Translations under genes and position numbers: made by a program
Origin: Chromatiales bacterium
GTDB lineage: Bacteria; Pseudomonadota; Gammaproteobacteria; Steroidobacterales; GCA-2729495
Length of the DNA stretch: 64,000 bases
Reading direction: 5' to 3'
Assembly (NCBI GenBank): GCA_002688175.1
Contig: NZCC01000023.1
Location: 16,592 to 80,591, forward strand
The notes under the pieces: generated by a model
What the model was told of the DNA's origin: nothing
The model's database searches: none
What the model saw: only the letters and a program-made list of their open reading frames with translations
Part shown: positions 1 through 64,000 of the stretch, piece by piece
How the letters are laid out: every line of letters starts with the position of its first letter
Position numbering within the stretch: the stretch's first letter is position 1

Positions 1-195
1 CGAGTTCGCCGGCATTGCCCGGGTGAATCTGCGTCAGCGGCGAATGATAGGTTTGCTGGAGATCGCGCCCGGCCGTGAACCAGTTGCCCGGCTCCCGATC
101 CGCCGCTATCAGTCGCTGCAGGTCGACGTCGGTTGTGGGTTGCCCGCAGGCCGTCAGGACGATGATGAACAGAACGTAACAGCTACAGCGGTGCA
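1..195 (-). CDS. PQQ-dependent alcohol dehydrogenase-like lipoprotein, N-terminal part (runs off the window start)
   Basis: Reverse-strand reading MHRCSCYVLFIIVLTACGQPTTDVDLQRLIAADREPGNWFTAGRDLQQTYHSPLTQIHPGNAGEL: lipobox (LTAC) followed by the typical quinoprotein WFTxGRDxxxTxxSPLxQI start; absent from the ORF track because truncated. Confidence 0.75.
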
Positions 196-276
196 TAAAA
201 AGGGGCCGGGTGCATTTTCCTGCATAGATGTTAACCTAATCTTCGTCGATGTCAGGAAAATAAACCCGGTACATTT
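196..276. repeat. Family B inverted pair (196-220 and 254-276)
   Basis: aaaaaggggccgggtgcattttcct ... aggaaaataaacccggtacattt, in a divergent intergenic region. Confidence 0.7.
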
Positions 277-295
277 ATGAGTAAGGAAATTGATC

Positions 296-658
296 ATGCG
301 TGTAATGAGTAAACTTATTTCTGTTCTTGGCTTGAGTTTGTCGCTATTGATGCCCTCTCTTGCCTTGAGCCATTCAGATCATGATGAGCGACCAGGTACG
401 CCAATAAATGATAAGCAAGCGATGGAAGCTGCAGCTGAATATGCACGGAGTGCCGTTGAAAAATCCGAACTCGTAGCAGGCGTGGCCCTGGATGCCAGTT
501 GGCAAGCCGAGACCGAAGCGAAGATCCATAAGAAAAATATCAGGTATTTGATTGTGTCCTTATACAATGCAAGCCAGGAAAAGACTCTGTACGTTCTTCT
601 CGGTCCTGATGGTCAGGTTCATGACGCAAACTTTGACGGGGCGTTTGAAAGGTCCTGA
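296..658 (+). CDS. DUF6488-like secreted protein
   Basis: Signal peptide plus small conserved domain; ORF 290..658. Confidence 0.6.
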   Translation: MRVMSKLISVLGLSLSLLMPSLALSHSDHDERPGTPINDKQAMEAAAEYARSAVEKSELVAGVALDASWQAETEAKIHKKNIRYLIVSLYNASQEKTLYVLLGPDGQVHDANFDGAFERS

Positions 659-709
659 TTTATTCGGTTTCAAATTTGTTTCTTTGATGTGTTGTCTGGG
701 TCAGCATTG

Positions 710-1387
710 ATGACACGGAAAATATTATTTTTGTGTCTCCTCGGTTTTCCGGCAGGCTTATTGGCTCATGGTGTTGATGACGCCACCAGGCAATTTCTGC
801 TTGCCAACGAAGGTGTGGCTGTTGTGCCTTATATGTACATCGGGGCCAAGCATATGGTGACGGGTTATGACCATTTGCTGTTTCTGGTTGGCGTGATCTT
901 TTTTCTGTATCGGCCCAAAGACGTGGTGGTGTATGTCACCTTTTTTACGATCGGGCATAGCCTGACGCTGCTGCTGGGCGTATTAAATGACATCGCCGTT
1001 AATCCCTATTTGATCGATGCGATTATCGGCTTTTCGATTGTTTATAAGGGTTTTGACAATCTGGGCGGGCTCCGGCGTTTGTTCGGTTTTCAACCGAGCA
1101 CCAAGCTTGCGGTGCTGATTTTCGGGTTATTTCACGGCTTTGGGTTGGCGACCAAAATACAGGAGTTTGAGATTCCGGAGGACGGCCTGTTGGAGAACCT
1201 GATCTCCTTTAATGTCGGTGTTGAGCTGGGTCAGTTCCTGGCTTTGACCATCGTGTTTATTGCGCTCAGTTACTGGCGTCGTTCTCCCGGTTTTCTGCAT
1301 TTCTCAACAGTAACCAATACGCTTCTGATGAGCGGCGGCATGATGTTGATGGGCTTTCAGCTCACAGGCTTTTTTGTAACCGCTTAG
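710..1387 (+). CDS. HupE/UreJ-family membrane protein
   Basis: GYDHLLFLVGVIFFL and FTIGHSLTLLLG His-containing TM motifs typical of HupE/UreJ. Confidence 0.8.
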   Translation: MTRKILFLCLLGFPAGLLAHGVDDATRQFLLANEGVAVVPYMYIGAKHMVTGYDHLLFLVGVIFFLYRPKDVVVYVTFFTIGHSLTLLLGVLNDIAVNPYLIDAIIGFSIVYKGFDNLGGLRRLFGFQPSTKLAVLIFGLFHGFGLATKIQEFEIPEDGLLENLISFNVGVELGQFLALTIVFIALSYWRRSPGFLHFSTVTNTLLMSGGMMLMGFQLTGFFVTA

Positions 1388-1395
1388 GTGGCACT

Positions 1396-1968
1396 ATGAC
1401 TGAATCGAAGCACAGCGATGGTACCCGGGGCGAAATAGATGTCACCGTTCAATCGCCGGCAACGCTGTTAAAGGCCAGTATTATTTCAGCCGTATTGGCG
1501 GCTGCCATTCTGATCACCGTCATACTGCCCGCTGAATACGGCATCGACCCAACGGGCGCAGGAGAAGCAATTGGACTGATGCCATTGGCAAGTTCAACCA
1601 ATACAGACAACGCTTCTGAGCCGATCGAAACCCCCCGGGATTCAGAGTGGCAAGAGGACAGTGCAACGATTGTTGTCCCTGCCGGGAAAGGCCTGGAGTA
1701 TAAGTTTTATCTCGTCAAGGGAGAGGCCATGCGCTATGACTGGTCCTCGACCGACGGCGAACTTTATTTTGACTTTCATGGCGAACCGGAGGGGGACACG
1801 ACCGGTTATTTTGAAAGTTATACCGTCAGTACAGGCGATCAGGTCCGCGGGACTTTTACCGCATCATTTGATGGTACTCATGGCTGGTACTGGAAGAACC
1901 TGAGTCAATCACCGATTACCGTGACATTAAGAACGCAGGGCCAGTATAAGGTGCTCGGCATCAAGTGA
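1396..1968 (+). CDS. Hypothetical protein with one N-terminal TM helix
   Basis: Complete ORF 9 bp after the HupE-like gene; probable operon. Confidence 0.6.
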   Translation: MTESKHSDGTRGEIDVTVQSPATLLKASIISAVLAAAILITVILPAEYGIDPTGAGEAIGLMPLASSTNTDNASEPIETPRDSEWQEDSATIVVPAGKGLEYKFYLVKGEAMRYDWSSTDGELYFDFHGEPEGDTTGYFESYTVSTGDQVRGTFTASFDGTHGWYWKNLSQSPITVTLRTQGQYKVLGIK

Positions 1969-2125
1969 GCATGGGAAAGGTATCCGGCACCTTTTCCAAT
2001 TCCTGATCATCCCAACAGTTATCGGCGTGTCCTGCCACGCCTGAATTACCCAGACTTCAGGTTAGCCTGATCGCGGTATCGACCGGCTTTCACGTTGGCA
2101 AACTCTGTGCCGCGTCCTTGATTAA

Positions 2126-2145
2126 TACTAACATATAGGTTAGTA
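2126..2145. promoter_or_regulatory. Putative autoregulatory operator of the TA module
   Basis: TACTAAC-atatag-GTTAGTA: perfect 7-bp inverted repeat ending 2 bp before the toxin ATG. Confidence 0.6.
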
Positions 2146-2147
2146 AT

Positions 2148-2489
2148 ATGCCTGAGCTGTTGGAGTACCTGGATGAGCGGGGCAGGAGCCCGTTTCGCAG
2201 GTGGTTCGACCGATTGAACCGCGAAGCTGCAGCTGAAGTCGGTTTAGCACTGGTTCGTCTTTCACGCGGTTACCGGTCGAAGCAGAAATTCCTGGGTGCG
2301 GGCATCTTCGAATATAAGATCGATTTTGGCTCCGGTTACCGGATTTATTTCGGGCGTGATGGTGATGAACTGATCATCCTGTTGGGTGGCGGCACAAAGA
2401 AGCGGCAATCTGGCGATATTCTTAAGGCCAGGGCGCGCTGGAAAGACTACAAACGGCGTAAACAAAGAAGTGATTTGACATGGCACTGA
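2148..2489 (+). CDS. RelE/ParE-superfamily (HigB-like) toxin
   Basis: Protein MPELLEYLDERGRSPFRRWFDRL...YRIYFGRDGDELIILLGGGTKKRQ resembles the addiction-module killer family. Confidence 0.85.
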   Translation: MPELLEYLDERGRSPFRRWFDRLNREAAAEVGLALVRLSRGYRSKQKFLGAGIFEYKIDFGSGYRIYFGRDGDELIILLGGGTKKRQSGDILKARARWKDYKRRKQRSDLTWH

Positions 2490-2794
2490 CAAGGGATTTC
2501 AGGGAGACGATCAAAGCTCGCGTAGAGCGTGATCCGGGTTTTCGCCAGGCATTGCTGGCTCGCGCGGCACAGGCCATGCTGGCCGGCGAAACGGATGTCG
2601 GCAAGACGATGCTGCGCGACTACATCAATGCGACAGTCGGTTTCCAGAGCCTGGGCGCGGACATCGACAAGACACCGGAAAGCCTGATGCGCATGCTCAG
2701 TGAAACCGGCAACCCCCGCACTAACAACCTGATGGAAATTTTCGAATACCTGCAGCAGGCCGAAGGCATTCAGCTGAAAGTCAAACCGATGTGA
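2480..2794 (+). CDS. HTH-type antitoxin (HigA-like) of the TA module
   Basis: Overlaps toxin by 10 bp; DYINATVGFQSLGADIDKTPESLMRMLSETGNP is typical of addiction-module antidote proteins. Confidence 0.85.
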   Translation: MALTRDFRETIKARVERDPGFRQALLARAAQAMLAGETDVGKTMLRDYINATVGFQSLGADIDKTPESLMRMLSETGNPRTNNLMEIFEYLQQAEGIQLKVKPM

Positions 2795-2798
2795 AAGG

Positions 2799-2833
2799 AA
2801 AAGGTGCCGAAAAAGGTGCCGGGTTTATTTTCC
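2799..2833. repeat. Family B repeat with tandemly duplicated 5' end
   Basis: AAAAGGTGCCGA AAAAGGTGCCGGGTTTATTTTCCC. Confidence 0.7.
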
Positions 2834-2936
2834 CGGCTTGAAACTGAAGCTCCGCACCCCCATCTAACTAGTTGTGGATGTTCCGCAGAGGGCGCATTAT
2901 TTTGTTTAAATCATCCGGAGCCAACCTGAGACTGTT

Positions 2937-3842
2937 ATGAGAATTTTGATGTTTCTGGCGACTAATGTCGCGATCCTGGTTGTCCTGTCGATCGTATTCA
3001 ACCTGCTGGGTCTGGAGGGTATTCTTGCCGAGAATCAGGTCGACCTGAATCTGCAGGCCCTGCTGGTGATGTCGGCGGTCATCGGTTTCGCCGGCTCATT
3101 CATCTCGCTGTTCATTTCCAAGTGGATGGCCAAGCGCAGCATGGGCGTGCAGGTTATCGATCCGCAGCAGCTGCGTAATGACACCGAGCGATGGCTCGTG
3201 AACACCGTGCAGCGCCAGGCGCAACAGGCGAACATCGGCATGCCCGAGGTGGGCATCTTCGACTCGCCCGACCCGAATGCGTTTGCGACGGGCGCAAACA
3301 AGAACAACGCACTGGTCGCGGTCAGCACCGGACTGATGCAGGCGATGAGCAGGGAAGAGGTCGAGGCCGTGCTCGCGCATGAAGTCAGCCACGTGGCTAA
3401 CGGCGACATGGTGACCATGGCCCTGATACAGGGTGTCGTGAATACCTTCGTCGTGTTCCTGTCGCGCCTGGTGGGTTTCTTTGTCGATCGCGTGATCCTC
3501 AAGAACGAACGCGGTCTGGGTATCGGTTACTTCATCAGTTCGATTATTGCCCAGATCGTACTGGGTATACTCGCAAGCATGATCGTGATGTGGTTCTCAC
3601 GTCGCCGCGAGTTCCGGGCGGATAACGGTGGTGCGAGTCTCGCGGGTCGTCACCAGATGATCGGTGCACTCAAACGCCTGAAGGCAAATGCGTCCGATCA
3701 ATCGGTTATGCCCGAGCAGATGGCCGCGTTCGGTATTCATGGCAGTAAGCCGTCGGGGCTGCGTGCCCTGTTTATGAGTCATCCGCCGCTGGAGCAGCGA
3801 ATTGCGGCGCTGGAAATGGGCTCAGACTCCAGGGGGATCTGA
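2937..3842 (+). CDS. htpX: Protease HtpX
   Basis: [10 protein letters not shown] zinc motif, N-terminal TM helices and overall HtpX sequence. Confidence 0.95.
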
Positions 3843-3846
3843 CCCC

Positions 3847-4500
3847 ATGCCCGAAAAAACAATCAACCTCGAGGTGATTTCCGACTGGGTATGCCCCTGG
3901 TGTTATGTCGGTAAACGCCGGCTGGAAGCGGCGCTGGCAGAGCGCCCCGATCTGGATGTCACTTTGGCGTGGCAGCCCTTCCAGTTGAGTCCGGACATTC
4001 CGCGTGAGGGCCTTAACCGTCAGGATTACTATCAGCAGATATTCGGACCGGAGCGGGCCGCGATGATTGTGGACCGGCTCAAACAGACGGGCGAAGAGGA
4101 AGGCATTTCGTTCGGCAGTCATGCGGATGCGATGGCGCCCAATACCCTGTCTGCGCATGTGCTGATGTACTGGGCGAGCGCCGATGACGGACTCGACGCA
4201 AACGACCTGGCCGAGAAATTGTTCCATGCACATCATGTCGACTGCGAGGACATCGGCGATCACACCGTGCTGACCCGGATCGCCGGTGAGGTCGGGATGG
4301 ATGCGGACGAGGTAGCCAAGCGGCTCGCCGGCCGCGAGGACGAGACCCTGATGAAGGAACATATTACAAATTCAAAGGCACGCGGCGTTTCGGGCGTACC
4401 GTTCTTTGTCATCAATGGTCAGCATGGACTTTCCGGAGCACAACCGAGCGATGTTTTGCTCTCGGCGTTCGAGCAGATAGCGAGTGGCGAATCCGGCTAA
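3847..4500 (+). CDS. DsbA-family (FrnE-like) oxidoreductase
   Basis: SDWVCPWCYVGKRRLE ... CPWC motif; GVSGVPFFVINGQHGLSGAQP. Confidence 0.9.
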   Translation: MPEKTINLEVISDWVCPWCYVGKRRLEAALAERPDLDVTLAWQPFQLSPDIPREGLNRQDYYQQIFGPERAAMIVDRLKQTGEEEGISFGSHADAMAPNTLSAHVLMYWASADDGLDANDLAEKLFHAHHVDCEDIGDHTVLTRIAGEVGMDADEVAKRLAGREDETLMKEHITNSKARGVSGVPFFVINGQHGLSGAQPSDVLLSAFEQIASGESG

Positions 4501-4507
4501 GATCAAT

Positions 4508-4557
4508 TAATTGGTGTCAGACACCAATTCACCTATTTATACTGGTGTCAGACACCA
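4508..4557. repeat. Family A palindromes, two copies (cores 4513-4525 and 4544-4556)
   Basis: attaattggtgtcagacaccaatt and actggtgtcagacaccattt. Confidence 0.9.
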
Positions 4558-4583
4558 TTTTTAAACCGCTGTTGGCAGGGAAC

Positions 4584-5153
4584 ATGGAAGAAAATTTTTA
4601 CGAAAACGAAGAAAAGGTTGATGGCTACACAAAGTTCACGCCGACACACGATGGCGCATTACTGATCGACGTACTCGGCGAGCACCTGCCGGAACAGGCG
4701 GCCGTGCTCGAACTGGGGATTGGCCCGGGGAAAGACTTCAAAAAGTTGAGCCGGCGTTACCGGATGACCGGTTCGGATTTCTCGCAGCTGTTTTTGCAGC
4801 GATACCGCGAGCAAGACCCTGCGGCGGATTTGCTGCATCTCGACGCCCGCACGCTTGAAACGGATCGCACCTTCGATGCCATCTTTTCCAACAAGGCACT
4901 TATTCATTTGTCACCGGACGAACTGCAACAGTCGTTCAATCGTCAGCATGAGTTGCTCAGCGACAACGGCTTGATCCTGCATTCGCTCTGGTTCGGCGAG
5001 GGCGAGACTGCCTTCGATAATGTGAAACTTGTCTATCACAATGAGCAGGACCTGACGAAGATGCTGGAAACATCATTCGATATCGTCGCTCTCAAGAAAC
5101 ACGCAAAAATGTCTGACGGTGATTCCATCTACGTGTTGGCCCGAAAGAAATAA
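4584..5153 (+). CDS. Class I SAM-dependent methyltransferase
   Basis: VLELGIGPGKDFKKLS motif I; ATG 4584 preferred over the GTG at 4545 that lies in a family A repeat. Confidence 0.85.
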   Translation: MEENFYENEEKVDGYTKFTPTHDGALLIDVLGEHLPEQAAVLELGIGPGKDFKKLSRRYRMTGSDFSQLFLQRYREQDPAADLLHLDARTLETDRTFDAIFSNKALIHLSPDELQQSFNRQHELLSDNGLILHSLWFGEGETAFDNVKLVYHNEQDLTKMLETSFDIVALKKHAKMSDGDSIYVLARKK

Positions 5154-5159
5154 CATATA

Positions 5160-5178
5160 ATTGGTGTCAGACACCAAT
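5160..5178. repeat. Family A palindrome (core 5163-5175)
   Basis: attggtgtcagacaccaat between convergent stops. Confidence 0.9.
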
Positions 5179-6611
5179 CACCCGGGTTCCGGAAACGCGC
5201 CCCGCACTTGTTCGAACGCACGACCGATTGCCATTAGCCGGCGGTCCGATCCGAGCGGACCGTCGAAACTGAGGCCGATCGGCAGGCCGTCGTCGGTCAG
5301 TCCTGCTGGAATCACCAGGCTTGGGATTCCAGCTGCACTCTGGTGAACGGTGTTATTGATCACAGCGGTGAAGCCGTGTTTGATCAGTTCGCCGTTGATT
5401 TTCAGGTCCGCGGTATCTTCGGCCAGTTCAGGCGCCGGGAACGGCGTGGTCGGAAAGATCATCGCCGCCACGTCGTGTTCGACAAAATAATCCTGGAGTA
5501 TTTGCTGCAGTTGCGGACGATATGTATTCATAGCCTTACGATACTTCGGCTCGAGGGCGGCCAGATCCACGACATCGGGGTTGAACCGTTCACGCACAAC
5601 GGGTGAAGCAATGCTGGTCACAATGTCTGCGCTGGTCAGCGATGTGCCCCGCTGTTCGAGCCAGGCCGGCATCTCGCGGGCGACTTCGTAAGCTGAGATG
5701 GGCCAGGCGGTTTGCGCTGTCAGTCTGGCAATCTCCGGCAGGTCTGCATCGATGATGACTGCGCCGGCATCCTGTAGAAGAGCAACGGCTGCGTCGATGA
5801 TGTGGGCGGTTGCGTTATCCATGACGCGATAAAACTCTCCACGCGGTCGTCCGAGTCTGAGCCCGGCGAGGTTTATATCCGGCAGTGGTTCAAATGCGGT
5901 GACCGGTGACGGCTTTGCGAGCACGTGATCGAGCAACGCAAGATCCATGGTCGAAGTTGCCATGATGCCGACGGCATCGCGGGTCGGCGACGCCGGCAGC
6001 ACGCCGCCGTACGGGTAGCGTTGGCAGGACGGTCGCAAACCGGCAACCCCCGACAACGAACACGGGACGCGAACCGAACCGTTCGTGTCGGTACCCAGTG
6101 CGCCCGGAACCATGCGCGCAGCAACGGCTGCCGCCGAACCACTGCTGCTGCCCCCGGGCATGCGATCGGTATGCCACGGGTTTCTGACATCGCCGAACTT
6201 GCGGTTGAAACTCGTACCGCCGACAGCCAGTTCGTACAGGTTGGCCTTGCCGGCGATCAGTGCCCCGGCCTCGACGAGGCGCTGGACGACCGGTGCATTG
6301 TGCGCGGGTATGTCGTGTTCGAGCGCGGGCGTACCGGCGCTGGTCGGATAATCCCGTGTGTCGATGTTGTCCTTGATCAGCAGCGGCACACCATGCAATG
6401 GACCGAGAGTTTTATTTGCACGCTGTTGTTGCATATCGGCCGCGCGCGCTGCGGCCAGCAGTGCATCGGGTTCCTGCCGGATAATCGCGTTCAGGTGCAC
6501 AAACTTCCGGCAACGCGCCAGCAACTCTTCGGCTACCACCTCGGCTGAGGTCTGCCCATCCGCGATGGCCGTGGCGATTCCGGCAATGGTAAAGGGAATG
6601 TCCGTGTCCAT
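5178..6611 (-). CDS. Amidase signature family protein
   Basis: GSSSGSAAAVAARMVPGALGTDTNGSVRVP amidase signature; start placed at MDTDIPF. Confidence 0.92.
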   Translation of the reverse strand: MDTDIPFTIAGIATAIADGQTSAEVVAEELLARCRKFVHLNAIIRQEPDALLAAARAADMQQQRANKTLGPLHGVPLLIKDNIDTRDYPTSAGTPALEHDIPAHNAPVVQRLVEAGALIAGKANLYELAVGGTSFNRKFGDVRNPWHTDRMPGGSSSGSAAAVAARMVPGALGTDTNGSVRVPCSLSGVAGLRPSCQRYPYGGVLPASPTRDAVGIMATSTMDLALLDHVLAKPSPVTAFEPLPDINLAGLRLGRPRGEFYRVMDNATAHIIDAAVALLQDAGAVIIDADLPEIARLTAQTAWPISAYEVAREMPAWLEQRGTSLTSADIVTSIASPVVRERFNPDVVDLAALEPKYRKAMNTYRPQLQQILQDYFVEHDVAAMIFPTTPFPAPELAEDTADLKINGELIKHGFTAVINNTVHQSAAGIPSLVIPAGLTDDGLPIGLSFDGPLGSDRRLMAIGRAFEQVRGAFPEPG

Positions 6612-6650
6612 GAGTAACACGGTATAGCAAATCTGGTCAGCCCCCAAAGT

Positions 6651-6672
6651 AAATTGGTGTCAGACACCAATT
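6651..6672. repeat. Family A palindrome (core 6656-6668)
   Basis: aaattggtgtcagacaccaattttt. Confidence 0.9.
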
Positions 6673-6682
6673 TTTATCTTCG

Positions 6683-6748
6683 AAAAAAGGTACCGGGTTT
6701 ATTTTTTAAGAAAGAAAATAAACCCGGTACCTTTTACGGTACCTTTTA
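6683..6748. repeat. Family B inverted pair plus 12-bp tandem duplication
   Basis: aaaaaaggtaccgggtttatttttt / aaagaaaataaacccggtacctttt; then CGGTACCTTTTA x2 (6725-6748). Confidence 0.85.
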
Positions 6749-6756
6749 CGTCCAGC

Positions 6757-7752
6757 TCAAAATTCATAATCCAGTGGTCGCGACGTCGGCTGCGGCGGGA
6801 AGGTTTGCAGGTAGGCCCAGATGGCGCCGAGGTCTTGGTCCGTCATGCCCGCGAAGGTGACCCACGGCATCACTGTATTGGTGGCCAGGGTGGCTGCGCG
6901 GCCGCTGCCGCGTAGCCTGAACAACGTGATGAAATCGGCCCGGCTCAGGGCGCCGATGCCTTCGGGGTGGGTGGTCAGGTTGGGCGTATCGACGACTCTT
7001 GCACCCGGCAGGTAACGACCGCCGACCCAGTAACGGGCGCCGCCGGTAAACGCTTTGCCCTTTCGTTCTCGCCCCGGAGCATCGTTGGGGGTGTGACAGT
7101 ATCGGCAGCGACCGATGTCCGTCAGGTATTTTCCGTAGGCCGCTTCGTCAGACCGGTCCGGCGTTTTTGCGGGTGACGGCGGCAAAGTGGCCAGTGAGGC
7201 CTTGTGTATGCGGTCGCTTAACACCCGGCCGCGGCCGGGTTGTTCGTGAACCACCGGCGGGAGTGTCTTTATATAGGTGGCGATGGCGTCGGCATCCTCG
7301 TCGCTGACGGCGCGCAGGTTCAGCCACATGTTGGGATGCAGTGGCGCACCATCGGGTCGCAACCCGTCCCGGAAGGCGCGAATGATGTCGGCTTTAGACC
7401 AGCCGGCGATGCCAGTGGCAGGATCCGGCGTGATGTTGGGTTCGCACAATTTCGAGGTCACGAAATCCTGTGAGTCTTTGCCGCGCGGATTTTCGTCTTT
7501 CCCCCAGACCGGGCAGTCGATGCCGGCATAGTTGGCGACCAGCGGCGGCCTGCCGTCGATCGCATCGTTCGGTGCTGAATGACAATGGGCACAGAGTGTG
7601 ACGGTCTCCGCCAGGTAGCGGCCGCGTTCCAGGGTTGCGTTCTGCCCGGCGTCGGCATCGGCGCCTGCAGGGCCGGGCAACCACAGCAACAACGTGAAGT
7701 TGATTGTCGCGCAGGCAAGTCTGCGTATCCTGGATGTGACTGGAATCCTCAT
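6757..7752 (-). CDS. Di-haem cytochrome c, exported
   Basis: Two CxxCH motifs (CAHCH, CRYCH), signal peptide. Confidence 0.9.
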   Translation of the reverse strand: MRIPVTSRIRRLACATINFTLLLWLPGPAGADADAGQNATLERGRYLAETVTLCAHCHSAPNDAIDGRPPLVANYAGIDCPVWGKDENPRGKDSQDFVTSKLCEPNITPDPATGIAGWSKADIIRAFRDGLRPDGAPLHPNMWLNLRAVSDEDADAIATYIKTLPPVVHEQPGRGRVLSDRIHKASLATLPPSPAKTPDRSDEAAYGKYLTDIGRCRYCHTPNDAPGRERKGKAFTGGARYWVGGRYLPGARVVDTPNLTTHPEGIGALSRADFITLFRLRGSGRAATLATNTVMPWVTFAGMTDQDLGAIWAYLQTFPPQPTSRPLDYEF

Positions 7753-7820
7753 TGTGATACTCGCTCCCCCGATTCGACCGGACGCCGGATACCCCGAAGG
7801 CTACCACAGGCCCATGTGAT

Positions 7821-7878
7821 GATAGTGTCAGACACCAACGACCAACCCTTCATGCAATAATGGTGTCAGACACCAATA
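7821..7878. repeat. Family A copies (degenerate 7825-7837; core 7862-7874)
   Basis: gatagtgtcagacaccaa and atggtgtcagacaccaat. Confidence 0.8.
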
Positions 7879-7937
7879 ACCACATGAGTATGACCCATGA
7901 CTAATTGCCGCCGAGGCCCGTTACAGCGTGTGTTATT

Positions 7938-7957
7938 GATGGTGTCTGACACCAATG
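7938..7957. repeat. Family A palindrome at a start codon (core 7941-7953)
   Basis: atggtgtctgacaccaat. Confidence 0.85.
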
Positions 7958-9219
7958 TCCGGGTCGTTGCTGTCGCGATAATGATGTTTGCGGCGGTAAC
8001 GGGTTTTGCCGATGAACCGCTGCCACCGATCGTGGTGCCTGACGGTTTTAGTGCGACTGTTTTTCATCCCGGCCTCGGCGCCACCCGGCATCTCGCGGTA
8101 CGCGAAAACGGCGACGTGTACGTCGCGCGCAGTTTCCGTGTCGAGCGGCGGATGTTCGGGCAGAAAGCTGCCTGGGGCACGCTGATCGCTTTACGGGATG
8201 AAGACGCCGACGGTGTTGCTGACATCATCAAGCCGTTCGGTCCGAGCGACGTCACAACTGAAGTGCGTATTCATGACGGACATTTGTATTTCTCATCCGA
8301 CCAGGTCGTTTACCGGATGGCGCTCGATGACAACCTCGTGCCGCAGACCGTGGCCGAACCCCTCGCCGGCGGTTTCCCGATGAACAGTTCACACGGCACC
8401 AAGACGCTGGCCTTCGACGGTGCGGGCAACCTGTACGTGAACTCGGGTACGCCGTCGAATGCCTGCGAGTCAAAGCGCATGGCGCTCCACGCGCCGGGTT
8501 TGAACCCGTGTCCGCATCGCGAGCGTTCGGCCGGCATCTGGAAATTTCGCGATGACAAGCAACATCAGGACCAGGTGCGTGACGGTGAACGCTATGTCAC
8601 CGGTACGCGCAACATCGTCGCGATGGCGTGGAACCCGTGGGCCGACAAACTCTTTTTCGTTATGCACGGCCGTGACAGCATCGGCATGATGAACCCGGAT
8701 TTCTACTCGAAGCAAGACAACGCCGAGATCCCCGCCGAGGAATTTCATGTCGCCGAAGCGGGCGATGATTTCGGCTGGCCATACACGTATTACGATCCGC
8801 GCACCAACCAGCGCATGCGCGACCCCGGTTATGGTGGCGATGGCAAGGCCGTAGCGGACGGCAATTACAAAGAACCGCTGATCGCGTTTCCCGCGCACTG
8901 GGCACCGAACGACCTGCTGTTCCATTCCGGTCGCAATCTGCCCGCCCGGTATGCGCAGGGTGCGTTCATCGTGTTTCACGGTTCCTGGAACCGGATACCG
9001 TTTGAGCAGGGCGGCTTCAAGGTTGTGTTCGTGCCGATGCAGGATGGCCGGGTGACGGGTGACTGGGAGGTGTTCGCCGATGGGTTCACAGGCTCTGGTC
9101 CCATTAAAAACCCCGGCCAGTCCGCGTACCGACCGACCGGTCTCGCGGAAGGCCCGGACGGCGCGATCTACATCACCGAGGACATGCACGGGCGGATCTG
9201 GAAAGTATCGCCTGAATAA
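7938..9219 (+). CDS. PQQ-dependent sugar/sorbosone dehydrogenase-like protein, secreted
   Basis: Beta-propeller sequence PPIVVPDGFSATVFHPGLGATRHLAVRENGDVYVA; signal peptide; start codon overlaps a family A repeat (ATGGTGTCTGACACCAAT = MVSDTN). Confidence 0.8.
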
Positions 9220-9238
9220 AGTCAGCCCGAGAAAATAA

Positions 9239-10057
9239 TTAATTGGTGTCTGATGCCAATGTTTGAGATTCCTGCCACTGGCCTGAACGGTTGCGTTTCA
9301 TCGTATTGCGATATTCATAAAGGTCCGGTCGGTACAGGCTTTCCATGACGAGGACCGGTTGGTCCTGTTGATCATGAAACACGGTGCCCATGTAAATCAG
9401 GGCCGTTCCCACCGGTATGTTCAGTAGCGGTGCTGTCGTTTCATCGGCGTTCCTGGCGCTGATCCACTGCTCGGCACGTTCCAGCAAGATGCCGTTGGAT
9501 TCGAGTACAGCGGGTGGCGGCATATTTTTTAAGGTCTGGTGATCCAGGTCTGTTACATGTGCTGCCGTGAACCAGGCGGTCATGATCGTAAACGGCTTGC
9601 CGCGACTGCTGCGCAACCGGATTAAGCGCAGCATGTTTTGTTCATCAGTATCACGGGTTAGTTTTTCCCTGATATGAGCGGGCGCCTTGACGCTCTCGAT
9701 GGACAGGGTGCTGGGTCGGGCACTGTCCTCTGGGTCGGTAGCGGCTGCGTCCGGCCCGCCGATGTTGTAGCGGTCGCCAAATTCCACTGCCTGGGGCACG
9801 GGGAAACTGCCAATACCGCGACGTTTGATGATAAGGCCGTCCTGCTCCAGGTTGTGCAACGCCTTGCGGATGGTGATCCGCGCAACGCCAAATTCCTGCG
9901 CCAGCCGGTTTTCGCCGGGCAGCGGGTGGTCGGTATCCAGTTCACCATCGATGATCTTCTGGCGCAGGATGATGTAAATCTGGTGGTACAGGGGGGTTAG
10001 CCTGGGTTCTTCCCTGCCGATGCGGTTCCGGGCGGCCTGTGTTTTGTTCGTCATCAA
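9239..10057 (-). CDS. GntR-family transcriptional regulator with UTRA domain
   Basis: LYHQIYIILRQKIIDGELDTDHPLPGENRLAQEFGVARITIRKALHNLEQDGLI wHTH; C-terminal UTRA-like region. Confidence 0.92.
   Translation of the reverse strand: MMTNKTQAARNRIGREEPRLTPLYHQIYIILRQKIIDGELDTDHPLPGENRLAQEFGVARITIRKALHNLEQDGLIIKRRGIGSFPVPQAVEFGDRYNIGGPDAAATDPEDSARPSTLSIESVKAPAHIREKLTRDTDEQNMLRLIRLRSSRGKPFTIMTAWFTAAHVTDLDHQTLKNMPPPAVLESNGILLERAEQWISARNADETTAPLLNIPVGTALIYMGTVFHDQQDQPVLVMESLYRPDLYEYRNTMKRNRSGQWQESQTLASDTN
9241..9260. repeat. Degenerate family A copy overlapping the GntR stop region
   Basis: aattggtgtctgatgccaat; encodes ...ASDTN-stop of the GntR gene. Confidence 0.75.
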
Positions 10058-10107
10058 TCACTCTGTCGGGTTATTGCGGTAAATACGTATGCCAGGTTTC
10101 CGATCAG

Positions 10108-10129
10108 CCTGTACTATCAATAGTACAGG
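10108..10129. promoter_or_regulatory. Putative GntR operator in the divergent promoter
   Basis: CCTGTACTAT-ca-ATAGTACAGG perfect 10-bp arms between gntR-like and Rieske genes. Confidence 0.7.
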
Positions 10130-10150
10130 TTTTTTACAGAGGATAGAAGA

Positions 10151-11284
10151 ATGCTTATCAATTTCTGGTACGTAGCTGCATACAGCGAAGCAGTCAACGC
10201 AGACAGGCCAATCAAGGTCAAGATGCTCGGTCAGAACTTTGCCCTGTATCGGGATTCCGCAGGGGTCGCACGCTGCGTCAGCGACATCTGCATTCATCGT
10301 AGTGCGTCACTGGCCGGCGGAAAAATAAAAGGCGATTGTATTGAATGCCCGTATCACGGCTGGCAGTTTAACGGCGACGGCCAGTGCACCAAGATTCCGT
10401 CGCTTGGCATTGATGGCACGCCGCCGCCCCGCGCAAAGATCGATGGGTACCCGACCGAAGAACGTTACGGTTTGATTCACGTATTTCTCGGCGATCTGCC
10501 TGCCGAAGAGCGCCCGCCGATCATGGCGATAGAAGAATATGGCCAGGAAGGCTGGCGTTGTATCCACCTTGAATATAACTGGAAAACAAACTGGGAACGT
10601 TCGGTCGAAGCGGGCCTTGATCCGGCCCACGCGGAGTTCGTGCATACGGGGATGAAGTTTGCCGGCTCGGACGCCGAATATATCGTGCCGCCGCTTGACG
10701 TCAAAAGATTGGAATGGGGTGCGGAACAGAGCTTTGACCTGTTGACCATCGCCGCACGCGGGGATCTGGAAAAAATCAAACCTCAGGCCGCGTCGGTGAA
10801 TGCGTTTGCCGCTTTCTACGGGCCGACGTGTACGGCCACGAAGCTGACGCTTGCTCCCGGCCAGAAGGTTATTCAGTACATGTTCGAGACGCCGGTCGAT
10901 GAGTTTCATGTCAAGAAACACCTGGTCAGCGCACGTACTGTCAACCTCGACCCCGGTTACGACAAGGCCATGAACCAGACCAACCTGTTTGTTGCCGAGG
11001 AAGACCGGATCATCATCGAAGACGTGGATCCTGCCATATACCCGGAATCGAATTCGAAGGAATTGCTGGTACCGGCCGATGAACAGATTGCCGTTTACCG
11101 GGACATGATCGCCGAGTGGGAGGCGCGTGGCTGGCGCATCGATACCCGCAAGGTTGCCGAAGACCGGGGACGCGTCGGTTATGCGATTCCTTGCCCGGCG
11201 CGGCGCGAGCAGGGTAACTGGGTGCTGGATTCGACGCCGATGCTGCCGGCGAGTCGCGGAGAAGAAACAAAAGCCGTGGCGTAA
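10151..11284 (+). CDS. Rieske [2Fe-2S] aromatic ring-hydroxylating oxygenase, alpha-type
   Basis: CIHRSASLAGGKIKGDCIECPYHGW Rieske motif; EAGLDPAHAEFVHTG catalytic-iron region. Confidence 0.92.
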   Translation: MLINFWYVAAYSEAVNADRPIKVKMLGQNFALYRDSAGVARCVSDICIHRSASLAGGKIKGDCIECPYHGWQFNGDGQCTKIPSLGIDGTPPPRAKIDGYPTEERYGLIHVFLGDLPAEERPPIMAIEEYGQEGWRCIHLEYNWKTNWERSVEAGLDPAHAEFVHTGMKFAGSDAEYIVPPLDVKRLEWGAEQSFDLLTIAARGDLEKIKPQAASVNAFAAFYGPTCTATKLTLAPGQKVIQYMFETPVDEFHVKKHLVSARTVNLDPGYDKAMNQTNLFVAEEDRIIIEDVDPAIYPESNSKELLVPADEQIAVYRDMIAEWEARGWRIDTRKVAEDRGRVGYAIPCPARREQGNWVLDSTPMLPASRGEETKAVA

Positions 11285-11428
11285 GCCCTAAGCCCTAATC
11301 CCCAGGCGCTTAAGGTTATTCTGCGACATCGGGGCGGGCGGGAATATCGCCCGTCCTGATGCTCGTCCACTTCATCGTGGCAGTTCTGCCTGTTACCCAC
11401 TAAAGTTACGATTCTCCATTCAACCGTA

Positions 11429-12310
11429 ATGAGGTTCGACATGCGACAGGGGCAGATAGCAATTATTTTGGGGCTGATCGTAGTGTTCGCCGGGTGTTCA
11501 ACGCCCCGCACAGCTGACGAGCAGGAACTCGAAGCAAGTATGAAGGAGCACGGCAACGACACACCCGTGGCTTCACTGATGACGTCCTTTGCACCTGTGC
11601 AGCCGGTAAGCGGTAAAGCCGTTGTGTATCACACGGTCGATGGCCAAGACATCCGGGGCTGGCTGGCGCGACCCGACAAGGCGAACAATGATTTGCCGGC
11701 GTTGATCGTGATCCACGAATGGTGGGGACTTAACGACAATATTCGCCGGGCCGCCGAACGACTTGCGGGCGAGGGTTATGTGGCGCTCGCGGTCGATCTG
11801 CACCAGGGCAATACGGCCGAAACGCCGAAAGACGCCATGAAGATGGGTCGCGCGCTGAGCAACAACAAGGATGTAGCGCTGGCTAATCTGAAGGATGCCA
11901 TTGCCTATCTTAAGTCGGCGAACGGTGTGTCGCGCATCGGCGTGATCGGCTGGTGCCAGGGTGGCCGCTGGTCGATGCTGACGGCATTAAATAATCCTGC
12001 GGAGATCGACGCGACGGTGGTCTATTATGGTCGGGTCCCCGATGACAAGACCGAACTTGAAGTACTGGACATGCCGGTGCTCGGCATCTTCGCCGGCGAT
12101 GACTTCATCGTGCCGCCGAAAATGGCCTATCGTTTTGCCGCGTCAATGGAAGACCTGAAAAAAGACCTGGAGTTTTATATGTATCGGGCTGCGGCACACG
12201 CCTTTGCTAACCCGAGTGGTCTGGAGTACAACCCGGAAGCGGCTGCGGATGCCTGGCAGCGTACGACTGATTTTCTGGCCAGAAATCTGCAGCAAACGGC
12301 AGCGCAATAG
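11429..12310 (+). CDS. Dienelactone hydrolase family lipoprotein
   Basis: ALIVIHEWWGLNDNIRRAAERLAGEGYVALAVDLHQG; GWCQGGRW nucleophile motif; lipobox FAGC. Confidence 0.9.
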   Translation: MRFDMRQGQIAIILGLIVVFAGCSTPRTADEQELEASMKEHGNDTPVASLMTSFAPVQPVSGKAVVYHTVDGQDIRGWLARPDKANNDLPALIVIHEWWGLNDNIRRAAERLAGEGYVALAVDLHQGNTAETPKDAMKMGRALSNNKDVALANLKDAIAYLKSANGVSRIGVIGWCQGGRWSMLTALNNPAEIDATVVYYGRVPDDKTELEVLDMPVLGIFAGDDFIVPPKMAYRFAASMEDLKKDLEFYMYRAAAHAFANPSGLEYNPEAAADAWQRTTDFLARNLQQTAAQ

Positions 12311-12332
12311 TTACTTGTTGCGTGCCGCTTTG

Positions 12333-13445
12333 TTAAAACAGGATTCGCGAGAACCCCGGGTAGAACAGATCCGGCGTGAGGTCGGTCACGGTCGCGCTGT
12401 CTGTTTCTCTGGCCAGACTGACCAGGTACAGCGGTTCGATTTTAGCGGCCAGCGAGAACGGGTCGGGCGTTGCGCCCGCCTCCGGGTCTCGCAACAGTAT
12501 CCGCGATACCACTAAGAACCAGCCGTCGTCAGGTAGTTGCAGCTCGCGGCGACGGTCGGCTTTCATGCCGAGATCGATGAGCAGGTGCGTGAGTTGCGAG
12601 CGGCCGTCATTGATCTGCATGTACAGCGCGTACTGCGGGTTTTCTTCCAGCAGGTTTGTCAACGTAACGGTTTGCAAGGCGGAATTAACAACCGCGTTGA
12701 TCTCGTCATCGGCCATCTTGCGAAATGAGAGGGCGGTGACATTCGGGTTCTGCTGCGCCACTGAGTAGAACTGCGATATTGCCAGCGCGCGCAGACCGAA
12801 TGCCAGCAACAGGCTTATCGCGAATACGCCGGACCAGATGCCGAGTGCTTTCGAACGCGGTAACGGTTGCCAGTTCGCATTTTCGCGTGGTTTCCGCAAC
12901 GGGTTGAACATCGAAACGCGCGCGAGGTAAACATCCGTCTCACTGCCGTAACGTTTGCGGATCGTCTCTTCTTCGAAGCGCGCGAGCATATAGTAAAGAC
13001 CGAGCATCGCCAGGTACGTGACCAGGATAAAAAACCGCGGCCATAAAAAAAGAAAACCGGCCCCGCCGATAATCAGCATCAGGTACTGTGGGTGCCGGAC
13101 GCGTCCGTAGAGGCCTCCCGTGACCAGTTTTTTCTTGATGAACTTACCGTAGTAGAGCTGGATTGCGCAGGCAAAGAACCCGAGGATGCCGACCAGCGCG
13201 AGGAATGCGCCGAGCCATTCGACATACCGGAATGCAGCGATCTTCGTGTAGGCAAGATGCGGCAGGAAAAACTGTGGCAACCAGGCTGTGATCACACTGG
13301 ACTCCAGCCCATGTAACAGTGGCGTATAGACACTATAAAAATAGGCCGCGAACGGCGTGACCATGATGATCATTTCCAGTGTCGCTGCCGCATAAACGAG
13401 TATAGGCACGACCCACGGCCAACGGCGGGTGGTAGTTGAGTTCAT
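12333..13445 (-). CDS. Isoprenylcysteine carboxyl methyltransferase-family membrane protein
   Basis: GGLYGRVRHPQYLMLI ... RFEEETIRKRYG ICMT/PEMT signature. Confidence 0.8.
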   Translation of the reverse strand: MNSTTTRRWPWVVPILVYAAATLEMIIMVTPFAAYFYSVYTPLLHGLESSVITAWLPQFFLPHLAYTKIAAFRYVEWLGAFLALVGILGFFACAIQLYYGKFIKKKLVTGGLYGRVRHPQYLMLIIGGAGFLFLWPRFFILVTYLAMLGLYYMLARFEEETIRKRYGSETDVYLARVSMFNPLRKPRENANWQPLPRSKALGIWSGVFAISLLLAFGLRALAISQFYSVAQQNPNVTALSFRKMADDEINAVVNSALQTVTLTNLLEENPQYALYMQINDGRSQLTHLLIDLGMKADRRRELQLPDDGWFLVVSRILLRDPEAGATPDPFSLAAKIEPLYLVSLARETDSATVTDLTPDLFYPGFSRILF

Positions 13446-13488
13446 TTCAGGACCTGTGCAAAGATCTACCGATAGAAACATCTTAACG

Positions 13489-13514
13489 CAAAAAAGGTCC
13501 GGGTCTATTTTCCT
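13489..13514. repeat. Family B repeat (single)
   Basis: caaaaaaggtccgggtctattttcct. Confidence 0.65.
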
Positions 13515-13564
13515 GTTATCCGTGTATTATCGGGTTCCACGGCTCGCTAAAAAGACTAATAAAT

Positions 13565-14596
13565 ATGAAAACCCGCGCCTTCCAGTTTGCCGAATACGGC
13601 CAACCCACCGATGTCCTGCAAATCAACGCACAGGATCTTCCCGACCCCGGTCCCGGACAAGCGCTGGTGAAGATCAGGGCCGTGGGCCTGAATCGATCCG
13701 AACTCAATTACACGCTGGGCAGGTATGTGCCTGCCCGCGAGTTTCCCAGTGGCATCGGCCAGGAAGCCGTTGGCGAGATCATCGCACTCGGACCGCCGGC
13801 GGAAGACGCGCCCAGGGCTCATGAGGCGACACCTTTAACCGTCGGTGCGCGCGTCGCGCTGTTACCCGGTCGTGTCGATATCTGTGGAATGGGCGCCTAC
13901 CGGGAAGTGGGTCTTTACGATCAGGCCGCATTAGCGCCGGTGCCGGATGACTTCAGTGACGAAGAAGGCGCGGCCTACTGGATGGGCATCCTGACGATGG
14001 GCGGCTGCCTGGAACTGGCAGGGCTGAATCCCGACAATTCAAAGGGCAAGAAAGTGCTGGTGACCGCCGCCACCAGCAGCATGGGCATCGTTGCCCTGAA
14101 GCTGGCCAAGGCCTGGGGCGCTGAAACGTTTGCGACCAGTCGCAGCGCCGAAAAGGCGAAGGAACTGGAAGCGGTGGCCGACCATGTCATTGTCTGTAAT
14201 GACAGCGACTCGCTGGTCGAAGGCGTCAACGCCGCAACCGATAACCAGGGTGTCGACGTCTCGCTGGATCCCCTCGGTGCCGCCTATTACGCCGGCCTGG
14301 TTGCCGTGACCACCAACGGTGGTGATATCGTCAGCTATGAAATGATCACCGGTCCGGTCGCCAACGTGTCGTTACCGACGCTGATGATCAACGACCTGTC
14401 GATACACGGCTTTACGATCTTTCGCGTCCACAAGAACCCGGTTCTGTTCGATGCACTGATCCGCCAGGGCATGGAGTACAGCGACCAGGTGCGGCCGATT
14501 GTGTCGCGTACTTTTCCATGGGAGCAGGCACCGGCCGCACTGGCAGAACTGGAGACATCGCAGCATATCGGCAAACTGGTTCTGCTCGTTAGTTGA
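13565..14596 (+). CDS. Zinc-type alcohol dehydrogenase / quinone oxidoreductase-like (MDR) protein
   Basis: MDR fold, PGPGQALVKIRAVGLNRSELNY; VLVTAATSSMGIVALKLAKAWGAETFATSRS nucleotide-binding motif. Confidence 0.9.
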   Translation: MKTRAFQFAEYGQPTDVLQINAQDLPDPGPGQALVKIRAVGLNRSELNYTLGRYVPAREFPSGIGQEAVGEIIALGPPAEDAPRAHEATPLTVGARVALLPGRVDICGMGAYREVGLYDQAALAPVPDDFSDEEGAAYWMGILTMGGCLELAGLNPDNSKGKKVLVTAATSSMGIVALKLAKAWGAETFATSRSAEKAKELEAVADHVIVCNDSDSLVEGVNAATDNQGVDVSLDPLGAAYYAGLVAVTTNGGDIVSYEMITGPVANVSLPTLMINDLSIHGFTIFRVHKNPVLFDALIRQGMEYSDQVRPIVSRTFPWEQAPAALAELETSQHIGKLVLLVS

Positions 14597-14598
14597 AG

Positions 14599-14699
14599 CA
14601 TTTGTGTCAGACACCAATTTATTTTTTCTCTGACGGGTAAGCAACAAATTCGGTGCTGAGAAAAATAAACCCGGCACCTATTTGCCTTACCTATTTGCC
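14599..14699. repeat. Composite repeat A(degenerate)+spacer+B, with 11-bp duplication ACCTATTTGCC x2
   Basis: tttgtgtcagacaccaatttattttttctctgacgggtaagcaacaaattcggtgctgagaaaaataaacccggcacctatttgccttacctatttgcc. Confidence 0.85.
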
Positions 14700-14712
14700 A
14701 GTGGAGACAACT

Positions 14713-15648
14713 ATGAGCAATTCCCGGATTACACGCCGCCATGCAGTAGCAGCGCTGGCCGGCGCAGGTGCCGTCGGCCTGGCGACCGGTCGCGCGGACA
14801 ACGGTGCCGAGCAAGGCAACCATAAGCCCGCACCGCTCGAGCTGGATTTGAACGACCCGGTGGACCTGTCTTACGCGCGGCAGAAAGTGATCGGCAGCGT
14901 CGCCAGTGAAGAAATTCATTCGTTTATGCGCTTTCATTTTTATGGCCAGGTGCCCGGCGAGCAGGCCCGGCGCCTGCTGTCGATGAATAACTACATTGTT
15001 GATCGCTGGGAACCCGTCAAGCGCGGCACCTACAAGCTGGCCCACTGGGAAGTGGGTTACTACTGTGACTTCGATACCGACGATCCGATCGAATCGTGGA
15101 TTAATCCGTACACCGAAGAAGAAATTGAAGTGTTTCAGTTCGTGCTCGGGCCGATCCACCGTGAGTATACGCCGGATACCGTGATTGCCCCGGGCCTGGC
15201 GCCGCATCCGTTAACCTCGCACATCATGGGACCGCGCTTTTACGTGGCGACGGAAGCGATCGCCCAGATTCCGAACCTGTTTCAACCGGACGAGTGGCCC
15301 AAACGTTCCAGTGGCAAAATGGCCAACTGGGTATCCATGCAGACGCTTTCCGCGTTGATGGATGACGTGCTGAACCCCGAGCTGACCTCGGCCCCGGCGA
15401 ACATTCACCTGCAGAATTTTGTCTCGTGGAGTTCGTGGATGCAGATGAGCGGCCAGCCGGGCGGCACGATGGCGCGCGCCTACGGCACCGAGGTGGACGG
15501 TTTCGAAGCTCTGCCACAGAAGGTGTACGACGGATTCAAAAAATACACACCGGAGATATTTGAAACCGCGACCTGGGACACCATCCGCTTTGACGAATTT
15601 GATTATTTCGAGCTCATGCAGGAACGTCGCGCCAAGGGTGAAGTTTAG
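14713..15648 (+). CDS. DUF1838 family protein with Tat signal
   Basis: Tat-type SRITRRHAVAALAGAGAVGLA; HFYGQVPGEQARRLLSMNNYIVDRWEP. Confidence 0.8.
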   Translation: MSNSRITRRHAVAALAGAGAVGLATGRADNGAEQGNHKPAPLELDLNDPVDLSYARQKVIGSVASEEIHSFMRFHFYGQVPGEQARRLLSMNNYIVDRWEPVKRGTYKLAHWEVGYYCDFDTDDPIESWINPYTEEEIEVFQFVLGPIHREYTPDTVIAPGLAPHPLTSHIMGPRFYVATEAIAQIPNLFQPDEWPKRSSGKMANWVSMQTLSALMDDVLNPELTSAPANIHLQNFVSWSSWMQMSGQPGGTMARAYGTEVDGFEALPQKVYDGFKKYTPEIFETATWDTIRFDEFDYFELMQERRAKGEV

Positions 15649-15655
15649 GCCGTTA

Positions 15656-15752
15656 AATGGTGTCAGACACCATTCAATTTTTAGACACCAATTTATTTTC
15701 TCTAACGGTTAAGCCATAAATTCGGTGCTGCGAAAAATAAACCCGGCACCTT
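15656..15752. repeat. Composite repeat A+spacer+B, second copy (A core 15659-15671)
   Basis: tggtgtcagacacca...gacaccaatttattttctctaacggttaagccataaattcggtgctgcgaaaaataaacccggcacct. Confidence 0.88.
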
Positions 15753-15763
15753 TATCTACTACA

Positions 15764-16438
15764 ATGAGTGAAACAATGAACGCCAAACTACAGGCATTGG
15801 TTACAGGTATTGCTTTATTGCTGGCCACCCAGGCTGGCCTGGCAGCGGGTCAGGATCAGGCCGATACGTCAGGGACGGTCAATGATCAGACACTGACGGC
15901 CGAGATCGATGCCGTGCTGAATGAATACGAGGCACTGTGGGATAAACAGGATCCGGCACAACTGATTGCGCTGTGGGATCAGAACGATCCGGAACCGTTT
16001 TATCTCGCCGAGGAGCAGCCTGAATGGCGGATCGGCTGGGATCAGCTTAAGGATTACTGGAGTCCGGCCGGCCCCTCTGTCACCGAATCCATACGGATGC
16101 GTTTTGATGGTGTGCGGGCGCGGTGGCTGGCAGATGACCTGGCGTTTGCAAAATTCTGGATTCGCTTCGATACGAAAATGAGTGTTATGCCGGGTCCGTT
16201 CGGTACCGATGCGCGGGCCAGCGCGATTTTTCGCAAGACAGATGCAGGCTGGCGGCTGATTACCTGGGCCGAATCACCGGGCTCGCCTCTTTTATATGTG
16301 CAACGTCTGTACAAGCAACATCGTCAGGAAGGCGAATCCTCGCCCATACCCTACCTGTCCGTTCTATACGAACGGCATACACGAGATGATTTTGCCGCCT
16401 TCATGCAAACCCATAAGAAACCCGGCAAGAAAAAATAG
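15764..16438 (+). CDS. NTF2-like (SnoaL-type) secreted protein
   Basis: FYLAEEQPEWRIGWDQLKDYW ... FRKTDAGWRLITWAESP; paralogous to 30946..31611. Confidence 0.7.
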   Translation: MSETMNAKLQALVTGIALLLATQAGLAAGQDQADTSGTVNDQTLTAEIDAVLNEYEALWDKQDPAQLIALWDQNDPEPFYLAEEQPEWRIGWDQLKDYWSPAGPSVTESIRMRFDGVRARWLADDLAFAKFWIRFDTKMSVMPGPFGTDARASAIFRKTDAGWRLITWAESPGSPLLYVQRLYKQHRQEGESSPIPYLSVLYERHTRDDFAAFMQTHKKPGKKK

Positions 16439-16460
16439 TTAACCGGTGAAGCATTGCTGT

Positions 16461-16487
16461 CCGACACCGTTATCACCCCGGTGTCGG
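16461..16487. terminator. Stem-loop between convergent genes
   Basis: CCGACACCG-ttatcaccc-CGGTGTCGG, 9-bp perfect arms. Confidence 0.6.
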
Positions 16488-17648
16488 TCGGCGTACTACC
16501 GCGATGGCCAGCATCAGGCAGGGCACCATCAGCAACGCACCGATCAGGTACGGGGAGCCGGTACCCAGTTGCGCAAACGCGGCACCGGCATAGGCCGGGC
16601 CGAGTACCCGGCCTAAACTACCCACGCCCTGGAAGACACCGAGCAGGACGCCGCGTTCCGTCGGCAGCGCGTATTTCGATACCAGGCTCGTGCTGACCGG
16701 TGAGAACATGCTGTGCGATGTGGATAGCAGCGTCATGGCAACCAGCGCTGCGATCAGGCTGGTCGCATCCGCCATCACCCACAGGCCGGCACCCATCGCA
16801 ACGACCGTCATCATCAGCAAGGCCGCCTCGCCGAAGCGTTTGGTCAGCGGCCCGATCAGTGTGAGCTGACACACCGCACCGATAAATCCGGAGTACATGA
16901 AGATCAGGCCGATGTCCCGTGGGCCGAGTTCGAGCACCCGGTTGGTCCACAACGCGAAGATCGACAACAGTGCCGACCAGGAGACATACAGCAGCACCGC
17001 GATGAGTGACAGCATCGCAAAGGTGCTGTTCGCAAACGCTGTGCGTAATTGGGTGCTCAGCGCCAGCGCGGCGGTGCCGGTTACATCACTGCGGTGTTCC
17101 GGTTGCAGGCTTTCGGGCAGGAAGGCCAGCAGGCATAGCAAGGCGACGACGGTCAGTCCGGCTGCCGAGAATGCCGGTAGCATGAAGTTTGCGGTCTCGA
17201 CATCGGCGCCGGCCAGCACGCCGCCGATGACCGGGCCGAACATGAAGCCCAGGCTGAACGCGGCGCCCAGGTAGCCCATGAACTTCGCCCGGTCGGCGCC
17301 GCTGGAGATGTCGGTGACATAGGCAAAGATAACGCCGACATTGCCCGCCGCGATGCCGCCGACCGATCGCGCGAGGATCACCAGCCACAGGCTGTCGGCG
17401 AATCCCAGCAACACGTGCGACACGATCACGCCGGCCGTCGTCCAGATCAGCACCGGCCGGCGCCCGTAACGGTCACTCAACCGCCCGATCGTCGGCGCAG
17501 TCAGGAACTGCAGCAGGGAATACAGCGCGATGACCAGCGTAATGATTTCCGGTCCGCCCCCGACACGTTCGATATAAAACGGCAACAGCGGAATGATCAG
17601 TCCGAAGCCAAGCAGGTTGACGAAGGTGATAAGAAAGAGGACGCGCAT
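16473..17648 (-). CDS. MFS transporter (TetA-like)
   Basis: 12-TM MFS; GRLSDRYGRRPVLIW motif A. Confidence 0.92.
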   Translation of the reverse strand: MRVLFLITFVNLLGFGLIIPLLPFYIERVGGGPEIITLVIALYSLLQFLTAPTIGRLSDRYGRRPVLIWTTAGVIVSHVLLGFADSLWLVILARSVGGIAAGNVGVIFAYVTDISSGADRAKFMGYLGAAFSLGFMFGPVIGGVLAGADVETANFMLPAFSAAGLTVVALLCLLAFLPESLQPEHRSDVTGTAALALSTQLRTAFANSTFAMLSLIAVLLYVSWSALLSIFALWTNRVLELGPRDIGLIFMYSGFIGAVCQLTLIGPLTKRFGEAALLMMTVVAMGAGLWVMADATSLIAALVAMTLLSTSHSMFSPVSTSLVSKYALPTERGVLLGVFQGVGSLGRVLGPAYAGAAFAQLGTGSPYLIGALLMVPCLMLAIAVVRRPTPG

Positions 17649-17661
17649 AAGAAAGTGAGAT

Positions 17662-17681
17662 AATTGGTGTCAGACACCAAT
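17662..17681. repeat. Family A palindrome in a divergent promoter region (core 17666-17678)
   Basis: aattggtgtcagacaccaat. Confidence 0.9.
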
Positions 17682-17692
17682 ATACTTTACTG

Positions 17693-19117
17693 ATGACCCT
17701 CGCAACCAGACGTGACCTGATCAAGGGCCTGGGCGGTCTTGCCGCTGTCGGCGCAACCGCACGGTTACGCGCCGCACCGGAGCGTGCCGATGTGGTGGTC
17801 ATCGGGGGTGGGTTCGCCGGGTTGAATGCCGCGATCGTGCTCAGTGATGCGGGTGCCAACGTGACCGTGCTGGAAGCCGGCGGGCGGATCGGCGGACGTG
17901 CGTACACGGCGGATCAATGGACGGACCGGCCAGAACTGGGCGCCTCGCAGATCGGGCCGCTGTATGGGCGGATCAGGAATGCGGCGGATCGGTTCGGGGT
18001 GGCGCTCAAGCCGTTTCCGGTGCAAAGCGAACCGTTTGTCTTTGCAATCGGCGATCAGTTGATCGCGGCGAGTGACTGGGCGCAGTCACCGTTCAACAAG
18101 ACCGTCGGTGAAGAGCGCGGCGTGCCGCCGTCTTTTTTATTGCCCTCTTATATATCGAAGCACAATCCCTTAAAGGGCAGTGATGACTGGTTACAGCCGG
18201 GTGCTGCCGAGTTTGATGTCGCGGCAGCCGACTGGCTTCGTGCGCACGGCGCATCGAATGAAGCGTTGCGGCTGATGAATGCCGGCGTGGTGGCCGATGA
18301 ACTCAGCCGGGTGTCGTTGTTAACGATGTTGCAGGAATCAACGCGCCTGATGATCGCCATTCGTGCTGCAGCTGTGGCCCAACCAGCGGTAGCAAAGACT
18401 GCTCAGGTGGCCGGCGGTACGTCGCGACTGACTGAAGCCATGGCTCTGCACCTGGGTGACCGGGTGCGCATGAATCAGGCTGTAACCGCTATCCGCATGG
18501 ACCGGAGCACTGTCGAGGTGGCGACGGTAGACGGCACTCGCTATAACAGCGATTTTGTTATCGCCGCCGTGCCGTTCGTCAGCTTGCGCGAACTTCACAT
18601 CGAACCCGCATTGGCCGGTGTGCAGAGTGAAGCGGTCACGCGCATGCCGTATGCGAATACCAGCCAGGTATTTTTTGCACTTAAAGATGGTGACGACTAT
18701 TGGCAACAGGACGGACTGGCGCCATCGCTGTGGACGGATGGCGAGGTGTCGATGTTCCGCAAGATGACCGGCACGTCGCTGCTGGTGGCGGTGAATACCG
18801 GACCCAAGGCTGATGTGATGGATCAGTTGCCGGCGGCTGAACGCGGTGCCCGAGCGCTGGCCGAACTGGAACGGCTACGACCGGCGACGAAAGGTCGCGT
18901 CGAGTTTGTTGGCGCGCATTCGTGGCGGCAGCAACCCTTCATCCGCGGCTGTCGCCATTCATACGCACCCGGCGATGTGAGCCGCTTTGTTCCGGCGATG
19001 TTTCAGCCGCACGAACGATTGCACTTTGCCGGCGAACATACCCGCCAGCTGGAGATGGGCATGGAGTCGGCCATGGAGTCTGGCGAACGCGCCGCGGTGG
19101 AGATCCTGACGGGTTAA
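17693..19117 (+). CDS. FAD-dependent flavin monoamine oxidase-family protein
   Basis: VVVIGGGFAGLNAAIVLSDAGANVTVLEAGGRIGGRAYT; C-terminal FAGEHT. Confidence 0.92.
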   Translation: MTLATRRDLIKGLGGLAAVGATARLRAAPERADVVVIGGGFAGLNAAIVLSDAGANVTVLEAGGRIGGRAYTADQWTDRPELGASQIGPLYGRIRNAADRFGVALKPFPVQSEPFVFAIGDQLIAASDWAQSPFNKTVGEERGVPPSFLLPSYISKHNPLKGSDDWLQPGAAEFDVAAADWLRAHGASNEALRLMNAGVVADELSRVSLLTMLQESTRLMIAIRAAAVAQPAVAKTAQVAGGTSRLTEAMALHLGDRVRMNQAVTAIRMDRSTVEVATVDGTRYNSDFVIAAVPFVSLRELHIEPALAGVQSEAVTRMPYANTSQVFFALKDGDDYWQQDGLAPSLWTDGEVSMFRKMTGTSLLVAVNTGPKADVMDQLPAAERGARALAELERLRPATKGRVEFVGAHSWRQQPFIRGCRHSYAPGDVSRFVPAMFQPHERLHFAGEHTRQLEMGMESAMESGERAAVEILTG

Positions 19118-19135
19118 TGGGTGTCAGACACCAGT
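19118..19135. repeat. Family A palindrome (core 19120-19132)
   Basis: tgggtgtcagacaccag immediately after TAA stop. Confidence 0.88.
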
Positions 19136-19171
19136 GCTCAGGCGAGCATCTGCCGGACACACCACTCTGAA

Positions 19172-19242
19172 GAAAAGGTACCGGGCCTGTTTTCCTATTA
19201 CCCTTGCGCTATCAAGTAAAAAAATAAACCCGGCACCTTTTC
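19172..19242. repeat. Family B inverted pair
   Basis: gaaaaggtaccgggcctgttttcc / aaaaaaataaacccggcacctttt. Confidence 0.8.
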
Positions 19243-19256
19243 TGGAGAAACCTGCG

Positions 19257-20237
19257 ATGCAATGGGAACGATTGCTTAAGGCCGCCCCCTGGGGCAAGCG
19301 TGCCATGCCGCGCGGCGGGCAGATGGACGGCTATTTCTACATCATCAGCGGCCGTGTCGGACCATTCAAAATCTATAGCGATACCTGGCGTAGTCCCGAC
19401 GGGATTAACTGGGAATGCATGTCGAAGCAATCCGGTTGGGGCAAGCGCTGCTATCCTGAAGTCGATGTCGTGCAGGGCCACCTGGTTTTGAACGGCGGCC
19501 AGAGCCTGAATACTTTTTACAACGATGTCTGGCGTTCCGCGGACCAGGGTCGCACCTGGGAACAGGTCTGTGCCGACGCGCCGTGGGGAGTCCGCGCCGG
19601 TCACCACAGCCATGTCATGGATGACGAGATCTACATGTTCGGCGGTGCGCGCAATTCCAATGACCGGATTTTCTACCCGGAACTCTGGGTCAGCGCCGAC
19701 CTTGGCGAAACCTGGGAGCTGCGCTGCGAGTTGCCTGACGACATGGGTCGGGCCGGCATGCAGGTCTGCCACATCGACGGCACGCTTTATTACATGGGCG
19801 GCGATCATGATCGGCCGGTGTTCCTGCCCAATTGGGAAGGTCGCCGCAACGACGTCTGGAAATCAGAAGACAAGGGCGCGACGTGGGAACTGCTCGGGCA
19901 TGCGCCGTGGGTTCGGCGCACCGGGCATCAGGCCGTGGCGCACAACGGTAAGATTGTTGTGATCGGCGGGCACATCGAGGGCCCCAAAGGAGACTCATCG
20001 AAGATCCAGGCGCTCGCTCACGACCTCTGGCTCTGGGATCCGAAGGACGGCATCGACGGTTGGCAGCTCGTCACGAAAAACGTATGGGGCGTTGCAGACG
20101 ATTCATCCTCTGACGGCAAGAGTGACTTTCGAATCGAGGTGCGCGACGACAAGATCTGGACTTTCGGCGGTGACCGCGAGCGGTTTTTGCCCTGGCCGAT
20201 GGACAACGATGTCTGGGTTGCCGACTGGCCTGGCTAA
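19257..20237 (+). CDS. Kelch/BNR-like beta-propeller protein
   Basis: Repeated DVWRSADQGRTWE / ELWVSADLGETWE / DVWKSEDKGATWE Asp-box repeats. Confidence 0.75.
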   Translation: MQWERLLKAAPWGKRAMPRGGQMDGYFYIISGRVGPFKIYSDTWRSPDGINWECMSKQSGWGKRCYPEVDVVQGHLVLNGGQSLNTFYNDVWRSADQGRTWEQVCADAPWGVRAGHHSHVMDDEIYMFGGARNSNDRIFYPELWVSADLGETWELRCELPDDMGRAGMQVCHIDGTLYYMGGDHDRPVFLPNWEGRRNDVWKSEDKGATWELLGHAPWVRRTGHQAVAHNGKIVVIGGHIEGPKGDSSKIQALAHDLWLWDPKDGIDGWQLVTKNVWGVADDSSSDGKSDFRIEVRDDKIWTFGGDRERFLPWPMDNDVWVADWPG

Positions 20238-20239
20238 TG

Positions 20240-20303
20240 GGTGTCAGACACCAATGAACGAAAGATCTGCCCGGTAGACTATTTTTGGTGTCAGACACCA
20301 ATT
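20240..20303. repeat. A-spacer-A composite (cores 20240-20252 and 20287-20299)
   Basis: ggtgtcagacaccaatgaacgaaagatctgcccggtagactatttttggtgtcagacaccaat. Confidence 0.9.
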
Positions 20304-20323
20304 CTTAAGACAGGAATTACACC

Positions 20324-21337
20324 ATGCGAGTCGACCTCATTATTCAACCACACCTCCCGGCGGAGGAGTTTGCCGCGCTCGGTGAACTGGCCGAGCGTTA
20401 CGGTATTTCGGGTGTCTGGGTATCCAATCACCTCGATGGCCGCGATCCGTTCGTGAATTTTGTGCCGCTGGCTCAGCGCACCCGGCAGTTGCGCATGGGG
20501 CCGACGGCACTGAGCCCGTACGAAGAGCATCCGATGCAAATGGCCAAGTTGCTGATGACGCTGAATGAGCTGGCCGGCGGGCGGGCGCAGGTTGCGGTCG
20601 GTGGCGGAGGCGGCACGATCGATTCGATGGGTTTGAAGGCAGTGCGCATGGTGCGCGCGGTGCGTGAGTGTCTCGAGATACTGCACCTGGCGGCTTCACG
20701 CGATCGGGTTTTTTACGAGGGCGAGTTGTTTCAGATGCGCGGGCTTGATACGGGTTGGGCAAAAGCGCCGAAGCCTGCGATCTTTGCTGCGGCGAACGGT
20801 GAGCAGATGCTGCGTATGTCGGCGCGTTATGCCGATGGCATCATGACCAGCGACTTCACGCCGGAACGGCTGCGCTGGGCACGGGGACATATGGACCCGG
20901 TGCTTGAAGAAACGGGTCGCGACAAGCATGCGTTCCCGCTGATCAATTTCTGGGCCTGTCATATCAAGGAAACGCATGAAGAAGCCATGGCTGAAGCGCG
21001 GTTGTACCTGATGGCACGAGGCACGATCTGGGATCCGTATATTTTTGACGTCGTCAACACCGGGGAAGCCGCCGAGATCGCCAAACATTACCCGGCTTTC
21101 GTGAAGGCCTATCGAAAAACAGATGACATCCAGGGCCCGCCGCGTGAACTCGTCAACAAAATTGTCGAACGCGGTGTAACCGCCTGTGCCGCCAGCGAGA
21201 TCGACGGCCAGATCGAACGCTTCAAAGCAATGCATGCGGCGGGCGCGACGGGTGTCGCACTGTGCCTGTATAACGAGCCGGCAGATGCCATCCGGGTGAT
21301 CGGCGAACACATCGTACCGGCGCTTAAAGACCTCTGA
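20324..21337 (+). CDS. LLM-class flavin-dependent (F420/FMN) oxidoreductase
   Basis: Luciferase-like fold sequence, GELAERYGISGVWVSNHL, AVGGGGGTIDSMGLK. Confidence 0.9.
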   Translation: MRVDLIIQPHLPAEEFAALGELAERYGISGVWVSNHLDGRDPFVNFVPLAQRTRQLRMGPTALSPYEEHPMQMAKLLMTLNELAGGRAQVAVGGGGGTIDSMGLKAVRMVRAVRECLEILHLAASRDRVFYEGELFQMRGLDTGWAKAPKPAIFAAANGEQMLRMSARYADGIMTSDFTPERLRWARGHMDPVLEETGRDKHAFPLINFWACHIKETHEEAMAEARLYLMARGTIWDPYIFDVVNTGEAAEIAKHYPAFVKAYRKTDDIQGPPRELVNKIVERGVTACAASEIDGQIERFKAMHAAGATGVALCLYNEPADAIRVIGEHIVPALKDL

Positions 21338-21467
21338 AGAAATTGGTGAAGAAATTGGTGTCAGACACCAATGAACGGACACCAATGAACGGAAGATCCT
21401 CCTGGTAGATTATTTTTGGTGTCAGACATCAATGCTTGATTGAATTAGATTTGGTGTCTGACACCAA
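21336..21467. repeat. A-spacer-A composite, second copy, plus third A (cores 21357-21369, 21418-21430 degenerate, 21453-21465)
   Basis: Includes tandem duplications GAAGAAATTGGT x2 and GACACCAATGAACG x2. Confidence 0.9.
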
Positions 21468-21502
21468 TTCCAAGCCTGTAAATTTTAATATATAAGAGCA
21501 CC

Positions 21503-22618
21503 ATGCAAAAACAATCAAAAAAGTTTTATTTCTTTTCCGGACTACTCGGCTTCTTCGTTGTCCTGACGCTGCTCGTCTTGTTCAAGACCGGGCCGGTTAG
21601 CGGGCCGCTTAAGACGCAGGGCGATATTGTGCTGGCGACGGCCGCCGAGGTGCCCGGGGTCACTTGTCGTGAACAGACAATCCCGGTGCAGCTCAGCGCC
21701 GATGCGTGGTTCACCTATGATGCGGTTGGCACGCTGTGCTGGACCGGGGTGCCAGAGGGCAAGACGCTGGCGGTCATGGTGTCGGGGGCCGGTTACGGCT
21801 CGGTTTACTGGGATTTTCCCTATCAGCCCAACACGTATTCTTTCACCCGCGCCGCACTCAGGCGGGGGCTGGCGACGTTTAACTTCGATCGGCTCGGCAT
21901 GGGACGCAGCGATCGACCGTTCGGCCTGTGGCTGGGTGTCGATAACCAGGCGCAGGTATTGGAACAGATTATCGCGACGCTGAAAGGCGAGCATAGATTT
22001 ACCTCGGTAGTGACGCTCGGTCATTCGTTCGGTTCGACAATTACTCTGGCGCATGCGTTGGCCTGGCCGCAAAGTGTCGATGGCATCGTGCTGACCGGGT
22101 TTGTGCACAACTCCAATCCCGGTTTTAACCTCGCGATGCGCGACGGGGTAGATCTTGCCGTATTGGAGGGCCCATTTGCGGGCGCCATCGTTGATCCGAC
22201 TTACCTGCTGTCCAAGGCAGACAGTCGTGGCGATCTTTTCTATACGACCAGCAACGTCGATCCGGTGGTCGTGCAGATCGATGAACTCAATCGGCAGACC
22301 ACCACCATTGGTGAAGTGGTCACCATGGCGAAATACTTTAAAGACCAGTCAAAAGCGTTGACGGTCCCCGCCTTCACCCTCATCGGTGAGGACGACTTTG
22401 TTGTCTGCGGTGGTGCCGTGGAGTGCACGGATCATGAGACCATTGTGGCCTGGGAATCGGCCTTCTTCCCGCCGGCTGCCTGCCATGAAATTGTGGTCCT
22501 CGATGACACCAACCACAACGCTAACCTGCACCTGAATGCCCCAGGCAACTTTCAGCTGATGCTCGACTGGATCGATCGGCGCATTGGCACTGCCGGGTCG
22601 CCGCCGGAAGCCTGTTGA
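21503..22618 (+). CDS. Alpha/beta-hydrolase family protein
   Basis: LGHSFGSTITLA nucleophile elbow; N-terminal TM/signal. Confidence 0.85.
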   Translation: MQKQSKKFYFFSGLLGFFVVLTLLVLFKTGPVSGPLKTQGDIVLATAAEVPGVTCREQTIPVQLSADAWFTYDAVGTLCWTGVPEGKTLAVMVSGAGYGSVYWDFPYQPNTYSFTRAALRRGLATFNFDRLGMGRSDRPFGLWLGVDNQAQVLEQIIATLKGEHRFTSVVTLGHSFGSTITLAHALAWPQSVDGIVLTGFVHNSNPGFNLAMRDGVDLAVLEGPFAGAIVDPTYLLSKADSRGDLFYTTSNVDPVVVQIDELNRQTTTIGEVVTMAKYFKDQSKALTVPAFTLIGEDDFVVCGGAVECTDHETIVAWESAFFPPAACHEIVVLDDTNHNANLHLNAPGNFQLMLDWIDRRIGTAGSPPEAC

Positions 22619-22624
22619 GCTGAA

Positions 22625-22641
22625 GGGGTGTCTGACACCAG
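22625..22641. repeat. Family A palindrome (core 22627-22639)
   Basis: ggggtgtctgacaccagc between convergent stops. Confidence 0.85.
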
Positions 22642-22643
22642 CC

Positions 22644-24524
22644 TCAGGTCTTCAGCAATCCTTCCAGGTGATCCAGGTCATTGACGACCCGCCAGCGCCC
22701 GCCACCTTCGACGACCTGCGTTTCCCAGTCTTTCAGGCGATCCAGGTATTCACGCGGGTCGACATTGTCGCTTCTCAGCTTCGTGACGTTCAGCGCGACG
22801 ACGTCGAAGCCGTCCAGGTTTAACGGGATGTCGCGGACATAGCCTGATAACAGGTCTTCCTTCAGGTCGGAGAAGATGAAGATCGTCTTGTGGCCCGGAT
22901 TTTTCTCGTTCAGGAACTCGATCGCCTGCAGCAAACCACCGGTGATGTCGGTATACGGCGCCGATTCTGCGTTGCGGGCAAATTGATCAATGTGATCGGC
23001 GAACAGGCGCTTCTGTCCGTTCGCGGCACTCGGTCGATCCTCGAAGGTAGCCTTCACGATGATGTCCTTCTCGCCGGTGTGGTCGCGATGACGTTGCTGA
23101 AGGCGGCTCTCGAGCCATAGCGGCAGGCACAACGGCAGGTCGTAAAGCTGCTCGGCAAGCGCGCCGGCATGTTTGCAGCCGTTGCCCAGCACGCGCATCG
23201 TGGCCGCCAGCAGGCTTAAGAAACCCATCGCCATAATGCCGAGCACGGTTCGTGACGACTGGACGAACGTTTCCAGCGGGATGGCGACAAAGACCAGCGC
23301 GAACGGCAGGATGAAGCCCATGCCCATTTGCGCGGCAGTCGTAATCCACAGGTCATTGCTGGTTAGCATCAGTGCGTCGTCACCACGCAACAGTGCGCTG
23401 GTGGCCAGTTCGTCCTGTAGCAGGATCTCACGCATATAGGCGAGGCCGGCCTCGATGCTGGCCAGCATGATCAGGATGCCGAATGTAATCCAGAGCATCC
23501 TGACGCGCAGCTTGTCCGGCAGCGCGCCGATGACCGGGAACAGTCGCGTGATGCGCAGCGACTCCATCAGGAACAGGCCCATCGAGATTTCCACCATGAT
23601 AATGACCAGGGCGGCGATGTCAGCGGTGCGAAAGTTACCGATGAAATTGGTTCCGCCGACCATTTCGGCCATCGGTCGTGCGATCAGCGAGAAGTTGATC
23701 GCAGCGCCGCCGACCGCGATGGCGAGCACAAACGCGGAGATGAAGAAATAGACCAGCGCGGACGATGACAGGATCGAGACCGCCCGGTCGGAGCGGCGCA
23801 ATATGTCTTCATACTCCGACATGTGCCGGTCGATGGTGATGGATCGGTTTAACAGGCTCTCAACATTCTTGTTCACCTGTCCGAGCATTTGTTGAATGTT
23901 GCGCCAGTGCGGGACCATGTTCCGCAGCAGGTCATGCCGCTTCGCGGTGGCGGCGTGGTACGCGACCATCGCCTCTTCGTGCGCTTTGACCAGTGATTTG
24001 TGAATGTCGCTGAGCACGTTGCCGGCACCGATGCCCTGGCGGGAATCGATTTTGGCGACGGCCTCGACTGCCTTCGCCCACGCCGGCGGATCCGGGGGGA
24101 CTTCGATGGCCCGCTGATGGTCTTCCTCGATACTCTGGATGACCTCATTGAGCCTGCGGTTCAGCGTGGGATAGGTCGTCAGGTCCTTGTTGACCGTGTT
24201 GTTGATGCGCTCGAATTCTCTCTCAATCGCCCGTTCCTTGGCCTCGCGACCGGCAGCCAGCAGCACCTCCCGATTGCGCGCTGCAAGCCGCGTCTCGGCC
24301 TGCGACACAGATGTGGCGCCGAGGCGGAAAGCGCTGTGCAATGCGGAACTGACGGCACGAATAGCCTGGTGCGCGGTCGAGCGCGCCAGGTACAGCACGG
24401 CAACGGTCAGCGCCAATAACAAGATGGCGGAGATCGCGGGATAGGGTGTGATGCCCAGTAGTTTTGATACCAACACGATCATGTCTCCCTTTATCAATGA
24501 GCGAACGACACGGCGCATACCCAT
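22644..24524 (-). CDS. Large multi-TM membrane protein with coiled-coil and C-terminal VWA-like cytoplasmic domain; function unknown
   Basis: Several TM segments; C-terminal TGGLLQAIEFLNEKNPGHKTIFIFSDLKEDL resembles a VWA core; downstream of a c-di-GMP-I riboswitch. Confidence 0.6.
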   Translation of the reverse strand: MGMRRVVRSLIKGDMIVLVSKLLGITPYPAISAILLLALTVAVLYLARSTAHQAIRAVSSALHSAFRLGATSVSQAETRLAARNREVLLAAGREAKERAIEREFERINNTVNKDLTTYPTLNRRLNEVIQSIEEDHQRAIEVPPDPPAWAKAVEAVAKIDSRQGIGAGNVLSDIHKSLVKAHEEAMVAYHAATAKRHDLLRNMVPHWRNIQQMLGQVNKNVESLLNRSITIDRHMSEYEDILRRSDRAVSILSSSALVYFFISAFVLAIAVGGAAINFSLIARPMAEMVGGTNFIGNFRTADIAALVIIMVEISMGLFLMESLRITRLFPVIGALPDKLRVRMLWITFGILIMLASIEAGLAYMREILLQDELATSALLRGDDALMLTSNDLWITTAAQMGMGFILPFALVFVAIPLETFVQSSRTVLGIMAMGFLSLLAATMRVLGNGCKHAGALAEQLYDLPLCLPLWLESRLQQRHRDHTGEKDIIVKATFEDRPSAANGQKRLFADHIDQFARNAESAPYTDITGGLLQAIEFLNEKNPGHKTIFIFSDLKEDLLSGYVRDIPLNLDGFDVVALNVTKLRSDNVDPREYLDRLKDWETQVVEGGGRWRVVNDLDHLEGLLKT

Positions 24525-24604
24525 TCGGTATGAACGGGTTGTCTACAGAAAAAGGGAACTTGAAGGCGAGAGTGACGACAACGTTTACGCCCGACTGGCT
24601 TGTA

Positions 24605-24688
24605 ACGTTACCGGCAACCCCGCTGTCATAGGTGATCCCTTAGACCGGTGGCTTTGCGACCCTTCCTTTCGAAAGGTGTGCCCTTGTT
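24605..24688 (-). ncRNA. Cyclic-di-GMP-I (GEMM-I) riboswitch
   Basis: Reverse strand: CAAGGGCACACCTTTCGAAAGGAAGGGTCGCAAAGCCACCGGTCTAAGGGATCACCTATGACAGCGGGGTTGCCGGTAAC; matches conserved GGGCAnACC, GAAA tetraloop stem, CGCAAAGCC..CGG.CTAA and CAGCGGGGTTnCCG. Confidence 0.93.
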
Positions 24689-24801
24689 CAACAGGAGCGC
24701 AGGTTGTCATGTGCCGGGACACAGTGCCAACTGTGAAACTGCATAATGCGAATATTAACCGGGGTTAGGTAAAACAAATGTTTTAACTTAAGGGGAAAGA
24801 A

Positions 24802-24820
24802 TGGGTGTCAGACACCAATT
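24802..24820. repeat. Family A palindrome (core 24804-24816)
   Basis: tgggtgtcagacaccaatt. Confidence 0.88.
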
Positions 24821-24879
24821 ATTCCCGTGTACTATGTGCACACGTTGCAACTTAGTAAGAGTACGGCCAGTCGTTACCT

Positions 24880-25776
24880 ATGCCGGAAGGACCTGAAATT
24901 CGTCGCGCGGCCGATCAGATTTCTGCGGCACTCGCAGGCAAATCGCTGGAGAAGGTGTTTTTTGCTCCGGGTTCATTTCCAAAACTTGCCCGTCGTTCCG
25001 GAGAACTGATCGGCCAGCACGTTCTGCACGTCGACACTCACGGCAAAGCCATGCTGACCCGTCTCGACGGGGGGCAAACCATCTACAGCCACAATCAACT
25101 CTACGGTCGCTGGCGGGTTTGCCCGCGGGGAACGCTGCCGGATACGAAACGCTCGTTGCGTCTGGCGCTGCATACCGCCGATCAGAGTGCCTTGCTCTAC
25201 AGTGCATCAGAGATTGAACTGCTGAGTGTCGATGAACAGGCGCGCCATCCGTATCTGTCCAGGCTGGGACCAGATGCCCTGAACAGGAATCTTGACTGGA
25301 CAATGTTGCGTGATCGCACCATATCGCCGGAATTCAGGCGACGCAGTCTGGCTGCTTTGTATGTGGATCAGCATTACCTGGCCGGGCTGGGCGACTATTT
25401 GCGTTCGGAAATACTGTTTGCAGCCCGGTTAAATCCATGGAGCAAGCCTGGTGAGCTTTCAGCAAAGGAGCTGTCACGCCTGAGCCGGCAAACACTCGGC
25501 ATTACGCAACGCAGTTACAGGACCGGTGGTCTTACCAATCCACCCAGGCTGATTACCCGGCTGAGGGCGGAATGGCTCTCCACTCACCAGCGGCCCGATC
25601 CTGAAACCGGAGACTCAGTATCATCAAACCAGAAAGCACGGGTAGATAAGGAGGCCATTCGCTTTGCGGTATTTCGCCGTGGCGGCGAGCCTTGTTACAC
25701 CTGTGATGCAACGATTGAGCGGGTCAATGTAAGTGGGCGGGCGCTTTATTATTGTCCGGTCTGTCAGGGTAAATAG
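24880..25776 (+). CDS. nei: Endonuclease VIII (Fpg/Nei family DNA glycosylase)
   Basis: N-terminal (M)PEGPEIRRAAD, C-terminal zinc finger CYTCDATIERVNVSGRALYYCPVCQ. Confidence 0.92.
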   Translation: MPEGPEIRRAADQISAALAGKSLEKVFFAPGSFPKLARRSGELIGQHVLHVDTHGKAMLTRLDGGQTIYSHNQLYGRWRVCPRGTLPDTKRSLRLALHTADQSALLYSASEIELLSVDEQARHPYLSRLGPDALNRNLDWTMLRDRTISPEFRRRSLAALYVDQHYLAGLGDYLRSEILFAARLNPWSKPGELSAKELSRLSRQTLGITQRSYRTGGLTNPPRLITRLRAEWLSTHQRPDPETGDSVSSNQKARVDKEAIRFAVFRRGGEPCYTCDATIERVNVSGRALYYCPVCQGK

Positions 25777-25791
25777 ACCCGGTACCTTTTC
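25769..25791. repeat. Family B repeat (single) containing the nei stop codon
   Basis: gtaaatagacccggtaccttttc. Confidence 0.7.
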
Positions 25792-25798
25792 TTTTTCC

Positions 25799-26518
25799 CT
25801 AATACATATTCGCCGCTTCGATCAGGCAGGTGGTTTCTTCACCGTAGACGCTTACGACCATGTGCCGGTCCGGATCAAGACGTTTAACTGTTTTGCCGAT
25901 TTTTTCACGTTGTTGCCGGCGGGCGGCACCTTGTTCCGGGGATAATGGCCGGCCATTTTTGTACATGTTTAGCCAGGCATCAAAATAGCGTTCACCGTAG
26001 GCTTCAATGGCCGGCAAATGATCTTCCGGTATGCTGAATACGAGCAGAAAAACAGGAGAGCTGAAGGCCCGCATATGCACCATTCGTGACGGTTGGAGCA
26101 CGAAGCGATCATCAAGGCGCGCGGCTTCGTAAATCTCGGCAACCGGTGCGTATTGCTCCAGGTAAGTATCAATATCTGCCAATACATCAAAATCGGGGAA
26201 CAGGTCCATCGACACCTGGCTGCCCTGGGCCATGAGCATGCCCTCGAACAGGAAGCGCGGGATATCGTATTGAGGATCGGGAATGAGATGGAAATTGAAA
26301 TAGCGCATGCCCGGCATCATGTCGATTGACACGCTGGTGCCTTTTTTCAGGCGCTCGCCGGTAAATGCCTTGACATAGCCGGTGCTTTCGCCGGCGAGGT
26401 TTTTCAGGTCGAGCAGTTGTGAGTGTTGTTCTATCGGCTGGGCTTCGAGTTCGGTCATCATGCGTTGTTCGAGGGCTTGGCCCAGTGTGGCTATAGGGCT
26501 GGTCGGAGCGTCGGTCAT
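25799..26518 (-). CDS. Uncharacterised protein; possible ferredoxin-dependent bilin reductase/RCC-reductase-like fold
   Basis: FNFHLIPDPQYDIPRFLFEGMLMAQGSQVSMDLFPDFD and C-terminal YFDAWLNMYKNG...RQQREKIGKTVKRLDPDRHMVVSVYGEE resemble FDBR sequence architecture (by eye only). Confidence 0.45.
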   Translation of the reverse strand: MTDAPTSPIATLGQALEQRMMTELEAQPIEQHSQLLDLKNLAGESTGYVKAFTGERLKKGTSVSIDMMPGMRYFNFHLIPDPQYDIPRFLFEGMLMAQGSQVSMDLFPDFDVLADIDTYLEQYAPVAEIYEAARLDDRFVLQPSRMVHMRAFSSPVFLLVFSIPEDHLPAIEAYGERYFDAWLNMYKNGRPLSPEQGAARRQQREKIGKTVKRLDPDRHMVVSVYGEETTCLIEAANMY

Positions 26519-26573
26519 TGTGTGTTACCTCGGAAAATAAATGGGTCGGCATTCAAGCTAAGGCTCAAGTGGT

Positions 26574-27875
26574 CTACACCGTAACCTGTTGCTGGTCCGG
26601 CAACCGGCTGATCAGGATGGCGGCAATAAACAACAGTACGTTGATGAATCCGACCAGTACGAACGGGGCGGCAGGACTGATCGAATCGAAAATGCGTCCG
26701 CCGACGCTGGTAATAAACATGACGCCGGCAGCGCCGAAAAATGAAAACATGCCGATGATCGAACCCCGGTTTACCGCCGATGCTTCTTGCCCGATGAGCG
26801 TCTGGCTGGCCGTGATGGCACTCATCTGGCCGATACCGAGCAGTACCGCGGCAGGATACATCCAGCCACCGAGCGGATCGGGGATCAGCCCCATCACCGA
26901 ATAGCCGATGGCGCACAGGAACATGGCCAGTGCCATGGCCCGGGTCCGGTCGAGCCGGTCGTTGATGAAACCGGCGATCGGCGCCCAGATGAGTGCACTG
27001 CTCATGGCCAGGGCGAAGAAACCACCCGCGGCACGCATGGCATCTTCGGGGTTCATGCCGGCGGCAATCGCAGTCTGGTTGAGCCACAGGGTAAAGAATG
27101 TACCGACAACGACGAGGTCCGCGCGGGCGACAAACGCGCTGCCATATGCCAATGCAATGAGTGGGTTCTGCCGGCCGGCACGCAGTCCCTGGATCATGCT
27201 GCGGGCAAAGGAAGTGGGTCGGCCGGGTTGCGGTGGTCGGCCGCCTTTCAGTCCCAGGCGAACCAGGACTGCCAGGAAGAGTGCGAGGCCGGCCATCGTG
27301 AACATCGTGTTGCGGCCCGCGGCCAGTTCACTCATGCCCGCATCTACATACCAGTAGGGCAGGCGCGAGAAAACGACGCCAATCAAAACCGCACCGATAC
27401 CGATGGCAAAGCCGGTCAGGCCGACGAGTTTGCCGCGCGAACTTTCCGCCGGGTAGTCGGCCTGCACGGCTTGCACCAGGACATTGACGATCGCGATACC
27501 AAAGGCCAGGAAGATGCGAGTGGCCGTCAGGGTGGTGACGCTGTCGACCATGCCATACAGGCCGTAACCGATCCCGAGGATCAGCGCGCCGACGGCAAAA
27601 ATTCCGCGTCGACCGAGACGATCAGACAGGACGCCGACGGCCGCACTCAACGCCAGCACGATAACCTCGCTATAAAACATCATGTCGCCGCTGACCTGCC
27701 CCTGCTGGTCTACCGCCAGGCCAATCTGAACGGTTAATACATACGGTTGTATGACGCTGATAAATGTCGTCAGGCTGATACTGATAAAGGCCGCAAACAG
27801 GAAACTTCCGGCATGCAGGGGCAGGATGCCGTTTGCCAGCTCAATGGGCCCGAGTCGGTGCGGTTTATCGGGCAT
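26574..27875 (-). CDS. MFS transporter
   Basis: 12-TM protein, VLSDRLGRRGIFAVGALIL motif. Confidence 0.9.
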   Translation of the reverse strand: MPDKPHRLGPIELANGILPLHAGSFLFAAFISISLTTFISVIQPYVLTVQIGLAVDQQGQVSGDMMFYSEVIVLALSAAVGVLSDRLGRRGIFAVGALILGIGYGLYGMVDSVTTLTATRIFLAFGIAIVNVLVQAVQADYPAESSRGKLVGLTGFAIGIGAVLIGVVFSRLPYWYVDAGMSELAAGRNTMFTMAGLALFLAVLVRLGLKGGRPPQPGRPTSFARSMIQGLRAGRQNPLIALAYGSAFVARADLVVVGTFFTLWLNQTAIAAGMNPEDAMRAAGGFFALAMSSALIWAPIAGFINDRLDRTRAMALAMFLCAIGYSVMGLIPDPLGGWMYPAAVLLGIGQMSAITASQTLIGQEASAVNRGSIIGMFSFFGAAGVMFITSVGGRIFDSISPAAPFVLVGFINVLLFIAAILISRLPDQQQVTV

Positions 27876-27921
27876 GCTTCATCATCCTGTTCACTGCCAT
27901 CCTGCCGATGGTATCGGGGAA

Positions 27922-27940
27922 TGGGTGTCAGACACCAATT
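27922..27940. repeat. Family A palindrome (core 27924-27936); shortened relative ATTGGTggcACCAATT at 27961-27976
   Basis: tgggtgtcagacaccaatt. Confidence 0.88.
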
Positions 27941-27995
27941 TATTGCTGCTCTGTGCGATCATTGGTGGCACCAATTGCGAATTGGGGAAAGAGTT

Positions 27996-28376
27996 ATGCC
28001 AGGATTTTTTGTAAGAACGCTGATTACGGCTATCGGGCTTTGGTTTGCCGATGCCATTGTGCCGGGTATTGATATCACCACGTCGGGTACCCTGATACTC
28101 GCGGCACTGCTGATGGGCCTGGTCAATGCCCTGGTGCGGCCCATTGCCATATTGATGACGCTGCCGCTCACGATCGTGACGCTGGGGGTTTTCCTGCTGG
28201 TCATCAATGCCGCGATGTTCGGTTTGGTAGCGGCGTTGCTGGGTGGCTTTCACGTCAGCGGTTTTTTCGCCGCCTTAATGGGATGGCTGATCGTCTCTGT
28301 CACTGCCATAGTGGCGTCATGGTTCATCGGGTCCAATGGACGCTATGAAGTGCTGATCATCGACCGTCGCCGGTAG
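27996..28376 (+). CDS. Phage-holin-family-like small membrane protein
   Basis: 4-TM protein; LMGLVNALVRPIAILMTLPLTIVTLGVFLLVINAAMFGLVAALLGGF. Confidence 0.85.
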   Translation: MPGFFVRTLITAIGLWFADAIVPGIDITTSGTLILAALLMGLVNALVRPIAILMTLPLTIVTLGVFLLVINAAMFGLVAALLGGFHVSGFFAALMGWLIVSVTAIVASWFIGSNGRYEVLIIDRRR

Positions 28377-28392
28377 TGGTGTCAGACACCAA
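28377..28392. repeat. Family A palindrome abutting TAG stop (core 28378-28390)
   Basis: tggtgtcagacaccaa. Confidence 0.9.
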
Positions 28393-28415
28393 ATACTCGT
28401 AGTAAAATTTCTCCC

Positions 28416-29078
28416 ATGCCACATGCAATCGTCACCGGAGCGAACCGCGGTATCGGACTGCAGCTTTGTCTTGCCCTGAAGGATCGCGGTTACCGCGTAA
28501 CGGCCCTGTGCCGGCAACGTGGTGATCTGCCGGCGGCGGTGGGCATCGAGATTCAGGAAAACTATGACGTTACCGATGGTGCGGCCATTGAGGCTTTCGC
28601 GCGGTCGGTCGAGCCCGGTACGGTTGATCTGTTGATTAACAATGCCGGCATTCTGCGCAGCACGTCACTGGATAACCTGGACCTTGCATCGGCACGGCAA
28701 CAATTTGAGATTAATGCGCTGGGTCCGTTGCGCGTGACCCAGTCGTTACTGCCCGCGCTGAAGGATGGCGGCAAGATCGCGCTGGTAACGAGTCGCATGG
28801 GATCCATCGCGGATAATGATTCGGGTGGCAGTTATGGTTACCGTATGTCCAAGGCGGCCCTGAATGCGGCTGGTATGTCGCTGGCCAGGGATCTGCATGA
28901 ACGGGGGATTGCAGTTGCCATCCTGCATCCCGGCTATGTCAGGACCGACATGACCGGTCAATCCGGGCTGATAGATACCGATGAGTCTGTCGACGGTATG
29001 CTCGAACGCATTGATGAGCTGAATCTGAGCAACTCCGGCAGCTTCTGGCACACCAATGGCGAATTGCTGCCCTGGTAA
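28416..29078 (+). CDS. SDR-family oxidoreductase
   Basis: VTGANRGIGLQL, NNAG, YRMSKAAL motifs. Confidence 0.93.
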   Translation: MPHAIVTGANRGIGLQLCLALKDRGYRVTALCRQRGDLPAAVGIEIQENYDVTDGAAIEAFARSVEPGTVDLLINNAGILRSTSLDNLDLASARQQFEINALGPLRVTQSLLPALKDGGKIALVTSRMGSIADNDSGGSYGYRMSKAALNAAGMSLARDLHERGIAVAILHPGYVRTDMTGQSGLIDTDESVDGMLERIDELNLSNSGSFWHTNGELLPW

Positions 29079-29093
29079 AGAGAGGCCGCAGGA

Positions 29094-29170
29094 AATTGGT
29101 GTCTGACACCAATTAAATACGGTGAAATGGTGTCTGACACCAAAGTGAGTAAGGGTGTCTGACACCAATT
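29094..29170. repeat. Array of three family A palindromes (cores 29098-29110, 29129-29141, 29154-29166)
   Basis: All three have central T. Confidence 0.92.
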
Positions 29171-29182
29171 GCGGAGCTTGTT

Positions 29183-29614
29183 ATGACCACTACGGGTTTT
29201 ATTCGCTACCGAAGTGACTATAAATATCAGTTGGCCGAAGGTTATGAGATCAATACTTTGATCAGGCCCAAGGCGGATATCAACACCGAGTTTATTCGTC
29301 TGGATGTTGCCGGGGATCTCCTGGTCAAAAAGTCTTATGCCTGGGATGGCCCGTCGGGGCCGGTGAAAGATACGCAGGAAAATATGCGTGCCTCGCTGGT
29401 GCATGATGCGTTGTATCAGTTAATGCGAAACAATCACCTCAAGGCAAGAACCTGGCGCAAGGCGGCGGATGTTCAATTCATGGAGATCTGCAAAGAGGAT
29501 GGCGTGTCGAGTCGCACGGCCAGTCTTTGGTACCGGGGCTTGCGTCGCTATGGCAAACCCTCGGCCAGCCCGGAAAATAAAAAGAAGATTGCGCGCGCGC
29601 CGGCAGCGGCCTAG
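29183..29614 (+). CDS. DUF1353-like protein
   Basis: SYAWDGPSGPVKDT...ASLVHDALYQL. Confidence 0.75.
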   Translation: MTTTGFIRYRSDYKYQLAEGYEINTLIRPKADINTEFIRLDVAGDLLVKKSYAWDGPSGPVKDTQENMRASLVHDALYQLMRNNHLKARTWRKAADVQFMEICKEDGVSSRTASLWYRGLRRYGKPSASPENKKKIARAPAAA

Positions 29615-30818
29615 ACCCAGATTTGCTGCAACAGATCAGCGATGCGGTCACCCTGGGCCGGGTCCCGGGACAGGTATTTAAAGAATGCCTGGTAGCCGCC
29701 CAGCATGGTTTCCGGGGCCAGGCGGCGGCCATAGTCAGCGGCTTCGCGTGCCTTGTCCAGATCACCCCGTGCTGGCGTGCTTCGTCAATAATCGGCCTGC
29801 GGCCACCCTGCACCCAGCCGTTGACCACCTTCATGGCCAGGTTATTGGCCAGGAAAGCATGGGCCCGGGCATCCTCCGGTGCGATTTCAGTAGCGCGTCG
29901 ATAGAAATGTTCGGCCCGCAGGTTGGAGGCCGAGTTGAAATTTGACCAGGACACGGCCATGCCACGATGCACGAGACCCCAGGCACTCAGCGTGTCGGGA
30001 TCGGCCTCGCGGGCCCGTCGTCCTTCCGCACGGCGTAATTCCGAGTCCAGGGTGGTGACGATGCCCCGGCTGATTTCATCCTGCACGGTAAACAGGTCGC
30101 TGATCGGTCGATCATAACGTTCGGCCCATTCCTGGGTGCCCGCGTTGGCGTCCACGAGTTCGGCGGATACCCGCAATCGTTCACCCATGCGTTGCACGCT
30201 GCCTTCCACGACGTAACGCACCCCGAGTTCACTGGCCACGGTCTGGCTGGGCAGCACCTGACCCTTGTAGGTAAAAGAAGAGTTGCGGGCGATGACGAAC
30301 AACCAGCCATTGCGCGACAAGTCGACGATAATATCTTCGGTCAGACCCATGGCGAGGATGTCATCGTCGGCATGACCGCCGAAGTTATTAAATGGCAACA
30401 CGACGATGGACGGTTGTTCCATTTTTACTGTTTCTGCCGGGACAGAAGGTGTCGCTGTCCCGGGTGTAGTGTGACTGTCATCAGCGGTAAGCTCTGCGAC
30501 GAATCGATAGCCGCGCCCGCGAGCGGTTTTGATGATGGTCTGACGGTCACCATCGTCACCCAGTGCCTGCCGACATTTGGTTACACAACGGGCCAGCGAT
30601 GCTTCGGTCACGATGACCTCGGGCCATAAGGCCGTCAGCAACTCATCTTTACCGACGACCCGGTTGCGGCGTGCCAGCAGGTACACCAGCAGGTCGAACA
30701 CTTTCGGTTCCAACCCCAGGATCTCGTCACCGCACTTGACCTCGCGCAGCAGGACGTCCACGGTGAAATCGCCGAAACAAAAATTGAGTTGTGGCTGAGA
30801 ATCAGAACGCGTTGTCAT
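29611..30818 (-). pseudogene. CadC/OmpR-type winged-helix regulator with TolB-like and TPR regions; apparent 1-nt frameshift
   Basis: Frame continues as RGDLDKAREAADYGRRLAPETMLGGYQAFFKYLSRDPAQGDRIADLLQQIWV* if one base is added at the C4 run 29765-29768; ORF track shows 29478..30818. Confidence 0.75.
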
Positions 30819-30945
30819 CGTAACGTGATGTCATCAGATACCCTGCAACTGAAAGCACAGCATAACAGGAGAACAGCGGTGTCAGTACTAACCCGAACCC
30901 GCAATGCATCACGGCTGCCGGCTGATGAATAACAGGTGCGAACAG

Positions 30946-31611
30946 TTAATTTTGTTCTGCCCGCTTCTTCCGCCACACGTCTTTCTTGCGCTGTTGCGCA
31001 CCTTCGAAATATTCATCCCAGCCCGGTGCCACATCACGTTCGAATAAATCCTCGATATAGACCATCGCCGTTTTCGGTGATTCGGCCCAGTGTATGTATC
31101 GCCAGCCCGCATCGGTCTTGCGCAGCACGGCACTGACGCGGATGTTTTCGCCGATCGGATGAGCCGCAATAATCTTCATCTCAAAGTGCATATCCCAGAC
31201 GGCAATCGCCAGGTCCGGTGCAATCAGTTTGACGTGAATGTTCGACATCTCCTCGCGAATCGCCTCAACAGCCGGATTCGGACGTGCAGGATCGAGATAG
31301 CCGCGTAACCGGTCCCAGCCGATAAACCACTGCGCCTGTTCCTCGGCAAGATAGGTCGGGAACGGTTCGGCCGGATCCCACAATTCGAGCAGCGTAGAGA
31401 AATCCTGTGAATTCCAGCGGTTGGCAGTCTCGTGTATGACGGCCTGAACGTCAGCCTCGATGACCGGGTCAATATCGATCTTCGGCGGCGGGATGAAAAC
31501 CTTGTGACCGCCGGCCTGCAACGGTGAAGAAATACCCAGCAGGGCGGTAAGCAGCAGTCCGGCCGGTAAAAATCTGACCAGGGTGATCCAGGAAAATGCT
31601 TTTATGTTCAT
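30946..31611 (-). CDS. NTF2-like (SnoaL-type) secreted protein
   Basis: PTYLAEEQAQWFIGWDRLRGYLDPARPNPAVEAIR...LRKTDAGWRYIHWAESP; paralogue of 15764..16438. Confidence 0.7.
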   Translation of the reverse strand: MNIKAFSWITLVRFLPAGLLLTALLGISSPLQAGGHKVFIPPPKIDIDPVIEADVQAVIHETANRWNSQDFSTLLELWDPAEPFPTYLAEEQAQWFIGWDRLRGYLDPARPNPAVEAIREEMSNIHVKLIAPDLAIAVWDMHFEMKIIAAHPIGENIRVSAVLRKTDAGWRYIHWAESPKTAMVYIEDLFERDVAPGWDEYFEGAQQRKKDVWRKKRAEQN

Positions 31612-31716
31612 CGAATCTGACTCCTTGGAAAGTAGTGTGTTGTCGGCCTGTCATTATCGCCTGCCGCTGATCATGGCAGACAATCATCGGCACTGATATA
31701 TAATTATTTGTAACTT

Positions 31717-31869
31717 ATGCAAGACCAACTCTGGATTGTAGCGCTGATTCTGGCCGGCTTTGTCTGCTATGTAGTGGGCAAGGTGATTGCGGCTATGAAT
31801 AAGAGTAAGAAGCAGTGGGAGCAGGTCGACAAATCCAAGCTGAAGACCTGGGAAGACGATGAGGACTGA
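31717..31869 (+). CDS. Small single-TM protein, 50 aa
   Basis: MQDQLWIVALILAGFVCYVVGKVIAAMNKSKKQWEQVDKSKLKTWEDDED*; below the ORF-track length cutoff. Confidence 0.6.
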   Translation: MQDQLWIVALILAGFVCYVVGKVIAAMNKSKKQWEQVDKSKLKTWEDDED

Positions 31870-31873
31870 AGAA

Positions 31874-31892
31874 ATTGGTGTCTGACACCAAT
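31874..31892. repeat. Family A palindrome (core 31877-31889)
   Basis: attggtgtctgacaccaat. Confidence 0.9.
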
Positions 31893-31904
31893 TTCACCTG
31901 AGCC

Positions 31905-32393
31905 ATGACCAGACCCGCCCCGGAAAAAATCAGCATCTTTGTCGACGTGCAGAATGTTTATTACACCTGCCGGCAGGCCTACAAGCGAAATTTCGACTAC
32001 AACAAGTTCTGGGCACGGGTGACCGATGGTCGTGAGGTTGTGAGTGCGTTCGCTTATGCAACCGAACGTGGCGATGAAAAACAGGAGCAGTTCCAGAATA
32101 TCCTGCGTGCGATTGGCTTTACGGTGCAGTTAAAGCCCGTGCTGAAACGTCTCGATGGATCAACCAAGGCCGATTGGGATGTAGGTATCGCGCTGGATGT
32201 TTACGAAGCGGCGCCCCATTGCGATAAGGTCGTACTGGTCTCCGGCGATGGTGATTTCACCGTCCTGCTGGAACGGATCGAACAACGTTTTAATACCCGC
32301 TCCGAAGTTTATGGCGTCGTACGGTTAACTGCCAATACGCTGATTAATGCCGCCAGTGATTTCTTTCCGATCGGGGAAACCCTGCTGCTGTAG
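31905..32393 (+). CDS. NYN-domain (LabA/DUF88-like) protein
   Basis: ISIFVDVQNVYYT...DWDVGIALDVYEAAPHCDKVVLVSGDGDFTVLLERI. Confidence 0.9.
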   Translation: MTRPAPEKISIFVDVQNVYYTCRQAYKRNFDYNKFWARVTDGREVVSAFAYATERGDEKQEQFQNILRAIGFTVQLKPVLKRLDGSTKADWDVGIALDVYEAAPHCDKVVLVSGDGDFTVLLERIEQRFNTRSEVYGVVRLTANTLINAASDFFPIGETLLL

Positions 32394-32421
32394 TTCATTT
32401 GAAGGTGTTACAGTAACTTAC

Positions 32422-32435
32422 TGGTGTCTGACACC
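32422..32435. repeat. Family A copy (core 32423-32435)
   Basis: tggtgtctgacacc. Confidence 0.82.
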
Positions 32436-32450
32436 CTGCCTGACATAACA

Positions 32451-33380
32451 ATGACGAATAAAACCGGTTTTGCTTTCAGTGAACTGACCCTTAACTATCG
32501 GTCCTCTCCGCGGCACCCAGAAAGTCCCGAGCGGTTGCAGAAGTTGGTAGACCGGGCCACAGAGACCGGCATTCTTCAGGATACCGTGGACATTTCTTCC
32601 TACGGAGATGCCGAACCCTTTTTATCCAGTATTCATAATGAAGAACATATTCAATCCATCCTTAGCGGGCAGACCCACGCGAGGGAGGCTGCACTGGAGG
32701 CACTTGGATTGTCTTTGGGGTCAGTGCGGGATGTTTGCAGTGGAGAACTTAACAATGCTTTTTGCGCCGTTCGCCCCCCGGGGCATCACGCGCATAACCA
32801 TGGCGCGAACTACGATGCACTGGGAGCGGGCGAAGGGTTCTGTTTCTTTAATAACATCGCCATTGCGGCCCGCTATGCCCAGAGCTTGCCCGGTATTGCC
32901 CGGGTGATGATTGTCGACTGGGATTATCATCATGGTAATGGCACGGAATGGGCTTTTTACCAGGACCCGTCGGTTTATTTTTTTTCCACACATGAATGGC
33001 AGGCTTATCCCGGCACCGGTAACCCGGAGCGTTTGGGAGCCGGCCCCGGAACGGGTTACAACCTGAATGTTCCCCTGGTTGCGGGTGCCGGGGATGAAGA
33101 GGCGATGCGTGCCTATGCTGAACAGGCGGCAGCGGCAGCGGATAAATTTAATCCTGACCTGATTCTGATCTCGGCAGGATTCGACAGCAGGGTGGATGAT
33201 CCCCTGGGCACTTTTCAGATTACCGATGCAGGCTTTAGCCGGCTGACCAGACTGATGATGGAGCTTGCCGACCACCATTGTGAGGGTCGGCTGGTGTCCT
33301 TTCTTGAGGGTGGTTATAACGAGAATGGCCTTGCTCTGGCCGCCTGTGCGCATCTGGAGATGCTAAAAAGTGGTGTCTGA
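32451..33380 (+). CDS. Histone deacetylase-family (acetoin utilisation/APAH-like) protein
   Basis: RPPGHHAHNHGA, VDWDYHHGNGT, ISAGFDSRVDDPLG motifs; stop TGA lies inside a family A repeat. Confidence 0.93.
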   Translation: MTNKTGFAFSELTLNYRSSPRHPESPERLQKLVDRATETGILQDTVDISSYGDAEPFLSSIHNEEHIQSILSGQTHAREAALEALGLSLGSVRDVCSGELNNAFCAVRPPGHHAHNHGANYDALGAGEGFCFFNNIAIAARYAQSLPGIARVMIVDWDYHHGNGTEWAFYQDPSVYFFSTHEWQAYPGTGNPERLGAGPGTGYNLNVPLVAGAGDEEAMRAYAEQAAAAADKFNPDLILISAGFDSRVDDPLGTFQITDAGFSRLTRLMMELADHHCEGRLVSFLEGGYNENGLALAACAHLEMLKSGV

Positions 33381-33386
33381 CGCCCA
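33371..33386. repeat. Degenerate family A copy containing the stop codon of the HDAC-like gene
   Basis: tggtgtctgacgccca. Confidence 0.75.
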
Positions 33387-33643
33387 TTGCTCTTTCAATT
33401 TCGCAGTTAAGCAACCCTGGATATACGCAAGTAAAACGTATATTTCTTCAGTATTTTTACAGTCATGCGCAAGATCTTTATTGTTCCCTTAGCCATCAAG
33501 CCCTTCACAGTGCCATATGGGTAATATCGACGTTGACTTTTGCTTAGTTAACATAATCATTTAACTATTTTGTAGTATTGGTAGCGGGTATATTTTCGGA
33601 TCAAGAAAAATGAACTTGGCACCTTTTTTAAGGAAACCTCAAA

Positions 33644-34786
33644 ATGAACATTGCTCGCGCCTTGAACATCATTGCGATTTTTCTAACCTCACTGCTGTTC
33701 ACAACAGCCGGCTGGGCCCAGGCTGACGCAAAACCGGACGTAGTCTCAGGCGCCAGTCCAGAAGGCCCGGCGATCGACAGCAGCAAGGAACTGCCGGTAC
33801 GCCTGATTCCCAATATTCCGCCGGCCGGGGAAGGCTATTACGCACCGGATGACTATCATTTTATTGCGCAGGCTCGCGATCCCGATGCGCAGACCAATGG
33901 TGATGAACGGATCGGTGGCGCGCTGACCTATATTTTTACCGATGACGGTAAACTGACCCGGCGGATAAACCATCGCGGTCAGGATGCGTGCTCGTATTTT
34001 TTCCAGGACCAGGAACGGGTGATCTGGACCTCGACCAAAGACAACATGGAGATGCCGCTCGGCGACTGGGCCAGCCAGGATAACTATCCGCAAGGTGCGG
34101 AATTGTACAGCTCCGACCTGTACGGCAATGACATCGTCCGGCTTACGAATAATAAATGGTACGACGCCGAGGTGACCATATCGCCAAACAATGAATGGAT
34201 CGTCTGGGCCCGGCAGATCGACGGCAACATCAACCTGTGGCGCATGCGCTCGGATGGCACGGATGAAACGCAGATCACCTTCACCGAAGACTGGCAGCCG
34301 GGCGCTCCGTTCTACCTGGCCGACAACGAGACGATTATTTTCCAGGCCTGGCGAAACAGCGAGTATGGCAAGATCAAGCCGACACCGATGACCGTGTTCA
34401 CCATCAAGTACGACGGTACCGAACTGACCCAGCGTACTTTTAATCGCGACATGCAGTGGGGCCCGGCCCCGGCCGGTGACGGGCGTCACTATCTATTCAC
34501 CCGAATGATCGACGGCTATAACTTCGAGCTGTTCCTGGGTGATCTGGGTGGTGACGAACCGCGCCGCCTCACCTATAACACCGGTTTTGATGGCATGAAG
34601 TCGCTGTCAAAAGACAGTACCAAGATGATGTTCAACCGGACCGCCTACAAAGATGATCCCACGCTCTATATTCATGTGATGGACTTGTCATCGCTGAATC
34701 TTGGTCCGGAGTATTTCAAGGGTATTCCCGATACCCCGGTGCCGGAAGGCGCCGTGCTGGTTACTGATTTCACAGTTGGGAAGTAG
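33644..34786 (+). CDS. Secreted TolB/PD40-type beta-propeller protein
   Basis: Signal peptide; NNEWIVWARQIDGNINLWRMRSDGTDETQIT repeats. Confidence 0.75.
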   Translation: MNIARALNIIAIFLTSLLFTTAGWAQADAKPDVVSGASPEGPAIDSSKELPVRLIPNIPPAGEGYYAPDDYHFIAQARDPDAQTNGDERIGGALTYIFTDDGKLTRRINHRGQDACSYFFQDQERVIWTSTKDNMEMPLGDWASQDNYPQGAELYSSDLYGNDIVRLTNNKWYDAEVTISPNNEWIVWARQIDGNINLWRMRSDGTDETQITFTEDWQPGAPFYLADNETIIFQAWRNSEYGKIKPTPMTVFTIKYDGTELTQRTFNRDMQWGPAPAGDGRHYLFTRMIDGYNFELFLGDLGGDEPRRLTYNTGFDGMKSLSKDSTKMMFNRTAYKDDPTLYIHVMDLSSLNLGPEYFKGIPDTPVPEGAVLVTDFTVGK

Positions 34787-34792
34787 AAGAAG

Positions 34793-34835
34793 CGTTAATT
34801 GGTGTCTGACACCCATTAACGGACACCCATTAACG
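34793..34835. repeat. Family A palindrome (core 34801-34813) with 14-bp tandem duplication
   Basis: CGTTAATtGGTGTCtGACACCcATTAACG; GACACCCATTAACG x2. Confidence 0.9.
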
Positions 34836-34848
34836 CAGGGATGACCTT

Positions 34849-35394
34849 ATGTGGCTGCTGATTCTCGGTTTCGTGCTGTTCCTGGGCGCGCACCTGTCGC
34901 CGGGCGTTCTGGGTCTGCGTGAGCAACTTGTGGCCCGGCTGGGTGAAGGGCGTTTCCTGGGAGTTTACATTGGCACCTCGGTTACCGGCATGGTCTGTAT
35001 TATTGCCGGCAAGGCGATTGCACCGGAAATCGAACTATGGGAGCCACCGGACTGGGGGGCCAAAGTCACGCTGCTGTTTGTTGCGGTGGGCTTTATCCTG
35101 ATGGCGGCACTGCTGTTGCCGACCAATATTCGCCGCTTTACACGCCACCCGATGTTATGGGGTATGACCGCGTGGGCTGCCGGACATCTGCTGGCCAACG
35201 GGGACCTGGCTTCGATGATTCTGTTCGGCGGGTTTGGCGGGTTTGCGTTGATCAGTATCCGATCGCTGACTCGCCGTGGTGCCCGGAAGTCAACCGTGAA
35301 GGTCCCGTTATGGCGGGATGCCGTTGTGCTGGCAGCGGGGCTTGGTGCCTGGGTCGTGATGTTGCGGTCACATTCATTTTTGTTCGGGACGTGA
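34849..35394 (+). CDS. NnrU-family membrane protein
   Basis: IRRFTRHPMLWGMTAWAAGHLLANGDLASMILFGGF. Confidence 0.85.
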   Translation: MWLLILGFVLFLGAHLSPGVLGLREQLVARLGEGRFLGVYIGTSVTGMVCIIAGKAIAPEIELWEPPDWGAKVTLLFVAVGFILMAALLLPTNIRRFTRHPMLWGMTAWAAGHLLANGDLASMILFGGFGGFALISIRSLTRRGARKSTVKVPLWRDAVVLAAGLGAWVVMLRSHSFLFGT

Positions 35395-35406
35395 AACCTT
35401 ATAGCT

Positions 35407-35431
35407 CAAAAATAAACCCGGTACCTTTTTC
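35407..35431. repeat. Family B repeat (single) between convergent genes
   Basis: aaaaataaacccggtacctttttct. Confidence 0.7.
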
Positions 35432-36316
35432 TTAATTACGCGAACCAAGATAAATGGCAACCAGCGCAATCGCAGCGCCGGCCGCTTCCATAACCGTCAG
35501 CACACGCCCGAACCACAACACTTCCCACAGGTAACTCAGGGCGGGTTGCAGCAGCAGCGCAAGGCCGGCTTCGGTGGCTGTGACTCTGGGCAGACTGGCC
35601 GCAATGAGCAGCCAGCCGATGCAGTGCGACAATATTCCGTAGGCGAATAACCAGCCGACATCGGCCAGGGTTGGAATCACCAGTGATTCACCTTCTATGC
35701 CGGCACTGATCCCAAGCAGTAAGGCGGTAGCCAGCGACACGATCGCCACTTCGCGGGTCGGCATTCTATGGCTGGACAATGAACGTGCCGTGCGCAGGCT
35801 GAGCAGGTATCCGGTGTACGCCATCGCCGTCAGCAATCCCAGGCCGATGCCGATGCGATAACCTGCGGTCAGTGTCTGCCATTCAAAACCGACCAGCAGC
35901 GCAAGTCCCATGATGGCCAGTGGCACCGCAACCAGTTGTATGGGTCGTGGCTTCTGGGCAAGAAATAAAACTCCGGCCAGCATCATGAAAAATACCTGGA
36001 AGTTGGCCAGCAGGGTGGCCAGACCGGGGCCTACGTAATTAATGCTTCGATGCCAGAGCCACAGGTCCAGCGCAAAAAACAATGCAGCGGCTAATAGCAT
36101 GATGAGGACTCGGCGCGACAAGTCGAGCCGGCGGCGGGTGACCACGAGGAACATGGCCAGAGCAGCGCCACCGATCAGGACCCGGTAGAACCCGCTGACT
36201 GTCGGCGGTACCGAGACCAGCCTGACCCATACGGGTGACAGGCTGATCAGTGCGGCACCCATGAACAGCAATATATGGGGTCGAACCGAGTTTGCTGTAT
36301 GAGAATCTTCAGCCAC
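35432..36316 (-). CDS. EamA/DMT-family transporter
   Basis: 10-TM DMT protein. Confidence 0.88.
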   Translation of the reverse strand: MAEDSHTANSVRPHILLFMGAALISLSPVWVRLVSVPPTVSGFYRVLIGGAALAMFLVVTRRRLDLSRRVLIMLLAAALFFALDLWLWHRSINYVGPGLATLLANFQVFFMMLAGVLFLAQKPRPIQLVAVPLAIMGLALLVGFEWQTLTAGYRIGIGLGLLTAMAYTGYLLSLRTARSLSSHRMPTREVAIVSLATALLLGISAGIEGESLVIPTLADVGWLFAYGILSHCIGWLLIAASLPRVTATEAGLALLLQPALSYLWEVLWFGRVLTVMEAAGAAIALVAIYLGSRN

Positions 36317-36407
36317 GGCAGTGATGATAACCGGATTGAAACGGGGCAGGACTTATTGCGGTTCCGGAAACCAACCCGGATCCTTTGTTGGCAGTCTCAT
36401 GGGCAAA

Positions 36408-36435
36408 AAAAACCCGGCCATACGGCCGGGTTTTT
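36408..36435. terminator. Strong bidirectional intrinsic terminator
   Basis: AAAAACCCGGCC-atac-GGCCGGGTTTTT, perfect 12-bp arms, flanked by A8 and T5. Confidence 0.88.
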
Positions 36436-36939
36436 CAGCTATGGAGGTAGCTTCAATGGAGAGCCAAGTCTCCCTGCGATCATTTTTGCAGAAGAACGCC
36501 TTTGCCGTGCACACTTATTCATACACGAACAATGGTTTGACTCTCCTTCCTACGACTTAGCGATGTGCGTCATCGGTTTAGTCGATAGCACCATAAATAT
36601 AGCACAGTTTAAAAATTTGGCCTGATTTTTCACTGCATAATATTCGGGATTTTTTATGTTAAATGATCAACTGGCCGCACTGTGGATTCATGATCGAGCA
36701 GTACCAGCAAGAGTTGACCCCTATGGCGTCTGTTGGTAGCGCTCCCCGGTGGGACAAAACCGGGTTCCCGGATAAATGGTCAGCTTTTGTTCGCGTCAGA
36801 ATGTCGCTCACATTTTGCTGCTATGGACTGCACCCGGCAGAAGATGTTGCGATTGTGCACTTGTTTGACTTTTAGTTTAATAATTAGTCAGCAGCACAGT
36901 GGTTTTGGCAATTATTTCCGGCATAAGGAATTTTTGATC

Positions 36940-37988
36940 ATGAATAAGACAACTTTTACGTGCAGTTCATTCGGGCATGGATTATTCCGCACATTACTTG
37001 TGCTGGTTTTAACTTTAGGCATGCCGCAAATATTTGCCGAGGAGGATCATTCTCAGCATCAGGGTCATCAGCACCAGATGACACCGGAACAGTTTGTCGA
37101 ATTGCGTGAAAAGATAGAAATTTATCGTGGCTTCACAGACCAACAGATTATCGACAGCATGTCACGGATGCGCAATCTTGGTGGCATGATCAGTGATGCC
37201 GGTGTAGTTGGGGATGTTGGTATCCTGGCTCTGGCGCATGGATATACAGACAAAGGAAATGCACAGTGGCTGGAAAAATTTTCAGCCATTTCTCGTGAAT
37301 ATCCGACCGGCTATGGTTTGGGTATGGCCATGATGTCAGCAGATCATATTCAAAAAGCTCTTGATGGGTTGGAGGCAGCAGGTGCCAGAAAAATTCTTGT
37401 CCTGCGCACGGAAATGGGTGACACGAATTCCCTTAACTATCAATGGCAATATATTTTTGGTCATCGCGACGTTTCATCTTACTTATCAGTAACACGGGTA
37501 ACGAGCAATGCTGAAATTATTTGGGGACCGTCACCCACGGCGCACCCCATAATGGGTGAAATAATGCTTGAGCATGCTCAACAGCTGAGTACTGATCCTG
37601 CCAACGAGATGGTTATTATCATGGGTCACGGTGCGATGACGGCAAAAGAAAATGAAATGAAATGGATCTGGAGGTAATGGCAAAGCATGCCAGGGCGATT
37701 AAAAAAGGAGGCGGCTTCAGGGAAGTTAAGCGCTGGAATGTTCAGGATGATTTACCGCCAGAGCAAAGAGCAGTCAATGTGGCGAAGGTCAGAGATTGGA
37801 TTAAGGTTGCGCAGGACCAGGGAATGAGCGTTATCGTTGTAACCAATGCGCTGACTCAAAGCGGCATTATGGGGCGGCTCAAGAATGATGTGAGCGGCAC
37901 GGGTGTGAAATTTAACGATACAGGGCTGATGCAGAATTCGCGTTTTTCAGATTGGATCAGGGCCGCAGTTAAAGAGAATTTATCCTGA
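36940..37988 (+). pseudogene. Exported His-rich CbiX/sirohydrochlorin-chelatase-like protein, apparent frameshift near 37660
   Basis: ORFs 36940..37677 and 37662..37988 form one protein; GILALAHG and VIIMGHG motifs; N-terminal EEDHSQHQGHQHQM after signal peptide. Confidence 0.6.
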
Positions 37989-38060
37989 AAAATGTGGCTA
38001 GATTTATGTGATCACCGCAAGTGATTTCACAACGCCTGTTGGCCGTTTACGTCTGTTGGT

Positions 38061-39167
38061 CTATAACAAGAGTTGATAGCTTAAGCCCAGAATCCAATCG
38101 GTTTCCATCTGAGGGCCATTGAGATCCTGATGAACCGGGATGCTGAGTTCGACACCCAGAACATGGTGTTCGCCCATAAATCCGTTCAAACTGAAGCCCA
38201 GGTCAGCGCGCGTACCACCAGTGGCATCCGGATCCGTCATGGGTGATCTGGCCGGGTTCAGCTCCGGGTCCTGACCGTCGATCCGATCCAGATCGGTGAC
38301 CGTCAGTTTGGCCGTACCCAGCAAAGCCGGGGTGAAGACAACTTTTCCCCAGCCGATGGCCTCCAGTACGTTGCCCAGTGTATAGCTGTTGTCATTGACT
38401 CCCAGGCGCCAGCGATAGTTGGCCTGGAAACCCCAGCCGAATCGGTCCGTACTATGCGCATAGGTCAGTGAGGGGATCAGGTCCCAGGTTCCGGATCCCG
38501 GCTGCATGGAGTAGCCGGCCTTGATGTAATTAGTGTTTGCGGTCGTCATCCCCGACATCGGGTTACTGCCGTGCATGGTGACAGTCACCCGTTCATCGAT
38601 GCTGCCGACAGGTATGCTCAGACCCAGGCTGGCGGTCCAGTTCTCATTAACCGTGTCCATCATGCTGATCAGGGCATCGCCCAGACCGTCTGTTTTCATG
38701 GAGCCTGTCATGTCCATCATCGGCATGTGCATGATCATGTCCATGGAATTTTCCTGATAGGTTCCCATGAGCATCACCGATACCCGGTCGCTAATTCCGT
38801 ACATGACCATCAGCATATGCATGTCCATGGTCATCTCGGTTGGCGCCATCATGTAATCCTTGCCGGGATCTTTCATCGGCGGCATCCCCGGTAGTGCACC
38901 GGAAATGTCTTTGCTGGGAATACTGTTGGTGCCGTTCTGGAGACCGGCCATGTCCATCCGCATGTAGCGGTACTCGAACATCCAGTCGCCTTTTTCATGC
39001 TGATGATGGATGTTGGCTGCAGCGCCGGTATGACCCGAGTGATCATCCATGCCAGATGTTTCGTGCTGACTGTGGTCGATCTCGGCGGTACTGATCGTTG
39101 TAGTCAGTAGCAGCGCAAGAGTAAACAGGCCTTGTCTTTGCAAGCAAGGTTGGCTGGTAAGAAGCAT
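38061..39167 (-). CDS. Outer-membrane transporter-like protein, Met/His-rich
   Basis: Signal peptide, HSQHETSGMDDHSGHTGAAANIHHQHEKGD and MTMDMHMLMVMYG...MDMIMHMPMMDM; beta-rich C-terminus. Confidence 0.65.
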   Translation of the reverse strand: MLLTSQPCLQRQGLFTLALLLTTTISTAEIDHSQHETSGMDDHSGHTGAAANIHHQHEKGDWMFEYRYMRMDMAGLQNGTNSIPSKDISGALPGMPPMKDPGKDYMMAPTEMTMDMHMLMVMYGISDRVSVMLMGTYQENSMDMIMHMPMMDMTGSMKTDGLGDALISMMDTVNENWTASLGLSIPVGSIDERVTVTMHGSNPMSGMTTANTNYIKAGYSMQPGSGTWDLIPSLTYAHSTDRFGWGFQANYRWRLGVNDNSYTLGNVLEAIGWGKVVFTPALLGTAKLTVTDLDRIDGQDPELNPARSPMTDPDATGGTRADLGFSLNGFMGEHHVLGVELSIPVHQDLNGPQMETDWILGLSYQLLL

Positions 39168-39195
39168 GATGTTTTAAGCTGCTATCGGTTAGTTG

Positions 39196-39739
39196 TTAAT
39201 CAATCGGAACATCGTCGACGGGTCGGTTCGTTGCCGTTCCGGCGATGCGCCAACCGCTGTTATCCTTGTTGATCAGAAAATACATCTCAGAAAAATCATG
39301 TGATGTCTGTGAGTCGTTTTTAATGCGATGGGTCTCAGTTTTTGTCTGGGTCCAGACGACTCCCAGTTCTCCGTCGATCTGCACATCCCGAATGTCGATG
39401 TGGCGTACATAGCTTTTGGTAGTCGAGAACAACACCGCCGACACTGTTGTCCACATGTTTGCCATGTTTTCAGTCAGAGGGAAATCTCTCGGACATGCCG
39501 GGGTGGGCCGGGTGCAGGTTATATTGTACAGCGCCTTCGGCCAGCAGTGCCAGTGCGGTATCCATGTCGCGAGAGCTCAGGGCGGTGTTGAAGTTGAGGA
39601 CGGTCTGTGCGGCCGGGTGTATATCGTTCTCGGCGGCCAGTGTCGGGACACTTGCTGCGAGGCTCAGCAGCAGGGCAGTCAGCAGGATCTGAATGGGGTA
39701 AAGCACAGGATTCTCCTCGTATATTGGTAAGAAATTCAC
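39196..39739 (-). pseudogene. NTF2-like secreted protein, apparent frameshift near 39478-39483
   Basis: ORFs 39470..39739 and 39196..39465 join as ...SERFPLTENMANMWTTVSAVLF if one T/C is removed. Confidence 0.65.
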
Positions 39740-39858
39740 TTATCGACGCTGTGTCGGCAAAAGTATACGGCATTCCCTGTAAAGAGAAAAGGCTTTATTT
39801 CAACCTGTTAATAGGCGTTACTATTTCTTCACAGAGCAGTTTAGTTGAGGACCTGTTT

Positions 39859-40365
39859 ATGCCAGATGACAAGGATTTTCATGCGGGAGAAATGGCCGCC
39901 CAGCAAAGGTGGCAAACGATACATTTATGGGACCAGGTGCGGCGCACCCGGTTGTTGCTGGATCATATTCCTGAAGAATTTCAGGAACGTGTTCATCAAG
40001 CACCTTTCTTTTTTTTAGCCACCAGCGATGACCATGGCGCCTGCGATTGCTCATTCAAGGGAGGTGGCCCCGGCCTTATTCAGATCATCAACAGCAAACA
40101 ACTTGCCTTTCCGGACTTTAACGGCAATGGAGCTTTCATGAGTGTGGGCAATATTTTGAAAAATCCGCAGGTTGGAATGTTGTTTATTGATTTTTCTGAT
40201 GGTGCGAGGTTGCGGGTCAATGGTCGGGCCTCGGTGCATGATGATGGTGAGGTCATGGAATTGTTTCCGGATCATCCCCGAGTCATCCTGGTTGAGATCG
40301 AACAGGTGGTACCCAATTGTGCTGCTCATGTTCCCAAACTTGTGCCGTTAGAGGAGGTGAAGTAA
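39859..40365 (+). CDS. Pyridoxamine 5'-phosphate oxidase-family (flavin-binding split barrel) protein
   Basis: FFFLATSDDHGACDCSFKGG...GMLFIDFSDGARLRVNGRA. Confidence 0.88.
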   Translation: MPDDKDFHAGEMAAQQRWQTIHLWDQVRRTRLLLDHIPEEFQERVHQAPFFFLATSDDHGACDCSFKGGGPGLIQIINSKQLAFPDFNGNGAFMSVGNILKNPQVGMLFIDFSDGARLRVNGRASVHDDGEVMELFPDHPRVILVEIEQVVPNCAAHVPKLVPLEEVK

Positions 40366-40594
40366 ACGCTGTAAGTCTTTAAGACTTTTAGTGAAGATGT
40401 TCGAATAGTTGTTGAGCTTGCCTAAGGCATAGATTTAATGAGTTATTTGCCGTACTTGACGGCTAAGCAAATCGTATGCTATACACAGAAAATAGGGATT
40501 GCGTGGGGCTTGCCATCACCTGACTGGGCAGTTTCAGCGGAGGTGGCAACGTGCATTGGTTGTTGCTTGCGCAGTAACGGAGGTTCAGGTGACC

Positions 40595-41347
40595 ATGTTC
40601 CGCACACCGAGTCTTGAGCATCTTCATAAGGTCATCGTTCTGAATACCAAGGGTGGTTGTGGCAAAACAACGCTGGCAACCAACGTAGCGAGCTACTACG
40701 CCCTTAGAGGCCCTCCTCCCACACTCATTGACTACGACCCGCATGGATTTTCGATGCGTTGGCTGGACAAACGTACCACCAATCGTCCGGCTATCCATGG
40801 TATTGCGGCCTATGAGCAAGGACTGCAGGGTAGTGCTGAACTGCAAGTGCAGTCTGACACGAGTGCGGTGATCGTTGACTTGCCGGCCAATATAGCGGTT
40901 AACGACCTGTACCATCATGTTCATGATGCAGACAGTATCCTGATTCCTGTTCTACCTTCTGAAATCGATATTTTTTCAGCATCGCGTTTTATTGCTGAAC
41001 TGTTATTGGATGTGGGGCTGGACAGGCGTAACCGGAGAATTGCAATCGTTGCGAATCGTGTCCGGCAAAATACCAGGAGCTGGCAAATGCTGACGCGGTT
41101 CCTGACCAGCCTCAGGATTCCCATGGTCTCCGTGCTACGGGACAGCCAGAACTATGTGCAGGCTGCTGCTCAGGGCATTGGTATTTTAGAAATGCCCGGC
41201 TACCGGGTCAGGAAAGATATCGAATCGATTAACGCGGTTGTGGAATGGCTCGACCAATGGCAAATGCGTCGATTGGATACAGTCGTTGAGCCTGGTTTCG
41301 AACATTTACCGGGTGCAGAGGTATTAACGCCGGCACTGCGAAAGTAG
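40595..41347 (+). CDS. ParA/MinD-family ATPase (orphan)
   Basis: KGGCGKTTLATNVASYYA deviant Walker A; VIVDLPAN; no ParB-like ORF adjacent. Confidence 0.88.
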   Translation: MFRTPSLEHLHKVIVLNTKGGCGKTTLATNVASYYALRGPPPTLIDYDPHGFSMRWLDKRTTNRPAIHGIAAYEQGLQGSAELQVQSDTSAVIVDLPANIAVNDLYHHVHDADSILIPVLPSEIDIFSASRFIAELLLDVGLDRRNRRIAIVANRVRQNTRSWQMLTRFLTSLRIPMVSVLRDSQNYVQAAAQGIGILEMPGYRVRKDIESINAVVEWLDQWQMRRLDTVVEPGFEHLPGAEVLTPALRK

Positions 41348-41349
41348 AC

Positions 41350-41369
41350 AGGTAACTTTTTACCTTTCA
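41350..41369. terminator. Small stem-loop between convergent genes
   Basis: AGGTAA-cttt-TTACCT. Confidence 0.45.
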
Positions 41370-42379
41370 ATAAACTCGATCGTCTTTTTGGCGAGTACTT
41401 CAGGGTTGTCTTCGATCAGGAAGAAGCCTGTGTCCGGATAGGTCTCATGTGGCTGGCCCAGCGTGCCGGGAATCTGGTCGTGAAATTCTTTTGGATCTAA
41501 GCTGTTTTCGGCTATCGTCTGGCTGACCAGCGTCAGCGTTGGTTTGGTCCAGTTGCCGAGTTTTTCCCACACTTCTCGGTTCAGGGCATCTGCGGGATTC
41601 AGCATCGTTGCCGGGATCAGCATTGGCAGGCGGCGCGGACCGCCCTTATAAGACTCAGTGGGATATGGGGCATCAAGGCCTTTGAGGGTATCGGCATCAA
41701 GGTCTTTGAAGGTCATGTCCGAGACCATGCTGCTGATTGGAAATACATCCTGCTTCAGGGTGTAGCGTCGCCATCCGGCTACCCAGACTGCACTCAGGAT
41801 ACTGTTGGCGCGGGGCACGATCGTGGTGACCAGTATGAGTTGTGAGAAGATGTCGGGATGCTCAACCGCCACTGGCAGGCCAAAGTAACCGCCCCAGTCG
41901 AACAGAAAGCCGGTGCTGTTCCTGATGTTCAGTGCCTCAAGTGTTGCGGTCAGCCAATCGATTTGGTTTTGGTAGGTGTGTGCATTCCAGTCGGCGGGTT
42001 TGTCGGAGCGGCCGAAACCAATCAGGTCCGGAACGACGACCCGGTACCCGGCTGCGGTCAGCAGCGGGATCATTTTTCTGTAGGAATAACTCCAGGTAGC
42101 CTGTCCATGCAGCAGTAAAATAACCTGTCCGTCGGCAGGGCCTTCATCAAGATAGTGAACACGCAAGGCGCCAAGGTCAGAGTCTCTGATCTCGACATAG
42201 CGTGGCTCGTACGTAAAGTCATTCAGGGATACAAACCGGGCATCCGGTGTACGCAGAACAGGTGAGTATGGATCAACTGCGACAGCATCGCCGGCTGATT
42301 GCACGTCATAGTGGTTGAAGGCGAAAAGCAATAATACGCCAACAAGTAATACTAAAAGTATTATCGGTATTTTGCGCAT
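41360..42379 (-). CDS. Alpha/beta-hydrolase (haloalkane dehalogenase-like)
   Basis: LLLHGQATWSYSYRKMIPLL, VVPDLIGFGRSDKP. Confidence 0.88.
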   Translation of the reverse strand: MRKIPIILLVLLVGVLLLFAFNHYDVQSAGDAVAVDPYSPVLRTPDARFVSLNDFTYEPRYVEIRDSDLGALRVHYLDEGPADGQVILLLHGQATWSYSYRKMIPLLTAAGYRVVVPDLIGFGRSDKPADWNAHTYQNQIDWLTATLEALNIRNSTGFLFDWGGYFGLPVAVEHPDIFSQLILVTTIVPRANSILSAVWVAGWRRYTLKQDVFPISSMVSDMTFKDLDADTLKGLDAPYPTESYKGGPRRLPMLIPATMLNPADALNREVWEKLGNWTKPTLTLVSQTIAENSLDPKEFHDQIPGTLGQPHETYPDTGFFLIEDNPEVLAKKTIEFIER

Positions 42380-42480
42380 GTCAGTCCTCCAAATACGCGT
42401 AGAATACTTTTACTTATAATAATTTTTTTGTGACAACTGGTTCAGTCAGTGGTTCCTCTAATTTTCGTTAAATAAGGCGG

Positions 42481-43290
42481 TTACCAGGGCAAGATAGTGC
42501 CGTCTTCATAGTTTAGAAACTTGCCGTTATCTTCCAGCGTGAGGCCATCGATAACCTTCAGCATTTTTACTACGCTTTCATCTGTTTCGATCGTGTTCGG
42601 AATTTTTATACCCTTGAAGCGTTCTATATCTTCCATCGTATTAACCTGTCCGGGTGACAGCAGTGTCAGGATGACGCCTTTTTTAGGCGTTTCAAACGAG
42701 AGTGTATGCATGTACATATTCAGGGCGGCCTTGCTGGCGCGGTAGCTGTACATCATCGGCATTTTCGGGCCGAGCTCAAATGAACCGCTCTTGCTGGAGA
42801 TTATGATGATTTTCTTTTGCCCGGAAGCAACGACTGCAGCCATGAATGCCTGGGCAAGTTTTAGTGGGGCGATGGCATTCACTTCCATGCTCTTGCGCGC
42901 TATATCCCAGTCAACACCAGACACACGTTTGAAGGCGGACTTGTACTTCGGGGTAAGGCCCGCATTGCTGAGTAACACATCAATGGTTTGCTCAGTATAT
43001 TTTGCCGCCAGTTCATCGATACGGGCAAAGTCGGTGACATCGAGCTGCTCGATAACTACCTTTTCATGGGCGGCAGTCAGGGCCTGTAATTGGTCGGCTT
43101 TTTCCGGTTTGCGAGCGGTCGCAATGACATTCCAGCCAAGAGCAGCATACTGTTTGACGAATTCAAGGCCGATGCCGCGATTGGCCCCGGTGATAAAGAC
43201 GGTTGGGCTGGCGGGATCAAGGTCTGCCCAGGCAGTTGATGAAAATACGACTAGCAGCAGGACGAGTGATCTGAGACAAATTTTATGCAT
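42481..43290 (-). CDS. SDR-family oxidoreductase with signal peptide
   Basis: FITGANRGIGLEFVKQYA, LSNAG, YRASKAALNMY. Confidence 0.9.
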   Translation of the reverse strand: MHKICLRSLVLLLVVFSSTAWADLDPASPTVFITGANRGIGLEFVKQYAALGWNVIATARKPEKADQLQALTAAHEKVVIEQLDVTDFARIDELAAKYTEQTIDVLLSNAGLTPKYKSAFKRVSGVDWDIARKSMEVNAIAPLKLAQAFMAAVVASGQKKIIIISSKSGSFELGPKMPMMYSYRASKAALNMYMHTLSFETPKKGVILTLLSPGQVNTMEDIERFKGIKIPNTIETDESVVKMLKVIDGLTLEDNGKFLNYEDGTILPW

Positions 43291-43373
43291 TATTAATTCT
43301 CTGGTTGGATACGTTTAGTGCAGAAATTATAGCTGAGAAAAACACACCCATGGACAGGTGTCTTTCCCGCTGT

Positions 43374-44576
43374 TCACTTTTGGGGTCTGGATAACCCTAT
43401 GCCCAGCAAGGGTTTGCCGAATTTTGCATTCACGGTGTCGATGGCATCGAGAATTTTTTTATCGTGTGCCTGTTGTTCAGGCGGCTCGAACAGATCTGCC
43501 TGCGCAGCATCTGGTACTGCCCAGCCGCTCATTCCAACGCCAATGAGTCGTACCGGCCGGTCCGGCAGATTGCTGTTGTTTAAGAGTGACCATGCCGTTG
43601 TCAGTAAGATTCGCTCGTCATCGGTCGGCGCAGGCAGGGTTTTTTGCCGGGTGTAGGTATCGAAACCGTGGTAGCGGATTTTGAGTGTCACGACCGTGCC
43701 CGTGAGTGTTTCCCGCCGAGCTGTACGGGCGACTTCAGTAGCTAGTTCCCGCAGTACATCATGCAGGCGATCATGGTCATGAACGTCGGTGCCGAAGGTG
43801 GTTTCTTTGGAAATACTTTTGCGCTGGCGATCCGTGACAATATTGTCTGACGCCTGACCGTGGGCCTGGCGGTGGAAGCTTTCCGCCGCACTCTGACCGA
43901 GGTGTTCTTTGAGTATTGCCATCGGTGTGGCCCGCAACTCGGCTACGGTGTGGATATTAAGTTGGTCGAAGCGTTTCTGTGTCTGGCGGCCGAGTCCGCG
44001 CAGGTTGGCTACCGGCATCGGGGCCAGGAATGTCAGTACATCCGCGGGCGGGATCACCGTCAGGCCATCGGGCTTGCCGGCTTCGGAGCCGAGTTTGGCA
44101 ATCAGTCGGTTAGGCCCGATACCCACCGATACCGTCAGCCCGGTTGCGGCCTGGATACGTTGTCGGATCTCGCGTCCGATGGTGTCCGGTGGCCCGGAAA
44201 TTTTCTCCAGGCCGCTGAGGTCAAGATAGGCCTCGTCAATCGATGCTTTCTCCACCACCGGTGTGAAATCAGCAAGGATCGAGAATACCTCGCGCGAGGC
44301 CCGTTGGTATTTTTTCATGTCCGGTCGCAGGTAAACGGCATCCGGACAGCACCGGGCCACCTGGTCAATCGGCATCGCCGAGTGGATGCCGTATTCCCGT
44401 GCCTCATAGGAGCACGCGGCTACTACCCCGCGATTCCCCGGCATCGCACCGACGATGACCGGACGTCCCCGGTACTCGGGATGATCACGCTGCTCGCAAC
44501 TGGCAAAGAAGGCATCGAGATCGACATGGGCAATCCAGCGGTGTGGTTTTGCTGCAGGAGGTCGCATCAGGCCATG
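43374..44576 (-). CDS. dinB: DNA polymerase IV
   Basis: HVDLDAFFASCEQ...KASIDEAYLDLSG...VSVGIGPNRLIAKLGSEAGKPDG; start assigned near MRPPAAK. Confidence 0.95.
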   Translation of the reverse strand, partial: HGLMRPPAAKPHRWIAHVDLDAFFASCEQRDHPEYRGRPVIVGAMPGNRGVVAACSYEAREYGIHSAMPIDQVARCCPDAVYLRPDMKKYQRASREVFSILADFTPVVEKASIDEAYLDLSGLEKISGPPDTIGREIRQRIQAATGLTVSVGIGPNRLIAKLGSEAGKPDGLTVIPPADVLTFLAPMPVANLRGLGRQTQKRFDQLNIHTVAELRATPMAILKEHLGQSAAESFHRQAHGQASDNIVTDRQRKSISKETTFGTDVHDHDRLHDVLRELATEVARTARRETLTGTVVTLKIRYHGFDTYTRQKTLPAPTDDERILLTTAWSLLNNSNLPDRPVRLIGVGMSGWAVPDAAQADLFEPPEQQAHDKKILDAIDTVNAKFGKPLLGIGLSRPQK

Positions 44577-44755
44577 GTGACAAAAAATCAGTGCCGGATA
44601 CCAGCTATTTTTTAATCGCATACCTATGCTGGCTACAGGCCATTACTCAGCGTCACCGGGGTGATAGAATCGCTCCACCAGATTTTGCTGGGGTCATTAT
44701 CTCAGCGCGACTGACCGGGTGATATCTGGATGCAACAACCTAGGAAACGACAACG

Positions 44756-45256
44756 ATGATGCTCGAACAATTTCAGGCGTTGGCGGCGTACCACCGGCAA
44801 ATGAACCTGCAGTTTTACACCGTCTGTGCACAGCTTGGAGAAGAGGAGCTCAAGCAAGACCGGGGCGCTTATTTTAAGTCAATATTTGGCACACTCAATC
44901 ACATGCTATTGACCGATCGGCTATGGCTCAGTGGTTTTCTTGGCAAACCAATTTCGTTTGGCTCGCTTTACGAAGAGCTGTATGACAACTTTGCTGAACT
45001 GCGCAGCGGACGTGAGCAGACCGATGCTGATATCAAGGCCTGGGTAGAGTTGTTGACGAAAGAGTCGTTACAAGTGCCCTTCAGCGATGGGCTGCAGTTT
45101 CCACTATGGCTCACCATTACCCACTTCTTCAACCATCAGACCCATCATCGTGGCCAGCTTTCGACTCTGCTGAGCCAGTCCGGGCTGGATTTCGGTGCGA
45201 CAGACCTGCCGTGGATTGAGGGTGTTAGCGCGCACGTTACAGCAGGGTCATCTTGA
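44756..45256 (+). CDS. DinB-fold (DfsB/YfiT-like) metal-binding four-helix protein
   Basis: LNHMLLTDRLWLSGF...THFFNHQTHHRGQLSTLL. Confidence 0.9.
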   Translation: MMLEQFQALAAYHRQMNLQFYTVCAQLGEEELKQDRGAYFKSIFGTLNHMLLTDRLWLSGFLGKPISFGSLYEELYDNFAELRSGREQTDADIKAWVELLTKESLQVPFSDGLQFPLWLTITHFFNHQTHHRGQLSTLLSQSGLDFGATDLPWIEGVSAHVTAGSS

Positions 45257-46008
45257 ATAAGACTGAGTTTCTGTACCCACGTAACAGCTATCCCGACCTG
45301 TTTACTGATTTTTATGCTGATATAAATGGTGGCGCAGCGGCCGAAACACCATGCGAGACACAGGCCGATAATTGGTGGTGTCGGTCGCAGACTTCACGCG
45401 GTGCGGTTCTAGATAAGGCCGGTTACGCGATGTTGCATATCGTTGACGGTAAGATCTATAACAGTCCGGGCAGTATCAAGCTGTTCGAAACCCTGGCCTA
45501 CCCGGTAAATCCGCGGGTACCGGGATTAATTTTTTTAATGAACCTGAATCAGACTGAGGCCGCAGGAAAGTCAGTGGTCTTCTGTATTGATATTTTTTTT
45601 CAGAATAACAAGCTGAACTCTGCGGCGACAGAAATCCTTACGACCGCATTGAAGCCCGTTTACGAACGGCATGATCAAGATTTCAGTGAACGTTACAAGG
45701 CAGAGCCTGGGCGAATACTTGCCGGGCTTGTCTCGGAATGTGGCGTCATGGACTTTTTTACAGCGACTGATTCCGATTCATTTCCGGACGAGCTGTTGCA
45801 TGCCGGGCTATCGGCCTACCGTGACATATTGACACTGACAAATGACGATGTGCCGACAGATGAAGACCATGTGGCCATGAATCAACACCGGCAACGTCTG
45901 CTCGAATGGTTAACCGTTGATGACATCGGTATCCAGTTTGCGACGGCCAGTGGGGTGCCGATGTCGGTCATAGAAGCTTACGGATATCCGCCAGTAGTCC
46001 GGTATTAA
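45253..46008 (+). CDS. Uncharacterised protein; possible bilin-reductase-like fold
   Basis: VNPRVPGLIFLMNLNQTEAAGKSVVFCIDIFFQN and C-terminal YRDILTLTNDDVPTDEDHVAMNQHRQRLLEWLTVDDIGIQFATASG (by-eye FDBR-like layout); ATGA-type overlap with upstream gene. Confidence 0.4.
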   Translation: MNKTEFLYPRNSYPDLFTDFYADINGGAAAETPCETQADNWWCRSQTSRGAVLDKAGYAMLHIVDGKIYNSPGSIKLFETLAYPVNPRVPGLIFLMNLNQTEAAGKSVVFCIDIFFQNNKLNSAATEILTTALKPVYERHDQDFSERYKAEPGRILAGLVSECGVMDFFTATDSDSFPDELLHAGLSAYRDILTLTNDDVPTDEDHVAMNQHRQRLLEWLTVDDIGIQFATASGVPMSVIEAYGYPPVVRY

Positions 46009-46052
46009 AGTATGCAGGTTGATCGCCATGGCCCTGACGACAGGAGATATTG

Positions 46053-46985
46053 ATGAGGTATGTGTGGTACCTGTGCCTGGTTTTGTTCATCAGCGGGTTG
46101 ACGGCATGCTCACCGATCCAGGATTTTTTCTTCGCTGCTGAACCGGTCGTCGAATTTGAGCGCCAGGCATTAGGTGGGCGGTTGTTCGACATGTGGTATG
46201 ACGAGATCGAGGAGAACTTTGTTCCGGATGATCCGGATACGCTCCGGATTGATGGACACGGTGGGCCGCATGGCAATGGCACACTGAACGGCGCCGATGG
46301 AGAACCGGTCGAGAACACCGGTCACGACTATCGGCTCAAGAACCTGTTCGGTTGGGATATGCGTGGCGATGCGGGTATCTACGGGCGTGACCACCAGGCC
46401 AAGCCGTGGGTACTGCAGACCGGCCCGTTGAGTCCGCAGCATGGCGGCGCAACGCGCGGGTTCTGGATTGCCGCTGTGACGAATGGTGATCAGGAGCTTG
46501 GAATCCCGGTATACGGCGATGTTCTGCTCCCGGGTGAGATTGAGGCACTGGTCGATTTCATGCTGGCCGTGCGTGACGGGCAGTTACCGCATCCCGATGA
46601 TCTGTATGCCCTGTCAACCGAAGCACCAAAAGGATTTATTCTCGCGCCGGGTGGTGATGCCGCGCGGGGCCGCCAGTTCTATGCTGCGCAGTGTGCCGAA
46701 TGCCATGGTGACGATGCGACAAAAATTATTTTTGATAACGGTGAGCAGAGCCTCGGTCAGCATGCGCGACACTATGGTTATGCCATTGCGATGATTTCGC
46801 TGTCCGGTGAGCCCGGTTCGGAGATGGGCGCGGAATTGTCTTTGAATCTTACTGCCGCTAAGCAGACCGCAACATTGCTGGATTTACTGGCCGCGCTTTG
46901 CGACCGTGAGCGCTACCCTCGTGGTGCCGGAACTGATCCGGATGTGCCGGATGGTGATCCGCGTTGCCGGGAATATCTTCGCTAG
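46053..46985 (+). CDS. c-type cytochrome lipoprotein
   Basis: Lipobox LTAC; CAECH haem motif. Confidence 0.85.
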   Translation: MRYVWYLCLVLFISGLTACSPIQDFFFAAEPVVEFERQALGGRLFDMWYDEIEENFVPDDPDTLRIDGHGGPHGNGTLNGADGEPVENTGHDYRLKNLFGWDMRGDAGIYGRDHQAKPWVLQTGPLSPQHGGATRGFWIAAVTNGDQELGIPVYGDVLLPGEIEALVDFMLAVRDGQLPHPDDLYALSTEAPKGFILAPGGDAARGRQFYAAQCAECHGDDATKIIFDNGEQSLGQHARHYGYAIAMISLSGEPGSEMGAELSLNLTAAKQTATLLDLLAALCDRERYPRGAGTDPDVPDGDPRCREYLR

Positions 46986-47072
46986 AAAACAGAGGCCTGA
47001 TTGTCAGGCAGCCGTTGGCCTGTGTCGATATAATGCTGTAGTACGGTATTGCATCGGCTGGAGAACTCTAAA

Positions 47073-48224
47073 GTGAATACCAAGCGGGTCCGGATTCTAC
47101 TGCTGTTAGCGGTTGTCATCGTTGCGATAGCGGTTGCCTGGCAGCTGGCCGGGCGTTCTCAACCGGTGCGTATCGGTGTCATTGCAGTCGAACGTGGCGA
47201 GGTGATGTCCATAGTGTCCAATACGCGTGCCGGTACCGTTGATGCCTGTCGGCGGGCGGGTATGTCGCCGTCACTCGGTGGTCAGATTGCCGAGTTACCG
47301 GTACGCAAAGGGGATGCGGTCAAGACCGGGCAGATCATGCTGGAACTGTGGAATGAAGATCTGCGTGCCGAACTGGAGTTGGCACGACGCGATGTAGTGG
47401 CCAGTCGTGGCCGTATGGATGAAGTTTGTGTGCGCGCAAATGTCGCGATAGATGAGGCGAAACGTCTGACCAGCCTGCTTGCCAGGGGTCTGGCCGCAGA
47501 AGAAGAAACTGACCGTGCCGTCGGCGAATCCCGGGCACGGCAGGCCGGCTGCGCAGCCGCCCGGGATGCAATCAAGGTTAGTGAGGCGCAAGTCGACGTT
47601 GCAACCGCACGGCTTGAGCGTACCTTGCTACGTGCCCCGTTCGATGGCGTTATTGCCGAGATAAACGGTGAACTCGGTGAGTTCGTGACGCCATCTCCGG
47701 TCGGCATTCCGACCCCACCGACCGTCGACCTGATCGATGCCAGTTGCTTATATATAAGTGCGCCGATCGACGAAGTCGATGCACCGGCTGTGCAGGCCGG
47801 GCAGCAGGCATCGATTTCGATGGATGCGTTCCCGGGCCGAAAATTCCCTGGTTTTGTACGCCGGGTTGCCCCCTACGTGCTTGACAGAGAGAAACAGGCG
47901 CGGACGGTCGAGGTCGAAGCGGAGATCAGCAATCTTAATGGGGTCAATACCGACGGGCAGGTCCTGCTGCCGGGTTACAGCGCCGATGTTGAAATCATAC
48001 TGGCGACTCGCGAGAACGTGCTGCGAGTGCCGACCCAGGTCATTCTCGATGGTACGCGAGTATTCGTGCTGGACGGGACGCTGCTTGCCGAGCGCGAAAT
48101 AGAAACCGGTATATCGAGCTGGGAATTCGTAGAAGTCTTGTCCGGACTTGATGAAGGTGAACTCGTTGTGCTGACAGTAGATCGCGAAGGCGTCGTCGAG
48201 GGCGCAACCGCGGTGGTTGAGTAG
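47073..48224 (+). CDS. RND/MacA-type periplasmic adaptor (HlyD family)
   Basis: TM anchor, coiled coil, LLRAPFDGVIAEINGELGEFV; start uncertain (GTG 47073). Confidence 0.88.
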   Translation: MNTKRVRILLLLAVVIVAIAVAWQLAGRSQPVRIGVIAVERGEVMSIVSNTRAGTVDACRRAGMSPSLGGQIAELPVRKGDAVKTGQIMLELWNEDLRAELELARRDVVASRGRMDEVCVRANVAIDEAKRLTSLLARGLAAEEETDRAVGESRARQAGCAAARDAIKVSEAQVDVATARLERTLLRAPFDGVIAEINGELGEFVTPSPVGIPTPPTVDLIDASCLYISAPIDEVDAPAVQAGQQASISMDAFPGRKFPGFVRRVAPYVLDREKQARTVEVEAEISNLNGVNTDGQVLLPGYSADVEIILATRENVLRVPTQVILDGTRVFVLDGTLLAEREIETGISSWEFVEVLSGLDEGELVVLTVDREGVVEGATAVVE

Positions 48225-48244
48225 TAAAAGGCACCTTTGCTGCC

Positions 48245-48916
48245 ATGATTAAACTCGAGGGTCTTTGTCGGGACTTTCAGGTTGGCGACCAGGTTGTTCA
48301 TGCGCTCGATCATATCGATCTGTTGATCAGGCAGAGCGAGTATGTATCCATCATGGGTCCATCCGGTTCCGGCAAATCTACCTTACTGAATATACTGGGC
48401 CTGCTGGATTCTCCTTCTGCGGGCAATTACTGGCTAGATGACATCAGCACAGCGAGCATGAATGATGATGAACTGGCGAGTATTCGTCAGAAGAAAATCG
48501 GTTTTGTATTTCAGTCATTCCACCTCGTGCCACGCATGAACGCGATGGAGAATATCGAACTGCCGATGGTGCTGGCGGGGGTTTTACCGGCGGACCGCCG
48601 TGACAAAGTCGCTGCTGCGCTGGAGCGTGTGGGCCTGACAAAACGGGCTGACCACCGGCCTGATCAATTATCCGGCGGTGAGCGGCAGCGGGTCGCGATT
48701 GCCCGGGCTATTGTCATGCAGCCGATGATTTTGCTCGCTGACGAGCCGACCGGCAATCTTGATAGTCAATCCGGTAAGGAAATTGTTGACCTCATGGAGG
48801 AGTTAAATAATCAGGGTCTGACGCTAATTGTTGTGACCCATGATCCGGCGATCGGTAACCGCGCGCAACGGATGGTGCGGATGGAGGATGGTCGTATTAA
48901 GACCGACATACAGTGA
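48245..48916 (+). CDS. ABC transporter ATP-binding protein (MacB/LolD-type)
   Basis: [40 protein letters not shown]. Confidence 0.96.
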
Positions 48917-48929
48917 GTGAGTTCCGGCC

Positions 48930-50144
48930 ATGAGATTTTTTGACTGCAACCGGATTGCGTTCGGTGCCGTGATTCGCTACCCACTACGCACCAGCATGAT
49001 GTTGTTGGCGACATCAATCGGTGTCGGTGCGGTGTTAATGCTGACGGCGCTCGGGGAGTCGGCGCGCGGTTATGTGGGGCAAGCATTCCAGACACTTGGC
49101 ACCAATATCGTTATCGTCATGCCAGGCAGGACCGAAACAGCAGGCACCGCACCGGGTGCCATGGTGGGTACTACCGAGCGTGATCTCACGCTCGATGATG
49201 CTCGTGCGCTGCTGCGCAGCTCGGCGATCCGCTACATTGCTCCGGTCATCGTCGGTTCGTCGGTCGTATCGCAGGGCAACCGGGAACGTGAAACGACGAT
49301 ACTCGGATCTACAGTCGATTTCGCGGCGATCCGGCAATGGACCATGGCACTGGGCGAGTTCCTGCCTAACGTTGATCTGGATCGCGCTTCACCGGTCTGT
49401 GTTATTGGTGATGTGATTCGGACCGAGTTGTTCGGTGATGAACCGCCGATCGGCAAGTGGCTGCGCATCGGTACGCGCCGCTGCCGGGTAACCGGCGTAC
49501 TGGCAGATCAGGGTACCTCCATCATGATTGATGTCGACGAGGTCGTCATCGTACCAGTGAGTTATGCCCAGATGTTATTTGATGTGTCTGGCCTGTTCCG
49601 GATTATTGTTCAGGCTATCGACCGTGAGTCGATGGATCGGGTCAGGCTGGATATCATTCGGACCATCAAGGCACGCCATTACGGCGAAGAAGACATTACG
49701 GTGATCACGCAGGACGCCGTTCTGCGGACATTTGACGGGATTTTCGACACCCTGACCCGGGCACTGGCGGGCATCGCTGCGATCAGCCTGATTGTTGCGG
49801 GGGTACTGATCATGAATGTCATGCTCGTAGCCGTCAGTCAGCGCACACGGGAAGTCGGCCTGCTAAAGGCACTCGGTGCCACGCACCGGCAAATTGTTGC
49901 CTTGTTTCTGACCGAGGCTGCCTTCCTGGCTGTGTTAGGCGGTATTACCGGCCTCTGTTTTGGTTACCTGGTCATCATCGGTGTAAGCGTACTGTACCCG
50001 GAATATATTTTTATGCCGCCGGTCTGGGCCGCTGTCGGTGCGTTCATGGTGGCGCTGATTTGTGGCATCTTCTTCGGCATCTGGCCGGCACGCAAGGCTG
50101 CAGCGCTTGACCCGATTATGGCTTTGGCGGGGCGCCAGTCATGA
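48930..50144 (+). CDS. ABC transporter permease (FtsX/MacB family)
   Basis: MacB periplasmic core and FtsX-like C-terminus (TREVGLLKALGATHRQI). Confidence 0.93.
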   Translation: MRFFDCNRIAFGAVIRYPLRTSMMLLATSIGVGAVLMLTALGESARGYVGQAFQTLGTNIVIVMPGRTETAGTAPGAMVGTTERDLTLDDARALLRSSAIRYIAPVIVGSSVVSQGNRERETTILGSTVDFAAIRQWTMALGEFLPNVDLDRASPVCVIGDVIRTELFGDEPPIGKWLRIGTRRCRVTGVLADQGTSIMIDVDEVVIVPVSYAQMLFDVSGLFRIIVQAIDRESMDRVRLDIIRTIKARHYGEEDITVITQDAVLRTFDGIFDTLTRALAGIAAISLIVAGVLIMNVMLVAVSQRTREVGLLKALGATHRQIVALFLTEAAFLAVLGGITGLCFGYLVIIGVSVLYPEYIFMPPVWAAVGAFMVALICGIFFGIWPARKAAALDPIMALAGRQS

Positions 50145-51343
50145 TCTCCGCTGACCTGATTCGTTTCACCCTGTCTTCAGCTCGTGCGCATCGCCTGCGT
50201 AGCGGGCTGACTGCGCTGGGAATTGGCATCGGTGTTACGGCGGTCGTGTTGCTGACTTCGATCGGTGAGGGTCTGCAGCAATATCTGCTGCGCGAGTTCA
50301 CCCAGTTCGGTACCAATATTATTTCGGTCAGTCCCGGTAAGGCTTCGACCTTTGGTGGATCAATGGCTGCCTCATTCAATTCAACCCGGCCGCTTAGTCT
50401 GGGTGATGCAGAGGCGTTGAGTCGCGTGCCGTTTGTGACTCATTCTGTAGGCACCGTGCAGGGTAACGCTGAAGTGGAGGGCAACGGTCGCTCACGGCGT
50501 ACGATGGTTTCCGGTACGGGTCCATACATGCCCAGGGTCTGGTTGTTCGCTGTGGCTTTGGGCGAGTTCCTGCCGGCAGATGAGGAGTCTGCACCGCGCC
50601 CGTTCGTCGTTCTGGGCAGCAAGGTCCGCGATGAATTATTTGGTACTGCGAATCCACTTGGCGAGCGGATACGCGTGGGTGGCAGCCGTTTTCGTGTCAT
50701 CGGGGTTATGGAGTCGAAAGGCACGGTGCTCGGCTTCGATATGGATGATGCGGTTTACATACCCGTGTTACGTGCTTTTGAGTTGTTTAATAAGGATGGT
50801 CTGGTTGATATCAGCGTGCTGTATGAAGAGTCCGCTTCTGCAGAAGAAGTTGTGGCTGGAATTCGGCGCATGATGATCACCCGGCATGGTGGGGAAGATT
50901 TTACGATTACAACTCAACAACAGATGCTGGATGTGCTCGGTTCGGTGCTTAATATTGTGACGATAGCGGTAGCCGGGCTCGGCGGAATTTCATTGCTGGT
51001 TGGCGGCGTCGGTATTTTTACGATTATGACGATTGCCGTACGCGAGCGAACTTCAGAGATTGGCTTGCTGCGTTCACTCGGTGCAGTGCGAAGGGATGTG
51101 CGGGATATTTTTCTCGGTGAGTCGATTATGCTGGCCGCTCTTGGTGGTGTCGGCGGGGTGATTTTTGGCGGTCTGATTGTTGAGACTACCAAGATTCTGG
51201 TGCCGGCATTACCGTTGAGTTATTCGATTCCCTTTGCGATAGCTGCGGAAACCGTGGCGATCCTGATTGGCCTGTTGGCGGGCGTATTACCGGCGCGGAA
51301 AGCTGCGAATCTGGATCCGGTTGATGCATTGCGTACGGAGTGA
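50141..51343 (+). CDS. ABC transporter permease (FtsX/MacB family)
   Basis: Overlaps previous gene by 4 bp; TSEIGLLRSLGAVRRDVRDIFLGES. Confidence 0.93.
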   Translation: MISADLIRFTLSSARAHRLRSGLTALGIGIGVTAVVLLTSIGEGLQQYLLREFTQFGTNIISVSPGKASTFGGSMAASFNSTRPLSLGDAEALSRVPFVTHSVGTVQGNAEVEGNGRSRRTMVSGTGPYMPRVWLFAVALGEFLPADEESAPRPFVVLGSKVRDELFGTANPLGERIRVGGSRFRVIGVMESKGTVLGFDMDDAVYIPVLRAFELFNKDGLVDISVLYEESASAEEVVAGIRRMMITRHGGEDFTITTQQQMLDVLGSVLNIVTIAVAGLGGISLLVGGVGIFTIMTIAVRERTSEIGLLRSLGAVRRDVRDIFLGESIMLAALGGVGGVIFGGLIVETTKILVPALPLSYSIPFAIAAETVAILIGLLAGVLPARKAANLDPVDALRTE

Positions 51344-51351
51344 TGGGCCTT

Positions 51352-51371
51352 TTTGGTGTCTGACACCAATG
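51352..51371. repeat. Family A palindrome (core 51355-51367)
   Basis: tttggtgtctgacaccaat. Confidence 0.9.
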
Positions 51372-51382
51372 ATTTTGGTTGG

Positions 51383-52615
51383 TCAGGCGGGGTCGGTTCC
51401 GTCTGCGCGGAATTTGCCGGTGCTTAATTGTGCCGTATGTGATTCCCGGGTGATGACCCGGTTACGGCCTTCATCCTTGGTCTGGTAGAGGGCTTCGTCA
51501 GCCATTTGTAAGGCGCCGGCGATGCTACGATCGGTGTCGGGCTGTATGGCTGCGACCCCGATGCTGACAGTGAGATATTGGCCGGTTGGAGAGCTGCCAT
51601 GCGGGATCTTTAATTCCTGGATTGATTTGCGTAACGATTCGGCGATTTTGTGTCCCATCGCGCCATCCTGACCATATAGTGCCAGGATGAATTCTTCGCC
51701 ACCATAACGAGCTGCGAAGTCGAGCGGTCGGCGTTCACTTGAGGCAATGACCCTGGCCACTGAAATAAGAGCATCGTCACCCTTCTGATGGCCATAGTGA
51801 TCGTTGTAAGGCTTGAAGTGGTCAATATCGATGAGCGCAAGGGCTAGCAGTACTTTTTCGCGTCGTGATTGGTGCCAGATAAGCATGATCTGCTGATCAT
51901 AACTGCGTCGGTTGTGGAGTCCGGTCAGTCCATCCAGCTGAGCGAGTTTGGTCAGTTCAGTTGCAAGCTCGTTTACCTCGGCGGATTCAAGAAATAACTG
52001 GCGCATTGCATATTCCAGGTGATAACAGGCCATGGCGCCAATGCCGTTGACCATTATCAGCATTACGACTTCATATCCGGCACGCTGTGCGCTTGGATCG
52101 ATAAAGCCGAAACCAGCAATGTGAGCTGCCGTTACTGTCAGCGCGGTAAGTGCTGCGACCCTGAATCGCAGTCCGAGAATCAACCATATTGAAAAGATCC
52201 ATGCGACTTCAATAGACATAAAAGACGGCATGTTCGGTAAGGTGGGATTAAATACCAGGGAAACAATTACGAAACCGGAGAGGAGTCCGGTCAGTGCAAG
52301 CAGTATCTGGAATAATTTATAGCGATTCGGTAGTGTTGAAACGTACAGTGTGCTGATAACCAGTGGCAAGAGAATGAAACAGTTAAATATCAGCGCAAGT
52401 ATGTTGGGATTATTATTTGACAAGCGCAGAAGTATCATGACCAGCGTCATCATGATCGTAAAACTGGGCATCACGCGGGCGCGACGGGCACTACTCTGCG
52501 AGTAATACTTCCTGAAATCATCTTCCAGCGGTTCAGAAAACCTTAGTCCGCGAAACCCGACGCGGCGCTGTTCGGCAACGGGTGAAGGTAAAAAGGTTGC
52601 TACTTCGATGGTCAT
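51383..52615 (-). CDS. Membrane diguanylate cyclase (GGDEF domain)
   Basis: TM region plus LDGLTGLHNRRSYDQ...ARYGGEEFILAL. Confidence 0.95.
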   Translation of the reverse strand: MTIEVATFLPSPVAEQRRVGFRGLRFSEPLEDDFRKYYSQSSARRARVMPSFTIMMTLVMILLRLSNNNPNILALIFNCFILLPLVISTLYVSTLPNRYKLFQILLALTGLLSGFVIVSLVFNPTLPNMPSFMSIEVAWIFSIWLILGLRFRVAALTALTVTAAHIAGFGFIDPSAQRAGYEVVMLIMVNGIGAMACYHLEYAMRQLFLESAEVNELATELTKLAQLDGLTGLHNRRSYDQQIMLIWHQSRREKVLLALALIDIDHFKPYNDHYGHQKGDDALISVARVIASSERRPLDFAARYGGEEFILALYGQDGAMGHKIAESLRKSIQELKIPHGSSPTGQYLTVSIGVAAIQPDTDRSIAGALQMADEALYQTKDEGRNRVITRESHTAQLSTGKFRADGTDPA

Positions 52616-52914
52616 AGTTGACCCTGATAATCTCTGGCGCCTTGTATAACCACTAAATATAGGGGTTCCGGGCTTATGGGGGGTTATGCTGGGTCACAGT
52701 TTGTGAGACTGACGGGGAAGCGGTCGGTCAGGGGCTTCCGAGTCTTTTTGTGGGCGGATATTCCCATCTTGAGTCCCGCCAATACGCTACAGAAAGGGCG
52801 TTAAGGTTTCAGAGGGGTTACCTGACAAAAATGCCGCCCAGTGTACTCCTGTCAATCGTGGCTAAAGGCCACTGGAAATACACTGACGCGTAAATGGTTG
52901 CAATTAAAGGTGTG

Positions 52915-52951
52915 CAGTGGTGCCTGACTTTTCAGTTGTCAGGCACCACTG
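52915..52951. repeat. Long perfect hairpin related to family A
   Basis: CAGTGGTGCCTGAC-ttttcagtt-GTCAGGCACCACTG, 14-bp perfect arms. Confidence 0.8.
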
Positions 52952-52965
52952 CCACAGTTGCCGGG

Positions 52966-54165
52966 TTATGCGGTGGCTTCCTGATCGCGATCAATTTTGC
53001 CTTCGATCAGGGGTATTGTATCCAGTACCCAGTTACCGGAAGTTTTTCTCCCCGGCGAGGGGATTGTGTAGGCTGAATCTATACCGTTCTTTTCATTGAA
53101 AGCATCGGTATCGATGCGCCAGCCATTGTTATCAAATTTCTGCAGCCACTGACGATAGGCCAGGATGGCTTTGTCGGCGGGCATCATCACTTCCCTGGTA
53201 TTTGTCATCGGCGTTAGACGTGGCGTGACTTCAAGAAGAATATCAATATCCTGTTTGGCGATAATCTTGTTACGTGCATGGATGGCCGCATCTTTTTCCG
53301 GGTCCAGCATGAAGTTACGCATGTTGAGAAAGAAAATCCGTGTTTTGTTTTCAGTTACGGGTTGCTCAAAAAAGTATTGCCGAAACATTTTTTCCGGTGT
53401 CAGGGTGATGTAGGTTGCCATGGCATTAGGGCCATAAGTTCCACCGCCCGGGCGAATCAATGACCGTTCGGTTTTTTCTTTGCCCCACGGTGTTCCGCCC
53501 TTGGCAGTTTCGTGATCGGACTGCGGCAACGGCGGAGTATCCATGGTGACATTGAACCAGAAACCCCAGCCCTGACGGTGGTCTTCAGTGTCATACTCGC
53601 GGACCCGGTAGGTGTCGCGATACTTGCCGGCATGGCCGTGGGTTGGATGGACGAACTCATTGTGAGCCGGATCCAGGCCATTTTCCATTGATCGCTCGTA
53701 GTTATAGTCAACTTCAAGAACCAGTATTTCATTCGCGTGCCAGCCTTCCTGGCCATATTCTTCAACATTCAGTAATGGTGGGCGTTCTTCCTCGGATAAA
53801 TCGCCGAGGAATGCAAATACGATGCCGTATTTTTCTTCTACCGGGTATGAATCGACTTTAGCGCGCGGGGGTGTTTTGGTTCCGTATCCGATCGACGGAA
53901 TGTTGGCGCACTCTCCGTCACCGTTAAATTCCCAACCGTGATAGGGGCAAACGACACAGCCGTCGATTATTCGTGGTGCGCTGCCCATGGACCATGCACC
54001 GCCCAGTGAAGCACCGCGGTGGACGCAGGTGTCGCTCAAAACACGGGCTTTGCCATCCGCATCGCGAAAGGCGACGAGGTTAACGCCCAGAACCTTGGCC
54101 CTCTCGGGGGTATCTATACCGAGGTCTTCACTTTTTACAATGGGGTACCAAAAATTGATATACAT
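52966..54165 (-). CDS. Rieske [2Fe-2S] ring-hydroxylating oxygenase
   Basis: CVHRGASLGGAW...CVVCPYHGWEF; ENGLDPAHNEFVHP. Confidence 0.93.
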   Translation of the reverse strand: MYINFWYPIVKSEDLGIDTPERAKVLGVNLVAFRDADGKARVLSDTCVHRGASLGGAWSMGSAPRIIDGCVVCPYHGWEFNGDGECANIPSIGYGTKTPPRAKVDSYPVEEKYGIVFAFLGDLSEEERPPLLNVEEYGQEGWHANEILVLEVDYNYERSMENGLDPAHNEFVHPTHGHAGKYRDTYRVREYDTEDHRQGWGFWFNVTMDTPPLPQSDHETAKGGTPWGKEKTERSLIRPGGGTYGPNAMATYITLTPEKMFRQYFFEQPVTENKTRIFFLNMRNFMLDPEKDAAIHARNKIIAKQDIDILLEVTPRLTPMTNTREVMMPADKAILAYRQWLQKFDNNGWRIDTDAFNEKNGIDSAYTIPSPGRKTSGNWVLDTIPLIEGKIDRDQEATA

Positions 54166-54355
54166 GACATCTCTCCTGCGAATGGCTTATTCTTTATCTG
54201 TCTGGGAACACCTTAGCGTAGCAAGGTCAACACGCCAAGTTCTACCCGTATATACGCCTATATGACTGGAATTGGCAGACAAGCAAGGGGTAAACGGGCC
54301 ATTTGATCGTATCAGGTTTAGCGCTTTGTCCACTCTTTGGTTTGGAGAAATACCA

Positions 54356-55504
54356 ATGAAAAGCCTCATTTGTTATCTGTACCCTTTGCTGCTCTGTGGC
54401 GTATTGCTGACCGGCTGTGGTCCGGCCGAGAACCGAAGTGCGGTCCAGGCCAATAGTCAGGATATGGAACCGGTTCCGCAACTGGTGCGGGCTGACGGTT
54501 CCTATCCCACCCGGCCTCTCGAGAAAGATACGATTGTCGTCAAGGTTATTCAGAATGGCGTGACCAATTTGCAGGAATCTGCAACAGTCGAAGCGGGGCT
54601 CAGGGAGAATCTTGAGCACATGATCAGGCTCGCGAAGCAGGCCTGCAGCGAAGGGGGCAAACCGGATTTTCTCCTCTATAACGAGTTTCCCTTAACCGGA
54701 TATTCAACCGGTACACGGGAGGAGAAGCTTAAATTTACGTTGCAGATACCCGGACCGGAGACGGAGCGGTTAGGGGAGGTTGCCAGGGAGTGTGATACCT
54801 ACATAATTTTCGGCAGCTACGCTCAGGATGCAGACTGGCCAGGGCATATACTCAGCATTAACACTGTCATCGGCAGAGACGGCAAGATCGAACAGAAGTT
54901 CTGGAAGACCCGGAACATCAAACGCCTCTCTCCGGGTATCGAGATTCCGACTACTACGATTGAAAGTGTGCGTGACAAGTATCGGGCCCGCTATGGAATT
55001 GAAGCCGAATTCCCGGTGCTGCAAACAGAATTCGGTAACATTGCCGTCAGCACTGTGCAGCTCGATCCATTTGTCTTTGCCGCTTTTAGTATGCGTGGTG
55101 TCGAGATCATGTTCCGCACGGCAACACTTTTTTCACCCATCGATGTCAAGGCAACGGCCCTGTACAACAATTTCTACTCAGCCATGTCGAACATTATCTT
55201 TCCTGCCGACAGTGAAGCTGCCGCGTTCGGCGGCAAGTCTCTTATCGTCGGGCCGCGAGGACAGGTTCTGGCTGAAGACCCGAGTAATAACGAGGGCATT
55301 ATCGAAGCGGAAATTCCGATCGCCGAGCTCAGGAAGAACCGCCGTATCCCACGGTTCCCGTTGCAGGTGGTGGCACCGGTGTTTGCGCAGTTTCAGCAGG
55401 AAGCACCTCTGAATCATATGGATATACCCGCCGAGCAGTTGCCGAAGACCCGCGAGGAAATGAAAGCATTACTCGATAACGTGAGTCGCTGGCTGAATGA
55501 GTGA
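54356..55504 (+). CDS. Nitrilase/carbon-nitrogen hydrolase-like lipoprotein, apparently without catalytic Cys
   Basis: Lipobox LTGC; YNEFPLTGYS (Glu), KFWKTRN (Lys), but IAVSTVQLDPFVFAAFSMRGVEIMFR where the Cys is expected. Confidence 0.75.
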   Translation: MKSLICYLYPLLLCGVLLTGCGPAENRSAVQANSQDMEPVPQLVRADGSYPTRPLEKDTIVVKVIQNGVTNLQESATVEAGLRENLEHMIRLAKQACSEGGKPDFLLYNEFPLTGYSTGTREEKLKFTLQIPGPETERLGEVARECDTYIIFGSYAQDADWPGHILSINTVIGRDGKIEQKFWKTRNIKRLSPGIEIPTTTIESVRDKYRARYGIEAEFPVLQTEFGNIAVSTVQLDPFVFAAFSMRGVEIMFRTATLFSPIDVKATALYNNFYSAMSNIIFPADSEAAAFGGKSLIVGPRGQVLAEDPSNNEGIIEAEIPIAELRKNRRIPRFPLQVVAPVFAQFQQEAPLNHMDIPAEQLPKTREEMKALLDNVSRWLNE

Positions 55505-55530
55505 TGTGGATACCCGGGCCGTATGCGGGT

Positions 55531-55887
55531 CTAGTCAATCCTGAAGTGGCGCAAGCCGAAGTAGGTGGCAAGGGCGACCAGGTGATAAAGAATAAATCCA
55601 CGCAGCATAATCAGTTGTGATGGTTCGATGACAAACCAGTCGGGAACCAGGCTGAACAGCAGGATCTCGGAGATTGCCGCAATAAAAAATGCGTATAGGC
55701 CCCAGGATTTTTGTTGCCATAAACCCATGGCAGCAATCGTATCTACGATGCCGTAAAGAATATCGCTGAGTTGCCACGAAAGCGGCGCTTCCAGAAAAGG
55801 TGTGCGGCCGAATCCAAGGATGCTGCCTATGTGTAATACTGCTGCGAAAGCATAGATGATCGCCAGGATGCGCAGGAATATCTTCAT
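55531..55887 (-). CDS. Small 4-TM membrane protein
   Basis: Complete hydrophobic ORF. Confidence 0.65.
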   Translation of the reverse strand: MKIFLRILAIIYAFAAVLHIGSILGFGRTPFLEAPLSWQLSDILYGIVDTIAAMGLWQQKSWGLYAFFIAAISEILLFSLVPDWFVIEPSQLIMLRGFILYHLVALATYFGLRHFRID

Positions 55888-55906
55888 CGTATATTAAGGC
55901 TAAAAA

Positions 55907-56168
55907 TTATTTAGCCAGTACAAGGATTTTTTCAGTAAATTCCTGTGCCGAGTGAATGCCCTGTATGCGTTCGGCAACCGAGCCATCTCGTGCCAGCAGG
56001 TAGCTGGTCGGCAGTGATAGCACCGTCTCCACCAACAGCGATTTCAGGACTGATAGCGCGCCGACCTGCATCGCTGATGCGTTGCCCGTCCGCCTGTGCA
56101 ACCGTGGAAATGACCAGTAAGCTAATCAGCAGTGCATAACGCCACAGAAAAACAGTGATTGTATTCAT
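55907..56168 (-). pseudogene. Remnant of a TlpA/thioredoxin-like protein
   Basis: Signal peptide MNTITVFLWRYALLISLLVISTVAQA in one frame and LPTSYLLARDGSVAERIQGIHSAQEFTEKILVLAK in another; CxxC region missing. Confidence 0.5.
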
Positions 56169-56187
56169 GAGCGTCCCCGGAATATCT

Positions 56188-56583
56188 TTACTTCTCAACG
56201 GATTCTACCTGCCCGATGTCTTCCACCCACTGGCTGAATCCGCCACCCATATGACTGACATTTTCAAATCCCATTTTTCTGACCGTCTGTGCGGCCAATG
56301 CAGATCTCAGGCCCAGGGCGCAGTGAAAGATGATTTCCTCTGCCTGGTCAAAGAAATCTTTGTAATAAGGGCTGTCCGGGTCAATCCAGAATTCAAGCAG
56401 CCCACGCGGCACATTGATTGAGCCGGCAATTTTGCCTTCCTTTTTTAACTCCCGGTAATCGCGAACATCGATCAGCAGCACGTCTTCTTTGCCGATACGC
56501 TCATTGACTTCTCCGGGCGTTAACGTTTCTATTTCACGCTCGGCCCGCGCAACCAGTTCTTTGCTGCCCAACTTCAGTTTCAT
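56188..56583 (-). CDS. Rhodanese-like domain protein
   Basis: LLIDVRDYRELKKEGKIAGSINVPRG; active-site loop CALGLRSA. Confidence 0.9.
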   Translation of the reverse strand: MKLKLGSKELVARAEREIETLTPGEVNERIGKEDVLLIDVRDYRELKKEGKIAGSINVPRGLLEFWIDPDSPYYKDFFDQAEEIIFHCALGLRSALAAQTVRKMGFENVSHMGGGFSQWVEDIGQVESVEK

Positions 56584-56613
56584 CTCGGGTTTTCCTGTAC
56601 GTGGTTAGGGTAA

Positions 56614-57222
56614 TTATTTTATCGCCTGAATTGTTTTTACGATGTCTATAAATATGTGATTGACGGCGGTAACTGTAAAACCAGCGGCTTTGACGTTGGC
56701 AACGGTATCGCGATCCAGTTCCGGACCAAAGCGGCTGGCCAGCGGGGTCATGAGTTTCATCATTATGCTGAACGGAAACAGCCGGCTGCCGGTGTGTTCG
56801 AACATATGTAGTTCGCCGCCTGGTTTGAGGACGCGACGGAGTGCCTGCAACCCTTCAATGGGCCTCGGTACCGAACAGAAGGAGCAGGAAGTGAAGACCT
56901 GGTCGAATGTATCCGGTTGGAACTCCAGATCATGCACATCCATGACCTGTGCCGATATAGAACCCTGGTAGGCAGCGATGCGTTTCCCGGCTAATGCGAT
57001 CATCTTCGGGCTGATATCGATTGCCGTGATGTCACGGTCGGCAGGAAAACAACAGATGTCGAGACCGGTGCCCAGTGCCATGAACAGGATCTTCGCATCG
57101 GGTTTCATGTGTGAGAATATCTTTAACTTAGCTGGCCTCCAGCGCCACTCGGGGCCGTATGAAGACATCAGGTCGAAGTTGGCTGCAGCCTTGTCCCATT
57201 TTCTTTGAGTTGCGGTATCCAT
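56614..57222 (-). CDS. Class I SAM-dependent methyltransferase
   Basis: KILFMALGTGLDICCFPADRDITAIDISPKMIALA; LRRVLKPGGELHMFEH. Confidence 0.88.
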   Translation of the reverse strand: MDTATQRKWDKAAANFDLMSSYGPEWRWRPAKLKIFSHMKPDAKILFMALGTGLDICCFPADRDITAIDISPKMIALAGKRIAAYQGSISAQVMDVHDLEFQPDTFDQVFTSCSFCSVPRPIEGLQALRRVLKPGGELHMFEHTGSRLFPFSIMMKLMTPLASRFGPELDRDTVANVKAAGFTVTAVNHIFIDIVKTIQAIK

Positions 57223-57224
57223 GT

Positions 57225-57584
57225 TTAGTCCCTGATCGTTTGCGGGCTGCTCATGACCGCATTCAAAGTGTAGATAACCACGATGACGGCACAGCCCGTG
57301 CCGACGCCCCAATAAAAAATTGTGACTCCGGCCAGGGGCCACATGCCGCCCCACATGCCACCGAGCATGCCGCTCAACATACACGGGGTCAGGATTTCCA
57401 TGGCGCCAAAAAACGGCGCTACCGGGATGAGGCTCAGGGGCAGGGCAATGATCATCCCGAGCAGCATGCCGGGGACCATCCCCCATGCACCGCCCAGCAG
57501 CCAGGCGGTCAGGGCTACGCTCACCGTGGCGATGAAGGCATTGGCGAGCAGGTCACCGATGACGAAATACGGTCGCTTTTCCAT
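57225..57584 (-). CDS. Small Gly/Met-rich membrane protein
   Basis: Hydrophobic ORF directly upstream of methyltransferase on same strand. Confidence 0.65.
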   Translation of the reverse strand: MEKRPYFVIGDLLANAFIATVSVALTAWLLGGAWGMVPGMLLGMIIALPLSLIPVAPFFGAMEILTPCMLSGMLGGMWGGMWPLAGVTIFYWGVGTGCAVIVVIYTLNAVMSSPQTIRD

Positions 57585-57649
57585 AATTATCCCCGGGCAG
57601 ACAATAGCCTGATTCTACCGCTGGGAACGGGCATCCGAAACAGGAAAAT

Positions 57650-59317
57650 TTAAAATCGCTTCGGTCGCAACAATTGTTCCGGCCACCTGGCCGTAACCCG
57701 TTGCAGTGCTTCGGGGGCTTCGCTTTCGAAGACGGTCCGGTTGAGTTCCTGGTAGAAAGGCGGTCCGCCTTCCTCGGGCCATTGACGGGTTGCATCGATA
57801 ATAACTTTACTGGTGGTTTTGCGGTCCGGGGCGGCCGGGTCCAGCGCGAACGCGCGACGATTTTCAAAAATCCGGGTCGCCAGTGACGGTTGCCAGCGTG
57901 AACCGACGGCGAAGCGTACGGCGGCCGAATCCATGATATCGATATCATCATCGACGACGATTACGACCCGTGCCAGTGGGTTGAACATGGCGGTGGGTTT
58001 GGCCACTTCAATGGCCTGGCCGGGCTTGCTCTTTTTTATGCTTATATATACAAGTCCCTGCGAGTCATGCGGTGAATGGTAGTTGACGACTTCAGGATGC
58101 GACTTGCGCAGCGTGTACAGGACTGATGCAGTTTGTGGTGCTGTTATGTACTCGGCGATCACGCCGGTAAAACTGTTCATGACCCATGGGTTTTTACGGT
58201 GTGTCAGGGTGTCGACCGTCAGTACGTAGTTTTTGTCTTTGGGGATGCCCATGTAGCCGTACATTTCATGGTACGGACCTTCGGGCTCAAGGTTAATGAT
58301 GTCGACCGTACCCTCGATGACTATTTCAGCCTGTGCCGGCACGAGAAATTCACCGCTCTCGGTACGCACCACATCGATAGCCTTGCCGCGCAGCCCACCG
58401 GCGACGGCCAGTTCGTCAATCGGATTGCGATTGCCGAGGCGATTCGGAATGCGTGAACTGCTGACCATCCACGTCATGGGATCCTGGCCGATGACCAGCG
58501 CTACCGGTATGCTGACTTCACCACGCTCCAGTGCCGCCTTGACCATCTTGATACCGGTTTGTCCGGCTTCGAAATTAACCATGATCTTGCGCGGCCCCTT
58601 GACCTGGCAGCGGTAAGTGCCGAGGTTGACGCCCATGTCAGGATCTTTGGTGAACACCGAGGCGGTGTTGATGTAGGGTCCGCCGTCACCCGGATTGCCG
58701 CGAAAAAATGGGAACGCGGTGATATCGACTGCGTCGCCGGTTTTTCTGATTGTTTTACAGGGCGCTTCTTGTTTGGCAATTTCATGTGGTTCGATCAGCG
58801 CGTAGCTCCCGGCCTGTTTTTCCAGCTGCTCAAGATGCATTTTTTTTGCTGCTCTGAAAGCAGTGGTCGGGTCATGTGGGTCGCGCGGCAGGTCCCACAA
58901 AATGGCTTCAGCGTCCCAGTGACCTTGCAGGTTGGCGACTACCGGGCTGTTGAATGACTGACCGTTAGCTGTGATGTCATCGAACCAGACGGCCGGTGCA
59001 CCGTGTACGCCAAATGAGTCGACCAGCTGGTACATGATGGCTGTCGCCTCGTAGCCGTCCTGATCGACACCGGAAAAGCGCTGCAACAGGCCGTGTTTAT
59101 CCAGTGCTTCGACATAGTCACGCAGCGAATCGAAAGGAGGTCGCGGTGCGTTGATACCGGTGTCTGGTTTGGTCATTGAGCGCTTCATGGCGCCTTGCGT
59201 TTCGGTGCCGGCCCCTGCAACTGAGGTGGCGGCCATGGCCATGCCGGATGCCATCAGTTTGCGGCGCGTGAATTCGAAGGGGTGGGTATGATCGGCAGGT
59301 ATGTTGCGGTTCGCCAT
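57650..59317 (-). CDS. UbiD-family decarboxylase-like protein with apparent Tat signal
   Basis: Start MANRNIPADHTHPFEFTRRKLMASGMAMAATSVAGAG; downstream UbiD-like LRDYVEALDKHGLLQRFSGVDQDGYEATAIMYQ. Confidence 0.82.
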   Translation of the reverse strand: MANRNIPADHTHPFEFTRRKLMASGMAMAATSVAGAGTETQGAMKRSMTKPDTGINAPRPPFDSLRDYVEALDKHGLLQRFSGVDQDGYEATAIMYQLVDSFGVHGAPAVWFDDITANGQSFNSPVVANLQGHWDAEAILWDLPRDPHDPTTAFRAAKKMHLEQLEKQAGSYALIEPHEIAKQEAPCKTIRKTGDAVDITAFPFFRGNPGDGGPYINTASVFTKDPDMGVNLGTYRCQVKGPRKIMVNFEAGQTGIKMVKAALERGEVSIPVALVIGQDPMTWMVSSSRIPNRLGNRNPIDELAVAGGLRGKAIDVVRTESGEFLVPAQAEIVIEGTVDIINLEPEGPYHEMYGYMGIPKDKNYVLTVDTLTHRKNPWVMNSFTGVIAEYITAPQTASVLYTLRKSHPEVVNYHSPHDSQGLVYISIKKSKPGQAIEVAKPTAMFNPLARVVIVVDDDIDIMDSAAVRFAVGSRWQPSLATRIFENRRAFALDPAAPDRKTTSKVIIDATRQWPEEGGPPFYQELNRTVFESEAPEALQRVTARWPEQLLRPKRF

Positions 59318-59397
59318 GTGTTTCACCTCATCATCAATATGAGCGGTATTCTTTCATAAAATTAGTGTCTGACCCCATTTAATCCTACTATCCCCCG

Positions 59398-60093
59398 ATG
59401 GAAGTCACGTTACAGTGTCTGTTGGCATTACTGGCCTTCACGACGGTCGCCAAGGCAAATGACCCAGCCGAGGTGTTGGTGTTCGGCGGTACGGGCCGGC
59501 TGGGCGCACCGATCGTCCGGTTGCTGGTCGAGGCGGACTACCCGGTCACTGTATTTGCGCGGCCAACATCGGACCGTGGTCGACTGGCAGACCTCGAGGT
59601 GGCCTACCTGGTCGGCGATCTGATGGATGCCGACAGCGTGGTCGAGGCGATCAGAGGTCAACCGTTTAGCCTGGTGATCGATGCTTCCGCCCGGGGTCTG
59701 GGTGGTGATCCGTTCTATATCGCCGCCATGCGGAACATACTGGCGGGCGTAGCTGCGAGTCCTGTTCAGCAGTTCATCCTGCATGGTTCGGTCGGTGCCG
59801 GCGAGAACATGCAGCAATTTCCGGAGGTTGGTTTCGAGCGAATGCGCGATGTCATGATTGCGAAGGGGGAGGCCGAGGCCTTGCTGAAGGCCAGCGGCAT
59901 CCCGTACACGATTATTCGTAATGGCCTGGTCAGGCCGGACGGTACCCCGGCCACCGGCACCGCGCGGTTGACCGAGGATGATCGGGTTCTGGGGGTCGCA
60001 ACGCGTCTGGATCTGGCGGCCCTGACCCTGCAATGCCTGGAAAACCAGGCGTGCATGAACAAGACTTTTCACGCGGTAGATGACAGCTTCTGA
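59398..60093 (+). CDS. NAD(P)-binding (atypical SDR/NmrA-like) protein
   Basis: VLVFGGTGRLGAPIVRLLVEADYPVTVFARP. Confidence 0.88.
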   Translation: MEVTLQCLLALLAFTTVAKANDPAEVLVFGGTGRLGAPIVRLLVEADYPVTVFARPTSDRGRLADLEVAYLVGDLMDADSVVEAIRGQPFSLVIDASARGLGGDPFYIAAMRNILAGVAASPVQQFILHGSVGAGENMQQFPEVGFERMRDVMIAKGEAEALLKASGIPYTIIRNGLVRPDGTPATGTARLTEDDRVLGVATRLDLAALTLQCLENQACMNKTFHAVDDSF

Positions 60094-60135
60094 TCAGGGT
60101 CAGAGTCGTTGTTTGTGACCGGGGAGTGGGTGCAG

Positions 60136-60909
60136 ATGCTTGAGAAAATTCAGGTCATAATTTTCCCCGTAATGTGCGGGCTGGTATTTTTTGCCGGGCT
60201 GATGGGTGTCAGCCAGGGTCTCGTGGCCTGGAATGCAGCGTTATCACCGACCATTCCCTGGTTTCCAATCCCGGCATTGGCGCTGATTGTTACGGCAACC
60301 TGGTGGGTTAATCGCCGCTGGCCGATTCGCCTGGCCCGGCCGGCGGGTGGCAGGGCTTATGTCGTTATCCTGCTGGCGACTTATGCCGTGATCTGTCTGG
60401 GGGTTCTTGAATCCTGGTTTCACAACCTGGTGACTCCCGCACCTGCCTGGCCCGATGAAACTGTTTCTGCGGGCTTTCAGCTGGTTTTTTTACTGGCGAT
60501 TCCTTTCATCGCGGCATTACTGGCGGAAGTCGGATTTCGCGGCATGATGCAGACGGCACTGGAGAAAGTGTTACCCGTCTGGCCCATGTTGTTGCTGATT
60601 GCGGTCATTAACTTCCTGATGCATTTTTATGATCCCGATCAGGGCAGCCAGGTGATGCGCATGATTACGCTGAACCTGGTCTGGGGTTATATCACCTGGC
60701 GGGTACAGTCCATTCGACCGGCGCTGGTCGCACATATCGTGATGAATATCGCTATACCCTTGTTGCAATACGGATCTGAGCAATACGGGCCGGGGCCCGT
60801 GCCGTTCGGTGCATTTCCGCTCGGTACGCTGGTGATCTCGGCGGTAAGCGGAGTCATTGCGCTCACCGCAGCGATTGTGATCGGCAAGCGTTTACCGAGG
60901 ACAGCGTAG
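60136..60909 (+). CDS. CPBP-type intramembrane protease-like membrane protein
   Basis: LAEVGFRGMMQTAL, NFLMHF and ALVAHIVMNI motifs. Confidence 0.72.
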   Translation: MLEKIQVIIFPVMCGLVFFAGLMGVSQGLVAWNAALSPTIPWFPIPALALIVTATWWVNRRWPIRLARPAGGRAYVVILLATYAVICLGVLESWFHNLVTPAPAWPDETVSAGFQLVFLLAIPFIAALLAEVGFRGMMQTALEKVLPVWPMLLLIAVINFLMHFYDPDQGSQVMRMITLNLVWGYITWRVQSIRPALVAHIVMNIAIPLLQYGSEQYGPGPVPFGAFPLGTLVISAVSGVIALTAAIVIGKRLPRTA

Positions 60910-60936
60910 CGGGTTACGCCTGCACGCTTAAAAAGC

Positions 60937-60954
60937 TGGTGTCAGACACCAATA
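60937..60954. repeat. Family A palindrome between convergent stops (core 60938-60950)
   Basis: tggtgtcagacaccaat. Confidence 0.9.
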
Positions 60955-60959
60955 CTTAT

Positions 60960-62072
60960 TTAGTCGCCACCCGGAAGCAGCGGTACCGGATCCAGCACCC
61001 AGTTGCCTGACGTGCGTCGGGACGGGCAGGGGATGGCATAGGTCTTGTTGCGGCGACTCGCACACATCGCGTCTATGTCGATGCGCCATCCCTTGTCTCT
61101 CCACTGCTTGAGGAATTTCCGATAGCTGATGACGGCACCATCAGACGGAACCAGAACTTCATCGCTGGGATTGGCCGGGGTACAGACCGGATCGAGTTCC
61201 TCGAGGATGTCGATATCTTCCTTGGCGACGGTCAGGTTGATATTAACCAGGCGGTTGTCATTTTCCGGGTCGAGCATGAAGGTGCGCATGTTGACGAAAA
61301 ATATTCTTGTGTTGTTTTCGTCTATGGGTGCCTCAAAGAAATATTGATGGAACATATTGTCTTCGGTGAAACGAATCCAGGTGATCATCTGATTGGGACC
61401 GACATAACCGGAGCCTGCAGTGACCAGTGGTACTGCCTGGCTCGGATCGCTCAATGCCCGCGTGTCGGTAACTTTATTATCGAATGTGACGAGGAATTCA
61501 CTTCCCCAGGGACCATCCTGCATCTCCAGCGGATTTTTCAGGAAATCCCGATTCATGGTCGGTGAGCCCTGCGCCGGGTGTACGAATTCGTTATGAGACG
61601 GGTCGAGGCCATTTTCAATAGAGCGCTCATAGAACGTCTTGACTTCAAAGACGACGATCTTGTTTGCTCGCCAGCCATCAGTGCCGAATTCCTCGATATT
61701 GTGCAGCGGTGGCCGTTCTTCTTCCGGCAGGTCACCGAGAAATGCGAACACGATGCCGTATTTTTCCTGGACCGGGTAACTGTCGACCTTGGCGCGGGCC
61801 GGCACCTTGTCATCATCGAGGGTCGGGATATGTTTACACAGGCCGTCGCCGCCAAATCGCCAGCCGTGGTACGGGCATACTATAGTGTCATCTCTGACCC
61901 AGCCCTTTCCTAATGCGCCGCCGCGATGGATACAGACATCGCTCAGTACGTGGGCGGCACCCTGGGTGTCGCGAAAGGCAATTAACTGTTGACCGAGTAC
62001 TTTGGTTCGATGGGGTTCATAGGTGATGACTTCATCGCTCTTGGCGATCGGATACCAGAAATTGATGTACAT
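60960..62072 (-). CDS. Rieske [2Fe-2S] ring-hydroxylating oxygenase
   Basis: CIHRGGALGKGWVRDDTIVCPYHGW; ENGLDPSHNEFVHP. Confidence 0.93.
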   Translation of the reverse strand: MYINFWYPIAKSDEVITYEPHRTKVLGQQLIAFRDTQGAAHVLSDVCIHRGGALGKGWVRDDTIVCPYHGWRFGGDGLCKHIPTLDDDKVPARAKVDSYPVQEKYGIVFAFLGDLPEEERPPLHNIEEFGTDGWRANKIVVFEVKTFYERSIENGLDPSHNEFVHPAQGSPTMNRDFLKNPLEMQDGPWGSEFLVTFDNKVTDTRALSDPSQAVPLVTAGSGYVGPNQMITWIRFTEDNMFHQYFFEAPIDENNTRIFFVNMRTFMLDPENDNRLVNINLTVAKEDIDILEELDPVCTPANPSDEVLVPSDGAVISYRKFLKQWRDKGWRIDIDAMCASRRNKTYAIPCPSRRTSGNWVLDPVPLLPGGD

Positions 62073-62231
62073 GCGATATCTCCGCAGGTGAATGTATGTT
62101 GGTCATTGCTATATTTATTCCTGCCGGTAACGGAGCATAACGCTAATTCTGACCTGTCTTCATTTGCAGATCAGGCTATCGCCATGGCGCGGACAGTTGT
62201 TAATTCATGGCTGTTTCTTGGCGGCGGGGGC

Positions 62232-63305
62232 TTAGCGCGGTACAAACAGATCGCAGGCCCGGGTCATGCGCGGGTCGGTCGGGCCGGTGACGTGCCAGAG
62301 GGTTTCATCCGGCTGCCGGCAGTGGAAAACACAGGTTCCGTTGAGGGCTGGTGCATCGTCCCGGTCGGCACAGCCGCTGGCGTTGAACAGGCCGCCGGCA
62401 CCGGCGTAGCGGTTTTTCGCAGCACGCAGTGCCGCGGCACTCGCATGGCGCTGGGTGCATTCTTCTCGTGCCGCATCACGCGACCAGCCGGCACCGCTGT
62501 AGTCCTGGCAAAACATCGCATTGGCCGGGGCAAAGTAGAACAGGCAACTGCCGACGGTGGAGGTCATTGAGTGGGGTTGGGTGCACTCGGTCTCGGTCGG
62601 CGGAAACAGCGACGTGTCGGTGCCGAAAGCGCCGATGCGCATCCAGCGTTCCATGGCAGCGAGCGTGATCAGTTTGCAGTGCTGGGTGCCCTGAAAAAAC
62701 TGCCGGTCCTTCGGGTTCCACGGTACGCGCACCGAGGGCGACTGAACAGCAAGGTCGTTGCCTGCTTCGCCGACTGGCTGGATAAAGGCGTCCATCGTGA
62801 TGGGCAGCCATTCACCGCCGGTGGCAATGAGAGCATCGTCGGCGAAAGTCAGTTGCCGGCCTGTGGCCAGGTAATGTGCTCGCTCTTGTGCAGACAGATT
62901 GGCCAGTGCTCGTGCATGGGTTTGTTCATTGACGTCCCGGCACTGATGCTCCGGTCCGGGTAATTGCAGACCCAGCACGTCATTCACCCGGGCGCGATCG
63001 ACTGTTTTGCAGGCAACGTAGGTGGTCAGTTTCTTGCCGTCGAGTTGAGTAAAGTGACTGGTCATCGCAATCGCGACCTGCCGTTGTCCGGCGTCGGTAT
63101 CCATCTGAATAACATGAAAGCCATTGCCGTACCCGACTTGTTCGATGACCGGGAACGCCTGTGGACTGGCGTTGACTAAAAAATGTTGTGCGTAGCGACA
63201 CAAATGCGCATCGTAATCAGCGACGGCTGTGTCATCGGCTGATACCGGTGTTATCGGTAACCCGAGGCCAGCGATGATCGGCAGCAGAGTGGAAAAAAAC
63301 TTCAT
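62232..63305 (-). CDS. Secreted Cys-rich protein of unknown function
   Basis: Signal peptide MKFFSTLLPIIAGLGLPITPVSA; multiple C-terminal Cys. Confidence 0.65.
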   Translation of the reverse strand: MKFFSTLLPIIAGLGLPITPVSADDTAVADYDAHLCRYAQHFLVNASPQAFPVIEQVGYGNGFHVIQMDTDAGQRQVAIAMTSHFTQLDGKKLTTYVACKTVDRARVNDVLGLQLPGPEHQCRDVNEQTHARALANLSAQERAHYLATGRQLTFADDALIATGGEWLPITMDAFIQPVGEAGNDLAVQSPSVRVPWNPKDRQFFQGTQHCKLITLAAMERWMRIGAFGTDTSLFPPTETECTQPHSMTSTVGSCLFYFAPANAMFCQDYSGAGWSRDAAREECTQRHASAAALRAAKNRYAGAGGLFNASGCADRDDAPALNGTCVFHCRQPDETLWHVTGPTDPRMTRACDLFVPR

Positions 63306-63365
63306 AAAAGATTCTCTGGTCATGCTGATACCAGGCCCTGTTGTGCAAGCCGCCACTTCAGGTCT

Positions 63366-63548
63366 TTAAGTCGGCCCTGAGCGTGTTATGTCGGCAAAAA
63401 ACTCCGGCGTTCGTATGGCAAGCGGGCAAACAGGCCGGCAATTTATCGTGATGGGGTAATGTTGTTTGAGTTCAATGACGCGATCGATACTGAGATAGCA
63501 GTAGTGACTGCGAAACGACCAATAGTAATCGATGACTTCTTTAGCCAT
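63366..63548 (-). pseudogene. Truncated 2-hydroxychromene-2-carboxylate isomerase/DsbA-like N-terminus
   Basis: MAKEVIDYYWSFRSHYCYLSIDRVIELKQHYPITINCRPVCPLAIRTPEFFADI then stop; about 60 aa only. Confidence 0.5.
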
Positions 63549-63552
63549 GGCG

Positions 63553-64000
63553 TCAGTTTAACAGTTCGAACTTTTCCACCCAGACCGGCATGTCATCGCT
63601 GACGGCAAGACCATGCTCGGCCAGCATCGCGTTCCAGTAGTGTGTGTGCAGCGGCTTCCAGACGGCGAGGTCGCGCATCGGCGTGCCGTCAACTGCAGTA
63701 TGTGTTGCGGTGACTGCACCGAAAGCAACTTCTTCGATTTCTGTCAGGCGCACGATGAGTCGCGGGTGTCCGCCGAAGTCGATGAGAATAATCACATCAC
63801 CGGCAGCGGGCGTCGGATGTGTCGTCTGTGCGACGATCCATGGCAGTGTGTAGGTGCCGGTCTTGTCACCGGCGCGGATCAGGTTGAGGACTTGCTCAGT
63901 GGATTCGTTGTCGAGGCCGATCCATCGAACTGAGTAGTGCGGGGGCAGATTCGCTTTCGGCAGAGCCTGCCTGGCATGGGTCCAGAAGTTGTCCAGCTCG
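63553..64000 (-). CDS. ASCH-domain-like protein (partial, runs off window end)
   Basis: Reverse frame continues upstream: HYSVRWIGLDNESTEQVLNLIRAGDKTGTYTLPWIVAQ...GDVIILIDFGGHPRLIVRLTEIEEVAFGAV. Confidence 0.7.
   Translation of the reverse strand, partial: ELDNFWTHARQALPKANLPPHYSVRWIGLDNESTEQVLNLIRAGDKTGTYTLPWIVAQTTHPTPAAGDVIILIDFGGHPRLIVRLTEIEEVAFGAVTATHTAVDGTPMRDLAVWKPLHTHYWNAMLAEHGLAVSDDMPVWVEKFELLN

Follow-up and report, generated by a model that had tools for sequence, protein, structure and literature searches.

A dispersed, REPIN-like palindrome family in a bacterial MAG, probably belonging to a subclass-2.1 RAYT

Why does one short palindrome recur in gap after gap between the genes of a bacterial contig, and what would have spread it there? 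This question is raised by a window of 64 kb, the whole stretch of DNA that was analysed, which corresponds to C23:16592-80591 of a MAG of 2.6 Mb (84 contigs, 81% complete; labelled G000). The first-pass annotation had reported 25 perfect cores at a frequency beyond chance, and the counts bear this out. The exact core GGTGTCWGACACC occurs 25 times in the window, the first at 4513 and the last at 60938, and with up to two mismatches there are 36 matches (25 exact, 4 with one mismatch and 7 with two) compared to 1.30 expected, the highest count among 100 shuffles being 4. The two-mismatch matches at 928, 6179 and 38577 lie within long ORFs and are probably due to chance. The genome-wide count is not at background either, with 89 exact copies in the whole 2.6-Mb genome and 0 for the reversed control of the core. 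The palindrome had originally been given as TTGGTGTCWGACACCAA, of which the 13-bp core stands in all 25 exact window copies; the full 17-mer is perfect in 10 of them, and the other 15 retain only the core. None of the papers searched prints the palindrome sequence.

Alignment of the 89 copies yields the 21-bp palindrome AATTGGTGTCWGACACCAATT as consensus, with no conservation further than ~5 bases beyond the core. According to a simple gene caller, which assigns 86.6% of the sequence to coding regions, 80 of the 89 exact copies are intergenic and the remaining nine overlap gene ends, in agreement with the near-total intergenic placement described before. In the 433 kb of sequence fetched, these 89 exact copies are accompanied by 12 copies with one mismatch and 19 with two, the reversed control having 6 two-mismatch matches there. 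Since exact copies far outnumber mismatched ones, the family is either young or maintained. The density per kb of gap is ~2.5 in convergent, ~1.5 in tandem and ~0.75 in divergent gaps. Such an enrichment past stop codons and in convergent gaps, together with an RNA hairpin of -8.4 kcal/mol, would suit intrinsic terminators or mRNA 3'-end hairpins that are selected as such. However, only 10 of 88 copies have at least 7 T among the 12 nt that follow the stem (mean 4.1 compared to 3.2 expected), and terminators neither share one exact 13-mer nor bracket a transposase gene. This explanation is exceedingly improbable as the primary one, but the palindromes may additionally act as hairpins at transcript ends, a side role that is known for REPs.

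The palindrome is symmetric save for its central A or T, which is the sole mark of direction, and the window copies are listed here by this base without a strand. Exact copies with an A centre are located at 5163..5175, 6656..6668, 15659..15671, 17666..17678, 19120..19132 (3 bp past a stop codon), 24804..24816, 27924..27936, 28378..28390 and 60938..60950, and exact copies with a T centre at 22627..22639, 31877..31889, 32423..32435, 34801..34813 and 51355..51367. One mismatch is seen at 7824..7836 (AGTGTCAGACACC), 14603..14615 (TGTGTCAGACACC) and 33372..33384 (GGTGTCTGACGCC), and two at 9245..9257 (GGTGTCTGATGCC), 16456..16468 (GCTGTCCGACACC, intergenic) and 59364..59376 (AGTGTCTGACCCC, of a mixed GGTGTC/GGGGTC type). 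The remaining copies are grouped. Two exact A-centred palindromes stand in tandem, 18 bp apart, at 4513-4525 and 4544-4556; an A...T pair with a 66-bp spacer occupies 7862-7874 and 7941-7953, its second copy overlapping a predicted start; two A-centred palindromes at 20240..20299 are separated by 34 bp; and three exact T-centred palindromes (29098, 29129 and 29154) follow one another at 29098..29166. A further cluster at 21357..21465 consists of an exact A copy (21357-21369), a one-mismatch A copy (21418-21430) and an exact T copy (21453-21465). A spacer and palindrome resembling those of 20240..20299 reappear at ~21383-21430.

Neighbouring copies have a preferred order. Among neighbours at most 120 bp apart, nine are A...T and none T...A in this genome, and the ratio is 26 to 3 once relatives are included (two-sided binomial ~1.5e-5), where the 26 pairs are partly dependent, several of them stemming from spacer families or being related by descent. 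For the GGGGTC version of the palindrome the ratio is 7:1. Direct AA or TT neighbours number 26, as many as the A...T pairs, and many copies are single. Some pairs share their spacer (88-93% identity) although their flanks are unrelated (34-50%), both in the genus mate G003 (L031:7737/L037:2243, L008:2971/L027:367 and L003:6764/L018:2640; records JAJFJS01, isolate OFTM71, assigned to G003 by matching coordinates and sequence) and on contig C57 of the own genome (L078:6094 and 6869). As the spacer is shared despite unrelated flanks, what is copied is the whole two-palindrome pair, as for REPINs (PMC8049555). Inverted pairs of fixed order with variable spacers, duplication of the pair as one unit (clearest in G003, with one case on C57) and many dispersed, mainly intergenic copies are thus features that this family has in common with REPs and REPINs. 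A 5' GTAG or GTGG tetranucleotide at the hairpin foot is absent from the 89-copy alignment, where AATT forms the foot on either side, and therefore the element is not a canonical GTAG REP.

A mobiliser outside the window had been proposed, together with a search for a Y1 or RAYT ORF flanked by the motif, and such a gene was indeed found. The 64-kb window itself yielded no Y1 transposase or RAYT. The genome contains two PF01797 genes, and the one on contig C64, called R1 here (236 aa, ORF L001:1465-2175), is bracketed by the same palindrome. An A...T pair lies upstream at 1405 and 1444 of L001, 60 and 21 bp before the R1 start, with 8 bp between the end of the second copy and the ATG, and a third copy at 2146 lies inside the ORF end, just before the stop. 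R1 narrowly passes the NCBIfam model NF047646, 'REP-associated tyrosine transposase' (80.5 at a cut-off of 80), has Y1_Tnp as its only Pfam domain and has no sequence match among solved structures at E 0.001. Its motifs NHVH, WE and YIELNP at a length of 236 aa are those of TnpA_Y1 subclass 2.1, the TIRYT type. A C-terminal HTH-like domain is also characteristic of this type, and the Pfam search of R1 gave Y1_Tnp alone. The second PF01797 gene (L002, on C67) was rejected as mobiliser; it scores below the NCBIfam cut-off and is without a flanking palindrome.

The type of palindrome tracks the RAYT clade in related genomes. The three closest R1 relatives found (G003:C146, G018:C17 and G027:C237; 59-60% identity) carry GGTGTCWGACACC or its GGGGTC/GACCCC version GGGGTCWGACCCC on their flanks, and neither perfect palindrome was seen at the flanks of RAYTs less than 50% identical to R1 in related genomes. 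Together with R1, the palindrome-flanked RAYTs, four in all, make up one side of a branch supported at 87/85. G003, whose RAYT has GGGGTCTGACCCC, carries 48 copies of the GGGGTC version compared to 6 in G000. Within the genus, the exact core counts are 89, 24, 9 and 121; the 24 and 9 copies belong to G001 and G002, in which no PF01797 gene was found at a completeness of 73% and 78%, respectively. In a class sample of 369 genomes, an exact copy occurs in 17, and more than one in only two, namely G000 with 89 and G064 with 15. G064 is from another family and combines the same core with other outer arms, CAAT...ATTG; no RAYT was found near its copies in the contigs fetched. As the core is the same and the arms differ, its perfection or acquisition was not a single event.

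Beyond these closest relatives, distant RAYTs of the class (41-50% identical) often bear the inverted repeats GGGGTCAGAn.../...nTCTGACCCC. Of 29 class-wide RAYTs, 14 are preceded by GGGGTCAGA and followed by TCTGACCCC within ~220 bp, where the chance of one such 8-base motif (GG.GTCAGA) in a ~220-bp window is ~0.007 by hand calculation. The motif GGGGTCAGACTC itself is amplified in G253 (32 copies) and G178 (33 copies), mostly in plus-then-minus pairs ~30, 60 or 80 bp apart, in the orientation that corresponds to A...T here, and it is absent from the 13 control genomes without an R1-like RAYT at E 1e-40. The TIR consensus of TIRYTs and TIRtrons is GGGGWSAS (Di Nocera 2013, PMC3733652); the class-wide flanking repeats fit it, the R1 flank GGTGTCAG is one base off, and the G003 relative carries GGGGTCAG. 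On these sequence comparisons, the likeliest origin of the perfect palindrome is the TIR core of TIRYT transposases.

The strong clustering of the copies is a point absent from the first-pass annotation. Within the window, 22 exact copies fall into 30 kb, compared to a highest value of 9 in 2000 random placements of 89 copies, and contigs C23, C32, C57 and C64 (~172 kb) together carry 62 of the 89. The RAYT contig C64 is homologous to DNA that lies amid C23-like DNA in G002. Bin contamination is unlikely as the source of the clustering, as the window and C32, C37 and C5 are mostly 85-88% identical to G002, with similar GC. The clustering might, as a guess, stem from copying in the neighbourhood of the RAYT. 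A simple REPIN model would not lead one to expect copies so extremely clustered, which counts against a REPIN-like reading of the family.

Comparison with the genus mate G002, which is 85-88% identical over most aligned DNA, gives a mixed picture. Copies conserved in position across species had been named as favouring a transcription-factor site or a terminator over a mobile repeat, and this expectation holds for some sites and not for others. Orthologous palindromes are shared at 20240, 20287, C5:10966, C37:13860 and C32:47600; those at 17666, 19120 and C32:30668 are decayed in G002, as are the one-mismatch copy at 14603 and half of the exact copy at 32423, of which only the left half persists; and 27924, C5:10904 and C32:41816 have no counterpart, the orthologous site of 27924 being without a palindrome. 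Against G002, where 86-88% identity blurs absent sites, no single insertion was found that could be traced cleanly to an empty site of exactly reconstructable sequence. Partial conservation of this kind is more in keeping with repeats inserted at different times, some old and some new, than with a maintained operator.

An operator of a global transcription factor, such as a perfect palindrome of the TetR or GntR type, would account for the perfect symmetry, for a size of 13-21 bp that is usual for operators, for the 89 exact compared to 12 one-mismatch copies in 433 kb, which resemble a maintained sequence, and for the copies common to G002. However, the palindromes have their lowest density per kb in divergent gaps, the usual place of operators, and lie nearest to 3' ends, more than one copy occurs in only 2 of 369 class genomes, and in G002 orthologous sites have decayed or stand empty. 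Tandem clusters, oriented pairs, spacer-sharing pairs at unrelated loci and the linkage to a RAYT would also be left unexplained. An operator is thus already largely contradicted and has hardly any probability left. The alternative of a transcription-factor site or terminator, as raised at the outset, fits poorly with the few genomes involved, the decayed sites and the rare U-tracts, and only its 3'-end aspect may survive as a side role.

A different role is suggested by two palindrome-bounded blocks of the window (REARRANGEMENT) that are missing in G002, namely 5163-9245 (4.1 kb, three genes), which runs from an exact copy to the two-mismatch copy at 9245..9257, and 28378-29154 (0.78 kb, one gene), which ends in the last of the three tandem copies. 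The G002 joint of each missing block is a single palindrome exactly there, and the gene of the second block is located elsewhere in G001. These joints would be expected if the palindromes were recombination joints or cassette borders, kept for the gain, loss and shuffling of gene blocks. However, rearrangement against G002 and G001 is no more frequent in palindrome-bearing gaps than in the others (13/23 and 24/43; p = 1), two further palindrome-bordered blocks have ragged joints, and deletion between identical repeats accounts for both exact joints. As there is no excess of rearrangement at palindromes, the two block losses are treated as recombination between repeats and not as cassette movement, and maintained borders are very unlikely. 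It is unlikely in nearly the same degree that the palindromes are movable ends between which the RAYT excises and re-inserts whole genes, the 30-kb cluster being a gene-cassette array. The two exact palindrome-to-palindrome joints are compatible with such an array; repeat deletion is simpler, and the gap test is unsupportive.

The palindromes are very probably REP- or REPIN-like non-autonomous mobile elements, mobilised by the RAYT on C64 or a relative of it. The original proposal of a REP-like non-autonomous family is upheld by the flanked RAYT, by the pairing of palindrome and RAYT in three further genomes and by the same-spacer pairs at unrelated places. A REP-like mode of working appears strongly supported by this anatomy. 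The missing GTAG foot, the many single copies and direct neighbours, and the copies in G001 and G002, where no PF01797 gene was found, count against it. The unit would be the 21-bp AATTGGTGTCWGACACCAATT, either alone or paired in inverted A...T order at a distance of 20-106 bp. When single-stranded, presumably on the lagging-strand template, the palindrome is predicted to form a hairpin whose stem has 9 bp and whose loop is CAG or CTG. This hairpin would be bound by the HuH/Y1 transposase from C64 or a relative, with the loop orientation serving as a strand mark that may determine strand choice. The transposase would then cut beside the hairpin, and the pair would be copied or inserted at another intergenic site by a putative choice of target.

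Among known systems, the family most closely recalls the REPs and REPINs with RAYTs (TnpA_REP) of Bertels groups 2 and 3 in E. coli, Pseudomonas and Stenotrophomonas (PMC2817692, PMC3116915, PMC8266576). Like these, it comprises short, dispersed intergenic palindromes in oriented inverted pairs with variable spacers, with a REPtron arrangement around a low-copy RAYT and a palindrome type that follows the RAYT clade. Unlike these, it lacks the 5' GTAG/GTGG foot, has a near-perfect symmetry in which only the central base is asymmetric, is strongly clustered in one region and has a RAYT of subclass 2.1 instead of 2.2 or 2.5. Subclass 2.1 corresponds to Bertels group 1 and has a median length of 238 aa (Quentin 2018, PMC6006769), close to that of R1, and no REP-like sequences were reported near its genes (PMC6006769). 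Self-complementary and dimeric TIR families were noted earlier in S. maltophilia (TIRYT/TIRtron literature; PMC3733652). In contrast to TIRYTs, the core here is a perfect palindrome with 89-121 copies and REPIN-like pairs. The enzyme family and hairpin ends are shared with IS200/IS605, whereas no tnpB was seen beside R1, which is single-copy and vastly outnumbered by non-autonomous copies.

The family would therefore be of a known kind, namely REPIN-like elements, with an unexpected branch of transposases, the TIRYT-type subclass 2.1. This subclass (group 1) is the largest RAYT-like branch besides the IS200 transposases and was reported to be REP-less, and here it appears together with REPs. 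The series of flanks from GGGGTCAGAnT inverted repeats to GGGGTCWGACCCC and GGTGTCWGACACC suggests how a dispersed REP family can arise from the end sequence of a transposase. This would, if confirmed, provide a direct handle on the origin of REPs, as well as on whether the loop (CAG or CTG) instead of a GTAG foot underlies recognition.

The exact palindromes are clustered regionally, with 62 of the 89 lying within about 172 kb on four contigs (C23, C32, C57 and C64) of the 2.6-Mb genome. Two gene blocks of the window (5163-9245 and 28378-29166) are missing in the genus mate G002, as seen by comparison with its stretches L098 and L104, and the joints of both blocks are exact palindrome-to-palindrome. 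In a second genus mate, G001 (L095), the window gene 28416-29078 has its counterpart downstream of a homologue of gene 20324-21337. One stretch shared by C23 and G002 (L069:1934-3611 and L098:2922-4582) is 96% identical, in surroundings of about 86% identity; this could be due to a recent transfer or to genes under strong conservation.

A second repeat, AAAAGGTRCCGGGTTTATTTT, was observed singly or as inverted pairs. It occurs in the window at 2815, 6689-6731 (a clean inverted pair), 14663, 15735, 19222 and 35410, and in the sampled stretches L069, L071, L078 and L081. It frequently adjoins the palindromes and is also present close to the RAYT on C64.

Similar palindromes occur in G064, a genome of another family (f21, loci L154-L160), as 15 GGTGTC and 12 GGGGTC copies with different outer arms (CAAT...ATTG); a RAYT was not found in this 62% complete genome. 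Two unrelated genomes of the class, G178 and G253 (L161-L166), contain 32-33 copies of GGGGTCAGACTC, most of them in oriented inverted pairs. In the Firmicute Neobacillus mesonae (L041), GGTGTCAGGCACC at 3203 and GGTGTCTGACACC at 3280, separated by 77 bp, hint at a similar repeat family. The GGGGTCAGACTC copies apparently represent additional REPIN-like families of subclass-2.1 RAYTs.
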